The notes beneath the pieces are model-generated. The model ran no database searches. It saw only the letters and a list, made by a program, of their open reading frames with translations, and was not told the DNA's origin. Made by a program: the position numbers and the translations under genes. DNA of 64,000 nucleotides, taken from assembly GCF_003260195.1 (NCBI RefSeq), contig NZ_QEIH01000003.1, forward strand, positions 62,001-126,000, given 5' to 3'. The DNA comes from Lutibacter citreus. GTDB lineage: Bacteria; Bacteroidota; Bacteroidia; Flavobacteriales; Flavobacteriaceae. Below are positions 1-64,000 of this stretch, in pieces. The number at the start of each line of letters is the position of its first letter. Positions within the stretch are counted from its first letter, which is position 1.

Positions 1-3000
1 AGTTTCTAAAGTAATTACAGGGATATCTTCAACATTCAATGTAAAATCAGTTGAAGCACTTCCGCATGTTCCAACAACATTTATATTAAAAGTAGTTTTA
101 GGTAAAATTGCTGTTGGTGTTCCAGTAATAATCAATTCATCATCTACAACCACATAATTAATTCCTGCAGGTAATGTAGGTGTAATTGATAAGTTTGAAA
201 CACTTAATGGAATTCTATATTTTAAAGTTTCAATTGCAGTGCCAATACAAGCAACTTGATTGATACTTTCACTATCTGTATTTAAATCAATAAATGCATC
301 CGGTTCTACAATAATACTTCCTTCAAGAACATCACTACATCCAGTTTCAGATGTAATACTATAATTATAGGTTCCTGTAAGATAAGGAGTACCACTTATA
401 ATACCACTACCTGTTGCTTGATCTGTAGTAAATAAAACACCTGGAGGTAAAACACCATATAGTTTTAATAATTGACCAGCAGTACCTTGGTATTGAATGT
501 TGTTTGGTAAGTTGTTACTTATACAAACAATTTCATTAGCATTACCATTTATTAATGATAAACCAGCCGGAGTTGTTATTTCAATTTCACCAGTTGTGGT
601 TGTACTATCACAAGTACCTACAGTAGTTATTGTGTAAGTGTATTTATTAGCTGTATCACAACTATTTCCAGAAATTGTTAAAATATCATCTTCAATATTC
701 CAAATAATTCCTGAAGGTAAACCAGTTACTTTAGCACCAGTTGCACTACCACCTAATCTATATAGTATAGGAGATATATCATTACATTGACAAATTAGCT
801 GTGATGATAATTTTGTGTCAATAGGTGTTATAGTATCATTTTCATTAATTGTTAAATTACCACTAAATGAAGAATTACAAGTTGGTAAAGGTCCTGATGT
901 AACTACTGTATAATCAAAACTACCTACTACTGTTGGTACACCTGATATAGTAAGTACATTTCCGGCTAAACTAGCTGTAACTCCTGAAGGTAAACCTTCA
1001 GCCGTTGCATCTGTAGCATCTCCTGTAATATCAAAATTAATATTTACTATAGGATTGTTTTCACAAACTGTTTGATAAATTTCAGAATCAGCTTGCGGAC
1101 TTATACCCGAATCAAATACTACTACGTTAGCAGTTTTAGGTTCTAAAAGGGTAGGAGTATTACAATAAGAACTATAAGTACTTGAGTCTTCAACATTAAT
1201 TAGTTCAATCTTATAATCTCCAGCAAAAGTTGTAGGTATATTTATTATTGCACTTTCACTAGTTCCTATACTTGAGTTTGTATATTCTATACCATTTATT
1301 GTATAAGTAAACGTGTAAGGAGCAATACCATTTGAACCAGTAAATGTAATTGTTGGTTCTGTATCATTTTTACAAACTTCATATGTATTAAGTCCTGTTA
1401 TAGAGGCATTAATAGTTGGTTTAAGAATTACATTTATTTGAGCTGTATTATCACATCCATCAGCTAAAGAACCAGTTACAAAATATGTTTGGTTTGTTGT
1501 AGGAGTGAAAGTATAGGCATCTGTATTTATTAGTAGAACTGGAATACCAGAAGCATCTAGTTTATACCATTCGTAAGTATCAGCTCCTGTCGCTGTTAAT
1601 GTAATTTCATTTCCTTCACATACTTCAATTTCACTTAAACCATTTTCTATAAGAACTGTAGCTATATTGGTATTTACATTTATTTCACCAGTAATTGGTG
1701 CAGCGCAACCGGTTGAAGATTCTATACTATATGTAAAAGTACCACCTTGAGTTGGCGATCCTGCAATGATACCTGTAATAGGGTCAAAAGTTACACCTTC
1801 AGGTAATGTTCCAGAAAGCGTTAATGCTGCTGCTGGAGCTGTTGAAGGAGTTGTTGAGATACTATAAACAATGTTTTCTATAGCATTATTAATACAGGTT
1901 GATTGAACTGAAGTTCCAGAGGCTAAAAGAATTTCACTTTCAGTTATGTTTATTGTTCCAGTTTCTGTTGTTTGATTACAATCATTTTCAGTTGAAAATG
2001 TTTCTACAGTATAACTAAAGACTCCAGTCTCAGTTGGAGTACCTGAAATTTTAACGGTTGTACCGCTAACTGTATATGAAATACCGGCAGGAGCATTAGG
2101 AGAAAACTCTACAGTTGCACCTGTAGCACCACCTTCTAAATCATAAGTTATATCAGTAATAGAATTATTATTACAAACATTCTGAATATCTGAACCAGGG
2201 ATTTGTAATGATAATTTTCCAGTTTCATTAACTGTTAATGTTCCAACGAAATCAGTATTACATCCTAATAATGAACTAGAAGTTTTTACTGTATACTCAA
2301 ATTCACCAGTTTCATTTGGACTACCTGTTATGGTTAAAATACCTGGGTTACCAGGAGTAGTGCTAGGCACATATTCACTAGTTACACCACCTGGTAAGTC
2401 ATCTACATAAGCATTTGTAGGTGAACCATTAATTTCAAATATAATATCTATAATTGGTTCATTTTCACAAACTATTTGACTTACTTCAATTAAGTTTAAT
2501 GGATTAACACCAGCATCTAACACGTTAATAAAGGCTTGCGTTGGTGCAATTAAATCACCATTATTACAGCTAGCATTATCTTTAATACTTAATAAAGTAA
2601 CAGTATATAAACCTGTTAATGTTGTAGGTATTTCAGTATCTAAATCAACTTCGTTACCAGATGAAGTAACACTACCTGTTATTGGCGTTGCTAATAAATC
2701 TGAACTTATTTCATAAGTGAAAGTATAAGGTGCAGTTCCTTTATCACCAACAAAAGTGATTGTTGGAGAAGGAGCATCTTTACAAACTTCAAAATCATAT
2801 GGTGATTTAATAGTTCCTGTAATTGCAGGTATAATTGTTATTTTTATATCATCTGTATTTTCACATCCAAAATTATCAGTACCTGTTAAAGTATATGTTG
2901 AAGACAACACAGGTTTAAAAGGTACACCATCTACCACACCATTATTCCAAGTATAAGACGTTGCTGTACCAGAAGCTGTTAATGTTACTTCCTCACCAGC

Positions 3001-3363
3001 ACAAACCTGAATTTCATCATCTACACCAGCATCTACTGCAGGTATATCTCTAACGTTAATAGATACTGTTTCAGTTAATGATTGAGTACAAGTATCAGAA
3101 CTTCCGTCTGTAATACTTGTTAAATTAACATCATATGCACCAGCAACACTTGTGTTAAGCGAAATTGTTGCAGAATTACCAATAGAAGTAACAGACTGAG
3201 TTGCACCACCATTTATATTATACTCAAATTTGTATGGAGCCATACCAACTGCTCCTGTAAATGTAACAGTTGCAGGTGTGTTTAAACAAACTTCACTATT
3301 AGAAGAAGTGATTGTAGCTGTTGATAATGGATTAACAGTTACAGAAGTTTTAACTTCTGAACT
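1..3363 (-). repeat. Mixed repeat modules at the C-terminal side of the giant protein
   Basis: The reading frame continues with modules of about 80-110 residues, including types related to both higher-order repeats. At the left edge the translation still reads as a normal module (PKTTFNINVVGTCGSASTDF...) and no stop or sorting domain is reached. Periodicity is less clean here than in the neighbouring arrays. Confidence 0.5.
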
Positions 3364-6300
3364 TTCACAATATGGAGCATTTTGATTTATTATTGTTACA
3401 TAATAATCACCAGGAATAGTTGTATCAAAAGTAGAAACATTTCCAGGATTAGGAACTCCAGCAGGTAAGTTTCTCCAAACATAGTTATATGAGCCAGCAG
3501 GAGTAGGGATAACCTGAATAGTTGCTATGTTACCTTCACATATTACTGGATTATTAACAGTAAGTGTTGGTAATGGATTAGCTTTTACTACAATTTCTTT
3601 AATATTAAAAGAGCACCCTGTAGTAATATCTTCAGCTTTAATATAATAAGCTCCTTGAGTCACAGCCATTGGATTGGCAACAGGTTCTGAAGCTGCAATG
3701 TTTGTCCAATAAGTAAACGTTAATCCAGGATCTGAACCAACAGTAATTGCAGGATCAGTTAAATCGGCAGTTTCACCTTCACAAATTGTGTCTGGATCTG
3801 TTACGACTAAACTTGGCGGAGGCAATACTTTTAATGTAGCCGTTTGATCCGTTATTGCTTGTGTACAAGGATTAAAACTTGAATCAGTGATACTTATTAA
3901 ATTAACAGTATATGTACCAGGAGTGCTTGTATTAAGTTCAATGGTACTCTCAGTTAAAGTTGATGTTACGGTTTGTGTAGCACCATATTGATCAATATAT
4001 TCAAATGTATATGGAGCAGTTCCATTTGCACCTGTTAATGTAATTATTAAAGGAGAATCTATACAAACCTCAGTATTATCATGATTGATAGTAGCTGTTG
4101 GTAAAGTATTTACAGTTACTACTCCTGTTCCAGTAGTGCTTTCACAATATGGAGCATCTTTATCTGTAATGAAAACAGAGTAGGAACCTGCTACAGTTGT
4201 ATCAAATGTAGAAATATTACCAGGTGTTGTTGCCCCAACAGGTACTGTCCAGTTATAATTATAATTACCAGGAGTACTTGGTGTTGCAATAATAGTAGCA
4301 TTATCACCTTCACAAATAGTTTCGCTATTTACAGTAACAGATGTTAAAGGCATTGCAGTTACATTAACTTCAGCAATATTAGTACATCCAGTACTATTTT
4401 CAGCTTTAATATAATACGATCCAGCACCAACAGCAGCTGGATTTGAAAGTGATGTTGTTGCAGTAATATTAGTCCAATAAGTATATATTAAACCATTATC
4501 AAATGGAGTAATAGTATTCTTTAAATCAACAGTATCACCTTCACAAATAGGATTTGGATTTGTAATAGTTAAACTTGGAGGATCAGATACTTCTATTGTT
4601 TGAGTTTGTCCAGTTAAAGTTTGTTTACAAGAATTTGGACTTCCACTAGTAACGCTTAATAAGTTTACATTATAAAAACCAGCAACACTAGTATCAATTG
4701 AAACGGTAATAGTATTTCCTGAAGATATTATAGGTGTTAATGGTCCACCATTAATATTGTATTCAAAGGTATAAGGAACTGTACCTGAACTAGCAGTAAA
4801 GGTTACTGCTGCAGAACCATCAACACAAACTTGAGATGTTAAAGTACTAATTATAGCTGTTGGTAAAGGTATTGTAGTAACAACTCCTGTAGCAGTAGTA
4901 CTTTCACAATATGGAGCATCTTTATCTGTAATAAATACAGTATAAGAACCTGCTACAGATGTGTCAAATGTAGGAACATTACCAGGTGTTGTTGCCCCAG
5001 CAGGTACTGTCCAGTTATAATTATAATTACCAGGAGTACTTGGTGATGCTGTAATAGTAGCGTTATCACCTTCACAAATAGTTTCACTATTTAGAGTTAC
5101 AGTTGTTAAAGGAGATGCTGTTACATTAACTTCAGAAATATTAGTACATCCAGTACTGTTTTCAGCTTTAATATAATAAGATCCGGCACCAACAGCAGCT
5201 GGATTTGAAAGTGATGTTGTTGCAGTAATATTAGTCCAATAAGTATATATTAAACCATTATCAAATGGAGTAATAGTAGTTTTTAAATCTACTGTTTCTC
5301 CTTCACAAATAGGACCCGGATTTGTAATAGTTAAACTTGGAGGATCAGATACTTCTATTGTTTGAGTTTGCCCAGTTAATGTTTGTTTACAAGAATTTGG
5401 ACTTGCGCTAGCAACACTTAATAAATTAACATTATATGTGCCTGCAACATCAGTATCAATTGAAACGGTAATAGTATTTCCTGCAGATTCTATAGATTCT
5501 GTTGTACCACCATTAATATCGTACTCAAAAGTATAAGGAGCAGTTCCTAAACTTGCAGTAAAGGTTACTGCTGCAGAACCACCAATACAAACTGGTGAAG
5601 CTGAGCTACTAATTACAGCCGTTGGTAAAGCTATTACAGTAACTACGCCTGTACCAGTAGAACTTTCACAATATGGAGCATCTTTATCTGAAATAAATAC
5701 AGAGTAAGATCCCGCAACAGATGTATTAAATGTAGAAACATTGCCTGGGGCCATAGCACCTGTTGGTACTGTCCAATTATAATTATAGCTTCCAGTAATG
5801 TTCGGAGTTGCTGTAATAGTAGTTGTATCACCATCACAAATAGTTTCACTATTTACAGAAACAGTTGTTAAAGGAATTCCAATTACATTAACTTCAGCAA
5901 TACTAGAACATCCAATACTATTTTCAGCTTTAATATAATAAGTTCCGGCACTAACGGCATTTGAATTTGTAATTGCTGTTGTAGCAGTAATATTAGCCCA
6001 ATAACTATATGTTAAGCCATTGTCATAAGAAGTTATAGTAGTACTTAAATCTACAGTTTCTCCATCACAAATAGGAGCAGGGTCGGCAATAGTTAAACTA
6101 GGAGCGGGTAGTACATTTAATGTATGAGTTTGTCCTGTAATATTTTGTTTACAAGATGATGGACTTCCGCTAGTAACACTTAATAAGTTTACATTGTAAG
6201 TACCAGCTATACTACTAGCAACTGGAATGGTAATTACATTTCCAGTAGATGTTATAGATTTTGTTGGAGCTCCATTAATATTATACTCAAAAGTATAAGG

Positions 6301-9300
6301 AGATATTCCTGAATTAGCAGTAAATGTTACTGATGCAGTTTCATCAACACATACTGATGAAGTTAACGGACTAATTACAGCCGTTGGTAAAGCATTTACA
6401 GTTAATGTACCAAATACTGTTGCACTAACACAAGTAGGTCTTAAAACACTAGCAATATCTACACTATAATTATAAGTTCCTGGCGCAAGAGTTGTAGCGG
6501 TATTAAAAGCTTCAACATTTCCAGGAGTCATACCTAAACTAGTAAGGTTCCAAGCATATGTATAAGTGTCTCCAGTTGTTCCAGCCGGATATGTTTGTGT
6601 AACATTTTTTGGGCTAGCATAAATTGAAGCAATTTCACCTTCACAAATAGTTGGACTATTAACTACAATTTCAGGTAATGGAACATCCGTAACGTTTACT
6701 GTTTCTATAGCAGAGCAACCAGTTGTAGTTGATGTAGCTTTAATAAAATATGTTCCTGCAACTGCATTATCGGGTGTGTAATATGGGTTGGTAACAGTTG
6801 CATCAGTCCAATATGTAAAGTCTAATCCAGAATCTGAACCAGCTGTAATTGATGGGTCAGTTAAATCAGTAGTTCCATTTTCACAAATAGGTTGTGGATC
6901 TGTAACTATTAATGTCGGTGCTCCATTTACATTTATTGTAATAGCAAGAGGTGAAGCTGTTAAATCGGTTTCACATCCATTTGCATCTATTATTCTTTGT
7001 AATTCGTAGTTAAATGTTCCTACAGCACTAGAAGACGATCCAACTTGAACGCTATTATTAGTTCCAATAGTTGATATGGTATTTAAAGCCCCTGAATTAA
7101 TAGTATATTCAAAAGTATAAGGTGCAGAGCTATTAGAACCAGTAAAGGTTATTAAATCATCTGTACTATTTAAACAAGTATCTCCACCACCACCTACAGC
7201 AGCAATTGGAGTAGGATTAACATTTACAACTATAGTTTCTGTAGCTGAACATCCTTGAGGACTAGTAGCAGGTAGTTGTAAAGTGTAAGTTACCGCTATA
7301 ATATTACTTGTTGAATTTGTTAACGTTTCTGAAATAATTCCAGTTCCATTATTAACACCAGATGAAGTAATTCCAGTTTCATCATTTCTAGTCCAAGAAA
7401 CAGAACCAGTTGTAACCGGGTTTGCACTTAAATTAGCATCAAGATCATATTCAAATAAATCTCCAGAACAAATTTCAGTTGCCGGTGAGTTTATTGTAAA
7501 GTCTAAAGTAGGAGATGGGTGTACAGTAACTGTTAATGTTTCTGTATTTGTACATCCAATATCTGTAGTTAGTGTATAAACATAATCTACAAGTACATCA
7601 CTATTAGAAGTATTAATAAGTGTTTCATTAATATCATTTGTTCCAGAAGTACTAGTATTTAAAATATTAGTGTTTAAAGCTCTAGACCAAGAGTAAGTTA
7701 CATTACTTGAAGTACTATTAGGAGGGTAATTAAATATAGTGTTTGAACAAACTGCATCAGTTAATGAAGTAGATAACGTTGGTGGCGCAATTACGTCTAT
7801 AGCAAATGGAGGTGAAACAGCTCCAAAACCACAATCATTTTTACCTTGTACTGTTAGGTTACCTGAAGGTGAGCCTAAAGCATAATTTATAGTTATGGTA
7901 TTATTTGTAGTTGTATTTGTACTTCCATCAGGTAATGTCCATAAATAAGATGTTGCGTTAGTTATAGGGCTAACGGTATAAACGTTTCCTGTAGAACCAG
8001 CACAAATCATTTGATCAGAACTTGTAATTGCTGTAGCAGCATCTGGAACAGGATCAATAACAATTTCTATAGTAGTTACTGTATTAGCACAACCATCAGC
8101 AGTAGAAGGAAGAGTTAATTTATAAGTAACAGTAACTGGTACTGATTGATTGTTAGTTAAAGTTTCAGAAATAACTCCAGAACCTGAATTATTAATTTCA
8201 TCTATTTCTGCGATTGCATTTCTACTCCATAAAATAGGTCCTGATGTTATAGGTAAGCTATTCATTGTTGGTGTAAAAGTGAATGACGTTCCAGAGCAAA
8301 CATTTGATGGAGCATTTGTAGCAACCAAATCTAATGAAGGAAGTGGATTAACAATAACACTAACTGTTTCCGTGTTAGAACAACCTTCAGGAGAAGTAAG
8401 CGTATAAATATAATCAACTGCAATACTAGAATCTGTATTGTTAATTAACGTTTCATTAATGTCTCCATTTCCAAAACTTTCAGGATTAGATATTCCTACT
8501 TTCTCAGCTCTTGTCCAAGAGAATGTAAGAGAAGTATTTGTACTAGTTGATGTATAGTTAAATAATTCATTTGAACATATTGGACTTGGTGTTAATGAGC
8601 TAGATAAAGTTGGAACAGCAATAACATTAATTGGTAGTGGAGCAGAAACAGCCCCAACACCACAATCATTTTTACCTTGTACTGTTAAATTTCCAGATGT
8701 ATCTGTAGTAGCATAATTAATAGTAATACTGTTGCTTGTTGTAGTTTGTGTACTACCATTAGGTAAATTCCAAATATATTCTTTTGCGTTAGCAATATTT
8801 GGTGTTGTGTAAACCATACCAGTTTCTCCTGCACATAATGTAGTAGTACCTGAAATGTTTTGAGCATCACTTGGTATTGGTGTTACATCAACATTTAAAG
8901 TTGTATTGGTAATACAAGTTCCATCATTTATTTCAATATCGTAAGTAACTGTAATAACATTAGTAGTTAAGTTTGTTAAACTAGTTTCTGTAATATCACC
9001 AATACCAGAACTAAAACCTTCTGAAATATCTGAAATAGCAGCTCTTTGCCAAGTAAAGGTTGCTCCAGGTATATTGCTGGTAAGTGGATATATAAAACTT
9101 GAACCAGAACAAACAGGTGCTGGTGTAATAGATGTTAATTCTGGAGAAGGGTTTACAGTAACCTGAACTTCTTGAGGTGCATTATTACTACAACCATCGG
9201 CAGTTTCTATAGTATAAGTATAAATAACAGTGATTGCTGAATTTGTATCATTTGTTAGTATCTCATTAATTGAATTAGAACCTGCTCCTGTTGCTGGGCT

Positions 9301-12300
9301 AATTCCTGGCACAAAACTTCTTGTCCAATTATATGTAATTGCAGAATTACTATCTGCAGTATAGTTAAATTGTTTATTTGAACAAATTTCTGCACTAACT
9401 GGTATGTTTGAAAGTGTAGGAGGGGTAATAATGTTAATATAATACGGTGCAGATAATGCTCCAACACCACAATCATTTTTACCTTGTACTGTTAAGTTCC
9501 CAGAAGTATCTGTTACAGCAAAATCAAGAGTAATACTATTACTTGATGTAGTTTGTGTACTACCATTAGGTAAGTTCCATAAATATTCTGTTGCATTAGG
9601 AATAGTTGGTGTTGTATAAACTACACTCGTTTCTCCAACGCACAATGTATTAGTACCTGAAATGTTTTGAGCATCACTTGGTGTAGGTGTTACATCAACA
9701 CTTAAAGTTGTATATGAAAAACAAGTTCCATCATTAATTTCAATATTGTAAGAAACTGAAACAACGTTTGTTGTTAAGTTTGTTAAACTGGTCTCTGAAA
9801 TATCACCAGTACCAGAACTGAAACCTTCTGAAATATCTGAAATTGCAGCTCTTTCCCAAGTAAAGGTTGCACCAGGTATATTGCTGGTAAGCGGATATAT
9901 AAAATTTGAACCTGAACAAACAGGAGCTGGTGAAATAGAGGTTAATTCTGGAGATGGGTTCACAATAACTTGTACTTCTTGAGGTACAGTATTACTACAA
10001 CCTTCAGCTGTTTCTAAAGTATATGTATAAGTAACTGTGATTGCTGAGTTTGTTGTATTTGTAAGTATTTCGTTAATTAATTTAGAATTACCTAAGGATG
10101 TTGCAGGGCTAATTCCTGGTACAAAACTTCTTGTCCAATTATATGTAATTGCAGAATTACTATCTGCAGTATAATTAAATTGTTCATTAGAACAAACTTC
10201 TGCACTTACAGGAATATTTGAAAGTGTAGGAGGGGCAATAATGTTTATATAATAAGGATCCGATACTGTTCCAACTCCACAAGAATTTATTCCTTGTACA
10301 GTTAAATTTCCAGGAGTAGCTAAAGAACTAAAAGATGTTACAAGTGTATTTCCTGAAGTTGGTACTGTAGAACCATCAGGTAAAGTCCATAAATAACTTG
10401 TAGCATTTGTAATTAAAGGTACTGTATAGCTATTTCCAGCGCTACCAGCACACACATTACTAATACCTGTAATTAATCCTGCAGGGTCTGGTAGTGGTGT
10501 AATATCTACACTAATACTTGTATTGGTTGTACAACCGTTAGCAATAATCTCTAGGTCATAAATTACAGTTACTACACTATTAGTTAAATTTGTTAAAGTC
10601 TGATTTATAGTTCCAGTACCAGTACTTGATCCTGAAGCAATAAAATCACTTGAATTTACAATTGACCAGTTTATTATACTTGCAGCTGGCTCGCTTGTAG
10701 GATTATAAATAAAGTTAGTTCCTGAGCAAATTGGGCTAGGTGCAGCTGAATTTAAAATTGGTAAAGGTTGAACAATTACATCTATATCTTCAGAATTAAT
10801 ACAACCCTCATTAGTTGTTATTAAATAAGTATATTTTACTGTTATTGGTGCTGTGGTTGTGTTAATTAATGTTTCATTAATAGCTCCTGTTCCAGAACTT
10901 GGGCTATTTGAAATTCCCGAAACAATTACTCTTTCCCAATCATATTGATTTATATTGGAAGTACTTTCAGGAGTGTAACTAAATAGGTCATTTGAACAAA
11001 CTTCAGCAGCAATCGGTGCATTTGAAAGTACAGGAGGTGTAATTACAGTAATATTAAAGTCTGATGATATTGTTCCTGTTCCACAAGCATTCCCACCTTG
11101 TACTGTTAAATTTCCAGAACTTGTAATTGGACCAAAATTTAAAGTATTTGTAGTAGTTGTAAAAGAAGAACTTGTAGTTCCATCATTAAATACCCAATTA
11201 TAAGATGTTGCGGCATCAATGGTTGGTATGCTATAGTCTCCATTAAATCCTTCACAAACAATCGCATCACCAGAAATTGTACCTGGTGTATCTGGTAATG
11301 GTGAAACATCAACACTTATTGAAGTATTATTAGAACAACCATTAGCAATAATTTCAAGGTTATAAACTACGGTAATTGTGTTAGTAGTTAAGTTTGTTAA
11401 AGTTTGATTTATGGCTCCAGAACCAGCACTTGATCCCGATGCATTAAAATCAGTTGAATTTACAATTGCCCAGTTTATAGTACTTGCTGCAGGATCACTT
11501 GTAGGAGTATATACGAAATTACTACCCGAACAAATAGGCATTGGTGCAGCTGAATTTAATGCAGGTGTTGGATTTACTTGTACTTGTATATCTTCAGTAT
11601 TAGAACAACCATCAACAGTTGTAAGCGTATATGTGTATGTAACAGTAACCGGAGTTAAAGTAGTATTTGTTAAAATTTCATTAATATCATCAGTTCCAGT
11701 ATTTGGCGCGTTTGATATTCCACTAATTGTATTTCTTTCCCAATCAAATGAAGTTGCAATAGCACTTGTAGGAGTAAAAGTAAATGAATCTCCAGAACAA
11801 ATTTCAGCAGCAACAGGTGCATTTGATAGAGTTGGAGGAGCAACAACGTTTATTGTAAGTGGAGGAGAAAGAGCACCAACACCACAACTGTTTTTACCCT
11901 GAACTGTAAGATCTCCAGTAGTATCTGTTGCAGCAAAATTAATTACTAAAGTATTACTAGTAGTAGTTACAGGACTACCATTAGGTAACGTCCACAAGTA
12001 TTCAGTTGCATTAGGAATATTATTTACTGTATAAACATTTCCAGTAGATCCTGTACAAACAGAAGTTAAACCGTTTATAATAGGAGCAGCACTTGGTATT
12101 GGATTAACATCAACAGTTAATGTTGTATTATTAATACAATTACCATCATCTATAGTAAGGTTATATACAACAGTTACAACAGATTCTGTAAGATTAGTTA
12201 ATGACGTATCATTTATTGTCCCAGTTCCAGAAGTTGTACCTTCTAATATTTCAGCAGTAGTATTTCTAGTCCAAGAAATTGTGGAAGCAGGTGTTGCTGA

Positions 12301-15300
12301 AGGCGTAAAGCTATACGCATCCCCAGAACAAATTTCTACAGGAGCAGAAGCTAAATTGTTTAATACAGGAGTTGGATTTACTTGTACCTGTATATCTTCA
12401 GTATTAGAACAACCATCAGCAGTTGTAAGTGTAAATGTGTATGTAACAGTAACTGGGGTTAAAGTAGTATTTGTTAAAATTTCATTAATATCATCAGTAC
12501 CAGTATTTGGAACCGTTGATATTCCACTAATTGTATTTCTTTCCCATTCAAATGAAGTTGCAGTAGCACTTTTAGGAGTGAAAGTAAATGAATCTCCAGA
12601 ACAAATTTCAGCGGCAACAGGTGCATTTGATAGAGTTGGAGGAGCAATTACATTAATAGGGAAAAGATCAGGAGTTCCACTTCCACATAAGTTGGTTCCA
12701 TAAACTTCAATATTTCCAGAAACAGCACTTGCACTAAAATCTACAGTAATTGTATTAGTAGTAGTTCCAGAAACAATAGTCGCTCCTGTTGGTACTGACC
12801 AAACATATGATGTTGCGTTTGCTATAGCAGGCACTGTATATGTGTATCCTGTTGTATTTGCACATACTGTTGCATTACCAGCAATTACATTTGCAGGCGA
12901 TGGAGAAGGAGTTATATCTAATGAAACAATAACAGTATCTGTACAACCACCAGCTGTTGTAGGTAGTGTGATTTCATAATCAACGGTAATAACCGCATCA
13001 GTAGTATTGGTTAATGTTTCGTTAATAGGAGTTGTAATATTACTAGATCCAGGTTCTGTTATTCCTGGGGTAGTTGCTCTAGACCAAGATATAGTTCCAG
13101 AAGTATCACTTGTTGGAGCATAATTAAATATATCTCCAGAACATATTTCAGTAACTGAAGGAGCATTTGTTAACTGTGGATATGGATCAACATTTACAGA
13201 AATAGTATCAGTTGAAGTACAACCTTCAGAAGAAGTTAATGTAATGTTGTAAACTACTGTTTGAGTACTATTTGTTGTATTTAATAGTATATCATTTACT
13301 ATGTCACCTGAACCAGAAGCAGCACCGTCAATACCACTTTGTATTGGTCTATCCCAGGTAAAGGTAACTCCACTAGTACTAGTTAAAGTTTGGTTAAACG
13401 GTTCACCAGAACATATTGCAGATGTTGTAATTGGTGTTAGAGTAGGTTCTGAAATTACTGTTATTGGAAGCACAGATTGTGCACCTGATCCACAAGAATT
13501 ATTAGCTTGTACTATAATGTCTCCATTAACAGCTGTTGTTGTGAAATCAACAGTAATTGTATTTGTTGTAGCACCTGAAATCAGATTAACGCCAGCAGGT
13601 AGTGTCCAAGTATAACTTGTAGCTCCAGGGATTAATGCAGCGGTATAAGAAACACCTGTTTCGCCTGCACAAACTGTAGTATTTCCTGTTATTGAAGAAG
13701 CAACTGGAACAGGGTTTACTGTAATTGGTAATGTTGAAATTGATCCATTTCCGCAAGAATTAGATGCGTATACAGCAACATTTCCATTCATTGCTCCAAA
13801 ACCATAATCTACTGTAATTGTATTTACAGATTGATTTACAATTGTTGCTCCGGTTGGAACTGACCAGTTATAATTAGTAACGCTTAAGTTGTTTGCTACT
13901 TGATAAACAACGCCTGTTGTTCCAGCACAAAGAATAGTTGGAGAACTTGATGTTATTGTACCTAAATCTGGGGCTTCACAACTAATACTTAAAGTTACTA
14001 CATCAGAAACATTTTTAGAACTACAAGCTCCAATACCATCAGCAGTTAATGTTAAGTCTTCTGTTCCCGGGCAATTATTTGCTAAGGATTGATAATTAGT
14101 AGGTGTTCCCGCAGTAAATGTTCCTATAGCAGAAGTTGACCAACTTTGAGAACTTGCATTAATTACATTTGTATTATTTATTGGAAATAATGCTATTGGT
14201 TGTCCAGAAACGTAACATACTTCTCCATTATCTCCGGCTTGAACAGTTGGTAATGGTTGAATGGTAATAATTAAATCTTGAATTACTGTTTCTAATGAAG
14301 AACATCCATCATTTGGCTCTAATACCGCTCTTGCAATAGTAGTTTGTAATGATGTTATTGATGATGTTAATCCAGAAGTAAAAGTTGGTGTTTCTGTATT
14401 TGTGCCAGATAAACTTCCAGGGCCACTATAAATACTCCAACTAATTGTTTTATAATTATCAGCAATACTATTCAATGTAATGCTTGGAGAATCAACACAT
14501 AAAGCAACATCTGTTACAGTAATTGTAGGTTTTTTTGTAATGTCAATTCGCATAAAGCTATCATCAACACTACATGTTCCAGCTCCCGTACCTGTTAAAA
14601 TAAGGAATACATAGCCTTGATTAATATCATCAACACTTGGTGTATATGTAGGATTGGTATTAGTTGTGCTACTAAAAGTACCACCTACATAACTAGAAAT
14701 AGATGTTCCATTACTATTTTGAGCACTTGTCCATTCAACACCTCCAGCTGCACTTGTTGCAATAGCATCAAATAAGGTATAAGATTCTCCTTCACAAAGT
14801 AAAGTATTATTACCTGCAAATACCCCAACACCTGGATCAATAGTTAATTTCATATAATCTGAAGATGTACCACAAGCATTAGTTGCTTTTACAGTAAGAA
14901 ATACATATCCTCTAGAAATATCATCAAGACTTGGTGTAAAAGTAGGAGTATCTATATCTGCACTTATTGGATTAAAAGTTCCTGTAGAAAGAGGAGTTCC
15001 AGATTCATGAGTAGAAGCTATCCACTCTATAGAAGTTTCAAATTGTATATCAGCATCTGTAACATTAAAAGATGATCCTTCACAAATTGTAGCATCTGAA
15101 CCTGCATCAGCTATTGGTAAAGGTGTAATGTTTGCAGTTACAGTGTCCGTTGTTTCACCTACACAAGGTGAAGGATTAGATGCGTGTAATGTAAATGTAA
15201 CGGCACCTGTTTCATTTATCCCAGGTGTATATTGTGGCACTAAACTATTTACGGTACTTGCTAAAATTGTTCCTGTACCATCTGTTGTCCAATTATATGT

Positions 15301-18300
15301 AGTACTACTTGGCGATACACTAGCTCCAAAGTTTAATAATATTGGATTTGTATCTGAACATATTGAAATAAGAGTTCCTGCATCAATTGTTGGTGCAGCA
15401 TTTAAGTTAACCTTAATTGTTTTTTCAGCAGTTCCAACACATGGAGACGTTGGTTGTGCAATTAAAGTTAATAATATAAAACCATTATTAATTTCATCAA
15501 CAGTTGGTGTTATTGATGGTGTTTCTGTTGTTTCATATACTGGAACAGATTTATTTGAAACTACTGTTGTATTTGTCCAAGTATAATTTGTACTGTTTGT
15601 AATTGTTACAAGATCTGGCAACGTAAATGTTTCTGCACATAAAGTAATTTCATTTGTAGTAGCAGTAATTGTTGGTAATTGTGTAATATTAAGAACTACT
15701 TCATCAGTAATATCACCTGCTGTACAGGCAATATTTGGTGTTGCAGACATTGTTAAAGTAACATCACTAGTATCTGAAGATCCAAGTGTGTAAATTGGAT
15801 TTATAACACCACCTATAGTTGAATAATCAAATGTTCCATTTCCACTAGTTGACCAAGTGATGGCACTATAATTAGTTGCGGTTGCTCCACTTAAAGTAAC
15901 TGATGTTCCTTCACAAGTTGGTATATCTGATCCTGCAAAAACTGTTGGATTTGAATATAAAGTAATTGTAGTACTTGCTATTGGATTTCCACAGCTACCT
16001 ATACCAGTTGCTTCTAAGAAAACAGTAATTATTGTTTCTCCAGAAGGGTTTGAAAAATCAGCTGCAGCTGGAATGTATTTTGGTTTAAGCGGGTCTGTTG
16101 TTGTTTGTATTGTTCCTGCACCAGTATGAGTCCAAATATAACTAGAAGCGTTGCTACCAGTTCCGTCTAATTGAATTTCTGTAATACCTTCACACGCTTC
16201 AATTGGCGTTCCGGCAATAACTATTGGTAATGGATTAATAGTAATAGATACTGTATCAGTTTTAGGAGATGGGCAAGTAGCAGGACCTGCAGCTTCTAAA
16301 GTTACAGTTACTATTCCTGAAGCTCCAATATTAGGAACTATTTCAGGAGTTAATGTTGTTTCAGTACCAGCGGTAATTGTTGCAGGTCCTGAAATAGACC
16401 AATTGAATACACCACTTCCGTTTGATACAGAAGCACCTGATATTGTATAAGTTTCATCCTCACAAATAGTAGTGCCTGTTCCAGCTTCAACAATAACAGA
16501 AGGTGCAATTGTAAGATTTAAATCGCTTGAAACATCAGTACAAGATCCATTTAAGGCAATTGCTTTTAATGTTAATGTTACCAAACCTGTTTGTGCAGGG
16601 GTAGGAGTATAGACAGTAGCAGCTGTATTTGATGGAGAAAAAGTTCCCAATCCATTAGATGATGTCCAAACTAATGTGCTATAATTTGTAGATGTTGCTT
16701 CTGCAGCAGTAATTGTTAAACTTTCACCCTGACAAATAGTGCTATTTGCTGGTATATTTACAGTTGGGCTAGCGGTTATATTTATAGTTTTAGTAGCTAC
16801 AGAATCAAAAGCACTTCCACAAGCTGGATCAGCAAAGGCAGTTAATGTTAATGTAACGATTCCTGATTGTCCTGCATTAGGAACATATTCAGGTGTTAAG
16901 GTTGTTTCAGTACCCGCAGTAATACTTCCACCGCCAGATACCGTCCATAATAAAGAAGTTTCATTGGTAGCAGTTGCTTCTCCAGCAAGTAAGGTATACG
17001 TTTCACCTTCACAAATAGTTATAGAAGGTCCGGCATTGGCTATTGGTTGTTTAACAATGGTTACAACAACATCATCTGTAACTTCAGCACAATTGGTATC
17101 ACTTACAGCATGTAACGTAAGTGTTACAGTACCATTATTTTTATCTAAAGTACTTGGCGTATAACTAGTATTTTCAGTAGTTGCAAAAGTAGTTCCTGTT
17201 GAACTTGTAGTCCAATAAACACTTGAAGAGTTTGTAGCCGAACCATTTAAAATAACATCTTCTCCTTCACAAATAGTAACATTTGCTCCGGCATTTACAA
17301 CTTGCTCAGGAGATAAGTTTAATATTATTTCATCAAAAACTGAAGATGAACAAGGAGTTGTTGGTTGAGCTGTAATTCTTAATACAATTGGCAATCCGGA
17401 AGCTATTTCAATAGCGCTAGGAGTATAGGTAGGGTTTAAAATAGCAGTATTACTAAATGTACCAGGAGTACTGCTCATTGAAGCCCATGATAAAGTATCA
17501 TAATTTTGTCCTGTAACACCAGTAATGTCAAAAGGTTCTGAAGCACAAGTTATTCCATTTCCTGAACCTGTATTTACAACAGGTTGCTTAATAATGTTTA
17601 CTATGGTAGTTTCAATTGCAGGAGAACAAGTAGTTGTTCCTGATGCAGTTAATTGAATGGTGAAAGAACCATTTAAAATATCATTAGCTCCAGGTGTATA
17701 TTCTGCTAATGTTAAATTATTAGCATTGGTAAATGTTCCGTCAGAAGTTCCATTAGTTTCCCATAAATATGAACTTGCGTTGGTAGTTGTTGCTATAGAA
17801 TTTACAGCAAAAATGTCACCTTCACATATTTCAGTAGTAGGGTTATTAATAGTAATTGTTGGAGTGTCTAATATTGTAATTACAATTTCATCATAATCTT
17901 CTAAAGCGCATGTTGCATCACTAGTTGCAGTTAAACGTAAGGTTACAGAACCATTGGTAATATCTGCACTTGTAAAAGTATATGTTGAAACTGGATTTGT
18001 TGAATTGCTAAACGTAGCTCCACTAGATGAACTTGTCCATAAATAAGTAGTGCTAGCAGTTGTGTTATCTATTGTTGCTCCACTTAAATTTATAGAAGGT
18101 ACAGAATTACAAAGTGTTGTTGTATTTTCTGCTAATGTTACAATTGGAGTTTCAATTTTATTTAAAGTAATTATTTCAGAAACCGGAGTTGTATCACAAG
18201 GAGCAATTCCTTGAACAGTTACTAAAATGTCTACAACATTGCTATCAATTGCTGGGAAATATTGTGGTGTTGGTGAAGTAGATGAAATAGCACCTGTAGA

Positions 18301-21300
18301 ACTAAAACTCCCTGTACCATTAAGTATTGTCCATTCATAGCTAGCCGCGTTTGTATATGTTGCTTCTAATTGTTTAGGAACAAGATCACAAAAAGTATAT
18401 GTTGTCTGTGTAGCATCAATAGTTGCTTTTTCTAAGATGTTAACAGTTATGGTTTCTGTTAAAGTATTTGTATTACAAGCTCCTTTTGGGGTTGCTGTAA
18501 TTGTTAAAGTTGAAAAGCCATTAGAAATATCTGTAGCACTTGGTGTAAAAATAGGTTCTAAATCTAAAGGATTTCCTTGAGTAATAGTACCTGGAGATGT
18601 AGCACTCCAAGTTACAAAATCTACATTGCTAAAATCAGTAAAAGTAACTTGTCCGGGTTGCACTTGATAAGTAGTACCTTCACATATTTCTACAATAGTA
18701 GGGCTTACTGAAAGGGTAGGGTTTTTAATAATAGTATGAACTACACTGGCAACAGCATTGGTAGCACAAGGTGCATTAGCTGTTCCTGTTAAAGTTAAAT
18801 TTACTTGGCCATTACCTATTTCAATAGGTCCAGGTTGGTAAGTAGTAGTTTTTGCATTAGCTGATGTTATAAAAATACCATCACCTCCATTATTAGTCCA
18901 TAATAAATTTCCTCCTGCAATATCTACAAAAGAAACACTAGCATCAGTAGTAGTAATGTTTGTCCCTTCACAAATATTTTGTGTTAGACCTGCATTAACA
19001 ATTGGATTTCTTTCAATAGGAATAGTAACGATTTCAGTTACTAGAGTTGTTCCACAATCTGCCTTTGGTGTAGCTTCAATAGTTAATTCTATATAACCAA
19101 GATTAATATCCGTAACACTTGGTGTTACTAATGGATTTAATGTGGTTTCATTATTAATTGTAGTTCCAGTACTTGAAGTATAAATAAAACTTGTTGCATC
19201 AGTTACGGTAGTTCCTAATACTTGCACATTTGTTTCATTTTCACAAATAGGAGCTTGGCTTGTTACTGAAATAACAGGCAATGCCTCTATATTTACAGTT
19301 ATAGTTGTAACTGAAGAAGCTGCACAAGGACTTATTGGGTTTGCTGTTAACTCTAAATCTATTGTTCCTGCTAAAATATCAGCAGTTGAAGGATTATAAG
19401 TTGGGTTTATTATATTGGTTATTCCTCCAGTAAAAGTTCCTGTTCCAGAAGCACTCCAAGCTAAACTACTATAAGTTCCTGATGTTGCAGTAGCCGTTGT
19501 AATTTGAAAGGGTGTTTCACATTGAGTTAAATCTACTCCTGCGCTTGCAATAGGTTCTGGTATAAAGTTTAATACAATGTTTTCACTTTGAGGTGAAGTA
19601 CAATGAGGACCAATTGGATCTACTGTTAAAGTAAGGGTAACAGAACCATTACTAATATCTGCAGCAGTTGGTGTATAAATAGGATTTAAAGGATCTCCTG
19701 TTGAAGAAAAACCTAATGAACCTTGGCTAGAACTTGACCAATTCGCTAAAGTTACAGGTTCATAGCTATTTATAATAGAAGTTCCTCCAATATTATAAGT
19801 GGTACTATTTGCACAAATATCATCCGTGCCAATTGTAGAAATAATTGGCAATGCTTCTAAATCTATTACTATTTGATCTTGAACTACTTCAAAACAAGGA
19901 GCTAAACCAGTAGCTGTTAAGGTAAGCGTAACACTTCCTGCAGTTAATTCTGCAGGGGTAGGTGTATATGTAGCATTAATAATATCTGTTGGGTTTGTCC
20001 AACTACCATTTCCTCCAACCCAAGCAGTACTTGAATAATTAGAAGCAGTTGCGCTTGAAGTTGTATAAGTGTCAGTTTCACAGATAGTTGCGTCAGGACC
20101 TGCATTTACAATAGGTGTATCTACAAAATTAAGTGTTACTGTATTGGTAGTACTTGTATTACAATTTGCTGGTGTTCTGGCTGCTTCTAATGTTAATATT
20201 ACAGAGCCAGAAGTTACATCGGCAACTGTTGGGTTATAATAAATTGCTGCAGTAGTGTTTAATGGGGTGTCGGTTGGACTAAAAGTTCCTGAGCCAGTAG
20301 TTGTCCATTTTAAAGAGTCGTAATCTAAAGCTGTAACTCCCATAATTTCAAAAGGAGCTGCACCTGAACAAACATCTAATGTTGAGTTTATAACGTTAAC
20401 TGTTGGTATTTTATTAATAGTTAAGGTCATATCATCTATTGCATCAGAATAACAAGGATCATCTTTAGTTGATGTTAAACTAAGTGTAACAAAACCATTA
20501 CTTATATCTGTTGTTCCAGGATGATATGTTGGCGTTAGGGTTGTTTCTCCTGTAAAAGTACCATCACCACCATTATTAGACCAAGCTATTGTTCCGGTAC
20601 CGTTTGTTGCACTAGCATCTGAAACTGTAAAAGATTCTCCTTCACATATTTGTCCATCGCTACCTGCATCCGCAGTAGGATTGGCAATTATAATTACTGT
20701 TGTAGAAGTACCTAATGTTGGTGAAGAACAAGGGCCAATTGCTTGTCCAACTAGGGTAAAAGTAATTGTTCCTGTTTCTCCTATTGCAGAATCGTATATA
20801 GGTGACAATGTATTTTCATTAGTAAATGTTCCTGTTCCTCCACTTTTAGTCCAAGCTACTGTACTAGTGTTGGCTGAAGAACCCAATAAAGTAGCGCTTT
20901 GTCCTTGGCAAATAGTTATTGCGGGACCAGCATTTACTGTTGGATTACTTTGTATAGTAATTGTTACCGAATCATCAATTGTTGTACAACTAGTTTGATT
21001 GGCAGTTAAAGTAAATGTAACAGAACCAGCAATTATGTCAGCCGGAGAAAACTCATATGTAGGATTTACAGTTTTTGGATTTTTTAGCGTACCAGTACCT
21101 GGAGTTGTCCATTGTATAGCTGTTGCATTGGTTACAGTAGCATTTAATGTATAGTTTGGTTGACTTTCACAAACGGTGTCATCGCCACCAGCATCTACTG
21201 TAGGTTCAGCATTAATTGTATATATAAATGTTTCTACAGCTGGAGTTATACACGCACTAATTGGTTGAACAGTAAGAGTAAAAGTTACGTCTGTATTTAA

Positions 21301-24300
21301 ATCTGAAAGATTAGGAGTGTATATTGGTGTTACAGAAGTTTCTGTACCATTAAAACTTCCATTTCCACTTGTTGTCCATAAAATAGTACCAGCATTTTGT
21401 ATTGTAGCACTTAAATTTAATGGGTTTATAGGGCTTGCACATACTATTGCATCTGCAATAGGATCAATAGTAGGTAGTTTTTCAATAGAAAGTATGGTGT
21501 CACTTGTTTCAGAAGCACAAGGTGAGTTACCAACGGCTGTTAATGTAATTGTAACAGTACCATTAAATTTATCTGTTGTTCCAGGTATGTATGTTGGTGT
21601 TAAGCTGTTTGAATTTGTAAAATGTCCATCTCCATTATGTGACCAAACATATGATGAAGCATTTGTAATTACAACATTTGACGGATCGGGCGTGAAAGTT
21701 TCGTTTTCACAAATAGTAGTTGCAGCGATAGTACTTGCTGTTGGCGTATCAACTGCTGTAACAATTACTGTTGAAGTGTTAGAAGTACAGGCATTAGCTG
21801 TATTGGTTGTTAAAGTAATAGGAATACCTGCAGAGAATGAGGCATTATTTACATCTGCAAGGCTTGGAGTATAAACTGTGTTTACACTGTTTGTTGGAGT
21901 TAATGTTCCGGTAGCCCCAGTCGGTAATGCCCAAGAATAACTAGTTGCAAATTGTGAGGCTCCTCCACTTAAAGTAATTGGTGTTGTTCCGCAAGTTTCT
22001 ACATCTGTACCTGCATTTGAAATAGATTGTCTGTCTATATTAATTAAAATATCTTCGTAAGTGGTTGTTCCACAGTTATCAGTTACATTTAAACGTACTG
22101 TAGCAAAACCATTGTTAATTCCCGTAGTTGAAGGTGTAAATTCTACACCTGTTGGCTGTTTATCGGTTAAATTTCCCGAGGTAGTAGGGAGTAGTTCCCA
22201 ATTATAAGATGCATACGGATTTGTTATTGTTGCAGGAATAAAGTAGTTAGTTGCAGTTTCGCAAATAGCAATACTAGGACTGCCAGTAATGTTAATTATT
22301 GGAGTTGGTTCTACAGTTATAGTAACATTGTTAGTTTCAGTACAAGTACCAGAACCAGAAGTTTCTACCAATGTATAAGTAGTTGTAACTGTTGGAGTAA
22401 CATTAGGATTTGAAACATTTGAACTAAACCCAGCCGGGCTGCTTGTCCATAAATAGTTTGAGCCTGCAACGTTTGCAGCACCAATGCTTATAGAGTTACC
22501 TTCACATATTGTGGCGTCACCGGCAACTGTTGCTATAGGATTAGGTAATAATGTGATGGTAAAATCTTCTGAAACTGTACAACCTGTTGCAGTATTGGTA
22601 ATAGTTAGCGTATAATCTTCCGTTTTGGTAACTGTAATGTTTAATTCTGAGGTAGTATTTATTACCCCTGCACTTGAAGTCCATTCATAATCTTGATTTG
22701 GAGGCGTTGTTCCTATAGCATATCCAAATGTTAGATTTTCACCAGCACAATGATCTTCATTTACAATATTTAAAATAGAAGGAAGAGGATTTACTGTAAT
22801 AGTACTAATAGGTGAATTAGCTGTAGAACAAACACCATTTTGTACTACAGCTCTATAATATGTAGTTTGTGTTAACCCTGTATAATTTAGTGAATTTGTT
22901 GTATTGGCTATGTTAGACCAATTTACAATATCGGTTGAAGATTCCCAACGAATAATATTTCCAACATAACCACTTAAAGTAATTGTACCAATTGATACAT
23001 CATTCTCACAAATATCAAAATTAGCAGGATTAATTATACCACCAACACTTGGTGGGTCTACTTGAATATACCCAGGGTTAGAATAACTTGTTGAAGCACC
23101 ACTAGATAAAACAGCTCTGTAATATAAAGATGCAGTATTGTTAGTAATGGTATATGAAGTAGATGTACTAGCTATAGTTACAATACCGCTTGAAAAATCA
23201 GATACAGGAGAAGACTCCCAATTTTGAACTGTTCCAGTATGTCCGGTAAGAACTAGTGAAGCACTTGAATTTCGACAAACAGTTGTACCTCCAGTTACAG
23301 AACCACCAACAGCATTAGGATATACATTAACGGTAACAGGAGTGCGTGCACTTTCACAACCACTTAAACTTTGTGAAACATAATACGTACCAGTAGTTAA
23401 ACCAGTTGATGAAGGTAAGGCAGAACCCCCTGAAGGATTGTTGTACCAGTTTACAGTTGCTCCAGCCATAGGAGTACTAGTAACTAAATCGCTTATGGTA
23501 TAACCAGTACCTGTAAAATCTTGTGCACTTGCTGTTAAAGAGGCAGGTGTTGCAGGCTGTGTATCAATAATAACAGTTGTACTAGGAGAAACACAACCAT
23601 TGGTATCTGTTACTATATAGGTATATGTACCTGATGAAATATTATTATTAGTGTAAGTACTACCACTTCCAGTATATATAACTCCTCCAGGATTTCTAGT
23701 GATCTCGTAATTTCCAGAAGGTAAATTGTTAAATATAACACTACCAAACGGAGTTGAACAAGTAGGTTGTGTTAATGATTGTATTCCAAGTGCAGAAATA
23801 GTAGGTTGGTTATTAATTGTGCCAGTACTTGAAAGAGACGAGGTACACCCATCACTATTGGTTACTGAAAATCTATAAGTATCTGGTGATAAGTTAGGTA
23901 CGTTATAACTAAAACCACTACCTGAATGAGTATAAGTAGGAGTTACATCTCCAGTAATATTTAAAGTCCAACTTCCAGCAGGTAAACCCGTAAGAGGTAT
24001 GCTACCTGTTGCTACGGAACATGTAGTTTGTGTTGGTACCCCAATAGTAGGTACGCTTGGTACAGTTGGTGCAGGGGTTATGGTAATGTTTGGTAAGGTA
24101 ATAGTACACCCGCTGCCGTTACTTACTGTAAAATTATAATTTCCAGCTGCAAGACCTGTATAGTTATAATCAGGTGTATTTCCATTATGATCTAATGAAG
24201 ATCCATCGCCATTATTAATAGCCCAATTACCACCAGTGGTTGGTAAACCCGAAAAATGAACTGTTCCAGTAGATGTTGTACAGTTAGGTTGTGTAACTAT

Positions 24301-25047
24301 AGTTGTTGGTGCATTTGGTAATGCATTTGCTGTAATTGTAACTGTATCTGTATTTGTACAACCGTTAGCATTTGTCCCCGTTACAGTGTAAGTTGTAATT
24401 CCTGCAGTTGCTACTATAAAAGAAGTATTATCTGTAACTCCGTTATCCCAAGTATAAGAAACTGCTCCGCTGCCAGATAAGGTAACAGTATCTCCTTGAC
24501 ATACTGTTAAATCGCTCCCAGCTTCAACTGTTGTTTTCGGATTAACAAATACAAGAGACTCAGTAGAGGTAGTCATTCCAGTTGCATCCGTTACTTCACA
24601 ATAATATTTAGCTTGATTTGATGGATTAAGTGGGTTTATAGACAAACTGTTAGTTGTACTCCCTGAAATATTACCACCATTTACAACTAGGGTTCCTGAA
24701 CCTCTATACCATTGATAAGTTACAGCACCTGTTGCAGAGAGATTATTAATTGTAAGTACTAGATCGTCACCCTCACAAAAAGTTTGACTTCCAGGTAGAG
24801 CGTCAAATGTTGGATTTCCTCCATCGAACAAATTAAAAACAGAAAGGTCACGATACATAATATCTTTATAAGATATTACGTTATTGTAATTAGTAGTTAA
24901 AGATGTTGAGTTTGAGACATTCTTCTTTTTATCAATTGGGACACTGTGTCCATTTGTGTAAGTACTTGAAAAAGAAGTTAATACGATAAACAGTGATGCT
25001 AATAAAAGGGCATGTCCTTTTATAGAATGAGAGTCGGGGTTAATCAT
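1..25047 (-). CDS. Giant secreted PKD/Ig-like repeat protein (SprB/gliding-associated adhesin type), C-terminus outside window
   Basis: The frame opens at ATG 25047 and stays open to base 1, giving at least 8,349 codons; I found no in-frame stop. The N-terminus (MINPDSHSIKGHALLLASLF...) has a basic n-region and a hydrophobic core, so it looks like a signal peptide. The rest is almost only beta-rich extracellular modules. Residues about 60-900 are mixed Ig/PKD-like domains, with motifs such as TQPxC...GLPxGxW and RWESSxD. About 900-3520 is a tandem array with ICEG...W...LTPTY...DI..G.VTLTLT...PC. About 3850-5740 and 6200-7230 are two kinds of higher-order repeat. Each module usually carries two Cys. 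Such proteins in Flavobacteriia are usually exported by the type IX system through a C-terminal domain, which would lie to the left of this window. Surface adhesion or gliding is an inference from family. Canonical SprB repeats were not recognised, so SprB itself is not claimed. Confidence 0.9.
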   Translation of the reverse strand, partial: MINPDSHSIKGHALLLASLFIVLTSFSSTYTNGHSVPIDKKKNVSNSTSLTTNYNNVISYKDIMYRDLSVFNLFDGGNPTFDALPGSQTFCEGDDLVLTINNLSATGAVTYQWYRGSGTLVVNGGNISGSTTNSLSINPLNPSNQAKYYCEVTDATGMTTSTESLVFVNPKTTVEAGSDLTVCQGDTVTLSGSGAVSYTWDNGVTDNTSFIVATAGITTYTVTGTNANGCTNTDTVTITANALPNAPTTIVTQPNCTTSTGTVHFSGLPTTGGNWAINNGDGSSLDHNGNTPDYNYTGLAAGNYNFTVSNGSGCTITLPNITITPAPTVPSVPTIGVPTQTTCSVATGSIPLTGLPAGSWTLNITGDVTPTYTHSGSGFSYNVPNLSPDTYRFSVTNSDGCTSSLSSTGTINNQPTISALGIQSLTQPTCSTPFGSVIFNNLPSGNYEITRNPGGVIYTGSGSTYTNNNISSGTYTYIVTDTNGCVSPSTTVIIDTQPATPASLTASAQDFTGTGYTISDLVTSTPMAGATVNWYNNPSGGSALPSSTGLTTGTYYVSQSLSGCESARTPVTVNVYPNAVGGSVTGGTTVCRNSSASLVLTGHTGTVQNWESSPVSDFSSGIVTIASTSTSYTITNNTASLYYRAVLSSGASTSYSNPGYIQVDPPSVGGIINPANFDICENDVSIGTITLSGYVGNIIRWESSTDIVNWSNIANTTNSLNYTGLTQTTYYRAVVQNGVCSTANSPISTITVNPLPSILNIVNEDHCAGENLTFGYAIGTTPPNQDYEWTSSAGVINTTSELNITVTKTEDYTLTITNTATGCTVSEDFTITLLPNPIATVAGDATICEGNSISIGAANVAGSNYLWTSSPAGFSSNVSNPNVTPTVTTTYTLVETSGSGTCTETNNVTITVEPTPIINITGSPSIAICETATNYFIPATITNPYASYNWELLPTTSGNLTDKQPTGVEFTPSTTGINNGFATVRLNVTDNCGTTTYEDILINIDRQSISNAGTDVETCGTTPITLSGGASQFATSYSWALPTGATGTLTPTNSVNTVYTPSLADVNNASFSAGIPITLTTNTANACTSNTSTVIVTAVDTPTASTIAATTICENETFTPDPSNVVITNASSYVWSHNGDGHFTNSNSLTPTYIPGTTDKFNGTVTITLTAVGNSPCASETSDTILSIEKLPTIDPIADAIVCASPINPLNLSATIQNAGTILWTTSGNGSFNGTETSVTPIYTPNLSDLNTDVTFTLTVQPISACITPAVETFIYTINAEPTVDAGGDDTVCESQPNYTLNATVTNATAIQWTTPGTGTLKNPKTVNPTYEFSPADIIAGSVTFTLTANQTSCTTIDDSVTITIQSNPTVNAGPAITICQGQSATLLGSSANTSTVAWTKSGGTGTFTNENTLSPIYDSAIGETGTITFTLVGQAIGPCSSPTLGTSTTVIIIANPTADAGSDGQICEGESFTVSDASATNGTGTIAWSNNGGDGTFTGETTLTPTYHPGTTDISNGFVTLSLTSTKDDPCYSDAIDDMTLTINKIPTVNVINSTLDVCSGAAPFEIMGVTALDYDSLKWTTTGSGTFSPTDTPLNTTAAIYYNPTVADVTSGSVILTLEAARTPANCNTSTTNTVTLNFVDTPIVNAGPDATICETDTYTTSSATASNYSSTAWVGGNGSWTNPTDIINATYTPTPAELTAGSVTLTLTATGLAPCFEVVQDQIVIDLEALPIISTIGTDDICANSTTYNIGGTSIINSYEPVTLANWSSSSQGSLGFSSTGDPLNPIYTPTAADISNGSVTLTLTVDPIGPHCTSPQSENIVLNFIPEPIASAGVDLTQCETPFQITTATATSGTYSSLAWSASGTGTFTGGITNIINPTYNPSTADILAGTIDLELTANPISPCAASSVTTITVNIEALPVISVTSQAPICENETNVQVLGTTVTDATSFIYTSSTGTTINNETTLNPLVTPSVTDINLGYIELTIEATPKADCGTTLVTEIVTIPIERNPIVNAGLTQNICEGTNITTTDASVSFVDIAGGNLLWTNNGGDGIFITSANAKTTTYQPGPIEIGNGQVNLTLTGTANAPCATNAVASVVHTIIKNPTLSVSPTIVEICEGTTYQVQPGQVTFTDFSNVDFVTWSATSPGTITQGNPLDLEPIFTPSATDISNGFSTLTITATPKGACNTNTLTETITVNILEKATIDATQTTYTFCDLVPKQLEATYTNAASYEWTILNGTGSFSSTGAISSTSPTPQYFPAIDSNVVDILVTVQGIAPCDTTPVSEIITLNKIETPIVTLAENTTTLCNSVPSINLSGATIDNTTASTTYLWTSSSSGATFSNSTNPVSTYTFTSADITNGSVTLRLTATSDATCALEDYDEIVITILDTPTITINNPTTEICEGDIFAVNSIATTTNASSYLWETNGTSDGTFTNANNLTLAEYTPGANDILNGSFTIQLTASGTTTCSPAIETTIVNIIKQPVVNTGSGNGITCASEPFDITGVTGQNYDTLSWASMSSTPGTFSNTAILNPTYTPSAIEIASGLPIVLRITAQPTTPCSSSVFDEIILNLSPEQVVNAGANVTICEGEDVILNGSATNSSSVYWTTSSTGTTFATTENTSYTPSTLDKNNGTVTLTLHAVSDTNCAEVTDDVVVTIVKQPIANAGPSITICEGETYTLLAGEATATNETSLLWTVSGGGSITAGTETTLTPEYVPNAGQSGIVTLTLTAFADPACGSAFDSVATKTINITASPTVNIPANSTICQGESLTITAAEATSTNYSTLVWTSSNGLGTFSPSNTAATVYTPTPAQTGLVTLTLKAIALNGSCTDVSSDLNLTIAPSVIVEAGTGTTICEDETYTISGASVSNGSGVFNWSISGPATITAGTETTLTPEIVPNIGASGIVTVTLEAAGPATCPSPKTDTVSITINPLPIVIAGTPIEACEGITEIQLDGTGSNASSYIWTHTGAGTIQTTTDPLKPKYIPAAADFSNPSGETIITVFLEATGIGSCGNPIASTTITLYSNPTVFAGSDIPTCEGTSVTLSGATATNYSAITWSTSGNGTFDYSTIGGVINPIYTLGSSDTSDVTLTMSATPNIACTAGDITDEVVLNITQLPTITATTNEITLCAETFTLPDLVTITNSTNYTWTNTTVVSNKSVPVYETTETPSITPTVDEINNGFILLTLIAQPTSPCVGTAEKTIKVNLNAAPTIDAGTLISICSDTNPILLNFGASVSPSSTTYNWTTDGTGTILASTVNSLVPQYTPGINETGAVTFTLHASNPSPCVGETTDTVTANITPLPIADAGSDATICEGSSFNVTDADIQFETSIEWIASTHESGTPLSTGTFNPISADIDTPTFTPSLDDISRGYVFLTVKATNACGTSSDYMKLTIDPGVGVFAGNNTLLCEGESYTLFDAIATSAAGGVEWTSAQNSNGTSISSYVGGTFSSTTNTNPTYTPSVDDINQGYVFLILTGTGAGTCSVDDSFMRIDITKKPTITVTDVALCVDSPSITLNSIADNYKTISWSIYSGPGSLSGTNTETPTFTSGLTSSITSLQTTIARAVLEPNDGCSSLETVIQDLIITIQPLPTVQAGDNGEVCYVSGQPIALFPINNTNVINASSQSWSTSAIGTFTAGTPTNYQSLANNCPGTEDLTLTADGIGACSSKNVSDVVTLSISCEAPDLGTITSSSPTILCAGTTGVVYQVANNLSVTNYNWSVPTGATIVNQSVNTITVDYGFGAMNGNVAVYASNSCGNGSISTLPITVNPVPVASSITGNTTVCAGETGVSYTAALIPGATSYTWTLPAGVNLISGATTNTITVDFTTTAVNGDIIVQANNSCGSGAQSVLPITVISEPTLTPITTSAICSGEPFNQTLTSTSGVTFTWDRPIQSGIDGAASGSGDIVNDILLNTTNSTQTVVYNITLTSSEGCTSTDTISVNVDPYPQLTNAPSVTEICSGDIFNYAPTSDTSGTISWSRATTPGITEPGSSNITTPINETLTNTTDAVITVDYEITLPTTAGGCTDTVIVSLDITPSPSPANVIAGNATVCANTTGYTYTVPAIANATSYVWSVPTGATIVSGTTTNTITVDFSASAVSGNIEVYGTNLCGSGTPDLFPINVIAPPTLSNAPVAAEICSGDSFTFTPKSATATSFEWERNTISGISTVPNTGTDDINEILTNTTLTPVTVTYTFTLTTADGCSNTEDIQVQVNPTPVLNNLASAPVEICSGDAYSFTPSATPASTISWTRNTTAEILEGTTSGTGTINDTSLTNLTESVVTVVYNLTIDDGNCINNTTLTVDVNPIPSAAPIINGLTSVCTGSTGNVYTVNNIPNATEYLWTLPNGSPVTTTSNTLVINFAATDTTGDLTVQGKNSCGVGALSPPLTINVVAPPTLSNAPVAAEICSGDSFTFTPTSAIATSFDWERNTISGISNAPNTGTDDINEILTNTTLTPVTVTYTYTLTTVDGCSNTEDIQVQVNPTPALNSAAPMPICSGSNFVYTPTSDPAASTINWAIVNSTDFNASGSSAGSGAINQTLTNLTTNTITVVYNLEIIANGCSNNTSISVDVSPLPDTPGTISGDAIVCEGFNGDYSIPTIDAATSYNWVFNDGTTSSSFTTTTNTLNFGPITSSGNLTVQGGNACGTGTISSDFNITVITPPVLSNAPIAAEVCSNDLFSYTPESTSNINQYDWERVIVSGISNSPSSGTGAINETLINTTTAPITVKYTYLITTNEGCINSEDIDVIVQPLPILNSAAPSPICSGTNFIYNPTSEPAASIINWSIVNSSDFIASGSSTGTGTINQTLTNLTNSVVTVIYDLEIIANGCTTNTSISVDITPLPDPAGLITGISNVCAGSAGNSYTVPLITNATSYLWTLPDGSTVPTSGNTLVTSFSSLATPGNLTVQGINSCGVGTVSDPYYINIIAPPTLSNIPVSAEVCSNEQFNYTADSNSAITYNWTRSFVPGISPATSLGNSKLINEILTNTTNSAITVTYTYTLETAEGCSNTVPQEVQVIVNPSPELTSISPAPVCSGSNFIYPLTSNIPGATFTWERAAISDISEGFSSGTGDISETSLTNLTTNVVSVSYNIEINDGTCFSYTTLSVDVTPTPSDAQNISGTNTLCVGETSVVYTTPTIPNATEYLWNLPNGSTQTTSSNSITLDFAVTDTSGNLTVQGKNDCGVGALSAPYYINIITPPTLSNIPVSAEICSNKQFNYTADSNSAITYNWTRSFVPGISPATGAGSNSINEILTNDTNSAITVIYTYTIETADGCSNNAPQEVQVTVNPSPELTSITPAPVCSGSSFIYPLTSNIPGATFTWQRAAISDISEGFSSGIGDITETSLTNLTTNVITVTYDIEINDGTCITNTTLNVDVTPIPSDAQNISGTTTLCAGETGMVYTTPNIANAKEYIWNLPNGSTQTTTSNSITINYATTDTSGNLTVQGKNDCGVGAVSAPLPINVIAVPTLSSSLTPSPICSNELFNYTSTSTNTSLTFSWTRAEKVGISNPESFGNGDINETLINNTDSSIAVDYIYTLTSPEGCSNTETVSVIVNPLPSLDLVATNAPSNVCSGTSFTFTPTMNSLPITSGPILWSRNAIAEIDEINNSGSGVISETLTNNQSVPVTVTYKLTLPSTADGCANTVTTIEIVIDPVPDAATAITSSDQMICAGSTGNVYTVSPITNATSYLWTLPDGSTNTTTNNTITINYALGSPSGNLTVQGKNDCGFGAVSPPFAIDVIAPPTLSTSLTDAVCSNTIFNYPPNSTSSNVTYSWSRALNTNILNTSTSGTNDINETLINTSNSDVLVDYVYTLTTDIGCTNTETLTVTVHPSPTLDFTINSPATEICSGDLFEYDLDANLSANPVTTGSVSWTRNDETGITSSGVNNGTGIISETLTNSTSNIIAVTYTLQLPATSPQGCSATETIVVNVNPTPIAAVGGGGDTCLNSTDDLITFTGSNSSAPYTFEYTINSGALNTISTIGTNNSVQVGSSSSAVGTFNYELQRIIDANGCETDLTASPLAITINVNGAPTLIVTDPQPICENGTTDLTDPSITAGSDSGLDFTYWTDATVTNPYYTPDNAVAGTYFIKATSTTTGCSAIETVNVTDVPLPEIVVNSPTICEGEIASIYASPKNVTQTYPAGTTGDTYTYAWNLTSLGMTPGNVEAFNTATTLAPGTYNYSVDIASVLRPTCVSATVFGTLTVNALPTAVISPLTSSVCVDETASVTFTANSGISPYTFEYNINGAPTKSITSTGNVITIPVASSIAGTYNVNLLSVTSGSPSSCKQNITGQTHTLNVLPAPSLTIADPAPICDGETVDLSTTITSYDNGLTYSYWANITATTAITNSNAVSAGTYYIKAENSIGCSSIAEVNVIGIPLTTVSVNSETICDGDTTTITATPNITGSYNYNWTVPTGAMAPGNVSTFNTSVAGSYSVFISDKDAPYCESSTGTGVVTVIALPTAVISSSASPVCIGGSAAVTFTASLGTAPYTFEYDINGGTTESIESAGNTITVSIDTDVAGTYNVNLLSVASASPNSCKQTLTGQTQTIEVSDPPSLTITNPGPICEGETVDLKTTITPFDNGLIYTYWTNITATTSLSNPAAVGAGSYYIKAENSTGCTNISEVNVTASPLTTVTLNSETICEGDNATITASPSTPGNYNYNWTVPAGATTPGNVPTFDTSVAGSYTVFITDKDAPYCESTTATGVVTTIPLPTAIISTLTSQVCVDGSAAVTFTASSGTVPYTFEYNINGGPLTPIISSGNTITVSIDTSVAGFYNVNLLSVTSGSPNSCKQTLTGQTQTIEVSDPPSLTITNPNPICEGDTVDLKNTITPFDNGLIYTYWTNITATTSLSNPAAVGAGSYYIKAENSTGCTNIAEVNVTAMPLTSVTVNSETICEGDNATIIATPSTPGNYNYNWTVPVGATTPGNISTFDTTVAGSYSVFITDKDAPYCESTTGTGVVTVNTLPTATINHDNTEVCIDSPLIITLTGANGTAPYTFEYIDQYGATQTVTSTLTESTIELNTSTPGTYTVNLISITDSSFNPCTQAITDQTATLKVLPPPSLVVTDPDTICEGETADLTDPAITVGSDPGLTFTYWTNIAASEPVANPMAVTQGAYYIKAEDITTGCSFNIKEIVVKANPLPTLTVNNPVICEGNIATIQVIPTPAGSYNYVWRNLPAGVPNPGNVSTFDTTIPGDYYVTIINQNAPYCESSEVKTSVTVNPLSTATITSSNSEVCLNTPATVTFTGAVGMAPYKFEYNINGGATQSVTSIGNSATISLNTSVAGAYDVNLTSITDGSSDTCTQSLTETVSINVRDIPAVDAGVDDEIQVCAGEEVTLTASGTATSYTWNNGVVDGVPFKPVLSSTYTLTGTDNFGCENTDDIKITIIPAITGTIKSPYDFEVCKDAPSPTITFVGDKGTAPYTFTYEISSDLLATPITGSVTSSGNEVDLDTEIPTTLTGLYTVTLLSIKDNASCNNGDLIAPTQAFINVLDAGVNPLNLIEVSQIVCENEPIIDIIFEINGSPTNAYVDDLPGGVTSEYVPSTTPGNPGILTITGSPNETGEFEYTVKTSSSLLGCNTDFVGTLTVNETGKLSLQIPGSDIQNVCNNNSITDITYDLEGGATGATVEFSPNAPAGISYTVSGTTVKISGTPTETGVFSYTVETFSTENDCNQTTETGTINITESEILLASGTSVQSTCINNAIENIVYSISTTPSTAPAAALTLSGTLPEGVTFDPITGIIAGSPTQGGTFTYSIESSTGCAAPITGEINVNTNIATVLIENGLSEIEVCEGNEITLTATGADTYEWYKLDASGIPVLLINTDAYTFTPTTNQTYFVTGSLADGCDNTAQINVILKPTINASITGLNTYEVCKNDTEPTITFTGSNGIAPYTFTYTINGIEYTNSSIGTSESAIINIPTTFAGDYKIELINVEDSSTYSSYCNTPTLLEPKTANVVVFDSGISPQADSEIYQTVCENNPIVNINFDITGDATDATAEGLPSGVTASLAGNVLTISGVPTVVGSFDYTVVTSGPLPTCNSSFSGNLTINENDTITPIDTKLSSQLICQCNDISPILYRLGGSATGAKVTGLPSGIIWNIEDDILTISGNSCDTANKYTYTITTVGTCDSTTTTGEIEITTPAGLSLINGNANEIVCISNNLPNNIQYQGTAGQLLKLYGVLPPGVLFTTDQATGSGIISGTPYLTGTYNYSITSETGCSDVLEGSIIVEPDAFIDLNTDSESINQVACIGTAIETLKYRIPLSVSNLSITPTLPAGINYVVVDDELIITGTPTAILPKTTFNINVVGTCGSASTDFTLNVEDIPVITLET
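3364..6427 (-). repeat. Higher-order repeat of about 762 bp, four periods, two nearly identical
   Basis: The plus-strand anchor TTCACAATATGGAGC recurs at 3364, 4141, 4903 and 5665, and a diverged form lies near 6427. The periods are 777, 762, 762 and about 762 bp (254 residues). Each period holds three modules, with peptides such as SYTVFITDKDAPYCES, ICEGDTVDL and CKQTLTGQT. Copies 4141-4902 and 4903-5664 look about 90 percent identical at the base level and share one exact block of 93 bp (4424-4516 and 5186-5278). Confidence 0.8.
7829..13490 (-). repeat. Higher-order repeat of about 805 bp, seven periods
   Basis: An anchor reading CCACAA on the plus strand, followed by a conserved stretch (the Cys-Gly site of one domain), recurs at 7829, 8660, 9467, 10277, 11081, 11882, 12683 and 13490. 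This gives periods of 831, 807, 810, 804, 801, 801 and 807 bp. Each period encodes about 268 residues made of three modules: two PKD-like domains of the kind with INETLTN and CSxxxF, and one shorter module with a TVQG..CG motif. Neighbouring copies near 11570 and 12370 are almost the same over about 140 bp, which points to recent duplication or gene conversion. Confidence 0.75.
14500..22280 (-). repeat. Tandem array of about 28 units of about 276 bp (92 residues)
   Basis: Counting the recurring Cys-Glu-Gly type motif (or its variants) gives 28 positions between about 14790 and 22260, with spacing of about 257-296 bp and a mean near 277 bp. One unit around 20340-20700 reads, in pieces, DGQICEGESFTVSDASA, then IAWSNNGGDGTF, LTPTYHPGTTDISNGFVTLS and a closing PC. 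Trp sits mid-unit and two Cys bracket the domain, as in a disulfide-linked Ig/PKD-like fold. Units are diverged from one another, unlike the younger repeats further left. Confidence 0.75.
22280..24880 (-). repeat. Heterogeneous N-terminal Ig/PKD-like domains of the giant protein
   Basis: Translation of this segment gives non-identical beta-sandwich modules rather than a regular tandem array. Recognisable pieces include an Ig-like unit with QTFCEGDDLVLTI and YYCEV, modules starting TQPxC and containing GLPxG and PGxYxFxVTN, and units with the motif RWESS followed by ITN or YYRAV. These are typical of long Bacteroidota surface proteins. Boundaries are approximate. Confidence 0.6.
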
Positions 25048-25076
25048 AAATTTAATTTTTGAGGCAATTATTGCTC

Positions 25077-25084
25077 CAAATATA
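25077..25084 (-). promoter_or_regulatory. Putative -7 box of the giant repeat gene
   Basis: On the minus strand this reads TATATTTG, an exact match to the Flavobacterium-type TAnnTTTG box. It ends 29 bases before the ATG at 25047, which would give a short leader. No TTG was found at the usual 17-23 base distance, so the call rests on the -7 box and its position. Confidence 0.4.
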
Positions 25085-25317
25085 TATAAAGTTATTTGAA
25101 GAATAGATGATTTTTATCAATTTAAATTTAGGATTTATTTAAATTATGTGAAAATTATGTGAAAAACACTAAAAATTAAAAAATATTTTTATACAAAATA
25201 TTTATAGAATAATAGGTTTTTTTTAATTTATTTTTAGGTGTTTTTTTTAATCAAAAAAGAGATGTAAATACTTGTATCGTATAGTGTAACGGTTTTATTT
25301 TATGTTAAATAAATCTT

Positions 25318-25341
25318 AAAAAAAATTAACAATAATGTTAA
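25318..25341 (-). terminator. Weak hairpin terminator after the TlpA-like gene
   Basis: Read on the minus strand, TTAACA and TGTTAA form a 6-bp stem around a 4-base loop and are followed by about eight T. It lies about 10 bases past the stop of the TlpA-like gene. If it works, it separates that gene from the giant repeat gene downstream. Confidence 0.4.
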
Positions 25342-25351
25342 AGTAAAATTG

Positions 25352-26779
25352 CTATTTATTCTCCAATTTATTTATTATAAATTTAAATTTTTCTACACTA
25401 ATTTTTTTTGCTCTAAATATTTTATTTTTATCTAATAAATAAATTACTGGAGTTTGATTTACATTGTATAATGTTTGAAAATCGGTATCTTCTTTTGAAT
25501 AGTTTCCATAAACAACAGAAGATGGGTAAACATGAATCCAATCATTTAGTTTTTCTTTGAATATGAACTCTTTCCATTCCTTTTTTAATTCAGGATTTAT
25601 ATTAACAGCATAAATTTTTACTCCCTTATTTTTTAAATTTGAAGTATACAATTTATTAATTTTCGGCAATTCTTTTACACAATGTCCGCAAGAAGGATCC
25701 CAAAATATAACAATAGTGTAAGGAGCATTAACATTGTATAAATTAAGTTTTTGCTCATTTATGGAAGTCATAAATAAATTTTTAGCTTTATTACCTATCA
25801 GATTATCTTTAATTTGTAAATTACTTGTGTTTAAAAATATTTGTTGTTTGGTAGTAAGCCAGTTGTAGGTTTTGTTTTTAAAAAAAGTATTGTAAATATT
25901 TATAAAAACACGATCGTTACCCATTATTTTTGCATTTACATAATTGTTTACAAAGAATATGCTTAAATACGAGAACATTTCTCCATTTTTATCCCCTGTA
26001 CGATTTAAAATATCAGTTATTTCAAAAGTTAAATCTTTTGGTGTTTTTGGAACAAATAAGTCAAAATAAGTATTTATTTTTTTTTCTAAGAATGGATTTC
26101 TTAATAAGCGATTATCTGATAAGTTAATCTCTTTAAAATACGCATCTTTTAAAAAAGTTAAAGAGTCTTTCTTTGATGTGAATTTTTCATTATTAAAATA
26201 ATTTTCTACAGGTTTTGAAAGGTTAAAAAGTAAAGATAATATATTGTTAGGATGCTCTTTAGTAAAGTTGTTTTTATAGTTGTTTAAGGTATTATTTAGA
26301 TTGCTTATTTTATGTTTAATAACTATGCTGTCATTTTTTGTAGGAGCATTTTCTAATTGTTCAACCAATTTTTTAATTTCAATATTGTTTTGTTTTAGCA
26401 AAGCATTAAATTCAAAAAAGCGTGTATTTACCTCTGAATTTACAATAGTACTTTTCTCAGGATTAGTTATGTTTAATGCAATTGAATATTGTTGTTTTTC
26501 ATCTATAATAAATTCAGTTACAATATTTTTATCAGAATTAACTAACATGTAAATACCTTGGGTATATTTTTTAGTATTTTTAAACAATAGCTCTCCATTA
26601 TTTGATGCTTTAGCAGAATCTAATAATACGGTGTACTTGCCATAATAGCCAGCCAAATAATGCATTTTATTTTTAAATGATGGTGAATTAATTTTAATTG
26701 AAACAATATCTTCTTTTTGTTGGGCAACTAAAGATAATTGTAAACAACAAAAAAGCAACACGATTTTGTAAACATCCAT
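25352..26779 (-). CDS. Exported thioredoxin-like protein with CGHC active site (TlpA/DUF5106-like)
   Basis: The protein has 475 residues. A signal peptide covers about residues 1-20 (MDVYKIVLLFCCLQLSLVAQ). An N-terminal DUF4369-like beta domain and a helical DUF5106-like middle are followed by a C-terminal thioredoxin/AhpC-TSA fold from about residue 335. The redox motif is WDPSCGHC, with Cys364 and Cys367, and the conserved cis-Pro region follows (QTPVIYLLD near residue 452). Proteins of this make-up are periplasmic or surface thiol-disulfide oxidoreductases in Bacteroidota; the physiological substrate is unknown. It lies just upstream of the Cys-rich giant protein on the same strand, but a hairpin and a separate promoter suggest separate transcription. 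Confidence 0.85.
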   Translation of the reverse strand: MDVYKIVLLFCCLQLSLVAQQKEDIVSIKINSPSFKNKMHYLAGYYGKYTVLLDSAKASNNGELLFKNTKKYTQGIYMLVNSDKNIVTEFIIDEKQQYSIALNITNPEKSTIVNSEVNTRFFEFNALLKQNNIEIKKLVEQLENAPTKNDSIVIKHKISNLNNTLNNYKNNFTKEHPNNILSLLFNLSKPVENYFNNEKFTSKKDSLTFLKDAYFKEINLSDNRLLRNPFLEKKINTYFDLFVPKTPKDLTFEITDILNRTGDKNGEMFSYLSIFFVNNYVNAKIMGNDRVFINIYNTFFKNKTYNWLTTKQQIFLNTSNLQIKDNLIGNKAKNLFMTSINEQKLNLYNVNAPYTIVIFWDPSCGHCVKELPKINKLYTSNLKNKGVKIYAVNINPELKKEWKEFIFKEKLNDWIHVYPSSVVYGNYSKEDTDFQTLYNVNQTPVIYLLDKNKIFRAKKISVEKFKFIINKLENK

Positions 26780-27103
26780 AATTTGGGGGTAAAACTTAAA
26801 TTGATGGTTGTGAAATTATAATTTTTAGGCAACCATTTGATACAAATATAAAAAAAAGGAATGATATAAAATTATTCAAAATATAAGTAAAATTATTATT
26901 TATAACGAAAGCTTTATATCAAGGTTTTTTAACCATAAAATTTCATATGTTTTTTGTGTTTAAACATAAGTTGAAATGAGTAATTTTATTTATTAAAATA
27001 TAAATGAAATAATAGAATTAACTTCATTAAATTTATGCCTTTTTAAAATGTAATGTTCTAATTAAATTAGAGATGTTAAATATGAATTAATAGGTTATAA
27101 ACA
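26780..27103. other. Divergent intergenic region, AT-rich
   Basis: This 324-bp gap separates the minus-strand TlpA-like gene and the plus-strand thioesterase gene. It holds one good minus-strand -7 box (26843-26850). I saw no plus-strand promoter that matches well, no hairpin and no small ORF that I would support. Confidence 0.6.
26843..26850 (-). promoter_or_regulatory. Putative -7 box of the TlpA-like gene
   Basis: The minus strand reads TATATTTG, matching TAnnTTTG, 63 bases before the ATG at 26779. A TTG lies 26 bases further upstream, which is longer than the usual spacing. Confidence 0.35.
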
Positions 27104-27505
27104 ATGAATAAAATAAAACAAAATACACATTTATTAGCTTCAGAAAAGTTAATTGGTTCTGTTGTTTCAATAGAAAAGAATAAGGCTACGGTTTCATTAA
27201 GAATAACTAAAGAAATGTCTGTAGATAAATTTAGTTTAGCACATGGTAGTTTTACATTTGGGCTAGCGGATTATGCTGCTATGGTTGCAATTAATGAGCC
27301 TACTGTTGTTTTAGGAAAGGCTGAAGTAAAATTTACAAAACCAGTAATTGTTAACGATAAATTAACTGCAATTGCACAAATATCTGAAGGGGTAAAAGGA
27401 TCCAAAATTCCGGTTTCAGTTAAAGTTAATAATGCAAAAAATGAATTAGTTTTTGAAGGTGTATTCACCTGTTTTGTGCTAGAAAAACATATACTTGAAA
27501 AGTAA
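27104..27505 (+). CDS. PaaI-like hotdog-fold thioesterase
   Basis: The 133-residue protein has the small hotdog-fold layout. The helix motif AHGSFTFGLADYAAM near residues 46-60 corresponds to the HGG...TLAD signature of PaaI-type acyl-CoA thioesterases. It is followed by strands with VKFTKPVIVNDKLTA, the usual substrate-groove segment. The family hydrolyses acyl- or aryl-CoA thioesters in the cytoplasm; the exact substrate cannot be read from the sequence. The next gene begins 6 bases after its stop, so the two are probably co-transcribed up to the terminator at 27747. Confidence 0.8.
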   Translation: MNKIKQNTHLLASEKLIGSVVSIEKNKATVSLRITKEMSVDKFSLAHGSFTFGLADYAAMVAINEPTVVLGKAEVKFTKPVIVNDKLTAIAQISEGVKGSKIPVSVKVNNAKNELVFEGVFTCFVLEKHILEK

Positions 27506-27511
27506 TTAACT

Positions 27512-27760
27512 ATGAGTTTAAGTGATTGGTTAGGTTTTATTGGTGTTTTTTTAATTCTTATTGCTTATATATTAAATGTGTACAATAAAATTTCAAATAA
27601 TAGTTACACTTTTATATTGTTAAATTTAATTGGAGCAGGAATTGCATGTTTAGCTTCAACACTAATAAATTATATTCCATTTATTCTATTAGAAGGTATA
27701 TGGACTTTAATTTCTTTAACGTCCTTAATTAATAAATTTAGAAAAAAGAAGGTCTCTTAA
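27512..27760 (+). CDS. Small membrane protein, CBU_0592-like family
   Basis: The 82-residue protein has three hydrophobic segments (about 5-22, 33-52 and 55-72) and a basic tail KFRKKKVS. The pattern WLGFIGVFLILIAYILN followed by an ILLNLIGAG segment fits the CBU_0592 family of small bacterial membrane proteins, whose function is unknown. It follows the thioesterase gene by 6 bases. Its stop codon lies inside the upstream arm of a strong terminator. Confidence 0.65.
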   Translation: MSLSDWLGFIGVFLILIAYILNVYNKISNNSYTFILLNLIGAGIACLASTLINYIPFILLEGIWTLISLTSLINKFRKKKVS

Positions 27761-27785
27761 TATTTAAGAGGCCTTCTTTTTTAAT
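27747..27785. terminator. Bidirectional terminator
   Basis: AGAAGGTCTCTTAA pairs with TTAAGAGGCCTTCT (one G-U pair), followed by a T-run on the plus strand and preceded by an A-run. It serves the plus-strand pair ending at 27760 and the convergent minus-strand gene ending at 27787. The left arm includes the stop codon of the membrane-protein gene. Confidence 0.85.
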
Positions 27786-27786
27786 T

Positions 27787-28152
27787 TTACGAGGCTTCTT
27801 GGATTTTATTTTTAAGGGGAAACTTAAAAATAGCCTTACAAATAATATTGTCTTTTATATTATTCTCAATTTCAACGGCTACTAAAAGTTGTAATTCGGT
27901 CTCATTATATTTTTTAATTTTCGATTTTAAATGTAGCGTATCATTTAAGTACGCATTCTTTAAAAGTTCAAGTTTATATAAGCGAGGGTTAGGGAAATCG
28001 ATATTAGATTTATTTAAAACAATATCTTTTGAAAATCCTTCCATTTTATTATATAAAATGTTAGATAACAGAGCATTGTTATTATTAATATCATTTGTTG
28101 TTACAGTGAAGCTTTTTCTTGGAATAGCAATTATATTTTCTATAGTATTCAT
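27787..28152 (-). CDS. Hypothetical protein, possibly hotdog-like
   Basis: The 121-residue cytoplasmic protein has no signal peptide or membrane segment. The C-terminal half (ayLNDTLHLKSKIKKYNETE, then LLVAVEIEN and ICKAIFKFPL) resembles the strand pattern of the hotdog fold, where a 'GD.L' turn precedes long antiparallel strands. The N-terminal half has no clear catalytic motif. A nearby hotdog thioesterase on the other strand makes this reading attractive, but it is only an inference. A 37-codon ORF lies just upstream on the same strand. Confidence 0.6.
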   Translation of the reverse strand: MNTIENIIAIPRKSFTVTTNDINNNNALLSNILYNKMEGFSKDIVLNKSNIDFPNPRLYKLELLKNAYLNDTLHLKSKIKKYNETELQLLVAVEIENNIKDNIICKAIFKFPLKNKIQEAS

Positions 28153-28163
28153 GTCTTTCTTTT

Positions 28164-28277
28164 TTATGGGTTTATTCTAATAGGTATGGGTATTCTTATT
28201 GTATTTGTTGTTGAAAAATGCTGACAAAGCATAGTAATGACGGCTTTAAACTGTTGGTAAATGTTGGATTGTTTCAT
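28164..28277 (-). CDS. Possible 37-residue micro-ORF
   Basis: An ATG at 28277 opens 37 codons reading MKQSNIYQQFKAVITMLC and ending RIPIPIRINP, with TAA at 28164. The stop is 11 bases before the ATG of the hypothetical protein gene ending at 28152. The composition is unlike random AT-rich DNA of the region, with several Pro, Gln and Ile. No promoter box was found. It ends in a PIPI-type tail that vaguely recalls the neighbouring 49-residue ORF. Coding is unproven. Confidence 0.3.
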   Translation of the reverse strand: MKQSNIYQQFKAVITMLCQHFSTTNTIRIPIPIRINP

Positions 28278-28310
28278 AATATTCTAATTTTAATTAATAA
28301 TTATTTGCAT

Positions 28311-28346
28311 AAAAAAAAGGTGCTTTTTGTAAAAAGCACCTTTTTG
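28311..28346 (-). terminator. Strong hairpin terminator behind the 49-residue ORF
   Basis: AAAGGTGCTTTTT pairs with AAAAAGCACCTTT around a loop of about three bases, with A and T runs on both flanks. It lies 24 bases past the stop of the minus-strand micro-ORF at 28370. No plus-strand gene ends here, so it supports transcription of that micro-ORF. A strong terminator with no other gene to serve is unusual. Confidence 0.8.
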
Positions 28347-28369
28347 AAAATTTATATTTAAATTTATAT

Positions 28370-28519
28370 TCAACGTTTGTTGAAAGTGCTTTTGGTAACA
28401 GGAATATGTTGTAGCTTAAAATTACGCATAACATAAACATTGCAAATCGAGGTTAAAATCGACTGGGCTGACATCACTAATGATGTTAAAAACGAATATG
28501 TGTTGGTAATTACTTTCAT
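28370..28519 (-). CDS. Small protein gene, 49 residues, unknown function
   Basis: ATG at 28519 opens 49 codons: MKVITNTYSFLTSLVMSAQS, then ILTSICNVYVMRNFKLQHIP and VTKSTFNKR, with TGA at 28370. Residues 8-30 are moderately hydrophobic and the tail is basic, so membrane association is possible. A TAnnTTTG box sits only 8 bases before the ATG, which suggests a nearly leaderless transcript. A strong terminator follows 24 bases after the stop. Promoter, ORF and terminator together make a compact one-gene unit. The family is not recognised. Confidence 0.5.
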   Translation of the reverse strand: MKVITNTYSFLTSLVMSAQSILTSICNVYVMRNFKLQHIPVTKSTFNKR

Positions 28520-28527
28520 AATAAGTT

Positions 28528-28535
28528 CAAATTTA
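28528..28535 (-). promoter_or_regulatory. Putative -7 box of the 49-residue gene
   Basis: The minus strand reads TAAATTTG, an exact TAnnTTTG match. The expected transcription start would fall within a few bases of the ATG at 28519. No well-spaced TTG was seen. Confidence 0.35.
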
Positions 28536-28596
28536 AAGTTTTTTTTTTAATAGAAAAGAAAAAAGACAATAATTATAGGATAATAAACATATTGTG

Positions 28597-28604
28597 TATT
28601 TTTG
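28597..28604 (+). promoter_or_regulatory. Putative -7 box that decides the start of the 88-residue gene
   Basis: TATTTTTG matches TAnnTTTG. It lies downstream of the first in-frame ATG at 28594 and 22 bases before the ATG at 28627, so the second ATG is the likely start. Confidence 0.4.
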
Positions 28605-28626
28605 TAAAATATTAAATATAAATATT

Positions 28627-28893
28627 ATGCCAAGTATAAAAAATTTAAAAAAAGATATTAATTACGTTTTAGGAGACATTATTGAAGAATGTTACTCTTG
28701 GGAAATGTTAAATCCAAAAGCAGATAAAAAAAATTCTGAAGCAATTATTGATGAAGCAATTCTTGTTTTTGATTCCTTAGTTGTTAAAATTAATGATAAA
28801 AATGTTGAAAATTATAAATCTCATTTTAAAACTATTAATAAAGAGCTAGAAGAAAAAGCGAGTGCTTTAATTGAAAAAGTTAATAAGTTATAA
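28627..28893 (+). CDS. Conserved small alpha-helical protein, function unknown
   Basis: From ATG 28627 the product has 88 residues, beginning MPSIKNLKKDINYVLGDIIE. It looks fully helical and charged, with heptad-like hydrophobics in both halves (IIDEAILVFDSLVVKI and ELEEKASALIEKVNKL). There is no signal peptide. An in-frame ATG at 28594 would add 11 residues but lies upstream of the putative -7 box, so I preferred the shorter form. Homologues of this kind occur across Flavobacteriia as uncharacterised proteins. A second small gene follows after 140 bases. Confidence 0.7.
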   Translation: MPSIKNLKKDINYVLGDIIEECYSWEMLNPKADKKNSEAIIDEAILVFDSLVVKINDKNVENYKSHFKTINKELEEKASALIEKVNKL

Positions 28894-29036
28894 TTTTATG
28901 GATCTTTGAATTAACATTTTTTTTAGTTCAAATTAACAATAATTTAAGTTGAAGTTAACTTATATATTTTGTAAATTAGTACAATAATTAGAAACAAGAA
29001 TACGTTTTTATTTTAACAACTAAAATTTTGTAATTT

Positions 29037-29249
29037 ATGGCGAGAGCAATGTTTGAGTATACTAAAACAGTACTTGAAAAAGTAAGCTTTAGTTTAGATT
29101 TATTTAAAAAAGAATTAGAAAAAGCATTTGAAAGGTTATTACCTTATGAAGTAAAAGAGTTATATTTTTGGTTGCAAGAATTTACTCAATCAAAACCAGA
29201 ACTTCAAAAATGTTTACCCCTAATTGAAAATAGTAAAAGGAGCCTTTAG
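29037..29249 (+). CDS. Small conserved protein, function unknown
   Basis: The 70-residue product (MARAMFEYTKTVLEKVSFSL...) is rich in Lys, Glu and aromatic residues and appears helical. There is no signal peptide or membrane segment. Residues 35-50 (LLPYEVKELYFWLQEF) are the most distinctive. The ATG at 29037 follows an A/T-rich leader with no Shine-Dalgarno sequence. Its TAG stop lies in the loop of the shared terminator and overlaps the stop of convergent oxyR by a few bases. I do not recognise a family with a known role. Confidence 0.65.
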   Translation: MARAMFEYTKTVLEKVSFSLDLFKKELEKAFERLLPYEVKELYFWLQEFTQSKPELQKCLPLIENSKRSL

Positions 29250-29262
29250 GCTCCTTTTTTTT
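29235..29262. terminator. Bidirectional terminator with stop codons in its loop
   Basis: AAAAGGAGCC pairs with GGCTCCTTTT around the loop TTTA, followed by further T. The loop region holds the TAG stop of the plus-strand gene (29247-29249) and the stop of minus-strand oxyR (29246-29248). Confidence 0.85.
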
Positions 29263-30190
29263 GTAGTGGACTAATTATTTTTACATTATTAAAAGCAATT
29301 ACACCTCTTATTAATCCATCAATAGAATCTTTTAAAGCATCAATTAAATGGATTTTTAAATGTGATTTATGATAAATAAGACTTACCTCTCTTGCCGGAG
29401 CCGGTTTTTTAAATTCTTTTAAATATTTTTTATCATTATCATTTAAATCTAAAGTTTGTAAATAAGGTAAAAGAGTCATACCAAGTCCTTCTTTAGACAG
29501 TTTTATTAAAGTATCAAAACTTCCACTTTGTAATTGAAAATTTTGATTTTTTGACCCTAAAGTACTGCATAAATTAATTACGTTTTCTTTAAAACAATGA
29601 CCATCTTCTAATAAAAGAATATCATCAATATTTAAGTTTTCTACATCTAATTCTTTAATGTTAGATAAACGGTGTTCACTAGGTATAAACCCAACAAAAG
29701 GTTCGTAATAAAGTACTCGCTCTTTAATACTTTCATTTTCAAGTGGGGTAGCAGCAATAGCAACATCAATATGCCCATCACTTAATTTCTTTATAATTTC
29801 CTCAGTTGTAAGTTCTTCAATTTTTAAATTAATTTTTGGATATTTTTTTATAAAAGATTTTAAAAAGATAGGAAGTAATGTTGGCATAATAGTAGGTATT
29901 ATTCCTAATTTAAAATCTCCACCAATAAATCCTTTTTGCTGATCAACTATATCATTAATTCGGTTACTTTCATCAACAATAATTTTAGCTTGTTCAACAA
30001 TTTTTTCACCTATTTCAGTTAACTGAATCGGCTTTTTATTTCTATTAAAAATCTTAGTTTCTAATTGATCTTCAAGTTTTTGAATTTGCATGCTTAAAGT
30101 AGGTTGAGTAACAAAACAATGCTCAGAGGCAACTGTGAAATTTTGATATTCAGCAACAGCTAAAACATACTTCAATTGGGTAATGGTCAT
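29246..30190 (-). CDS. oxyR: LysR-family peroxide sensor OxyR
   Basis: The 314-residue protein has an N-terminal LysR winged helix (residues 1-60, with TVASEHCFVTQPTLSMQI) and a C-terminal substrate-type regulatory domain. The segment LLLEDGHCFKENVINLC places Cys199 and Cys208 exactly as the redox pair of Escherichia coli OxyR, and the surrounding GHC motif is also conserved. OxyR is oxidised by hydrogen peroxide to a disulfide form that activates genes such as dps and catalase. Here it is divergent from dps with 115 bases between, which contain palindromes and a good dps promoter. The start ATG at 30190 fits the family N-terminus. Confidence 0.93.
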   Translation of the reverse strand: MTITQLKYVLAVAEYQNFTVASEHCFVTQPTLSMQIQKLEDQLETKIFNRNKKPIQLTEIGEKIVEQAKIIVDESNRINDIVDQQKGFIGGDFKLGIIPTIMPTLLPIFLKSFIKKYPKINLKIEELTTEEIIKKLSDGHIDVAIAATPLENESIKERVLYYEPFVGFIPSEHRLSNIKELDVENLNIDDILLLEDGHCFKENVINLCSTLGSKNQNFQLQSGSFDTLIKLSKEGLGMTLLPYLQTLDLNDNDKKYLKEFKKPAPAREVSLIYHKSHLKIHLIDALKDSIDGLIRGVIAFNNVKIISPLQKKGA

Positions 30191-30223
30191 GGTTATAAAT
30201 ATTTGTGATAAAGATATTGAAAC

Positions 30224-30239
30224 TATCGATAACAGTTAT
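30224..30239. promoter_or_regulatory. Putative OxyR operator
   Basis: Two overlapping palindromes, TATCGATA (30224-30231) and ATAACAGTTAT (30229-30239), lie just upstream of the dps -33 element. LysR-type activators usually bind such positions. The assignment to OxyR rests on location between oxyR and dps and not on a consensus match. Confidence 0.45.
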
Positions 30240-30242
30240 ACA

Positions 30243-30269
30243 TTGACGCGTCTTTTTTTCATAAATTTG
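30243..30269 (+). promoter_or_regulatory. dps promoter (TTG and TAnnTTTG)
   Basis: TTG at 30243-30245 (in TTGAC) is followed after 16 bases by TAAATTTG at 30262-30269. This is the best Flavobacterium-type promoter seen in the window. The start codon of dps lies 36 bases downstream. Confidence 0.65.
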
Positions 30270-30305
30270 TTATAGAAATAAAAATAATAATAAAACATAT
30301 ATATT

Positions 30306-30776
30306 ATGAATACAACAATGATTGGATTAGATAAAAAGGAAACAGAAAATTTAGGAATTAATTTGAATGAATTATTATCAAATTTTCAAGTTTATTATCA
30401 AAATTTAAGAGGGTTACATTGGAATATTAAAGGAAAGAATTTTTTCGAATTACATGTTAAATTTGAAGAGTTTTATACAGATTCTCAAGAAAAAATTGAC
30501 TTAATAGCAGAGCGTATTTTAACATTAGGAGGGACACCATTACATACTTTTAATGACTATATGGAAACAGCAAAAGTTCCAGTAGGAAAAAACATTTCAA
30601 ATGATGTAAAAGCAGTTGAATTAGTAGTTAATTCTTTGTCTGAATTATTGAAAATTGAAAGAGAAATATTAGAAGCTTCAGATAAAGCTAATGATGAGGG
30701 GACAAATTCTATGATGAGTGATTTTATTGCGGAGCAAGAAAAAACAATTTGGATGTTAAGTGCATGGTTAAATTAA
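30306..30776 (+). CDS. dps: Dps-family ferritin-like DNA-protection protein
   Basis: The 156-residue protein is a four-helix ferritin-like fold. The Dps ferroxidase residues are present with the standard spacing: His38 (GLHWN), His50 (ELHVKF), Asp65 and Glu69 (KIDLIAER), that is 12, 15 and 4 apart. Dps dodecamers oxidise Fe(II) with hydrogen peroxide and store iron, limiting Fenton damage. The divergent oxyR and the promoter with an upstream palindrome suggest peroxide induction. It is followed by a strong terminator. Confidence 0.95.
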   Translation: MNTTMIGLDKKETENLGINLNELLSNFQVYYQNLRGLHWNIKGKNFFELHVKFEEFYTDSQEKIDLIAERILTLGGTPLHTFNDYMETAKVPVGKNISNDVKAVELVVNSLSELLKIEREILEASDKANDEGTNSMMSDFIAEQEKTIWMLSAWLN

Positions 30777-30788
30777 TAATAATTGAAC

Positions 30789-30829
30789 CAAAAAAAGGCC
30801 ATTTTTAATTAAAAATGGCCTTTTTTTTT
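30789..30829. terminator. Bidirectional terminator between dps and the acyltransferase gene
   Basis: A-run, GGCCATTTTTAATTAAAAATGGCC, T-run: a perfect palindromic stem of about 12 bp with poly-T on both strands. It serves two convergent genes. Confidence 0.9.
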
Positions 30830-31634
30830 AGCTCCAGAATTTTCGTTTAGCATTTAGTGCATCTTCCTGTTTTTTGTATTCATCAACAGAAATAACTTTT
30901 AAGAAAGACGGATGTTGCTCAATTTCCATTTCAATTTTAGCAACAATTTCATCAAAAGATTCATTTTCATAATCTATATCCATAGGTTCTTTTATTACTA
31001 TAGATTGTAACACATTTCTCTTCTTAATATTCAATCCTTTTTTATCATAAGCTCTTCTAAAACCATCTATTACAATAGGTACTACAACAGGTTTAAAAGT
31101 TTTAATTATATGAGCTGTTCCTCGTCTTAAAGGTTTAAATGGAGTGGTTGTTCCTTGCGGAAAAGTAATTACCCAACCATCTTTTAATGCAATACCAATA
31201 TTACTAATGTCAGACATTTTAACTTGTCTATTAATATCCTTACCAGCACTTCTCCAAGTTCGTTGAATTGAGATAGAACCAGCATAAGCAAATATTTTTG
31301 GTAACAAGCCAGACTTCATAGTTTCACTAGCAGCTATATAATATATGTTTAATTTAGGATTCCATATATAACCAATGTTTTTTATAGAATCGTCTCTACC
31401 TTTTAGCGAAGCATAAAAAACATGTAACATAGCAGCTACATCAGCAAAATAAGTTTGATGATTTGAAACAAAAAGTACATTAGTTTCTGGTAAGTTTCTG
31501 ATAATTTCAGAACCTTCGATTTTTAGATCATTAAATCTTCTATATCTACCGTGTGATACTACTCCGAAAAAGCGAATAAGCCATTTTTTTATGAATAAAA
31601 TATGACCAAACGGATTACGTTTAAATAAAGGCAT
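30828..31634 (-). CDS. 1-acylglycerol-3-phosphate acyltransferase-like (PlsC family)
   Basis: The 268-residue protein carries the acyltransferase block I motif NHQTYFAD (HxxxxD variant, near residues 58-65). Block III appears as FPQGTTTPFKPLRRGTAHI, where the common EGTRS is replaced by QGTTT. A block IV-like VVPIVIDG follows. This fits a membrane-associated acyltransferase that uses a lysophospholipid or a related acceptor. The Glu-to-Gln change in block III makes the acceptor uncertain. It is the last gene of a minus-strand run with the Nudix and TRIC-type genes. Confidence 0.8.
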   Translation of the reverse strand: MPLFKRNPFGHILFIKKWLIRFFGVVSHGRYRRFNDLKIEGSEIIRNLPETNVLFVSNHQTYFADVAAMLHVFYASLKGRDDSIKNIGYIWNPKLNIYYIAASETMKSGLLPKIFAYAGSISIQRTWRSAGKDINRQVKMSDISNIGIALKDGWVITFPQGTTTPFKPLRRGTAHIIKTFKPVVVPIVIDGFRRAYDKKGLNIKKRNVLQSIVIKEPMDIDYENESFDEIVAKIEMEIEQHPSFLKVISVDEYKKQEDALNAKRKFWS

Positions 31635-31670
31635 GTAGTTAATTTTGTTTAACTACAAACTTACTAAAAA

Positions 31671-32306
31671 TTAATTATATTTTTTTAGAAGTTCTTTTAT
31701 TTCACTAAGCATCATGGCTGTTGCACCCCAAACAATGTAACTGTTTAATTTATAGCAAGGTACTTCCATTTTTTTTGCATAGGAGGTAGAGAGCGTTGTA
31801 GAACTCATCGCGTTGTCATTTAAAAAATCTGATAATTTTACTTCAATTAAATCGTTTACTTCACGGTTTTTAGTAAAAATAGGAGTGTAATTAATATAGC
31901 TTAAAAAAGGTGTTACAAGAAAATTACTTGGAGGTATGTATAAATTTGTCATTTCTTTAAAAACAAAAACATCTTTTTCTTTAAGGCCAACTTCTTCATT
32001 AGATTCTCTTAAAGCAGTTTTCATTAGTGAAGTATCTGTTTCTTCTACTTTGCCTCCTGGAAAACTAATTTGAGCTGAATGTGTTCCTTTATAACTAGCT
32101 CTTTGGGTAAGTAAAAAATTTACTGTTCCATTTTTATTTGGATAGAAAACTACTAAAACAGCGGCTATTTTAGGTTTTTTAGAATTTACTTGGTTGTTAG
32201 AATATGATTTTCTAATTTTTGGAGCTAACTTAACTTGGGCATCAAAACCTGCTAATTTAGCAGTTTCAATTTCAGAAATAATATGTTTAAATTTTAAAAA
32301 GTCCAT
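31671..32306 (-). CDS. Nudix hydrolase, CoA pyrophosphatase type
   Basis: The 211-residue protein has the full Nudix box GGKVEETDTSLMKTALRE followed by SNEEVGL (near residues 85-109). Just before it, the motif LLTQRASYKGTHSAQISFPGG matches the UPF0035/NuCoA signature of coenzyme A diphosphatases. These split CoA or oxidised CoA into 4'-phosphopantetheine and 3',5'-ADP. The ATG overlaps the stop of the TRIC-type gene in a TAATG arrangement, so they are translationally coupled. The acyltransferase gene follows 36 bases later, a plausible lipid/CoA-related operon. Confidence 0.87.
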   Translation of the reverse strand: MDFLKFKHIISEIETAKLAGFDAQVKLAPKIRKSYSNNQVNSKKPKIAAVLVVFYPNKNGTVNFLLTQRASYKGTHSAQISFPGGKVEETDTSLMKTALRESNEEVGLKEKDVFVFKEMTNLYIPPSNFLVTPFLSYINYTPIFTKNREVNDLIEVKLSDFLNDNAMSSTTLSTSYAKKMEVPCYKLNSYIVWGATAMMLSEIKELLKKYN

Positions 32307-32920
32307 TATATTTTAGCTGTTGTATAAAATGTTGGGAGCTTTAAATTAAACCTTACAGCAATTAACCTTATTGTAATTACAATAAAAGAAGTAAATATAT
32401 AACAAATTCTTTGGTCTAATTTATAATGGGATAAAATTAAAAAAACAATTGCACCTATAATACTTGCGGTTGCATAAATTTCTTTTTTGAATATAAGTGG
32501 AATTTTATTACATAAAATATCTCTAATTACACCACCAAATGAAGCCGATATTGTTCCAAGTGTTATGCAAATAATAGGGTGTAAATTATAGTTAATCCCA
32601 ATTTCAGTTCCAACTATTGTATACAAACCCAAACCAATTGTATCAAATAAAAAAAGAGATCTACTTAAATATCTTAATTTTTTTCGAAAAATAATTGCGA
32701 GTAAAACTCCAAGTAAAATAGGATAGAAGTAATGTACATTTTCAATCCAAAAAACTGGTTTGTCTATTAATATATCCCTTAGGGTTCCTCCACCAACTGA
32801 TGTAGCGAAAGCAATAATAAATACACCAAATGTATCTAATTTTTTTCTAAGAGCAACAAGGGCTCCTGATATAGCAAAAGCTACAACTCCAGTAATATCA
32901 AGAATATCAAAAATCGACAT
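32306..32920 (-). CDS. TRIC-type channel family protein (UPF0126/YicG)
   Basis: The 204-residue protein has about seven hydrophobic segments arranged as two similar halves. Each half has a glycine-rich motif followed by RD: FATSVGGGTLRDIL and TISASFGGVIRDILC. This duplicated GG..RDI pattern marks the trimeric intracellular cation channel-like UPF0126 family of bacteria, described as potassium-type channels in some members; transported ion is not established here. It overlaps the Nudix gene by one base. A TAnnTTTG box lies 22 bases before its ATG. Confidence 0.88.
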   Translation of the reverse strand: MSIFDILDITGVVAFAISGALVALRKKLDTFGVFIIAFATSVGGGTLRDILIDKPVFWIENVHYFYPILLGVLLAIIFRKKLRYLSRSLFLFDTIGLGLYTIVGTEIGINYNLHPIICITLGTISASFGGVIRDILCNKIPLIFKKEIYATASIIGAIVFLILSHYKLDQRICYIFTSFIVITIRLIAVRFNLKLPTFYTTAKI

Positions 32921-32942
32921 TTTATTTTTATTAAATTTTCGG

Positions 32943-32950
32943 CAAATATA
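32943..32950 (-). promoter_or_regulatory. Putative -7 box of the TRIC-Nudix-acyltransferase operon
   Basis: The minus strand reads TATATTTG, matching TAnnTTTG, ending 22 bases upstream of the ATG at 32920. No clear TTG element at the usual distance. Confidence 0.4.
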
Positions 32951-33028
32951 TTAAATTTTTCGAATTAGGATTAACAGAATATTACCATAATTTGAAAATA
33001 TATATGCCATAAATTTTTGTAAAAAAAA

Positions 33029-33748
33029 TTACATTTGCTGCGTAAAATAATTATAATCTTTAATTACAAGATCAATCAATTCAATTGGTTTCAAATCAGA
33101 TTTAATCCCTGTAATTTCAATAACTTTTTCGTTTAGTTTTGCAATGGTTTTGTGGTTGCCATTTTGTTTCGCTTTTATAAAAAGTTCTTTAATTGTTTGA
33201 ACATCATTGTCTGAAAGCAAGGTAACTTGAGGAAATGTTGGTATATATTCTTCAGGAATATCAACTTCTAAAGTGTTATCTATAGAAATTGTTTTGCGTT
33301 CAGAAATTACTGTTGTGCCTGCTGCTAAATCACCTAATCGTTGACCTTTTCCGTTTAATAAAATAGTTAAAAGTGCAATTGAACCCGATGCTAATGAAAT
33401 ATCAATAGTTCTTAAAATCCATCTTATTAAAAAGCTTCCAAAAGTAGGTTTAGAGCCATCAATTTTAGTAACTCTAATTTTATTCAAATATTTCCCTGGT
33501 GATTGCCCATTCATAAGTGTTTCAAAAATTAAACTATAAAAGAAAACAGGTAAGCTAACTATAGCATAAAATACATATATATTTTCTGTAGGCATAAAAC
33601 CCAAAGCATTTAAAATAAGTATAATAAGCATATAATAAGACCCAATAATTAGCATATCAATTAAAAAGGCACCAATTCTTGTGCTTAAAGGAGCAACATT
33701 TTGTTGAATTGTAATATTTTGAGCAGTTTCTATTTTAAAATTATCCAT
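33029..33748 (-). CDS. RDD family membrane protein
   Basis: The 239-residue protein has the RDD domain in its first 150 residues. The first hydrophobic segment contains RIGAFLIDMLII (Arg-Asp pair), a second segment is followed by GQSPGKYLNKIRVTKIDG, and the third block has RWILRTID and GKGQRLGDLAAGT. The C-terminal 80 residues are soluble and helical. RDD proteins are multi-pass membrane proteins without a settled role, with transport functions suggested for some. It diverges from the SpoIIM-MoxR-DUF58 operon, and these genes are commonly neighbours in Bacteroidota. Confidence 0.88.
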   Translation of the reverse strand: MDNFKIETAQNITIQQNVAPLSTRIGAFLIDMLIIGSYYMLIILILNALGFMPTENIYVFYAIVSLPVFFYSLIFETLMNGQSPGKYLNKIRVTKIDGSKPTFGSFLIRWILRTIDISLASGSIALLTILLNGKGQRLGDLAAGTTVISERKTISIDNTLEVDIPEEYIPTFPQVTLLSDNDVQTIKELFIKAKQNGNHKTIAKLNEKVIEITGIKSDLKPIELIDLVIKDYNYFTQQM

Positions 33749-33857
33749 TAATAGTGTTTAAACTTTTTGGCTGAAACAATTTGATTTTCTACATTCGTTA
33801 ACTTAAATTTCTCAATATAATTTATTGCTATATTGAAAAGAAACAAAAATATAAAAA

Positions 33858-34823
33858 ATGCGTGAAGCATCATTTGTAAAAAGGAATAAAAATAAATGGT
33901 TGTTATTTGAAAATGTTCTAGATAAAAAAGAACAGGTTTCACCTGATAAACTTTCAGATTTATATATTGAAATTACAGACGATTTAAGTTATGCAAAAAC
34001 ATTTTATCCTAAAAGTAATACGGTTTTATATTTAAATTCAGTTGCTTCAAAAGCGCATCAAAAAATTTATACAACTAAAAAGGAAAGTAAAAATAGAATT
34101 GTATGTTTCTTTAAAACAGAATTTCCACTAGAATTTTATAAGTATCATAAGCAATTATTAATCGCATTTTCAACATTTTTATTTTTTGCAATAGTTGGGG
34201 CTTATTCGGCTTCAAAAGATGGTGATTTTGTACGATTAATTTTAGGTGACAGTTATGTAAATATGACACTAGAAAACATTGAAAGCGGGGATCCAATGGC
34301 TGTTTATAAAAAAATGGATGAGGGAAATATGTTTATTCAAATAACATTAAACAATATTAAAGTTGCTATGATGGCTTTTGTTTTTGGAATGTTATTTTCA
34401 GTTGGAACTTTATATGTTATGATGCAAAACGGAATTATGTTGGGGTCATTTTTATATTTCTTTCATGATAAAGGGTTGCTTTGGGAATCTTCAAGAACAA
34501 TATGGATTCACGGTACCATTGAAATTTCAGTAATAATTATTGCTGGTTGCGCAGGTTTGGTATTAGGAAACGGATTGCTATTTCCAAAAACATATACACG
34601 TCTGGTATCATTTAAACATAGTTTTAAAGCTGGGTTAAAAATAATGGTGAGTACAATTCCTTTTTTTATTGTTGCAGGTTTTTTAGAAGGTTTTGTAACA
34701 CGGCATACAGAAATGCCAGATTGGTTAGCGCTCATTATAATTATAACATCATTAGCATTAATAATTTATTATTACATAATATATCCAATCAAATTAAAAA
34801 GAATAAATAACAATGGAGAGTAA
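33858..34823 (+). CDS. Stage II sporulation protein M-like membrane protein
   Basis: The 321-residue protein has a soluble N-terminal part of about 90 residues and then about five to six hydrophobic segments. The middle contains NNIKVAMMAFVFGMLFSVG, and IWIHGTIEISVIIIAG, the conserved HGxxEI motif of the SpoIIM/DUF95 family. In non-sporulating bacteria such proteins recur next to RDD, MoxR and DUF58 genes, as here. The role is unknown; membrane assembly has been suggested from context. The next gene begins inside its last codons (34813), so translation is coupled. Confidence 0.87.
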   Translation: MREASFVKRNKNKWLLFENVLDKKEQVSPDKLSDLYIEITDDLSYAKTFYPKSNTVLYLNSVASKAHQKIYTTKKESKNRIVCFFKTEFPLEFYKYHKQLLIAFSTFLFFAIVGAYSASKDGDFVRLILGDSYVNMTLENIESGDPMAVYKKMDEGNMFIQITLNNIKVAMMAFVFGMLFSVGTLYVMMQNGIMLGSFLYFFHDKGLLWESSRTIWIHGTIEISVIIIAGCAGLVLGNGLLFPKTYTRLVSFKHSFKAGLKIMVSTIPFFIVAGFLEGFVTRHTEMPDWLALIIIITSLALIIYYYIIYPIKLKRINNNGE

Positions 34824-35703
34824 CAATTTTATAGAGTTTAAAAAGGAGCGTGATTTAGGAGCAATAATTTCCGATACGTTTAAATTTATTCGCGAAAACT
34901 GGAAAGCATATTTTTTAACGGTATTAAAAATAGTTGGTCCTGTATTGTTTTTTGGATTGGTTGTTTTAATATTTTATATGTTCACAATGTCCAACTTATT
35001 TGAAGATATGGAATCGGTTGAAACAAACCCTTTTGGTTTTATTTCTAAAATGCTTTCTTGGGTATTTGGTTTAATATTTGTTTATGTCTTACTGTATACG
35101 TTGTTATCAATGTCTTCCTTATTTTTTATAAAATCATATATTGAAAATAATGGAAAACCACTTTTTTCAGAAGTAAAAGAGAATTTATTACAAAATGTTT
35201 GGAAGTTTTTAGGGCTAGGAGTTTTAATTACAATTGTTACAGTATTTGGAATGGTTTTCTGTTATATTCCAGGAATATATTTAGGGACCGTTTTATCATT
35301 AGCAACATCAATAATGGTTTTTGAAAACAAAACTATTGGTGATACTTTTTCGCATTCGTTTACATTAATAAAAGGAGAATGGTGGAATACTTTTGGAGTT
35401 TTAATCGTGGTATGGATGCTATTAATGATTTTAGGACAAGCATTTTCTATTCCAGCTATGATTTACCAATTTGTTAAAATGGGAACAGTAATGGGAGGCG
35501 ATGATCCAACTGAAATATTTACAATTTTTAAAGATCCAATTTATTTATTATTAAATATTCTTTCATATGTTTTTCAATTTATCTTATACTCAATTCCTTT
35601 AATTTCAACTGTGTTTATTTATTTTGATTTAAATGAACAAAAGAATGCAACGGGAACTTATGAGAAAATTGAAAGTTTAGGTCAAAATAATTCAGAAGAA
35701 TAA
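34813..35703 (+). CDS. Multi-pass membrane protein of the MoxR/DUF58 locus
   Basis: The 296-residue protein starts with a soluble segment (ESNNFIEFKKERDLGAIISD) and has about six hydrophobic segments. The block VFCYIPGIYLGTVLSLA followed by GEWWNTFGVL resembles proteins in which a membrane domain similar to glycerophosphodiester-phosphodiesterase membrane regions is found. I do not assign a function. It overlaps the SpoIIM-like gene by 11 bases and precedes the DUF4129 gene by 3 bases, so it is part of the same operon. Confidence 0.75.
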   Translation: MESNNFIEFKKERDLGAIISDTFKFIRENWKAYFLTVLKIVGPVLFFGLVVLIFYMFTMSNLFEDMESVETNPFGFISKMLSWVFGLIFVYVLLYTLLSMSSLFFIKSYIENNGKPLFSEVKENLLQNVWKFLGLGVLITIVTVFGMVFCYIPGIYLGTVLSLATSIMVFENKTIGDTFSHSFTLIKGEWWNTFGVLIVVWMLLMILGQAFSIPAMIYQFVKMGTVMGGDDPTEIFTIFKDPIYLLLNILSYVFQFILYSIPLISTVFIYFDLNEQKNATGTYEKIESLGQNNSEE

Positions 35704-35706
35704 TTT

Positions 35707-36447
35707 ATGTATAAAACAATCATTTTTATGCTTTTTATTTTGTTTTCGGTTGGGATAAATTCTCAATCGGATTCATTAGTAGTTAAAAATGATAAAAGTA
35801 TAATTGCTCAAAAAAAGTTTAATTCTAAAAAGTTAAATGAATATAAAAAAGATAAGGATTTTATTTATACTGAAGAAGTTGAAAAGAGAGAACCAACCAT
35901 TTTAGAACGTTTATTTAATTGGCTTGGTAGGCAATTTTCAAGATTTATTGAATGGATTTTTGGAGTTAAATATGCCAAAGGAATTTTAGCAACTATTTTA
36001 AATGCATTTCCTTATATAATAGTTGGTTTATTAATTTACTTTTTACTAAAATTCTTTTTAAAAGTAAATTCTAATTCAATTATTTCAAATGCCTCGAACA
36101 GATCATCAGTTTCTATAACCAATGAGGAAGCTTTAATTAAAAATGCAGATTTAAAACAATTAATTAAGCAAGCTATTGAGAAAAAGAACTTTAGATTGGC
36201 TATTAGGTTTTATTACTTAAATATATTGAAAAATTTAGAAGAAAAAGAGCTGATTTTATGGGAGCAACAAAAAACCAATGAAGATTATATTAAAGAAATT
36301 TCAAAAGAAAGTATTGGAGATTCTTTTAAAAATCTAACAAGGTTATATGATTTTGTTTGGTATGGTAATTTTAATATTACAGAAATTGAATTTGCAAGAG
36401 TTGAAGCTGATTTTTTAAACGCAGAAAACTTAATAAAAAAGAGGTAA
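35707..36447 (+). CDS. DUF4129 domain protein
   Basis: The 246-residue protein has a signal peptide-like N-terminus (MYKTIIFMLFILFSVGINSQ), a soluble stretch, one central membrane segment (about 97-115, IVGLLIYFLLKFFLK) and a C-terminal DUF4129 domain. In that domain the pattern AIRFYYLNILKNLEEKELI and FVWYGNFNITEIEFARVE is characteristic. The topology suggests an anchored protein with a cytoplasmic C-terminus. Function is unknown. It is in the operon with the MoxR and DUF58 genes, starting 3 bases after the previous stop. Confidence 0.85.
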   Translation: MYKTIIFMLFILFSVGINSQSDSLVVKNDKSIIAQKKFNSKKLNEYKKDKDFIYTEEVEKREPTILERLFNWLGRQFSRFIEWIFGVKYAKGILATILNAFPYIIVGLLIYFLLKFFLKVNSNSIISNASNRSSVSITNEEALIKNADLKQLIKQAIEKKNFRLAIRFYYLNILKNLEEKELILWEQQKTNEDYIKEISKESIGDSFKNLTRLYDFVWYGNFNITEIEFARVEADFLNAENLIKKR

Positions 36448-36448
36448 T

Positions 36449-37654
36449 TTGGATAGGAAAACAAAAATATATATTATTGGTTTTGTAATATTACTTATAG
36501 GGTTTTTATATCTTGAAAGTGAAAAAAAACAACCTATAAATTGGTTTCCTAGTTATACAGCAAAACATAAAATACCTTATGGTACTTATGTTTTAAAAAA
36601 CCAACTAAACAGTTTGTTTCCCAGCACTGAAGTTAAAACGGTGGACATTCCACCATATATTTATCTAAAGGATAGTACAAGAATAGGAACATATTTTTTT
36701 GTTGATGATGCTCTAAATTTTGGAGATGCTGAGTTTTCACGTTTAATGAAATTTGTTAAAAGAGGAAATGATGTTTTTATATCAACACATGGAATAAATA
36801 TTGATACACTCAATTTTAAAACTGAACGTTTAATAAGTGAAAACTTAGATGAAAAGCTTTTCTTTAAATTGTTAAATAAATCATTTAAAGGAAAAGAATA
36901 TTCATTTGATAGACCTTTTGTAAATCAAGTTTTTAAAAAAATTGACACTTTAAATTCTACCATATTAGGAATTTCGGGCTATGTAAATGATAATGAGAAA
37001 AGAACAGAAGAAGGTGTAAATTACGTTAAATTTAATTATGGAAAAGGTAATTTTTATTTGCATACTTTCCCTGAGGTTTTTACAAATTATTCACTTTTAA
37101 AGGGAACAAACCATCAACATGCGGCCAATATACTGTCATACTTAAGAGATGATATTCCTATTTTATGGGATAGTTATTACAAAACAGGAAAAAGTAAAAT
37201 TACATCTCCAATGCAATATTTGTTAAGTTCTAAACATTTAAAATGGGCGTATTATATGGCTTTAATTGGAGTGTTACTATTTATAATTTTTGATGGTAAA
37301 AGAAAACAACGAAGCATTCCTGTGATAACACCATTAAAAAATCAAACTTTAGCATTTACCAGTACAATTGCAAATATGTATTTTGAAAAACAAGAACATA
37401 AAAGTATTGCAGAACATAAAATAAGTTATTTACTAGAATATATTCGAGTAAAATTACATATTCCAACTACAAAAATTGACGAGACTTTTTATGAGTATGT
37501 TGCTTCACGTAGTGGAAATAAAAAAGAAGAAATTGAGATGCTTTTTAAACTTTGTGATGAGATTCATTTAAAAAATGAAATTTCAAGTGAAGAGCTTATA
37601 AAGTTAAATAAAATGATTGAAAAATTTAAAAAAACAATTCAATATGGAAACTAA
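36449..37654 (+). CDS. DUF4350 domain protein (TTG start)
   Basis: The 401-residue protein begins with a membrane segment (KIYIIGFVILLIGFLYLES) and continues with a DUF4350-like domain (SYTAKHKIPYGTYVLKNQLN, typical GTYVL motif). A second hydrophobic segment lies near residues 268-285 (YMALIGVLLFIIF), followed by a helical cytoplasmic tail. The start is TTG at 36449, one base after the stop of the DUF4129 gene, with a purine-rich GAGG just upstream; no ATG precedes the conserved part. The last bases overlap the moxR start at 37644. Confidence 0.83.
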   Translation: MDRKTKIYIIGFVILLIGFLYLESEKKQPINWFPSYTAKHKIPYGTYVLKNQLNSLFPSTEVKTVDIPPYIYLKDSTRIGTYFFVDDALNFGDAEFSRLMKFVKRGNDVFISTHGINIDTLNFKTERLISENLDEKLFFKLLNKSFKGKEYSFDRPFVNQVFKKIDTLNSTILGISGYVNDNEKRTEEGVNYVKFNYGKGNFYLHTFPEVFTNYSLLKGTNHQHAANILSYLRDDIPILWDSYYKTGKSKITSPMQYLLSSKHLKWAYYMALIGVLLFIIFDGKRKQRSIPVITPLKNQTLAFTSTIANMYFEKQEHKSIAEHKISYLLEYIRVKLHIPTTKIDETFYEYVASRSGNKKEEIEMLFKLCDEIHLKNEISSEELIKLNKMIEKFKKTIQYGN

Positions 37655-38627
37655 CGATTTGAATTTTGATAATAGAATTAATTTAGAAAAATTAAAGGAA
37701 GCTGTAGTTCAAATTAAAGCCGAATTAGGTAAAATAATAGTTGGGCAAGAGAATTTTATAGATCTTTTAATTGTTGCACTTTTAGCTGATGGACATGTGT
37801 TAATTGAAGGAGTTCCAGGAGTAGCTAAAACAATTACCGCAAAACTACTTTCAAAAACTATAGACACCGGTTTTAGTAGACTTCAATTTACACCAGATTT
37901 AATGCCAAGTGATGTTTTAGGAACTTCAATTTTAAATATGAAATCTTCAGAATTTGAATTTAGAAAAGGACCTATTTTTTCTAATCTTGTTTTAATAGAT
38001 GAGATAAATAGAGCACCAGCCAAAACACAAGCTGCATTGTTTGAAGTAATGGAGGAACGCCAAATTTCAATTGATGGAAATACATATAAAATGAAACCTC
38101 CTTTTATGGTTTTAGCAACACAAAACCCAATTGAGCAGGAGGGAACTTACGCGTTACCCGAAGCTCAGTTAGATAGGTTTTTATTCAAAATAGATGTTGG
38201 TTATCCTAATTTAGAAGAGGAAATTTTAATATTACAAACTCATCAAGATAGAAAAGGTGCTTCCCCACAATCATTGATTGAATCTTTAATTTCTGAAGAT
38301 GATTTGATGGAGTATAAAAATAAGATTTTTGATATTTTAGTTGAAGGAAAAATTATAAATTATATTGCTCAGTTGATTACCAAAACAAGAAATCATCCCC
38401 ATTTATATTTGGGAGGTTCGCCAAGAGCTAGTTTGGCTGTTTTAAATTCATCTAAAGCATATGCAGCTATAAACGGAAGGGATTTTGTGATTCCAGAAGA
38501 TATTAAAAAAGTTATTTATCCAGTTTTAAGACACAGAATAATTTTAACTCCAGAACGTGAGATGGAAGGAATGACAACGGATAAAGTTATTGAAATGATT
38601 GTACAATCAATTGAAGTTCCAAGGTAA
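37644..38627 (+). CDS. MoxR family AAA+ ATPase
   Basis: From ATG 37644 the product has 327 residues. It shows Walker A GVPGVAKT, Walker B LVLIDEINRAP, sensor 1 ATQNPIEQEG and a C-terminal lid with LGGSPRAS and LRHRIILTPE. MoxR ATPases act as chaperones, often with partners such as DUF58 or VWA proteins, which fits the next gene. An in-frame ATG at 37617 lies inside the DUF4350 gene and would add nine residues of lysine-rich sequence, so I prefer 37644. The 179-base gap that follows holds a REP-like element. Confidence 0.93.
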   Translation: METNDLNFDNRINLEKLKEAVVQIKAELGKIIVGQENFIDLLIVALLADGHVLIEGVPGVAKTITAKLLSKTIDTGFSRLQFTPDLMPSDVLGTSILNMKSSEFEFRKGPIFSNLVLIDEINRAPAKTQAALFEVMEERQISIDGNTYKMKPPFMVLATQNPIEQEGTYALPEAQLDRFLFKIDVGYPNLEEEILILQTHQDRKGASPQSLIESLISEDDLMEYKNKIFDILVEGKIINYIAQLITKTRNHPHLYLGGSPRASLAVLNSSKAYAAINGRDFVIPEDIKKVIYPVLRHRIILTPEREMEGMTTDKVIEMIVQSIEVPR

Positions 38628-38666
38628 GTTGAAAATTAAAAAAGAAAAAGAACAAGATATGAAAAT

Positions 38667-38751
38667 GTCATTAGGAGGCGTTCAACAGCAAAGTAATTTC
38701 AGCATTAAAAAGATTACATTACTTGAGTTTTTTTTAAAACCTCACAATGAC
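38667..38751. repeat. REP-like inverted repeat element
   Basis: GTCATTAGGAGG (38667-38678) is answered by CCTCACAATGAC (38740-38751), whose complement is GTCATTGTGAGG, a 10 of 12 match. Such GTCATTGNGAGG ends are known from REP-type extragenic elements in many bacteria, including Bacteroidota. It lies in the 179-base gap between moxR and the DUF58 gene, which otherwise belong to one operon. Only one copy is seen in this window. Confidence 0.5.
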
Positions 38752-38806
38752 TGGGAGACGTTATTCTTAACTTGTTTTATAAACTTATGCTAATTGTAAC
38801 TAAAAA

Positions 38807-40138
38807 ATGAATTTTATTAAAAGCCTTTATTTTCATCAACAATTTTACTTATATATAAGTATCATCTCGGCAATATTTTTAGTGTCGTTTTGGTTTCCAA
38901 TATTGTATATGTTGGCTTGGTTTTTAGTAATGATTTTAGGTGCGTTATTGTTAACCGATATCTATATTTTATTTAAAGATTCAAAAGGAATAAAAGCGAG
39001 AAGAATTGTCTCTGAAAAATTTTCAAATTCAGATGAAAATCCTGTTCCAATTTCAATTGAAAATAACTATAGTTTTAAAATATTCTTAAAGATAATTGAT
39101 GAATTACCGAAGCAATTTCAAAAAAGAGATTTTGAACATTATACAAGTTTAAACTCTTCTGATAAGTACAATTTTGAATATTCAGTTAAACCCGTTGAAA
39201 GAGGTGAATATCATTTTGGTAAATTAAATGTATTTGTTTCTTCACCTTTAAGAATAATTGCAAGACGTTTAAAATTTCAGGAAAATGAAATGGTTTCAGT
39301 ATATCCTTCATATGTTCAAATGAAAAAATATGAATTCTTAGCTATGAGTAATAGGCTAACAGAATTTGGATTAAAAAAAATAAGAAAAATTGGACATACA
39401 CTAGAATTTGAGCAAATAAAAAATTACATACCAGGAGATGATGTTAGAACAATTAATTGGAAAGCTACAGCGAAACAATCCAAATTAATGGTAAATCAAT
39501 ATCAAGATGAAAAATCACAACCAATTTATTCTATTATAGATTTGGGACGAGTAATGAAAATGCCTTTTGAAGAATTAAAATTATTGGATTATGCCATAAA
39601 TTCAACTTTAGCATTTTCAAATATTGCTTTAAGAAAAAATGACAAAGCAGGGTTGATTACATTTTCAAAAAAAGTTGACACCATAATTTCTGCGAGTAAT
39701 AAAAAAACTCATTTAAATACTATAAATGAAGCTTTGTATAATATTTCTACAAAATTTACTGATGCAGATTTTGGTTATTTATATGCTTTTGTAAAACGAA
39801 AAATAACTCAGCGTAGCTTATTTACGTTGTATACTAATTTTGAACATATTTCTAGTTTAAAAAGACAATTACCATATTTAAAAGCTATTTCTAAAAATCA
39901 TTTATTGGTAGTGGTATTTTTTGAAAACACAGAGCTAGATGATTTATTAACAGAAAATGCAGAAGACGTTCAAAGTATTTATCATAAAACAATTGCAGAA
40001 AAATTTGCTTTTGAAAAACGATTAATTGTTAAAGAATTAGAGCGTAATGGTATTTATGCGATACTTACAAAACCTAAAAATTTAACAGTGAATGTAATTA
40101 ATAAATATCTAGAGTTTAAAGCTAAGGGATTTATTTAA
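38807..40138 (+). CDS. DUF58 domain protein
   Basis: The 443-residue protein has two hydrophobic segments in the first 50 residues and a C-terminal DUF58 domain. The signature GDDVRTINWKATAK lies near residues 211-224, followed by QYQDEKSQPIYSIIDLGR, resembling a VWA fold start (DLGRVM in place of DxSxS). DUF58 proteins with MoxR ATPases are common pairs. In some bacteria they affect envelope integrity and stress tolerance. It is the last gene of the plus-strand operon. Confidence 0.9.
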   Translation: MNFIKSLYFHQQFYLYISIISAIFLVSFWFPILYMLAWFLVMILGALLLTDIYILFKDSKGIKARRIVSEKFSNSDENPVPISIENNYSFKIFLKIIDELPKQFQKRDFEHYTSLNSSDKYNFEYSVKPVERGEYHFGKLNVFVSSPLRIIARRLKFQENEMVSVYPSYVQMKKYEFLAMSNRLTEFGLKKIRKIGHTLEFEQIKNYIPGDDVRTINWKATAKQSKLMVNQYQDEKSQPIYSIIDLGRVMKMPFEELKLLDYAINSTLAFSNIALRKNDKAGLITFSKKVDTIISASNKKTHLNTINEALYNISTKFTDADFGYLYAFVKRKITQRSLFTLYTNFEHISSLKRQLPYLKAISKNHLLVVVFFENTELDDLLTENAEDVQSIYHKTIAEKFAFEKRLIVKELERNGIYAILTKPKNLTVNVINKYLEFKAKGFI

Positions 40139-40192
40139 TTTCCTTAAAATTTACTTTTTAATAAAGAATTATTAAAGCTAAGTAATAAATTG

Positions 40193-40230
40193 AAAAAAGC
40201 CCAATTCCTTTATTATAAAAGAATTGGACT
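40193..40230 (-). terminator. Terminator downstream of the SDR gene
   Basis: On the minus strand, AGTCCAATTCTTT pairs with AAAGGAATTGGGCT around a short AT loop, followed by a TTTTTT run. It lies 35 bases after the SDR stop. Confidence 0.75.
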
Positions 40231-40264
40231 TATGTTATAATTTATAAAAAATTAAAAATTAGGA

Positions 40265-41125
40265 TTATAAAAAACTACTTTTTAATTGATTTACAAGTTT
40301 AGTTCCGTCTGGATCTGATTTTGTTTTTAGTTCACAAAAATCTTCTGCCCACTTAGATGTACGGATTCTTAATGGAGGGTTTTCGTTTTGTGCTACACTT
40401 AAAACTACATTCGCAACTTCAATACCGGTTTGATAAACTTGTTCTTTACTTTCAGTAGCTCGTTTTTGATTACCAGCCATATATTTTTCGAAAATTGGTA
40501 AATATTCACCTGTAGCAAATTTACCTTCAACAGCTGTTTTACCAATTGCAGAAGTCATAAATTCAGTAGAAATACCACCAGGTTCTACATTAGAAATTTT
40601 AATGTTAAAAGCGTCACAAACATAAGTTGCAAGGGCTTCCATATAGCCTTCAACTGCAAATTTAGCACCGCAATATAATTCATTAAAAGGCTGTCCTACA
40701 AGTCCACCAACAGAAGTTACATTAATAATTTGACCCGATTTTTGTTTTCTCATAAAAGGTAAAACTGCTTGTGTACAAAATACAACACCATGATAATTTA
40801 CATCTGTTACCCATTTTATTTCTTCTTCAGTTGCTTGTTCTGTAGTTTTAGCAAAACCTGCTCCGGCATTGTTAAGTAGTATATCTATTTTTCCATCTTT
40901 TTCAATAATTGTATTAACAGCTAGTGCTATTGAACTAGTATTTGTTACATCTAATGAAAGTATTTCTATATCTAAATTATCTTCTTTAATTTTATCTTTT
41001 AATGCTTCAGCTTTATCTAAATTTCGCATTGTGGCATATACTTTAAAGCCATTTTTAGCAAATAAAATTGAACTTTCCAATCCTACACCTGTTGAAGTTC
41101 CTGTTATTAAAATATTTCTTTTCAT
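40265..41125 (-). CDS. Short-chain dehydrogenase/reductase (SDR)
   Basis: The 286-residue protein has the classical SDR motifs. The coenzyme loop is TGTSTGVG (residues 8-15), followed by NNAG (near 85-88), a Ser within NVTSVGG and the catalytic YCGAK (YxxxK). Length and motifs match classical SDRs that act on small ketones or alcohols with NAD(P). The substrate cannot be assigned. It stands alone, with a terminator on the downstream side and 334 bases of spacer upstream. Confidence 0.88.
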   Translation of the reverse strand: MKRNILITGTSTGVGLESSILFAKNGFKVYATMRNLDKAEALKDKIKEDNLDIEILSLDVTNTSSIALAVNTIIEKDGKIDILLNNAGAGFAKTTEQATEEEIKWVTDVNYHGVVFCTQAVLPFMRKQKSGQIINVTSVGGLVGQPFNELYCGAKFAVEGYMEALATYVCDAFNIKISNVEPGGISTEFMTSAIGKTAVEGKFATGEYLPIFEKYMAGNQKRATESKEQVYQTGIEVANVVLSVAQNENPPLRIRTSKWAEDFCELKTKSDPDGTKLVNQLKSSFL

Positions 41126-41459
41126 TCTAAATTATTTATTCATTTTTAATGATATAAAATTAGTTGTTTTCAACTTAAATACTATCAGTTTTTCAGTTGA
41201 AATACTCTTAAAAAATGTTAAACTTATTTTAAAATTATGCTAATAATTACATTAGAATTTTAAAGCTGATTATCGTCAAAAAAAGCAAATGTAAATACCT
41301 TTTTAATAAAAGTAGTAGAGAAATATTAAGGTTGAAAAATCACATCCATTAATACAATAAAAAAACAACTATAAAACAAAACACCTTATAAGTTGCTTTT
41401 TAATATTAAAAAAACATACATATTGTTTCTTATTGTTTTATCGTTGTTTGGTTATATTG
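41126..41459. other. Intergenic spacer between SDR and glucokinase-like genes
   Basis: The 334-bp AT-rich stretch lies between two minus-strand genes. It holds one weak hairpin with a T-run (41359-41396). I saw no ORF, repeat or exact TAnnTTTG box. Confidence 0.55.
41359..41396 (-). terminator. Weak terminator downstream of the ROK glucokinase gene
   Basis: The minus strand forms a stem between CAACTTATAA and TTATAGTTG (one bulge) followed by seven T. It is about 65 bases after the stop of the gene. Confidence 0.4.
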
Positions 41460-42191
41460 TTATTTAGCAGCTAAAGCAGCACCAATAATTCCTGCATCAT
41501 TTTCTGCTTTTGCAGGAATAATTTCAGTATCTATATTAATTTGTGCTTCAAATTTATTGAATTTTTTACTAGATCCACCACCTATAATTATTAAGTCTGG
41601 AGATAAAATTAAGTTAATATGTTTAAAATATTTGTGCAATCTTTTTCCCCATTGTTTTCTAGATAAATTTTCTTCAACTCTAACAGAGTCTGCTGCATAT
41701 TTTTCAAAAATTGCACCATTTTTATGTAAAACATGACCAAATTCAGTATTGGGTAAAAGTTTACCGTCTAAAAATAAGGCAGATCCTATTCCGGTACCTA
41801 ATGTTATTAAAATAACAGTACCTTTTACTCCTTTACCTGCACCAAAAGTAACTTCCGCAAGGCCAGCTGCATCAGCATCATTTACAATAGTATATTTGTT
41901 TCCTGTTTTTTGTTGAAAGAATTCATCTACTTTTAAATCTTTCCAATCTTCATGCAAGTTTCCACCGGTTAAACACTTACCGTGTTTTAGAGGTGTTGGA
42001 AAACCACAGCCAACAGTTCCTTCCCATTTAAAATGTTGTTTAAGTTTTTGAATAGTTTCGGCTACTGCCTCAGGAGTTGCAGGTGAAGGAGTTGGAATTC
42101 TTCGTCTGTTTGAGGTTAAAATTCCAGTTTCTACATCAACCAAAGCGCCTTTAATTCCTGTACCGCCAACGTCAATTCCTAATATAATCAT
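41460..42191 (-). CDS. ppgK: ROK-family polyphosphate glucokinase-like protein
   Basis: The 243-residue protein has the ROK N-terminal phosphate loop IDVGGTGIKGALVD, the segment NDADAAGLAE, the phosphate motif TLGTGIGSA and LLPNTEFGH. This resembles actinobacterial polyphosphate/ATP glucokinases (PpgK) much more closely than NagK-type kinases, down to the NDADAAGLAE and PNTEFGH runs. The reaction would be phosphorylation of glucose at the 6-hydroxyl using polyphosphate or ATP. Donor preference cannot be read from sequence. Confidence 0.8.
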   Translation of the reverse strand: MIILGIDVGGTGIKGALVDVETGILTSNRRRIPTPSPATPEAVAETIQKLKQHFKWEGTVGCGFPTPLKHGKCLTGGNLHEDWKDLKVDEFFQQKTGNKYTIVNDADAAGLAEVTFGAGKGVKGTVILITLGTGIGSALFLDGKLLPNTEFGHVLHKNGAIFEKYAADSVRVEENLSRKQWGKRLHKYFKHINLILSPDLIIIGGGSSKKFNKFEAQINIDTEIIPAKAENDAGIIGAALAAK

Positions 42192-42636
42192 GATTTTATC
42201 TTTTAATAAGGTACAATCTATTAAAAAAAATGCAATGTGAAATTAAATAAACTGGAAATATTATAAAAGAAATTAATTTAAATATTAAAAATAAATATAC
42301 TAGTTAATAACAGGATGGTATTTATTAGTTCTACTAACAAATAGTTCGCCTAATATGGCAAAAATGTTGATATGTTTTGAGCCTTTAATATTCACTATAT
42401 GATATAAATTAAATTTGTTTTAATTTTTTATTCACCACATTTTATAATTATTACCTCAAAATTAAAAGATTTAAAGAGTGTTGTTATTTGTAATTATATT
42501 AAAAAAGATTTCATTTATGTATACGTTCAAATAATCGGACTGATGCTTGCCACCAATCAGATTTGTAAATTCACTATTAGAAATTGTTTTGATATGAAGT
42601 TTAATCAATTATTAAAACTATTTATATCTGTTTAAT
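42192..42636. other. 445-bp AT-rich gap with a possible gene remnant
   Basis: Most of the stretch is AT-rich spacer. A GC-richer island of about 50 bases (42511-42570) contains a short minus-strand frame that looks like the end of a protein (see separate entry). No terminator or promoter was clear. Confidence 0.5.
42511..42570 (-). pseudogene. Possible C-terminal gene remnant, 19 codons
   Basis: The minus frame reads IYKSDWWQASVRLFERIHK followed by TGA, bounded upstream by three closely spaced stops. Its base composition and two adjacent Trp codons stand out against the surrounding AT-rich spacer. It could be the tail of a decayed gene. No upstream part was found, so this is tentative. Confidence 0.2.
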
Positions 42637-43290
42637 TTACATTCTGTCTTCAATCCATTTTTTAAAAGCGAAGAAATTTTGAGGAGCAACACCATGACCT
42701 ACAGGATACTCTTGATATGAATTTTTAATATTTAATTTGTTAAAGAATTCGGGTGCTTTATTAGCCCAGTCTAAAGGGATTACTTGATCTACTGTTCCAT
42801 GTGAAATAAAGAAATCTAACTTTGAATAATCTTTTGAAGTTAAGTCTTTAGGAAGTAATTCAGTATTAACATAACCACTTAAAGCTATTACTTTTTGTAT
42901 TTTTTCTGGATAGTTTAAAGCTACTGAATAACTTAAAATTGTTCCTTGACTAAATCCTAACAGAAATGTTTTCTGAGGAGTAATGGAATAACGTTCTTGT
43001 ATTTCAGAAATAAAAGTGGCAATAGTTTCTCTTGCTTCTATTGCTTCAGGGATATCGGAGAATTTTCCAGCATCGCCAGTAAAATTAATAGTGTACCAAG
43101 AATAACTTCCAAAACTTAAAGTTAGTGGTGCGCGTGCACTCACAATTATTAAATTTTCGGGTAACTCGCTTGCAAATGAAAACAAATCTTCTTCATTGCT
43201 TCCGTAGCCATGTAAAAGTATTAATAATCTTGTTTTTTCATTTATTTCATTTGGTTCTTGTACCAAATATTTTAGTGATAAATTTTCCAT
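42637..43290 (-). CDS. Carboxylesterase/phospholipase-like alpha/beta hydrolase
   Basis: The 217-residue protein has the alpha/beta hydrolase nucleophile elbow GFSQG (near residues 117-121), the oxyanion segment LLHGYGSNEEDL, an acid residue in HGTVDQVIP and a catalytic His in VGHGVAPQN. This is the short phospholipase/carboxylesterase (Abhydrolase_2) family, which cleaves short-chain esters or acyl groups. Its leader contains the hairpin terminator of the preceding gene, so its own transcription start is likely close to the ATG. Confidence 0.85.
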   Translation of the reverse strand: MENLSLKYLVQEPNEINEKTRLLILLHGYGSNEEDLFSFASELPENLIIVSARAPLTLSFGSYSWYTINFTGDAGKFSDIPEAIEARETIATFISEIQERYSITPQKTFLLGFSQGTILSYSVALNYPEKIQKVIALSGYVNTELLPKDLTSKDYSKLDFFISHGTVDQVIPLDWANKAPEFFNKLNIKNSYQEYPVGHGVAPQNFFAFKKWIEDRM

Positions 43291-43293
43291 ATT

Positions 43294-43330
43294 TTATAAA
43301 AAAAAGTCGCACTTTTCTGTGCGACTTCAA
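43294..43330 (-). terminator. Terminator between DUF4870 and hydrolase genes
   Basis: On the minus strand AAGTCGCAC and GTGCGACTT form a 9-bp perfect stem with a short loop, followed by eight T. It ends only a few bases before the ATG of the hydrolase gene at 43290, so it may also act as an attenuator for that gene. Confidence 0.85.
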
Positions 43331-43350
43331 AAGTATAATTTTAAATAAGA

Positions 43351-43677
43351 TTATCCAATTGATTTAAACCAATCTTGAAATAGATCTCCTACTAGTGGTA
43401 CTCTTTTTTCTTCTCCTTGAAATGCTCCAATTAATCCGAAAACCCATAAAACAAAGGTTCCTAAACCTAAAATCATTCCTACAGAAGCACCTACGTATTT
43501 ATAAAGTAAACTTACTACAACATTTAAAAGTAGTAAACCTAGCATTTGTCTAATATGAAAGGAAGCAAATCTATTTTTTTTAGAATTGTTCATAATAAAA
43601 GCAATTATTAATCCAACCCACCATAAATATGATATTATAGCGATTGTTTTTCCTTCATTAACTGTTTGATTTTCCAT
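43351..43677 (-). CDS. DUF4870/Tic20-like membrane protein
   Basis: The 108-residue protein has three hydrophobic segments. Typical of this family are ISYLWWVGLIIAF near residues 15-27, then RFASFHIRQMLGLLLLNV, with the FHxRQ motif, and a final hydrophobic block. Homologues are annotated DUF4870 or Tic20 family; function in bacteria is unknown. It follows the dihydroorotase-like gene by 32 bases and ends with a terminator, closing the gene run. Confidence 0.8.
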   Translation of the reverse strand: MENQTVNEGKTIAIISYLWWVGLIIAFIMNNSKKNRFASFHIRQMLGLLLLNVVVSLLYKYVGASVGMILGLGTFVLWVFGLIGAFQGEEKRVPLVGDLFQDWFKSIG

Positions 43678-43709
43678 TTAATTTGATTTTTTTATTATAA
43701 ATATATTAA

Positions 43710-44963
43710 TTATAGTTCTATTTTATTATTTGAAATAATTCCATATACTTCTCCGTTCATTTTTTTATCTAAAAAAATAGAGTTTTTTGAAGTTGAAAGA
43801 ATTAAATTTTTTGAAAATTGATATTCAATTTCAGGGTTGAATAAAGTAAGATTAGCTTTTTCTCCAATATTAATTATGTTATTATCTATTTTAAATCTAT
43901 TTCTTGGCTTAGTGGTTAAACAAGAAATTAAACTTTCTAATGAAATAACTTTGTTTAAAGCTCCAAATAAACTTTCAAGGCCAATGGTTCCAAATTTAGC
44001 ATTGTTGTATTCAACCTTCTTATGTTCTATGTCTATTGGGTTATGATCACTTGTAATCATATCTATAGTTCCATTTTCAACTCCTTTTATTAAAGCGTTT
44101 ACATCTTTTTTTGTTCTTAAAGGAGGTAAAACTTTAGTATTTGTATCAAAACCAGCAAGTTCATCATCTGTAAGTGCTAAATGATGAGCAGAAACACTAC
44201 AAGTAACATCCAATCCATTTTTTTTAGCTTCTTTTATAAGCTTAACGGAAGTTGCTGTTGAAATTGTAGGAATGTGTAATTTTCCACCAGTATATTCTAA
44301 AAGGAATAAATCTCTTGCAATTTGCATTTCTTCAGCCATACTAGGCATTCCTTTTAAACCTAGTCTGGTACTATTTACGTGTTCGTTAACCAATCCAATT
44401 CCTGCTATTGAATTATCTTGTGGATAGCTATAAACTAAAGCATCGATATTTTGAGCATATTGTAAGGCTATTTTTAAAAGGTTGGCATTTGCAATTGGTT
44501 TGTTGTAATCTCCAAAAGCAATAGCGCCAGAATTTTGCATATCAAATAATTCAGCTAAATCTTTACTTTCTGCATTTTTAGTTAAACATCCAATTGGATA
44601 TAACGATGTAGCTGTATTGTTTCCTTTATTTTTAACAAACTCAATTGCCGTTTTGTTATCTAAAACAGGTTGTGAATTTGGGTTTACGGCAACAGCTGTA
44701 AAACCGCTTTTGGCCGCTGTTTTTAATCCATTATCAATAGTTTCACGTTCTTCAAAACCTGGCTCTCCAAAGCTAACGCTTGTGTCAAACCATCCTTGTG
44801 ATACGTGTAAATTATCTAATTTAATCACTTCAATGTTTTTAGTGTTTTCAATAGAATTTTCTATTTCTTTTATCACACCATTTTCAATTAAAATGTCTTT
44901 AACTTGACCATTAAAAGAGCTTGAAGGGTCAATTATTGTTGCAGCTTTTATGAGTACGTTCAT
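43710..44963 (-). CDS. Dihydroorotase-like protein, probably non-catalytic
   Basis: The 417-residue protein aligns by eye with multifunctional-type dihydroorotase over its full length, which closes a ring in pyrimidine synthesis. However the usual DxHxHxREPG motif reads DTSVSFGEPGFEE (residues 60-72), so both histidines are gone. The segment HIPTIST lacks the second His (usually HxCHxST), and the HAE-type site reads YPQDN. Only ITSDHNP near residue 300 keeps an Asp. These losses remove the zinc ligands. Non-catalytic homologues are known to support aspartate transcarbamoylase, which is a plausible role. The gene overlaps the BatA-domain gene by 4 bases. Confidence 0.85.
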   Translation of the reverse strand: MNVLIKAATIIDPSSSFNGQVKDILIENGVIKEIENSIENTKNIEVIKLDNLHVSQGWFDTSVSFGEPGFEERETIDNGLKTAAKSGFTAVAVNPNSQPVLDNKTAIEFVKNKGNNTATSLYPIGCLTKNAESKDLAELFDMQNSGAIAFGDYNKPIANANLLKIALQYAQNIDALVYSYPQDNSIAGIGLVNEHVNSTRLGLKGMPSMAEEMQIARDLFLLEYTGGKLHIPTISTATSVKLIKEAKKNGLDVTCSVSAHHLALTDDELAGFDTNTKVLPPLRTKKDVNALIKGVENGTIDMITSDHNPIDIEHKKVEYNNAKFGTIGLESLFGALNKVISLESLISCLTTKPRNRFKIDNNIINIGEKANLTLFNPEIEYQFSKNLILSTSKNSIFLDKKMNGEVYGIISNNKIEL

Positions 44964-46918
44964 ATATTAAAATATTTCAATATCAGTATTTCAAGAAACA
45001 AAAATAGAACAGAAAATGCTAAAAACCACTTAAAAAGCCAATTGATTTTTTGTTCATTGTGTATTTCATCAAATAATTCATCAAAACTTGATGAAATCGT
45101 TAAGTTTTTATTGTTCTTTATAATTTCTTTTAAATTTAAATAAGATAAATCACTTTCTTCTCGGTTATAATTAAAAGCGATTGTTTGTATTGTTGCGTCT
45201 CCTTTAAGAACCTCATAAAATCCACTTTTTAAAATATTATCTTGAAAAGATAATCGTACTTTATTTTGAAATACTTGCTGAAGTGGAATAAAATTTTTAT
45301 TGTTATGAGAGATTTTTAAAACTTCGTCCTTATTTAATTTTGTATTAATATCAATATTTATATTGTGTTTTATAGTATAATATAATTCTGAAAATTTAGA
45401 ACTGTGTTTGGCGAAATTATAAAACACAGGAACAATTAAAGGGGATTGTGTAAAGTTAGAAACAGATTTATTAAGTGGTGCAGAAACAACATAAATAATA
45501 CTTTTTTCCCTGTTTACCGATGAAATAAAAGGACTATTATTATCAAAAGATATTATGGTGGAACTACCTTTAAAGTTTCCAATATAATGAGAATTTGTTT
45601 TTGGGTATTGAAAATTTTTAACTTGTTTTTCAAACACATCAGTAATTAATGGATGCTCAAAATTGATACTTGTAATTTTATGTTCAGTATTATTTAAGGT
45701 TGAAATACTACCAATATTTAGTTTATTTAAAAAACTATTATAAGAAGCTATATTAGCATTTAATGATGGAATTAGTACTAAATTACCTCCATTAACTATA
45801 AACTCATTTAAGACGTTTGTTAACTCTATTGGAAAAATTTCTATTTCATTTAAAACTATTAAATCTTGTTTTTGAATTGTATTGTAGTTTAAATTTTTGA
45901 TAGAAGATGACAAGAAATTAAATTCACTTTGGGTGTAAATTTTAGATAAAAAAGAGGAGGGAAGTCCTAAATTTAAAACATTTATTTTTTGAGGTTTTGA
46001 CATTGAAAAAAAGAAATCATTGTCAAATTTTAATCCATTGTCTATTAATGAAATTTTACCATTAAAATTATTTTCAACTGGAATAGAAAATTGAACATTG
46101 GTTTGATTTTTATTATTGAATCTAGCAGATGTTTTTCCAATTAACTTCTCATTATTATATAATGAAATGGGAATATTTAAATTGTTATTTTTTGTGCTTT
46201 TTATCTCTATATTTAAAAGTATTTCATTAGTGTTTTGCTCTTTTATATAAACGCTGTCAATATATATATTATCAGATTTTTCGGGACTTACTTTTAATAA
46301 ATTAATACTAGAGTTTACATTTGTAACAAAATTTTTATTTATATGATTAATATTTTGGAAGTCAGATATTAATATGTTTTTATTTAAAGTGTTAATTGAT
46401 TTCTTATTTTGATTGTTTAATTTAAGTAATGCTGTGTTTAAATTTAATTTAAAAGGGCTGTAATCAATGTTTAATAAGCTGTTTTTTAGGTTTTTTGAAT
46501 CAATATTTGTTAAAATGTCATTATTTGTAATTATAGATATTTGTTCATTTTTATTAGAATAATTGTCAATAATAGTTTGAACGTTTCTTTTAAATAATTC
46601 TCCGCTTTTTCCTTTAGCTTGCATGCTATAGGAATTATCTAAATATAGTGTTGTGTTAAATTTATAATCTTTAGTATAGTTAGAGAAATACGGTTGGCAA
46701 AAAGCAATAATTAAACAAGCAAAAGCAAGAAGCCTGCAAAACAAAATTAACCATTTTTTTAAACGAGCACTTTTACGAGTTTGCTGCTCTATGTTTTTTA
46801 AAAACTTTACATTGGTGAAAGGAATTTTAACAAAACGTTGTAATTGAAATAAATGAATAACAATCGGAATTATTAACGCAAAGAGTGCAAATAAGAGTTC
46901 TGGATGTTTAAATTGCAT
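44960..46918 (-). CDS. BatA-domain membrane protein with degenerate VWA region
   Basis: The 652-residue protein starts with the BatA N-terminal block (MQFKHPELLFALFALIIPIV, then HLFQLQRFVKIPFTNVKFLK), followed by a second membrane segment near residues 58-78 and a VWA-like start (YLDNSYSMQAKG, DNSYS fitting DxSxS). The middle is a long extracellular or periplasmic stretch, and a last hydrophobic segment lies near residues 632-650. Such proteins are typical in Flavobacteriia and are sometimes called aerotolerance regulators; their function is unclear. It is in the run with lolD and mtnN and overlaps the next gene. Confidence 0.85.
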   Translation of the reverse strand: MQFKHPELLFALFALIIPIVIHLFQLQRFVKIPFTNVKFLKNIEQQTRKSARLKKWLILFCRLLAFACLIIAFCQPYFSNYTKDYKFNTTLYLDNSYSMQAKGKSGELFKRNVQTIIDNYSNKNEQISIITNNDILTNIDSKNLKNSLLNIDYSPFKLNLNTALLKLNNQNKKSINTLNKNILISDFQNINHINKNFVTNVNSSINLLKVSPEKSDNIYIDSVYIKEQNTNEILLNIEIKSTKNNNLNIPISLYNNEKLIGKTSARFNNKNQTNVQFSIPVENNFNGKISLIDNGLKFDNDFFFSMSKPQKINVLNLGLPSSFLSKIYTQSEFNFLSSSIKNLNYNTIQKQDLIVLNEIEIFPIELTNVLNEFIVNGGNLVLIPSLNANIASYNSFLNKLNIGSISTLNNTEHKITSINFEHPLITDVFEKQVKNFQYPKTNSHYIGNFKGSSTIISFDNNSPFISSVNREKSIIYVVSAPLNKSVSNFTQSPLIVPVFYNFAKHSSKFSELYYTIKHNINIDINTKLNKDEVLKISHNNKNFIPLQQVFQNKVRLSFQDNILKSGFYEVLKGDATIQTIAFNYNREESDLSYLNLKEIIKNNKNLTISSSFDELFDEIHNEQKINWLFKWFLAFSVLFLFLEILILKYFNI

Positions 46919-46967
46919 TGTTTAATTATTAATTATTCAGTTTAATTATTTTGATAATATAGTATTG

Positions 46968-47708
46968 CTATTGTGCTTTAAAATAATATTTTAATATTCC
47001 CAAAGCATAGTTACTTGCAATGGATTTTGAGAATTTTGAAAAATCAATTCCTGCATTGTCATTTGCTTTATCTGAAATAATTCGAATTATAGAAAAAGGA
47101 ATTTCATACTCAAAGCAAACTTGTGCAACTGCAGCTCCTTCCATTTCAACACAAATAGTTGTAGGTAAAACTTTATTAAGTCTTTTTATTTTTTTTAAGC
47201 TAGAAATAAATTGATCTCCACTAGCAATATCTCCAACTATTAATTTTGGTTTAGTAATATCAAAGCATAAAGCTTCTGAACTATTAACAAAGTTATTATA
47301 ATTTTTAAAAAATTGTTTCGTTGCCTTTTTAAGCTTTTTTGAGTTTTGAGTTTTTAATGACTTTTTCTTAATTATTGGGATTTCAAATTTTTTGTAAAAT
47401 GGTTTAGCATTTAAATCATGTTGAAATAATCTTTTTCCTATTACCACATCTCCAATATTTAATTCATCAAATATAGCGCCTGCAACACCAGTAAAAATAA
47501 TTTCACTAGGGTTAAAATCGTTGATAAGTTGTGTAGTAGTTGCAGATGAAGCAACTTTTCCCCATCTAGAAAAAACTAGTACTACATCTGTATTAAACAG
47601 CTTTCCTTTGTAATAAGTTCGTTTTCCCTTTTCGGTGGTTGTTACTTCTTTAAGTTCATTTAGCAATGCGTTTATTTCCTCTGGCATTGCGCTAATAATT
47701 CCAATCAT
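46968..47708 (-). CDS. mtnN: 5'-methylthioadenosine/S-adenosylhomocysteine nucleosidase
   Basis: The 246-residue protein begins MIGIISAMPEEI, with the catalytic Glu near residue 11. It has the purine-binding segment VGDIASGDQFI, the substrate motif CVEMEGAAVAQV and the general acid Asp in RIISDKAND. The enzyme cleaves adenine from methylthioadenosine and S-adenosylhomocysteine. It is longer than the E. coli enzyme (232) because of a Lys-rich insert near residues 110-135. It follows lolD by 9 bases. Confidence 0.92.
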   Translation of the reverse strand: MIGIISAMPEEINALLNELKEVTTTEKGKRTYYKGKLFNTDVVLVFSRWGKVASSATTTQLINDFNPSEIIFTGVAGAIFDELNIGDVVIGKRLFQHDLNAKPFYKKFEIPIIKKKSLKTQNSKKLKKATKQFFKNYNNFVNSSEALCFDITKPKLIVGDIASGDQFISSLKKIKRLNKVLPTTICVEMEGAAVAQVCFEYEIPFSIIRIISDKANDNAGIDFSKFSKSIASNYALGILKYYFKAQ

Positions 47709-47717
47709 GAATTAACT

Positions 47718-48380
47718 TTAATTAATTATTTTACCATCTTTCATTTCTAATTTTCGATCGGCCATATCTGCTAATTCCTGGTTATGTGTTACAATAACAA
47801 AGGTTTGATTGAATTTTTCTCTCAATTCAAAAAATAATTTATGTAAATTTTCAGCAGAAGTAGAATCTAAATTTCCACTTGGTTCATCAGCAAAAATTAC
47901 ATCAGGATTGTTAACTAATGCTCTGGCAACAGCAACTCTTTGTTGTTCACCTCCAGATAATTCATTTGGTTTATGATGTAACCGGTGAGATAAACCTAAA
48001 AATTGTAATAATTCAATGGCTCTTTTTTCAGCTTCTTTTTTAGATTTATTTGCAATAAATGCAGGTATACAAACATTTTCAATTGCATTAAATTCAGGTA
48101 GTAATTGATGAAATTGAAATATAAAACCAATATGTTTATTTCTAAATTTAGAAAGCGTCTTATCTTTTAATTTTAAAAGGTCTATACTATTAATTTGAAG
48201 TTCTGAGTTTTCACTTTTAGAAGGTTGGTCTAATGTTCCTAAAATTTGAAGTAACGTTGTTTTTCCTGCTCCTGAAGGCCCTACAATAGCTATAACTTCT
48301 CCTTTTTTTATTGATAAATCAACTCCTTTTAAAACTTCTAATTCTCCGTAAAATTTATGTATGTTTTTTGCTTCGATCAT
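47718..48380 (-). CDS. lolD: LolD-type ABC transporter ATP-binding protein
   Basis: The 220-residue protein has Walker A GPSGAGKT (residues 34-41), Q-loop [16 protein letters not shown], signature [15 protein letters not shown] and Walker [13 protein letters not shown]. The Q-loop and signature contexts match LolD, which powers release of lipoproteins from the inner membrane with LolCE. A MacB-type ATPase is an alternative. No permease gene lies nearby in this window. It is first in the minus run lolD-mtnN-BatA-dihydroorotase-like-DUF4870. Confidence 0.87.
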
Positions 48381-48781
48381 TATATTTAATAACAGCTGTG
48401 AAAATACAATTAAAATTTAATTACAACCAATTTTTCCTTTATTATAATATTATAAGCAAACGAATTTTAAAAATAAAATAAAAATAGCAAACCTTTAAAT
48501 CTTATATCTAAGTTTTTGTAGAAATTGGTTGTAAAAATTTATTTTAAAATATAGAGCTCGCATTTTAATTCTTTATAAATAGAGACGGAACCATATTTTT
48601 TTCAAAATAAAAATTACATTTTAGTAAATAATTCTTCTTAATGTATAATATTACATATACTGTAAATTACAAATGGAATTTTTAGATATCTTTTATAATT
48701 GAAAAATATTTAAATATTCCTCATGAAAATTAAGTTTTGATTTATTACATTTGTTGAAACCATAATAAAAATTAAATACTA
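48381..48781. other. Divergent AT-rich intergenic region upstream of sucC
   Basis: The 401-bp stretch between divergent lolD and sucC has no ORF that I would support. It contains a plus-strand -7 box (48746-48753). Otherwise it is AT-rich spacer with no clear hairpin. Confidence 0.6.
48746..48753 (+). promoter_or_regulatory. Putative -7 box of sucC
   Basis: TACATTTG matches TAnnTTTG and ends 28 bases before the ATG at 48782. No TTG at the usual distance was seen. Confidence 0.45.
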
Positions 48782-49978
48782 ATGAATTTACACGAATACC
48801 AAGGAAAAGAGTTATTGAATAGTTTTGGTGTAAGAATTCAACGTGGAATTGTTGCAGATAATCATAAAAAAGCAGTTGAAGCTGCAAAACAATTGGCTAC
48901 CGAAACAGGTACCGGTTGGTGGGTTGTTAAGGCTCAAATTCATGCCGGTGGTAGAGGTAAAGGTGGTGGAGTTAAATTAGCAAAAAGTTTAGCAGAAGTA
49001 GAAAGTATTTCGGAAAGTATAATAGGTATGATGCTAAAGACGCCTCAAACTCCGCCTCAAGGAAAAAAGGTTAGTCAGGTATTAATTGCTGAAGACGTTT
49101 ATTATCCTGGAAAAAATGAGCCTGAAGAATATTACATGTCTGTACTTTTAAATAGAGGTACTGGAAAAAATATGATAATGTATTCAACCGAGGGAGGTAT
49201 GGATATTGAAACTGTGGCAGAAAAAACACCTCATTTAATTTTCACAGAAGATATTGATCCTTTATTAGGATTGTTACCATTTCAAGCTCGTAAAATTGCA
49301 TTTAATTTAGGTTTATCTGGAGTTGCATTAAAAGAAATGATAAAATTTGTTACTTCATTATATACTGCATTTGTAGAATCTGATTCTTCATTATTTGAAA
49401 TTAACCCAGTGTTAAAAACATCAGATGATAAAATTTTAGCTGTAGATTCTAAAGTAACTATAGATGATAATGCTTTATTCCGTCATAAAGATTTGGCTGA
49501 ATTAAGAGATTTAAGAGAAGAAAACGATATAGAAGTTGAAGCAAATGCTGCTGGTTTAAATTATGTAGATTTAGACGGGAATGTTGGTTGTATGGTGAAT
49601 GGAGCAGGATTGGCGATGAGTACAATGGATTTAATTAAACAATCAGGTGGTGAGCCAGCTAACTTTTTAGATGTTGGTGGTACTGCAGATGCAAAACGTG
49701 TTGAAACTGCTTTTAGAATTATCTTAAAAGATGAGAATGTAAAAGCAATATTAGTAAATATTTTTGGAGGTATTGTTCGCTGTGATAGAGTTGCTCAAGG
49801 AGTTATTGATGCTTATAAAAATATGGGCGATGCTATAAAAGTTCCTATTATTGTTCGTTTACAAGGTACTAATGCTGTTGAAGCAAAACAATTAATTGAT
49901 GATAGTGGTTTGGACGTGATTTCGGCAACAGAATTTCAAGAAGCTGCTGATAAAGTTCAAGAAGTACTTGATAAATAG
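48782..49978 (+). CDS. sucC: Succinyl-CoA synthetase beta subunit (ADP-forming)
   Basis: The 398-residue protein starts MNLHEYQGKELLNSFG, typical of the ATP-grasp beta subunit. It contains VKAQIHAGGRGKGGGVKLA, ADEVYYPG-like LIAEDVYYPG, the Ser/Asn CoA-ligase part GGTADAKRVE and the conserved FGGIVRCDRVAQG. The enzyme couples succinyl-CoA to succinate with nucleotide triphosphate formation in the TCA cycle, together with SucD, whose gene is not next to it here. It is a single-gene unit with its own -7 box and terminator. Confidence 0.97.
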   Translation: MNLHEYQGKELLNSFGVRIQRGIVADNHKKAVEAAKQLATETGTGWWVVKAQIHAGGRGKGGGVKLAKSLAEVESISESIIGMMLKTPQTPPQGKKVSQVLIAEDVYYPGKNEPEEYYMSVLLNRGTGKNMIMYSTEGGMDIETVAEKTPHLIFTEDIDPLLGLLPFQARKIAFNLGLSGVALKEMIKFVTSLYTAFVESDSSLFEINPVLKTSDDKILAVDSKVTIDDNALFRHKDLAELRDLREENDIEVEANAAGLNYVDLDGNVGCMVNGAGLAMSTMDLIKQSGGEPANFLDVGGTADAKRVETAFRIILKDENVKAILVNIFGGIVRCDRVAQGVIDAYKNMGDAIKVPIIVRLQGTNAVEAKQLIDDSGLDVISATEFQEAADKVQEVLDK

Positions 49979-49995
49979 GAAATTAAAATATAAAA

Positions 49996-50036
49996 TAAAT
50001 AAGCCTGTTGAATTTTAAATTCAACAGGCTTATTTA
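49996..50036. terminator. Bidirectional terminator after sucC
   Basis: AATAAGCCTGTTGAATTT pairs with AAATTCAACAGGCTTATT around a minimal loop. It also lies 19 bases after the stop of the convergent M1 peptidase gene. Confidence 0.9.
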
Positions 50037-50054
50037 TTTTATAATAAGTTCCTA

Positions 50055-52310
50055 TTAGCTTTTTAAATGATTCTTTTTAAATCTTTCAAATTTGTTTTCA
50101 GTATTTTTAGGCCAACTATTGTTACTTAAATTAACATCAGCAGTTTGTTCATTTGGATCTAAAGTAATCTTTTTAATTGCCTTTGCCGAAGGAAATAATT
50201 TAGTTACTTCCTTGTCATTTTTTCTCCAGATTTCAGCAGGATATTTTTTAATTTCTTCAGAGCCATCTTCGTATTCAAACTTCACTATAATTGGCATTAC
50301 TAAATCACCAGGTTTTTCAAATTTTAATTCATAAAAATATTTTGGAGTAGTTAGCTCATTTTGTTCTTTTGAATTGAAATTTTGTTGTATATAGTCTTTT
50401 AAAATTTGATAATCTTCAGGTGATTTTTTCTCTAAACTTTTTGAAAAATCATCGCTTTCTTCTGAAACTAAAAATAAAGAAGGAGGTATTTGACTTTCAG
50501 GAATTCCATATCTTTTAAAAATTTCTATCGCATTTTTTGTAGGTTTATCTGAAATATAATATTTCTTAACATCTTTAATTCCAATATCATTATTTCCTGT
50601 AGTGTAAAACCAACCTCTCCAAAACCAATCTAAATCCATTGCAGAAGCATCTTCCATAGTTCTAAAAAAATCAGCAGGTGTAGGATGTTTAAATTTCCAT
50701 CGTTTAGCATACGTTTTAAATGCATAATCAAATAATTCAGGCCCCATAATACTTTGTCTAAGTATAAATAAACCTGCTGCTGGTTTTCCATATGCATTAG
50801 AACCAAAATTAAAAACATTATCTCCTTGAGACATTATTGGAGCCAATCTACTTTGATCACCTTTCATATAGCCAACAATATTTTTAGGATATTTAGACAT
50901 TGGGAAAATTTCAGAATCGTATTCATATTCTGCTAAAATTTCTAAAAATGAATTTATTCCTTCATCCATCCATGTCCATTGTCTTTCATCAGAATTCACA
51001 ATCATAGGAAAGAAATTATGACCAACCTCATGGGTAATAACACCTATCATTCCTTTTTTAGTTCGTTCACTAAATTTTCCATTTTCATTTACTCTACCAA
51101 AATTAAAGCATATCATTGGGTATTCCATTCCCATTTCTACATTTATAGATGATGCTTGTGGATAAGGATAATCAAATGTGTGTTTTGAATAAACTTTAAG
51201 TGTATTAGCAACAACTCTTGTAGAATGTTTTTCCCATAATTCTTTACCTTCTTTAGGAAATAGGGAATATGCCATTACAGTTTTTGTTTTCAGTTTTACA
51301 GCCATGGCATCCCACATATAATTTGCCGATGTTGCAAATGCAAAATCTCTCACGTTATTAGCTTGTAGTTTCCAAGTTTTAGTTTTATTGCTTTTAGTTT
51401 TTGAAGCAATTAAGGCATCTTCTGGAGTAACAATATAAATGGGGTTATTATAGGTTTTTTGAGAATCTAAATAAGCTTTGTACTGTGTTTTAGATAAAAC
51501 TTCTTTAGGGTTTTGAATAGTACCTGTGCCGTTTAAAACAAAATTATCTGGAATTGTAATAGATACATTGAAATCTCCAAATTCTAAAGCAAATTCACTA
51601 GAGCCCCAAAATTGTTTATTTTGCCAACCTTCAATGTTATTATAAACAGCCAATCTTGGGTAAAATTGGGCAATTGCATAGGCTGAATTTCCATCTTCAA
51701 AAATCTCATATCCAGATCGGCCTCTATCTACAACATAGTTATTGATGTTATACCACCATTTAATTTTAAAAATAAATTCTTCTCCAGAAGCTAATGGCTC
51801 ATTTAAATCAATACGCATCATTGTTTGATTTATCATATAGTTCAAACTGTTTCCATTTTCATCTTTTACCTGTTCAATTTTAAAGCCTCCATCAAAAGGC
51901 TTTCCCATAAAACTTTTAGTGAATTTTGAAGGAGAGTATAAAGTTTTTGGACCATTTCCATTTCTATCGTTTCCTTTAGAATTTGCAGCTCTTACATTTT
52001 GATCTAATTGAACCCATAAATAATCTAAATTATCTTTAGAATTATTATGATAAGTAATTGTTTCATTACCCTTAATTAGATGATTTACATCATCTAATTC
52101 AATATTTATATTGTAATCTACTTTTTGTTGTGTGTATTCGTAGCCAGGAGCACCAGAAGCTGTATGTTGTTTATTGGGAGTTGGTAATTCCTGATTAAGC
52201 TGTTTAAATTTACTAGTGTTGTAATGACTTTTTTGGTTTGTTTCTTGGGAAAAAACGGAAGTTGATACTATTACTATTGAAAGTAATGTAAAGAAAAATC
52301 TATTCATCAA
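50055..52310 (-). CDS. Secreted M1 family metallopeptidase
   Basis: The 751-residue protein has a signal peptide (MMNRFFFTLLSIVIVSTSVFSQ). The gluzincin motif HEVGH lies near residue 427 and the third zinc ligand Glu (DEG) about 20 residues later. A GMEYP motif before it corresponds to the M1 substrate-recognition GAMEN-like loop. The protein is likely a periplasmic or surface aminopeptidase acting on peptide N-termini. ATG 52310 and the next ATG at 52307 are equally possible. It is preceded by a DUF6702 gene and two CarboxypepD_reg-like genes on the same strand, an arrangement common in Flavobacteriaceae. Confidence 0.93.
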   Translation of the reverse strand: MMNRFFFTLLSIVIVSTSVFSQETNQKSHYNTSKFKQLNQELPTPNKQHTASGAPGYEYTQQKVDYNINIELDDVNHLIKGNETITYHNNSKDNLDYLWVQLDQNVRAANSKGNDRNGNGPKTLYSPSKFTKSFMGKPFDGGFKIEQVKDENGNSLNYMINQTMMRIDLNEPLASGEEFIFKIKWWYNINNYVVDRGRSGYEIFEDGNSAYAIAQFYPRLAVYNNIEGWQNKQFWGSSEFALEFGDFNVSITIPDNFVLNGTGTIQNPKEVLSKTQYKAYLDSQKTYNNPIYIVTPEDALIASKTKSNKTKTWKLQANNVRDFAFATSANYMWDAMAVKLKTKTVMAYSLFPKEGKELWEKHSTRVVANTLKVYSKHTFDYPYPQASSINVEMGMEYPMICFNFGRVNENGKFSERTKKGMIGVITHEVGHNFFPMIVNSDERQWTWMDEGINSFLEILAEYEYDSEIFPMSKYPKNIVGYMKGDQSRLAPIMSQGDNVFNFGSNAYGKPAAGLFILRQSIMGPELFDYAFKTYAKRWKFKHPTPADFFRTMEDASAMDLDWFWRGWFYTTGNNDIGIKDVKKYYISDKPTKNAIEIFKRYGIPESQIPPSLFLVSEESDDFSKSLEKKSPEDYQILKDYIQQNFNSKEQNELTTPKYFYELKFEKPGDLVMPIIVKFEYEDGSEEIKKYPAEIWRKNDKEVTKLFPSAKAIKKITLDPNEQTADVNLSNNSWPKNTENKFERFKKNHLKS

Positions 52311-52371
52311 ATTTCATGATTGAGTTTAACCTCAAAATTAAAAAAAAATTAACAAAAAAGATTCAAAAAAC

Positions 52372-52866
52372 TTACAATTTTAACAAACCTTTATATGTTT
52401 TATTGTCTAAATAAAAGGTCTTCTGTTTTTTGTTCGCATTTATTTTAATTATGTTTTGTTGATCTTGAAAATCTCTTATTAAACAATTATTAAAAACTTC
52501 AATTGAATTGAGTTTTGGAACATTCGCTATTTCTAAATAAAACCGAATTATATCATCGTCATATTCCTTACCTATATAATCAAATGGAATTTCAACATTG
52601 TTAACAATAACCTTAAAATGCTCATTTAAATACGCTTTAAAATATTTATTAGAAGAAGGTGATTCTTCTTTTGTATTCAGATTTATTTTTACGTTAAAAT
52701 CTTTCATGAGAGTATATTCCAAATCGTTAACAAACAAACCCATTGTAATTTCAATTGATTGTTTTTCGGGTATATAATCTATTTCACACAAACTAATGTA
52801 GTATTTATGAAGCGAGAAAGCTAATAGTGGAACAAGTAATAATAAATAGAGGCTTTTAAGCTTCAT
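52372..52866 (-). CDS. DUF6702 family exported protein
   Basis: The 164-residue protein has a signal peptide (MKLKSLYLLLLVPLLAFSLH) followed by HKYYISLCEIDYIPEKQSIE. This HKYY-x-S start after the signal is characteristic of the DUF6702 family of flavobacteria. The rest looks beta-rich with no catalytic motif. Function is unknown. It sits between the M1 peptidase gene and two CarboxypepD_reg-like genes, 61 bases upstream of the peptidase gene. Confidence 0.78.
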   Translation of the reverse strand: MKLKSLYLLLLVPLLAFSLHKYYISLCEIDYIPEKQSIEITMGLFVNDLEYTLMKDFNVKINLNTKEESPSSNKYFKAYLNEHFKVIVNNVEIPFDYIGKEYDDDIIRFYLEIANVPKLNSIEVFNNCLIRDFQDQQNIIKINANKKQKTFYLDNKTYKGLLKL

Positions 52867-52929
52867 AAAGAATAAGTATTTAAATTATAAAATAACAAAA
52901 AGCATTCCAATAAAAGGTGTTTTTTATAG

Positions 52930-53706
52930 TTATGGTTTTAGAGCTTTAAATTTTGAAGCGTGTTCAACTAAAAAGTTTTTTATAAGAAATTCGTTAGAAT
53001 CGTAATATTCGGTAATTCCCTGGTCTTCGCAAAAATCTATAAATTGAAATATTTTATCTTTTTGAATATTTAAATCATTGGTGAAAAAGTTTTCACCATA
53101 ATTAGTTACTAAATTTTTAATAAATATATCCTGATCGTCAGTACGTTTTTTTAATTGCTTTTTTTCTTTTTTTCTTTTGAGCCTTCCTTTTTTTAAGAAA
53201 AGCTCATCAGCAATTTTAAAAGCTAAGCCAAGTATACTAACTCCATTAGAACTATTTCCTATAGGATCTACATGTTTTCTCATATCTGGAGGTCGGTTGG
53301 TAACTACATCATTTTCATAATCAACCACCATGTTTTTATGAATATAAATATTACTTACATCAATTTTTATATTTTGATTTAAAGTTATTTCATCTAATTC
53401 ATTAAATCCATCTTCTAAGTAAACAATCATTTTTTTAGCTTTAAGATGATGGTCTGAAATAACAATTATACGTTTACTAAAATTAATAGATGAAAAAACT
53501 ATTGAATCTCCAAGTGAGGCATTTAAATTAAATTCGCCCATTTTATTACTTGAAGTTCCAGTAACTTTTGTTTTATTAACAATATTAATATCCTTCAGAA
53601 AAATTGAATCATATTTTACAATTCCATTTAATTTAACCACTTCTTGTCCAAAAGATTTTAAAACAATTAAAGTGAAAAGAAGGAAGAATAAAACGTTATT
53701 TTTCAT
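52930..53706 (-). CDS. CarboxypepD_reg-like exported protein (paralogue 2)
   Basis: The 258-residue protein has a signal peptide (MKNNVLFFLLFTLIVLKSFGQ) and an N-terminal carboxypeptidase-regulatory-like beta domain with GIVKYDSIFLKDINIVN and GEFNLNASLGDSIVFSS. A Lys/Arg-rich middle (KKGRLKRKKEKKQLKKR) and a helical C-terminal end follow, ending near EDQGITEYYDSNEF. Its layout and spacing match the next gene upstream (53696-54475), so the two are tandem paralogues overlapping by 11 bases. They may serve the same unknown role. Such proteins are commonly encoded beside an M1 peptidase. Confidence 0.75.
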   Translation of the reverse strand: MKNNVLFFLLFTLIVLKSFGQEVVKLNGIVKYDSIFLKDINIVNKTKVTGTSSNKMGEFNLNASLGDSIVFSSINFSKRIIVISDHHLKAKKMIVYLEDGFNELDEITLNQNIKIDVSNIYIHKNMVVDYENDVVTNRPPDMRKHVDPIGNSSNGVSILGLAFKIADELFLKKGRLKRKKEKKQLKKRTDDQDIFIKNLVTNYGENFFTNDLNIQKDKIFQFIDFCEDQGITEYYDSNEFLIKNFLVEHASKFKALKP

Positions 53707-54475
53707 TGTATGATTTACTTTGGTTATTTAATATTTCAATAACATCCAATACCTTATTGTTATAATATTTATCCATTATATTATATGGTTCGCAATATTC
53801 AATAAAAAGAAAAATCTCTTCTTTTGGTATTTTAAGTGTACTTACAAAGTAATCAATTCCTAGTTCTTTTTTAAGGTTTATAGGAAATATTTTTTGTTTA
53901 TTTAATTTTCTTTTTAAGGCTTTTTCTTTTTCTAATTGTTTGTTAATTCTACTTCCTTGGCCTCCATTAGCCAGATAATTTGGATTTGTAAAAGATTCTG
54001 CATTAACTTTTGAGTTATTTCCAAAGTCATTACCTGATAATTTCTTGTCTAAATCACTTAATTTAAAACTAAAATTAGCGTTTGGTGTTCTGTTTATGGG
54101 CGTTTTTATTAAATCTAGAGCTAAATTTCCAGTTAATCCACTTAGAAAAACTTCATCTAGTTCATTAACTAGCGGATCAAGTATAATTTTAAGATTTTTT
54201 GATAGTAATTGTTGTTTTGAAACCTTAATTCTTATATTTTTATATTCAATTGATGAAAAAAGTAAAACATCGTTTTCTTTAGCCAAAATTTCAAAAGAAC
54301 CTATATCATTGCTAATAGTACCAAGTTTACTTGTTAAATTAACTATATGTACATCACTTATAAAATTATTTTGGGTATTATTAATTTCACCTTTAAGAAT
54401 AATTGATACTTCTTGAGAAATAGCATTAGAAGAAAGGAATATGAAAATAGTAAAGTTAATTAGTTTAAGTTTCAT
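53696..54475 (-). CDS. CarboxypepD_reg-like exported protein (paralogue 1)
   Basis: The 259-residue protein has a signal peptide (MKLKLINFTIFIFLSSNAIS) and the same architecture as the downstream paralogue: a regulatory-like beta domain (GEINNTQNNFISDVHIVN, then GSFEILAKENDVLLFSS), the tag LDPLVNELDEVFL, a Lys-rich middle and a helical tail with YCEPYNIMDKYYNN. The shared order NELDE then helical Cys motif near the C-terminus supports common ancestry. The gene is the first of the minus-strand run that leads to the M1 peptidase. Function is unknown. Confidence 0.75.
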   Translation of the reverse strand: MKLKLINFTIFIFLSSNAISQEVSIILKGEINNTQNNFISDVHIVNLTSKLGTISNDIGSFEILAKENDVLLFSSIEYKNIRIKVSKQQLLSKNLKIILDPLVNELDEVFLSGLTGNLALDLIKTPINRTPNANFSFKLSDLDKKLSGNDFGNNSKVNAESFTNPNYLANGGQGSRINKQLEKEKALKRKLNKQKIFPINLKKELGIDYFVSTLKIPKEEIFLFIEYCEPYNIMDKYYNNKVLDVIEILNNQSKSYNEK

Positions 54476-54553
54476 TAAAGCAAAGAACGTTTATGAAATC
54501 TTAAATTTATATTAATGCATTTGTAAATTTATGTTAATTAGCAAGGAATATAG

Positions 54554-54561
54554 TACATTTG
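54554..54561 (+). promoter_or_regulatory. Putative -7 box of pepE
   Basis: TACATTTG, an exact TAnnTTTG match, ends 16 bases before the ATG at 54578. A well-placed TTG was not found. Confidence 0.4.
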
Positions 54562-54577
54562 ATTAAATGAGATTTTT

Positions 54578-55285
54578 ATGAAAAAATTAATTATAGCAAG
54601 CACATCTACAGTTCATGGAAAGGGTTACTTAGAATATATCTTGCCAGAATTATCAGCCCTATTTAAAGGAATTAAAGAGATTTTATTTATTCCCTATGCA
54701 AGGCCAAGTGGAATTTCACATGATGAATATACCAAAATTGCAAGAGGAGCTTTTGCTAAAATTGGAATTGATGTAATTGGTTTACATGAATTTAAAAACC
54801 CAATTGAAGCTATTAATAATGCGAGAGGAATTTTTACAGGTGGTGGAAATACATTTTTACTTGTGAAACAATTATATGATACAAAAATTATATCAACATT
54901 AAAAAATGTTGTAGAAAACGGTATCCCTTATTTTGGAACAAGTGCAGGTAGCAATATTGCAGGTCTTACGGTTCATAATACAAATGATATGCCTATTATT
55001 TATCCTCCAAGTTTTAATACTTTAGGTTTTATTAATTTTAATATAAACCCACATTATTTAGATCCTGATCCAAATTCTAAACATATGGGGGAAACTAGAG
55101 AAACTAGAATAAATGAGTTTCATACACTAAATTCAATTCCTGTACTCGGTTTAAGAGAAGGTAGTTGGTTATACGTTAAAGGCTCTAAAATTGTTTTAAA
55201 AGGTGATTTATTTGCTAGGTTATTTGAAAAAGGTAAACAACCAAAAGAGTTACCACCAGAAACAGATTTAAGTTATTTAATGTAA
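54578..55285 (+). CDS. pepE: Peptidase E (alpha-aspartyl dipeptidase)
   Basis: The 235-residue protein has the nucleophile motif GTSAGSN with Ser122, Asp137 in TNDMPI and the triad His159 in NPHYLD. These match the Ser-His-Asp/Glu triad of PepE-type S51 peptidases, which split N-terminal aspartyl dipeptides. The length is close to the E. coli enzyme (229). The gene is on the plus strand with its own -7 box, and overlaps the convergent DUF4369 gene by 9 bases. Confidence 0.93.
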   Translation: MKKLIIASTSTVHGKGYLEYILPELSALFKGIKEILFIPYARPSGISHDEYTKIARGAFAKIGIDVIGLHEFKNPIEAINNARGIFTGGGNTFLLVKQLYDTKIISTLKNVVENGIPYFGTSAGSNIAGLTVHNTNDMPIIYPPSFNTLGFINFNINPHYLDPDPNSKHMGETRETRINEFHTLNSIPVLGLREGSWLYVKGSKIVLKGDLFARLFEKGKQPKELPPETDLSYLM

Positions 55286-55987
55286 TTCTAATTGATGTTT
55301 AATAATTTCAGAATCGGGTGATAATTTAACTTTATCAGAAATATTTTTAAATGAATTTATTATTTTAAAAGTATCAATAGGTTTTGTTTTTAGTTGATCT
55401 CTTAAAATAATTGCAGAAATATATGAATCAGAATTTTCTTGAATGAAGTTGTAACTGAAATCAATAAATTCTTGTTCAATTTTTTTCATAGCTATATTAA
55501 TTTCTGAAAGTTTCTCGGCATTATTTTCTAGTCGGTACTTTTGAAACTGCGGAAATAAATATTCAATTTTTTTGAATATATTTTTAGATTTTAATTGATA
55601 ACTAAGCATTTTGTCGTTCAATTCAGAGCCTTTAATTATGGGTGAATCTATAGAATGGCCATTAATATTAATAGTAATTGTTGCATTCTCAATTATTAAA
55701 ATTGCTTTAGATGAATATTCTTCAAAACTTAAAGCAAATCTTTCAGGATGTTCTACAGATCCTTTAAAACTAAATTTATTATTTTCTATTTTACAAGAGT
55801 CTATAATGTAACTTGAGTTTTCAATAATCTTATTTAAATAAATTTTTCGTGGATTAAAATTTACAATAGACCCATCAATGAAAAAGCTATTTTTAATAGC
55901 AGCTATTGCTTTTTTTTGTTGCGTAGATTCCTTTTTACAGCAAATTAGTCCTACCAAGCAAATGCAAATTAAAAAAAGATTTCTCAT
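55277..55987 (-). CDS. DUF4369-like lipoprotein without thioredoxin domain
   Basis: The 236-residue protein has a lipoprotein signal (MRNLFLICICLVGLICC) and then a DUF4369-like beta domain (FFIDGSIVNFNPRKIYLNKI, LIIENATITININGHSID). The helical second half ends at residue 236. Homologues usually continue into an AhpC/TSA thioredoxin fold with a CxxC site; here the protein stops where that domain would begin, and no CxxC is present beyond the lipobox Cys pair. It may be a shortened form. It ends inside the convergent pepE and lies 15 bases after the ribBA gene in the same run. Confidence 0.75.
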   Translation of the reverse strand: MRNLFLICICLVGLICCKKESTQQKKAIAAIKNSFFIDGSIVNFNPRKIYLNKIIENSSYIIDSCKIENNKFSFKGSVEHPERFALSFEEYSSKAILIIENATITININGHSIDSPIIKGSELNDKMLSYQLKSKNIFKKIEYLFPQFQKYRLENNAEKLSEINIAMKKIEQEFIDFSYNFIQENSDSYISAIILRDQLKTKPIDTFKIINSFKNISDKVKLSPDSEIIKHQLELH

Positions 55988-56002
55988 TGCATTTTATAAG
56001 TA

Positions 56003-57145
56003 TTAATAGTTTACATATTCAAGAATTTCTATTCCATAACCTGTCATTCCAACTCTTTTTCTATAAGTTTTAGCATTTGATAAAACTTTAAGTTTTTTTA
56101 TTCCTAAATCATGTAATATCTGAGCTCCAATTCCAAAGTCTTTTTCATCCATTTTTAAATTTGGGGTATAAGATTCGTCGTTATTTTCAGATTCTTTTAA
56201 AACAGCTAATCTAGCAAGAAGGTTAAAAGATTGATTTTCTTGATTTATAAAAACAATTGCACCCTTACCTTTTTTATTAATGGCATTAAAAACACCTTTT
56301 AATTTATCATCAGGATTTTTTGTTAGAGTTCCTAAAATATCATTGTTTACCAATGTAGAATTTACTTTAACGAGCACCTCTTCATCTGAACTCCATGTAC
56401 CTTTTGTTAGAGCTAAGTGAACTTGCTTGTTTGTAGTTTGTTTGTATGCTCTTAGGCGAAATTCACCAAAACGTGTAGTAATATTAAAATCTTCAGTTAG
56501 TTCAATTAAAGAATCATGTTGCATTCTGTATTCAATTAATTTTTCAATTGAAATAATTTTAATATCATGTTCTTTTGCAATCTCCATTAATTGAGGAAGA
56601 CGAGCCATTGTACCATCTTCATTCATAATTTCAACAATAACTCCAGCAGGTTTTAATCCAGCTAATCTAGCCAAATCTATTGCAGCTTCTGTATGACCAG
56701 TTCTGCGCAAAACACCACCTTGTCTTGCTTTTAACGGAAAAATATGTCCAGGTCTGCTTAAATCATGAGGTTTTGTATTACTGTCAGTTAATGATTTAAC
56801 TGTAATAGCTCTGTCATGCGCAGAGATTCCGGTAGTAACTCCTTTTCCATGATAATCAATAGAAACAGTAAATGCAGTTCCAAGAGGATCTGTATTTACA
56901 CCAACCATTAAATCTAAATTTAATTCTTTACACCTATTTTCTGTAATGGGAGCACAAATAAGTCCTCTACCTTTAGTAGCCATAAAATTAATAAGTTCAG
57001 GAGTTGCTAATTCTGCAGCAGCTACAAAATCTCCTTCATTTTCTCTATTTTCATCGTCAACAACTATTACTAATTCGCCTTTTTTTATAGAATTTATGGC
57101 TTCAGTAATTGTATTTAATTTAATGTTGTTTGTTGAAGTTTTCAT
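56003..57145 (-). CDS. ribB: RibBA-like: active DHBP synthase fused to degenerate GTP cyclohydrolase II
   Basis: The 380-residue protein has an intact N-terminal 3,4-dihydroxy-2-butanone-4-phosphate synthase (residues 1-205), with DDENRENEGDF, RPGHIFPL, GHTEAAIDLARLAGL and EIMNEDGTMARL. It makes the four-carbon riboflavin precursor from ribulose 5-phosphate. The C-terminal GTP cyclohydrolase II half keeps its fold end (DFGIGAQILHDLGI, MTGYGIEI) but the zinc-binding Cys triad normally in SECLTGD...RCDCG is VNSTLVNNDILG (near 261-272), and the catalytic RQEGRGIGL is INQENQSFN. So this half is probably inactive. It overlaps the LptF/G gene by 4 bases. Confidence 0.93.
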   Translation of the reverse strand: MKTSTNNIKLNTITEAINSIKKGELVIVVDDENRENEGDFVAAAELATPELINFMATKGRGLICAPITENRCKELNLDLMVGVNTDPLGTAFTVSIDYHGKGVTTGISAHDRAITVKSLTDSNTKPHDLSRPGHIFPLKARQGGVLRRTGHTEAAIDLARLAGLKPAGVIVEIMNEDGTMARLPQLMEIAKEHDIKIISIEKLIEYRMQHDSLIELTEDFNITTRFGEFRLRAYKQTTNKQVHLALTKGTWSSDEEVLVKVNSTLVNNDILGTLTKNPDDKLKGVFNAINKKGKGAIVFINQENQSFNLLARLAVLKESENNDESYTPNLKMDEKDFGIGAQILHDLGIKKLKVLSNAKTYRKRVGMTGYGIEILEYVNY

Positions 57146-58587
57146 TTTGATTTAATTTTTTTAAGTTTATTAAAAAACTTTGTAAGATTCTCTATTAGAG
57201 AATCTATGTTAAATATTCCCATTCCTTTTGTAGCTCTTCTTGTTAATAATATTCCAAAAGGTAATAATATTATTGTTGATAGCCAACTTCCTAAAGTACT
57301 TGAAATAGCACTTTCTTCAGATAAGTTTTTCCCAAATTGTGATATAAAGAAATAAACAACAAATATTGTTATTGCCATAATCATTGGTAATCCAAAACCA
57401 CCTTTTCTTATTATTGAACCTAAAGGTGCTCCAATAAAAAATAGAACTAAACAAGCTAATGAAAAAGAGATTCGATAGTTATATTCATAATCGTATAAAT
57501 TTAATCGCTTCCTTTTATCTTTAAATTGTTTTTTTTGATTTTTAATTCTATCAATTGATCTTTTAACACTCTGAATGGCTGTATTAACTACAGTTTTTTT
57601 ATTTGATATATTAAAATTGTCTAAAATTTCAGGTTTTAATGAGGCATCAATTAAAGAATCAGGATATTTATATAATTTTTTACCTCTAGCAATAAAATAT
57701 AGGTTTTCTGCTCGTTCGGCAATGTATTTATCGTAATCAATTTTTTCAACGTTAGATATGGAGTCTAATTGATTGATACTTAACATACCGTGGTGCTGTT
57801 TAATATCCGTTTTATCTAAATCTTTTTCATCATTAAAAGAAGAAATATCTATATTAATGGTGTATGTATCAAATTTAGCAGCTGATGCAGGCATCTTTTT
57901 CCTTTCAAGGGTAGACATTGAATTGTTTGAATGTTCTTCATAGTAATTTCCATTTTGAAGCGTAAGTGTCATATATTTACTTCCTTCTTCTGTAGAAATT
58001 TTGCCTTTTTCTGCTGTAATAACTTTTATTTTTCCTTGAGATGATCTTAAATCTGCAATTTGAACTACTTTTAGCAAGTTTTCTTCTTCTCCATATTTTT
58101 CATCAAACTTAATATTAAAACCAGGAATTTCAGTATTAAATGCTCCTGGAACCAATGCTAATGCAGGTTTTTTCTTTTTCATATTTAAGTATAAGTTCTT
58201 TTGTTTTAATGTAGCCCAAGGGTACACATTATTTAGAAAAACAAAATTTAAGCAACTTAAAAAAAGTGTTAATATTACTAATGGTCTAATTACTCTATTT
58301 AAGGAAATCCCAGCAGATTTAATAGCTGCAAACTCGTAATTTTCAGATAAATTCCCAAGAGCCATAATTGAAGAAAGTAAAATTCCAATTGGTAGGGCAG
58401 TGGGAGTAAGAATTAAAGCTAGATATCCTAAAAATTTTAATATAAAAAAGATGTCAATTCCTTTACCTGCAATTTCATCAAAAGCAAGCCAAAGTGATTG
58501 CATCACTAAAACAAAAAGAACCACAAAAAATGTGGCTATAAAAGGCTGAAAAAAGCTTTTTAAAATGTATTTATCAAATATTTTCAA
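57142..58587 (-). CDS. LptF/LptG family permease
   Basis: The 481-residue protein has N-terminal membrane segments (DKYILKSFFQPFIATFFVVL and following), a conserved PTALPIGILLSSIMALG motif, a large periplasmic part, and three C-terminal membrane segments (FSLACLVLFFIGAPLGSIIR). This is the YjgP/YjgQ family, whose members extract lipopolysaccharide with LptB. One or both subunits may be represented elsewhere. It lies between lolA and ribBA genes and overlaps the latter. Confidence 0.92.
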   Translation of the reverse strand: MKIFDKYILKSFFQPFIATFFVVLFVLVMQSLWLAFDEIAGKGIDIFFILKFLGYLALILTPTALPIGILLSSIMALGNLSENYEFAAIKSAGISLNRVIRPLVILTLFLSCLNFVFLNNVYPWATLKQKNLYLNMKKKKPALALVPGAFNTEIPGFNIKFDEKYGEEENLLKVVQIADLRSSQGKIKVITAEKGKISTEEGSKYMTLTLQNGNYYEEHSNNSMSTLERKKMPASAAKFDTYTINIDISSFNDEKDLDKTDIKQHHGMLSINQLDSISNVEKIDYDKYIAERAENLYFIARGKKLYKYPDSLIDASLKPEILDNFNISNKKTVVNTAIQSVKRSIDRIKNQKKQFKDKRKRLNLYDYEYNYRISFSLACLVLFFIGAPLGSIIRKGGFGLPMIMAITIFVVYFFISQFGKNLSEESAISSTLGSWLSTIILLPFGILLTRRATKGMGIFNIDSLIENLTKFFNKLKKIKSK

Positions 58588-58592
58588 TGGTA

Positions 58593-59246
58593 TTAATTTG
58601 GCTCAGAAATTGTATAATTCATTTGATCTCTGTATTTTGCTTTGTCAAAGATAAAAAGCTTTTCTGATATAGGCTGATTTGTTTTAAAAGATCTTACTTC
58701 AAGAGTTGTAACTGTTTTATTTTCACCTGTTTCTATAATATTAAAAATGTGTTTTGTTTTAACATCAATACCAACTAATACATTTAATATCTCAGAATTA
58801 GAATCAATAGGTGTTAATTTAACATATTGTATCTTAATACCTTTAACGGTTTTTAAGTCTCCCATATCATAAGTAAAACCATTTTTATAGAATGAAAACA
58901 TTTTTGAAGGGGTTATAGTTCCTTCATCTTCATTATTGGCATTTTGAATTATAACTTCTTCATCTTCATGAATAATTAAATATGTTTTTTTACCGTCAAA
59001 AATTTGCTCTGTCCCCATGTATTTTAAATGGTACAAATCTCCTTTTAAAGTAACTTTACCCATAGTTTCTTGGTGTACATCTGCATCTTCATTATCTAAT
59101 CTATGATTAAATTCTAGGTAAATATTGTTGTAGCCTTCAACTTTATGAGCAACTTCATCTAAAAGTTTTTTAGCTTCATCGCTATTTTGACTGTATACTG
59201 ATAAATTGAAAATTGAAATTACAATTAATACTAATATTTTTTTCAT
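58593..59246 (-). CDS. lolA: LolA-like outer-membrane lipoprotein carrier
   Basis: The 217-residue protein has a signal peptide (MKKILVLIVISIFNLSVYS) and a LolA-type half-barrel with SDEAKKLLDEVAHKVEGYNN, GKVTLKGDLYHLKY and later TPSKMFSFYKNGF. LolA proteins carry lipoproteins across the periplasm to the outer membrane. Bacteroidota members are diverged, so the role is inferred by family and context. It follows ftsK by 20 bases and precedes the LptF/G gene by 5 bases. Confidence 0.85.
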   Translation of the reverse strand: MKKILVLIVISIFNLSVYSQNSDEAKKLLDEVAHKVEGYNNIYLEFNHRLDNEDADVHQETMGKVTLKGDLYHLKYMGTEQIFDGKKTYLIIHEDEEVIIQNANNEDEGTITPSKMFSFYKNGFTYDMGDLKTVKGIKIQYVKLTPIDSNSEILNVLVGIDVKTKHIFNIIETGENKTVTTLEVRSFKTNQPISEKLFIFDKAKYRDQMNYTISEPN

Positions 59247-59266
59247 TTTATTTATGTTCTTTTACT

Positions 59267-61648
59267 TTATTGTTTTTCTCCGTCTAATAAAAGGTTAAGA
59301 GCCATTTCATCTGGTACTAAAACTTGTCTAGCTTTACTACCTTCAAATTGACCGACAATTCCAGCAGCTTCTAATTGATCAATCAATCTACCTGCACGGT
59401 TATATCCTAATTTCAATTTTCTTTGTAATAAAGAGGCCGAACCTTGTTGTGCATTCACAATTACTAAGGCGGCATCTCTAAATAAAACATCTCTTTCGCT
59501 TATATCTACATCAAGACTTGTGCCAACTTCTTCACCACTATACTCAGGTAGTATATGTGCTTCAGGATACGCACGTTGAGAACCAATAAAATCTGTAATT
59601 TTTTCAACTTCCGGTGTGTCTACAAAAGCACATTGTAAACGTATAACATCATTTCCGTTAGAAAAAAGCATATCACCTCTACCAATTAATTGGTCGGCTC
59701 CAGAAGTATCTAAAATTGTTCTTGAATCTATTTTTGAGGTAACTCTAAAAGCGGCTCTTGCAGGGAAATTGGCTTTAATAATACCTGTAATTACGTTAAC
59801 TGAAGGACGCTGTGTCGCTACAATTAAGTGAATACCAATTGCACGCGCCAATTGGGCTAAACGAGCTATTGGAGTTTCAACTTCCTTTCCTGCCGTCATA
59901 ATTAAATCAGCAAATTCATCAATAACTAATACAATGTATGGTAAATATTTATGACCGTTTTCAGGATTTAATTTTCTTGATTTAAATTTTACATTATATT
60001 CTTTAATATTACGGACCATAGCATTTTTTAACAGATCGTAACGAGCATCCATTTCAATACATAAAGAATTTAAGGTGTTAATTACCTTTGTTGTATCCGT
60101 AATAATAGCTTCTTCGGAATCTGGTAATTTAGCCAGATAATGACGTTCAATATGATTAAATAATGTTAATTCTACCTTTTTAGGATCTACTAAAACAAAT
60201 TTTACTTCAGCAGGATGTTTCTTGTATAATAAAGAGGTTAAAACTGCATTTAACCCAACAGATTTACCTTGTCCAGTAGCACCTGCCATTAGTAAGTGAG
60301 GCATTTTGGCTAAGTCTACTACAAAAGTTTCATTAGAAATAGTTTTACCCAAAGCAATTGGTAATTCCATTTCCGAATTTTGAAATTTCGCTGAAGAAAT
60401 TACAGATTTCATAGAAACCATAGTTGCTTTTTTATTTGGCACTTCAATACCTATAGTTCCTTTACCCGGAATTGGAGCAATAATTCTAATTCCCATTGCA
60501 GAAAGAGATAATGCAATATCATCTTCTAAATTTTTAATTTTAGAAATACGAATTCCTGCATCTGGAACAATTTCATATAATGTAACTGTTGGCCCAACGG
60601 TTGCTTTTATTTTTGTAATTCCAATATTATAATTGTTTAAAGTTTCAACAATTCTATTTTTATTGGCTTCTAATTCTTCTTGGTCAATAGAAATACTTTC
60701 ATCATAATCTTTTAGTAAATTTAAGGTTGGAAATTTGTAATTTCCTAACTCAAGAGTATGATCAAATTCACCAAAATCTTTAACTAGTTTACTTGATAAA
60801 TTTTCTTCTAAATGTTTCTCTTCAACAATATGCTCCACATCTATTGAAACATTATCTTTTGGTTCAGAAGTTTTTATTTTAGGCTTTAAATCTTCTTCAT
60901 TATTATTTAGGGCAAGTTCAATTTCAGGTTTTTCAACTTCAATTTTAATTTCTTTAGAAATAGTGTTTGAAGGGATTTTATCTTCATTTGATTCTTTTGA
61001 AATTGAATTATTTACTTCTGGCTTTTCTATTTCAGATTTATTTGAGACTTCCTTTTTAGCAGGAAACATTGCTTTTAATTTTTCTGGTGTAATTTTAAAT
61101 CGAATAACTAAATATGATATTAATAAAAATAATAAAATAAGAAATAGTCCTGCTTTACCTAAAAATTGTTGCAGAAAAATATTGAATTCATAACCTATAA
61201 CACCAGATAATAAAGAATTTTTAGTGTTAAAAAAGCCAAGGGTAATAGATAACCATATCATAGCTAAAATACCCCATCCCCAATTCTTTCTCAAACTATT
61301 TAAATTTCCTTTTAAAAAGATAGACATACCAGATAAACACAATAGTACGGGGATGTATATTGAAGAAACTCCAAAACCATCATAAATAAAGAATTGGCTT
61401 AAACTTGCGCCTACTTTACCTAAAAGGTTTTTTACAGATACATTTTTATCACTAAAACTATTTAATTGACTTTGATCTTGTTGCCAATTAAAAAAATAAG
61501 AGAAAAATGAAATTAATAAAAATATAGAAAATATAACAATAAAGGCACCCAATATTGTTTGTGTTTGTCTATTTCCAAAAAAGGATTTAATCCCAAGAAA
61601 ACGAGGTTTCTTAATAACTTTGGATATTGTTTTTTTCTTTTTTGCCAT
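59267..61648 (-). CDS. ftsK: FtsK/SpoIIIE family DNA translocase
   Basis: The 793-residue protein has four to five membrane segments in the first 190 residues, a charged linker (200-300), and the motor with Walker A GATGQGKS (456-463) and Walker B VLVIDEFADL. The C-terminal gamma winged helix is present (GSASLLQRKLKLGYNRAGRL, QLEAAGIVG). This family moves DNA at the division septum and supports chromosome dimer resolution. The linker is much shorter than that of E. coli FtsK (1329 residues), as is usual in Bacteroidota. It heads the run with lolA, lptF/G and ribBA. Confidence 0.95.
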   Translation of the reverse strand: MAKKKKTISKVIKKPRFLGIKSFFGNRQTQTILGAFIVIFSIFLLISFFSYFFNWQQDQSQLNSFSDKNVSVKNLLGKVGASLSQFFIYDGFGVSSIYIPVLLCLSGMSIFLKGNLNSLRKNWGWGILAMIWLSITLGFFNTKNSLLSGVIGYEFNIFLQQFLGKAGLFLILLFLLISYLVIRFKITPEKLKAMFPAKKEVSNKSEIEKPEVNNSISKESNEDKIPSNTISKEIKIEVEKPEIELALNNNEEDLKPKIKTSEPKDNVSIDVEHIVEEKHLEENLSSKLVKDFGEFDHTLELGNYKFPTLNLLKDYDESISIDQEELEANKNRIVETLNNYNIGITKIKATVGPTVTLYEIVPDAGIRISKIKNLEDDIALSLSAMGIRIIAPIPGKGTIGIEVPNKKATMVSMKSVISSAKFQNSEMELPIALGKTISNETFVVDLAKMPHLLMAGATGQGKSVGLNAVLTSLLYKKHPAEVKFVLVDPKKVELTLFNHIERHYLAKLPDSEEAIITDTTKVINTLNSLCIEMDARYDLLKNAMVRNIKEYNVKFKSRKLNPENGHKYLPYIVLVIDEFADLIMTAGKEVETPIARLAQLARAIGIHLIVATQRPSVNVITGIIKANFPARAAFRVTSKIDSRTILDTSGADQLIGRGDMLFSNGNDVIRLQCAFVDTPEVEKITDFIGSQRAYPEAHILPEYSGEEVGTSLDVDISERDVLFRDAALVIVNAQQGSASLLQRKLKLGYNRAGRLIDQLEAAGIVGQFEGSKARQVLVPDEMALNLLLDGEKQ

Positions 61649-61700
61649 TTAAATATATATCCCACAAAAATATAAAATTATTGTGATTGCGTTTAAAATA

Positions 61701-62069
61701 CTAAATAAATTTAGGTATGTAAATAATTAAACCAATTATTACGGCAAATATTGCAGCAAAAAAAGCTGCCCCAGCAGAAATATCTTTTATAACACCTATT
61801 TTTTTATGAAAATCAGGGTGTACAAAATCAGCTAATTTTTCTATAGCTGTATTTAAAGATTCTGCTACCAAAACGAGTGCTATTACAAGAATTTGAAACA
61901 TCCATTCAGTAGCAGAAATTTGCATAATTAATCCAACTATTGTCATAATTATAGCAATAATAATTTGAGCGATAATGCTATTTTCAGAAGTAATAAGAAT
62001 CTGAAATCCCTTTGCTGCGTATTTTAGCGCTTTTAAGCGATTTAAAATAAAATTCCCTTCTGGTTTCAT
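61701..62069 (-). CDS. dgkA: Diacylglycerol kinase family (DgkA)
   Basis: The 122-residue protein has three hydrophobic segments, with the DgkA signature ESLNTAIEKLADFVHPDFHKK followed by IKDISAGAAF. DgkA phosphorylates diacylglycerol or, in Gram-positive and related forms, undecaprenol. It lies 3 bases after tpx and 52 bases before ftsK on the same strand, so the three may be co-transcribed. Confidence 0.92.
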   Translation of the reverse strand: MKPEGNFILNRLKALKYAAKGFQILITSENSIIAQIIIAIIMTIVGLIMQISATEWMFQILVIALVLVAESLNTAIEKLADFVHPDFHKKIGVIKDISAGAAFFAAIFAVIIGLIIYIPKFI

Positions 62070-62072
62070 AAA

Positions 62073-62570
62073 TTAAAGTGCTTTTAATGCAGCTTCATAA
62101 TCTGGTTCGTCAACAATTTCAGGAACTTGTTGTGTGTAAGTTACTTTTCCTTCTTCATTAATAATTACAATAGCTCTAGAATGTAAATTAGCCAAAGGAC
62201 CATTTTCAATAGTTAATCCATAAGCTTTTCCAAATTTCCCTTTAGAAAAATCTGATAAAGTGATAACATTTTCTAAACCTTCAGCACCACAAAAACGAGC
62301 TTGAGCAAAAGGTAAATCTCTTGAAATACATAATACTTTAGTGTTTTCTAATTTTGCAGCTTCTTCATTAAATTTTCTAACAGACGCAGCACATGTTCCT
62401 GTATCTATACTTGGAAATATGTTAAGAACTAATTTAGACCCTTTAAAGTCTTTTAATTTTGCTTTAGATAGGTCTGCTTTAATTAATGAAAATTTTGGAG
62501 CTTTTTTTCCAACTTTTGGTAATTTTCCAGATGTTTTAAAAGGATTTCCTTTTAATGTTATTTTAGCCAT
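62073..62570 (-). CDS. tpx: Thiol peroxidase Tpx
   Basis: From ATG 62570 the product has 165 residues (MAKITLKGNPF...). The peroxidatic Cys60 sits in DTGTCAASVRKFN and the resolving Cys94 in ARFCGAEG, matching atypical two-Cys peroxiredoxins that reduce hydrogen and lipid peroxides through thioredoxin. An in-frame ATG at 62594 would add eight residues, but it lies so close to the -7 box at 62596 that a transcript would begin near or after it; I therefore chose 62570. Confidence 0.94.
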   Translation of the reverse strand: MAKITLKGNPFKTSGKLPKVGKKAPKFSLIKADLSKAKLKDFKGSKLVLNIFPSIDTGTCAASVRKFNEEAAKLENTKVLCISRDLPFAQARFCGAEGLENVITLSDFSKGKFGKAYGLTIENGPLANLHSRAIVIINEEGKVTYTQQVPEIVDEPDYEAALKAL

Positions 62571-62595
62571 TTTTATATTTTTTTGATTTATCAAT

Positions 62596-62603
62596 CAAAG
62601 TTA
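62596..62603 (-). promoter_or_regulatory. Putative -7 box of tpx that decides its start
   Basis: The minus strand reads TAACTTTG, matching TAnnTTTG. It makes the upstream ATG at 62594 unlikely as a translated start. Confidence 0.4.
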
Positions 62604-62668
62604 CTTTAAAAAGTAAAATAACCGAATTTATTTGGTGTTTTTTAATAAAATTATTAATTCTGTTTTTG

Positions 62669-62676
62669 TAATTTTG
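62669..62676 (+). promoter_or_regulatory. Putative -7 box of the fumarylacetoacetase-family gene
   Basis: TAATTTTG matches TAnnTTTG, ending 36 bases before ATG 62713. The upstream TTG element was not seen. Confidence 0.35.
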
Positions 62677-62712
62677 ATTTTATAAATAGAATTAATTTAA
62701 GATAAAAAAATA

Positions 62713-63327
62713 ATGAAAATAATTGGAATTGGTAAGAATTACGTTACTAAAAAAGAAGAAGCGGGTGTAAACAAAGATGGTTTTCAAATAATATTTACTA
62801 AACCAGAGTCTAGTTTGGTTACAGGCAATAAAGATGTTAAATATCCTTCATTCACAAATAATTTGGCTTATGAAGTAGAACTAGTTGTGAAAATTGGGAA
62901 AACAGGAAAGGATATTTTAGAAGGAGAAGCAGTTTCATATATTTCAGAAATAGGAGTTGGTATTGATTATACAGCAAAAGATGTGCTTACTGCTTGCAGA
63001 AATGTAAAGGGACCTTGGGATTTAGCTAAAGGTTTTGATGGTGCAGCGCCAATGTCTTCTTTTAAACCAATTTCAGGTTTTTCAGATGTAGATAATATTA
63101 ATTTCGACTTAAAAATAAATGGTAAACAAATTCAAGTTGGAAATACTTCTCTTATGATTTATAATTTTGCAGAAATTATTTCTAATGTTTCTAAATATAT
63201 GACTCTTGAGCCTGGAGACCTTATTTTTACAGGAACTCCAGCTGAGGGAGCAGGAGAGATATTTAAGGGAGATAGGTTGCAAGGTTCAATAGAAGGTGAA
63301 TTGTTGTTAGATTTTAAAATGGTTTAA
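62713..63327 (+). CDS. Fumarylacetoacetate hydrolase family protein
   Basis: The 204-residue protein starts MKIIGIGKNYVTKKEEAGVN and has the metal-site segment YEVELVVKIG, the conserved GVGIDYTAKDV and late motif LEPGDLIFTGTPAEGAG. These match the FAH/YcgM family, whose members act on fumarylpyruvate, oxaloacetate (decarboxylation) or acylpyruvates. The substrate cannot be set. The gene is divergent from tpx and followed by a terminator. Confidence 0.9.
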   Translation: MKIIGIGKNYVTKKEEAGVNKDGFQIIFTKPESSLVTGNKDVKYPSFTNNLAYEVELVVKIGKTGKDILEGEAVSYISEIGVGIDYTAKDVLTACRNVKGPWDLAKGFDGAAPMSSFKPISGFSDVDNINFDLKINGKQIQVGNTSLMIYNFAEIISNVSKYMTLEPGDLIFTGTPAEGAGEIFKGDRLQGSIEGELLLDFKMV

Positions 63328-63353
63328 TTAAGTTACTTTTAATAAATTAAAGG

Positions 63354-63393
63354 GACAGGAAACAATTTCAATTGAAGTTGTTTCCTGTTTCTT
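63354..63393 (+). terminator. Hairpin terminator after the FAH-family gene
   Basis: ACAGGAAACAA pairs with TTGTTTCCTGT, and inner TTCAA with TTGAA, then a short T-rich tail. It separates the gene from the MATE transporter gene. Confidence 0.75.
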
Positions 63394-63417
63394 TGTAACT
63401 AAATTCTTGTATCTTCG
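63393..63417 (+). promoter_or_regulatory. Possible promoter of the MATE gene
   Basis: TTG (63393-63395) and TATCTTCG (63410-63417), one base away from TAnnTTTG, lie with a 14-base spacer, shorter than usual. The TTG start is 19 bases downstream. Confidence 0.35.
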
Positions 63418-63436
63418 CACTCCAAAATAATTAACC

Positions 63437-64000
63437 TTGAATTTTAAAAAATATACATCAGAGTTTAAAAACAATATAAAATTGGCCACTCCAATTATGA
63501 TGGGGTCTTTGGGCCATTTAATGGTTGGGCTTATTGATGATATTATGGTTGGAAGATTAGGTCCTATTCAATTGGCAGCAACTTCTCTTGGTAATAGTTT
63601 GTTTTTTATTTCGCTTTCAGTAGGATTGGGATTTTCATTTGCAATTACTCCTTTAATTGCTGAATCTGATGGTGAAAATGATAAAGAAAAAGGGCGCAGT
63701 ATTTTTCAACATGGAATAATACTTTCAACAATTTTAGGAATAACAATGTTTGCAGTGTTGTTTTTTATGAAACCAATATTGTATTATTTGGATCAGCCAG
63801 AAGAAGTAGTTGCTTTAGCAATTCCTTATTATGAAATTGTAGCATTTTCAATGATTCCTTTAATGATATTTCAAGGGTTTAAACAGTTTGCAGATGGTTT
63901 ATCTGAAACTAAATATTCTATGTGGGCTACTATATTATCTAATATTGTAAATGTTTTTTTAAACTTTATGTTAATATATGGATTGTGGATTTTTCCTCGC
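63437..64000 (+). CDS. MATE family efflux transporter, N-terminal part (TTG start)
   Basis: The frame from TTG 63437 runs to the right edge with 188 codons and no stop. It begins (M)NFKKYTSEFKNNIKLATPIM and continues MGSLGHLMVGLIDDIMVGRL, the usual first membrane segment of MatE proteins, then SLGNSLFFISLSVGLGFSFA. The first in-frame ATG is at codon 21, inside the first membrane segment, so the TTG is the likely start. MATE proteins export cationic drugs and dyes with a sodium or proton gradient. The C-terminal half lies outside the window. Confidence 0.9.
   Translation, partial: MNFKKYTSEFKNNIKLATPIMMGSLGHLMVGLIDDIMVGRLGPIQLAATSLGNSLFFISLSVGLGFSFAITPLIAESDGENDKEKGRSIFQHGIILSTILGITMFAVLFFMKPILYYLDQPEEVVALAIPYYEIVAFSMIPLMIFQGFKQFADGLSETKYSMWATILSNIVNVFLNFMLIYGLWIFPR

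Follow-up and report, generated by a model that had tools for sequence, protein, structure and literature searches.

The window, i.e. the whole 64 000-nucleotide stretch of Lutibacter citreus DNA that was analysed, corresponds to C22:62001-126000 of a host genome of 5.1 Mb in 35 contigs. Its left part is occupied by one minus-strand frame which, in the list of open reading frames, starts with an ATG at 25047, codes for 8,349 amino acids and is still open at base 1. The initial annotation had reported this frame as at least 8,349 codons of an exceptionally long repeat protein. It was seen exactly as described, and extension to the left, which that annotation had proposed, showed that the gene is complete in the assembly with 9,003 codons, its stop falling 1,965 bases beyond the left edge of the window. 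The length is indeed exceptional (9,003 residues versus 6,497 for SprB; PMC9870892). No N bases occur in the giant's stretch; the computed mass and pI of the product are 934 kDa and 4.05. A gene for a thioredoxin-like protein lies upstream on the same strand, and a carrier gene (C22:58983-59996, 337 amino acids) directly downstream. The features within the window are the following:

1..25047, minus strand: giant gene, codons 1-8349 of 9003, continuing beyond the window to the stop at C22:60036
24955..25047, minus strand: candidate Sec signal peptide region, residues 1-31, judged by eye
1..24777, minus strand: cysteine ladder, window part, from residue 91; spacing of ~64 residues within pairs and ~27 between them
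24553..24813, minus strand: I-set / Ig_3-like module, residues 79-165 (Pfam; Ig_3 under the Pfam cut-off)
23317..23505, minus strand: Ig_7 (CHU_C-associated Ig-like) module, residues 515-577 (Pfam)
20686..21225, minus strand: two modelled modules, residues 1275-1454; Ig-like beta-sandwiches, mean pLDDT 95.7
1..13701, minus strand: PKD_6- and PKD_5-rich region; residues 3783-3957 hold the best stretches
25352..26779, minus strand: thioredoxin-like gene, 475 amino acids; beta domain at the N-terminus, helical middle part, thioredoxin fold at the C-terminus
25679..25690, minus strand: CGHC motif, residues 364-367, invariant in 6 aligned orthologues

The octamer TATATTTG occurs at window positions 25077-25084 and 26843-26850, upstream of the giant and of the thioredoxin-like gene, and presumably resembles the Bacteroidota -7 element. 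Further to the right, a LysR/OxyR-like regulator gene (29246-30190, minus strand) and a Dps/ferritin-like gene (30306-30776, plus strand) stand in divergent orientation; we take these two to be the usual oxidative-stress pair.

Orthologues of the giant were found beside an orthologous carrier in genomes G019 (8,584 amino acids), G036 (8,582), G021 (7,375), G018 (4,226) and G033 (at least 3,528, at a contig edge), and a hydrophobic N-terminal stretch is, by eye, common to the giant and its orthologues. Those in G019, G036 and G021 are open throughout, G019 and G036 being one-contig genomes, and comparison of the G019 and G036 giants gave a dN of 0.043 and a dS of 0.16. The intact full-length orthologues and the low dN/dS indicate a genuine frame maintained by purifying selection. 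A collapsed tandem repeat as the origin of the frame was rejected for the window part of the giant, positions 1-25047, where TRF (periods up to 500) found no tandem array. The suggestion that the product is among the largest proteins of its genus holds; that it is the very largest is ruled out by a longer CHU_C frame, of 10,083 codons, among the matches listed for G019. This frame and one of 8,965 codons in G036, also among the matches listed (G019:C1:2336007-2336297 and G036:C1:2388388-2388678), have 2 cysteines each in the C-terminal parts examined (667 and 1,207 amino acids) and each precedes a gene judged by eye to be PorP/SprF-like and then another of ~645 amino acids. Broken giant frames occur at G373:C10:39545-60412 and G469:C3:219836-235999, for which sequencing error and decay are both possible.

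That the product consists largely of beta-sandwich modules, as the initial annotation had claimed, is borne out by a two-module structure model and by Pfam, in which the modules matched Ig-like and PKD-like families as that annotation had asked to be checked. Residues 1-4000 contain 2 PKD_6, 1 PKD_5 and 2 Ig_7 matches, residues 4001-8000 contain 7, 7 and 2, respectively, and the last 1,003 residues match PKD_4, PKD and CHU_C. The two modelled modules have the beta-sandwich, the paired cysteines and the core Trp of Ig-like domains; the best PDB match of the model was GhpA, followed by animal Ig and cadherin chains. Several other matches were set aside. That of the repeats to NCBIfam NF038112 (myxosortase-dependent M36 peptidase; 132 bits, cut-off 1500) was attributed to repeat similarity and that to Pfam Ig_Pom152 to generic Ig similarity, while marginal matches to ChitinaseA_N and to cobra venom factor were discarded. 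Residues 85-234 (window 24346-24795) match the PDB tail protein 9c2d (E = 4.9e-10), probably again through generic Ig similarity.

The giant contains 200 cysteines, 186 of which form 93 neighbour pairs 45-78 residues apart (median 64), about one pair per module. The gaps between successive pairs are regular too, 88 out of 92 measuring 20-35 residues; among 500 shuffled versions of the giant there were at most 47 pairs and at most 8 regular gaps. The same ladder is present in all 5 orthologues measured. Overall identity of the giant to its G019, G036 and G021 orthologues is 66, 66 and 55%, and 184/189, 184/189 and 158/166 of the aligned cysteines, respectively, are kept (188/188 between G019 and G036). 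Across 38 two-module segments from the window, G019 and G021, the four cysteines never vary, which is in part built in because the segments were chosen on their cysteines, and two Trp, each sitting between cysteines, are nearly invariant. The spacing of ~64 residues within pairs is like that from strand B to strand F of an Ig domain. The host genome has 9 other CHU_C proteins, in 5 of which cysteine spacing was measured. Two of these, read stop to stop, have ladder-like spacing (4,933 amino acids, 12 pairs, 10/11 regular gaps; 1,348 amino acids, 13 pairs, 11/12), and the remaining 3, one of them measured on a partial stretch, have 0 or 1 regular gaps. Ladders thus occur elsewhere in the host genome, none of those measured being nearly so long. 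Searches of the SprB literature for cysteine, disulfide or Ig-like returned no such ladder among the matches listed, nor did those listed for giant T9SS or giant bacterial genes include a case like this one.

The leftward extension also revealed the C-terminal T9SS sorting domain that had been looked for: CHU_C (PF13585) matches the giant's C-terminus with 36.2 bits (38.7 bits in a second search; cut-off 27). The NCBIfam type B domain, TIGR04131, reaches 23.5 bits over positions 3-48 of 85, which is under its cut-off of 35, and the giant is therefore filed as a divergent type B member on the basis of PF13585 and of the carrier gene. The carrier itself scores 45.9 bits with PorP/SprF PF11751 (cut-off 22.3) and 78.7 bits with TIGR03519, under the cut-off of 90.55; a PDB search with its profile gave no match. 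The giant is thus predicted to be a divergent T9SS type B substrate with a divergent PorP/SprF carrier and, as a T9SS-exported, carrier-bound repeat protein, would be of a known kind. The carrier tail ends in SRFYSFY, near-identical in the closest orthologues, and has no cysteine; cysteine, and with it Cys-X-Cys, is absent from this C-terminal tail and from those of 6 aligned relatives. No PorE-like gene was found downstream of the carrier. The host genome contains gldK (580.1 bits) and gldJ (825.5 bits), both above cut-off. Despite this, none of its 7 PorP/SprF proteins (on C12, C1 and C22) has Cys-X-Cys within the last 30 residues, and the host species perhaps does not glide with SprF-type attachment.

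Neither the cysteine ladder nor the thioredoxin-like gene linked to the giant had been noted in the initial annotation. The thioredoxin-like protein has, by eye, a signal peptide, and its structure model (pLDDT 78) combines a thioredoxin fold with CXXC as in TlpA/ResA-like proteins. Of 38 Lutibacter genomes, six contain a strong orthologue, with scores of 505-1033 bits against 56 bits for the next best match: our own, G019, G036, G021, G029 and G033. All six copies adjoin a giant gene, whole or in part. The piece in G029, which runs off its contig, has 1,044 amino acids, matches the present giant with E = 2e-15 and contains 12 cysteines in 4 pairs with 3/3 gaps regular; that in G033 has 145 amino acids, 2 cysteines and a weak match to the start of the G018 giant (E = 1.6e-4), and is too short to show a ladder. 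The family set of 397 genomes, which includes three Lutibacter, contains 4 with a match of E 1e-40 or better: our own, G373 (538 bits), G270 (163 bits) and G424 (143 bits). No giant was found within the 40 kb taken around the weaker homologues of G270 and G424. In G373 the gene lies 266 bases from a giant with a cysteine ladder and a broken frame, which the carrier follows, and in the genus of G373, the second with the gene, 7 of 18 genomes possess it (529-562 bits), the six new ones again adjoining laddered giants.

Altogether, the 13 strong orthologues, all with CGHC, adjoin a giant gene or piece in 13 cases out of 13. Of these giants, 5 are complete, 6 run off a contig and 2 are broken (G373 and G469); the ladder is present in 12, G033 being the exception. 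The 13 cases fall into five genomic contexts: our own locus, G019/G036, G021, G033/G029 and the second genus. Members of a context share flanking genes (G019/G036, 2 of 4 tested; G033/G029, 2 of 2; second genus, by eye). The position of the gene differs between contexts: it is upstream on the same strand in our locus, downstream of the carrier in G021, and upstream and divergent in G019, G036, G033, G029 and the second genus. When the 84 kb around the locus were compared with 40 kb each from G021, G019 and G036 (E 1e-10), only the carrier, the giant and the thioredoxin-like gene recurred, except for one 30% match in G036. Fisher's test for association of the carrier (at least 64% identity) with the thioredoxin-like gene gave ~7e-5 over 38 genomes, a value that ignores shared ancestry and serves as a guide only; G060 was outside the carrier survey. 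This pattern of linkage argues that the thioredoxin-like gene belongs to the giant's system.

CGHC is the motif of PDI (PMC9598436), which would be in keeping with oxidase or isomerase activity. A VKOR-type oxidase was looked for in the host genome and not found; the genome has 5 other thioredoxin-like proteins as weaker matches. ResA/TlpA-type relatives are often reductants, and by analogy this protein could act in the reducing and not the oxidising direction. No paper connecting T9SS, thioredoxin and adhesins was found in the literature searched, which was mostly without subscription papers.

The carrier clade is present in 49 of the 397 family genomes and 36 of 237 genera, and only 2 of the 49 carry a strong thioredoxin-like gene. 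The stretch upstream of the carrier was taken from 20 of the 48 other carrier-clade genomes. An open frame ends just before the carrier in 20/20 (9 complete, of 1,597 to 6,523 amino acids, and 11 cut by a contig edge, of 218 to 6,650), and a thioredoxin-like gene was found in none of these stretches. Cysteine regularity varies among the 20 frames, with no clear ladder in short or cut pieces or in G111 (2/11 gaps). G018 is a case of a ladder without the thioredoxin-like gene: its 4,226-residue orthologue has 92 cysteines, and no such gene was found in the genome, which is 88% complete.

Complete giants accompanied by the thioredoxin-like gene have 9003, 8584, 8582, 7375 and 7018 (G468) residues. 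Complete frames without it have 4226, 1498, 1495 and 1457 residues, 2728 in F. ammonificans (21-kb locus examined) and, read stop to stop, 2512, 2534, 2520, 2518, 2560, 5821, 6523, 4941 and 1597. The gene therefore accompanies 5/5 of the complete frames of at least 7,000 residues measured in the clade and 0/14 of the shorter ones (0/15 counting G020, whose 965-residue frame adjoins a carrier of only 28% identity and is not included in the list). Edge-cut frames without the gene reach at least 6,650, 6,648 and 6,638 residues, which leaves the apparent length limit short of proof.

We propose that the three genes form a surface-filament cassette consisting of an adhesin, its carrier and a dedicated disulfide catalyst, a reading to which we assign a probability of roughly 0.5. 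The giant would enter the periplasm by its signal peptide and fold into roughly 93-100 Ig-like modules, in almost every one of which two cysteines ~64 residues apart would form a disulfide. Its periplasmic neighbour, with CGHC and a thioredoxin fold, would serve as a thiol-disulfide catalyst dedicated to making or proof-reading these bonds. Passage through the T9SS would then be directed by the type B sorting domain, as would hand-over to the adjacent SprF-like carrier, which would hold the giant, a long adhesive filament, in the outer membrane. Given a carrier without a Cys-X-Cys tail, this filament is more likely to be fixed or freely diffusing than pulled on the gliding track. One disulfide per module would suit an extracellular fibre that resists force and proteases, and a linked periplasmic oxidoreductase would suit the folding of ~93 bonds in a single chain. 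More tentatively, at somewhat less than even odds, the CGHC protein evolved with and acts mainly on this one substrate, introducing about a hundred disulfides before T9SS export. If so, the catalyst may set the attainable length of such chains, as the distribution of the gene between complete frames above and below 7,000 residues suggests. Against a dedicated catalyst, not all relatives need one, as illustrated by G018 and by the 47 of 49 carrier-clade genomes without a strong gene.

That absence is also what speaks for the thioredoxin-like gene being a chance or historical neighbour with another substrate, in which case the giant would be an ordinary T9SS adhesin acquiring its disulfides by general means. 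Cysteine-bearing adhesin frames do occur without the gene, the 13 cases, being related, reduce to five contexts, and the 5 other thioredoxin-like proteins could act instead. We nevertheless consider this rather unlikely, because the linkage survives changes of position and strand while the other neighbours change. An assembly or annotation artefact, with separate genes joined or a repeat collapsed, is very improbable: repetitive sequence is prone to misassembly and the frames of G373 and G469 are broken, but full-length open orthologues exist in two single-contig genomes, dN/dS is low and TRF detected no tandem array.

The other two alternatives concern what the giant does. The initial annotation had suggested adhesion, gliding or surface structure; surface location and adhesion are plausible, whereas gliding specifically is not favoured, since the carrier lacks the C-terminal Cys-X-Cys that ties SprF to the track. 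An SprB-like gliding adhesin, moved by its SprF-like carrier along the GldJ/GldK track so as to push the cell, would have the same gene-pair order, type B sorting domain and PorP/SprF carrier as found here, and gldK and gldJ are present, GldK with three cysteines (a count only). According to Liu et al. 2025 (PMC12635249), the Cys-X-Cys tail of SprF attaches to GldK, and gliding on agar requires it whereas export does not. Substitution of either cysteine abolished agar gliding, yet the single-cysteine variant Cys324Ala retained helical movement, and short movements remained without both cysteines. Absence of the motif here and in six aligned relatives thus weighs against gliding, as does Lutibacter profundi, described as non-motile despite 17 gliding genes (PMC5219744). 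Among type B substrates, static ones do occur (Paillat et al. 2025; PMC12618676), and the static example there adjoins a PorE-like gene; the present carrier has no such gene after it, like those of mobile substrates, which leaves room for motion of the giant and counts against its immobility. On balance we regard the gliding adhesin as improbable. Less probable again is a grappling-hook-like filament that catches prey or other cells in the manner of Aureispira GhpA. The matches to GhpA are confined to the repeated modules: phmmer gave nothing significant, in the stretches examined, for GhpA 1-1090 or after about 5,590, and neither the last 600 nor the last 1003 residues of the giant match GhpA. 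NCAM2, Robo and titin also come up in VIA, within 0.8 to 1.6 Z.

Giant T9SS adhesins are known; we know of no account of how chains of 9,000 residues are folded in the periplasm before export. If the three-gene cassette is what we propose, an oxidoreductase whose strong orthologues have so far been found only beside giants would offer a direct genetic handle on folding and export. The modules would also link giants of this type to GhpA-type Ig chains, and a carrier tail without Cys-X-Cys would be a candidate sequence criterion for non-gliding giants.

Among solved structures, GhpA of Aureispira sp. CCB-QB1 (PDB 9flp among others) is the nearest relative of the giant's modules: its Ig-like modules are homologous and, by eye, have cysteines at equivalent places in the alignment parts shown. 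GhpA, for which background was taken from PMC13319060, PMC11205867 and PMC12421860, is a T9SS-secreted protein (PMC11205867) that forms a heptameric hook (PMC13319060) and has 5,898 residues versus 9,003. RemZ of F. johnsoniae (PDB 8gl8) has one module region in common with the giant (residues 553-830, E = 1e-17) and is a type A substrate of 1,114 amino acids bound with PorV (PMC10994853). Like the present locus, that of SprB/SprF from F. johnsoniae combines a type B sorting domain with a neighbouring PorP/SprF gene, except that SprF has a Cys-X-Cys tail and the present carrier does not. The F. johnsoniae type B substrates with PorP/SprF shuttles described by Paillat et al. 2025 are likewise cognate pairs; here, the CTD and carrier are divergent (under NCBIfam cut-offs) and an oxidoreductase gene is linked. 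That gene's product shares the C-terminal thioredoxin fold and CXXC of TlpA/ResA-like oxidoreductases (PDB 3hcz, 4yod and ResA), from which it differs in its linkage to giant adhesin genes; it has CGHC versus CSHC, CGPC or CPPC in the genus homologues listed. From these comparisons, the giant would be a divergent member of the T9SS type B giants, and it is the cassette with the thioredoxin-like gene that appears to be new.
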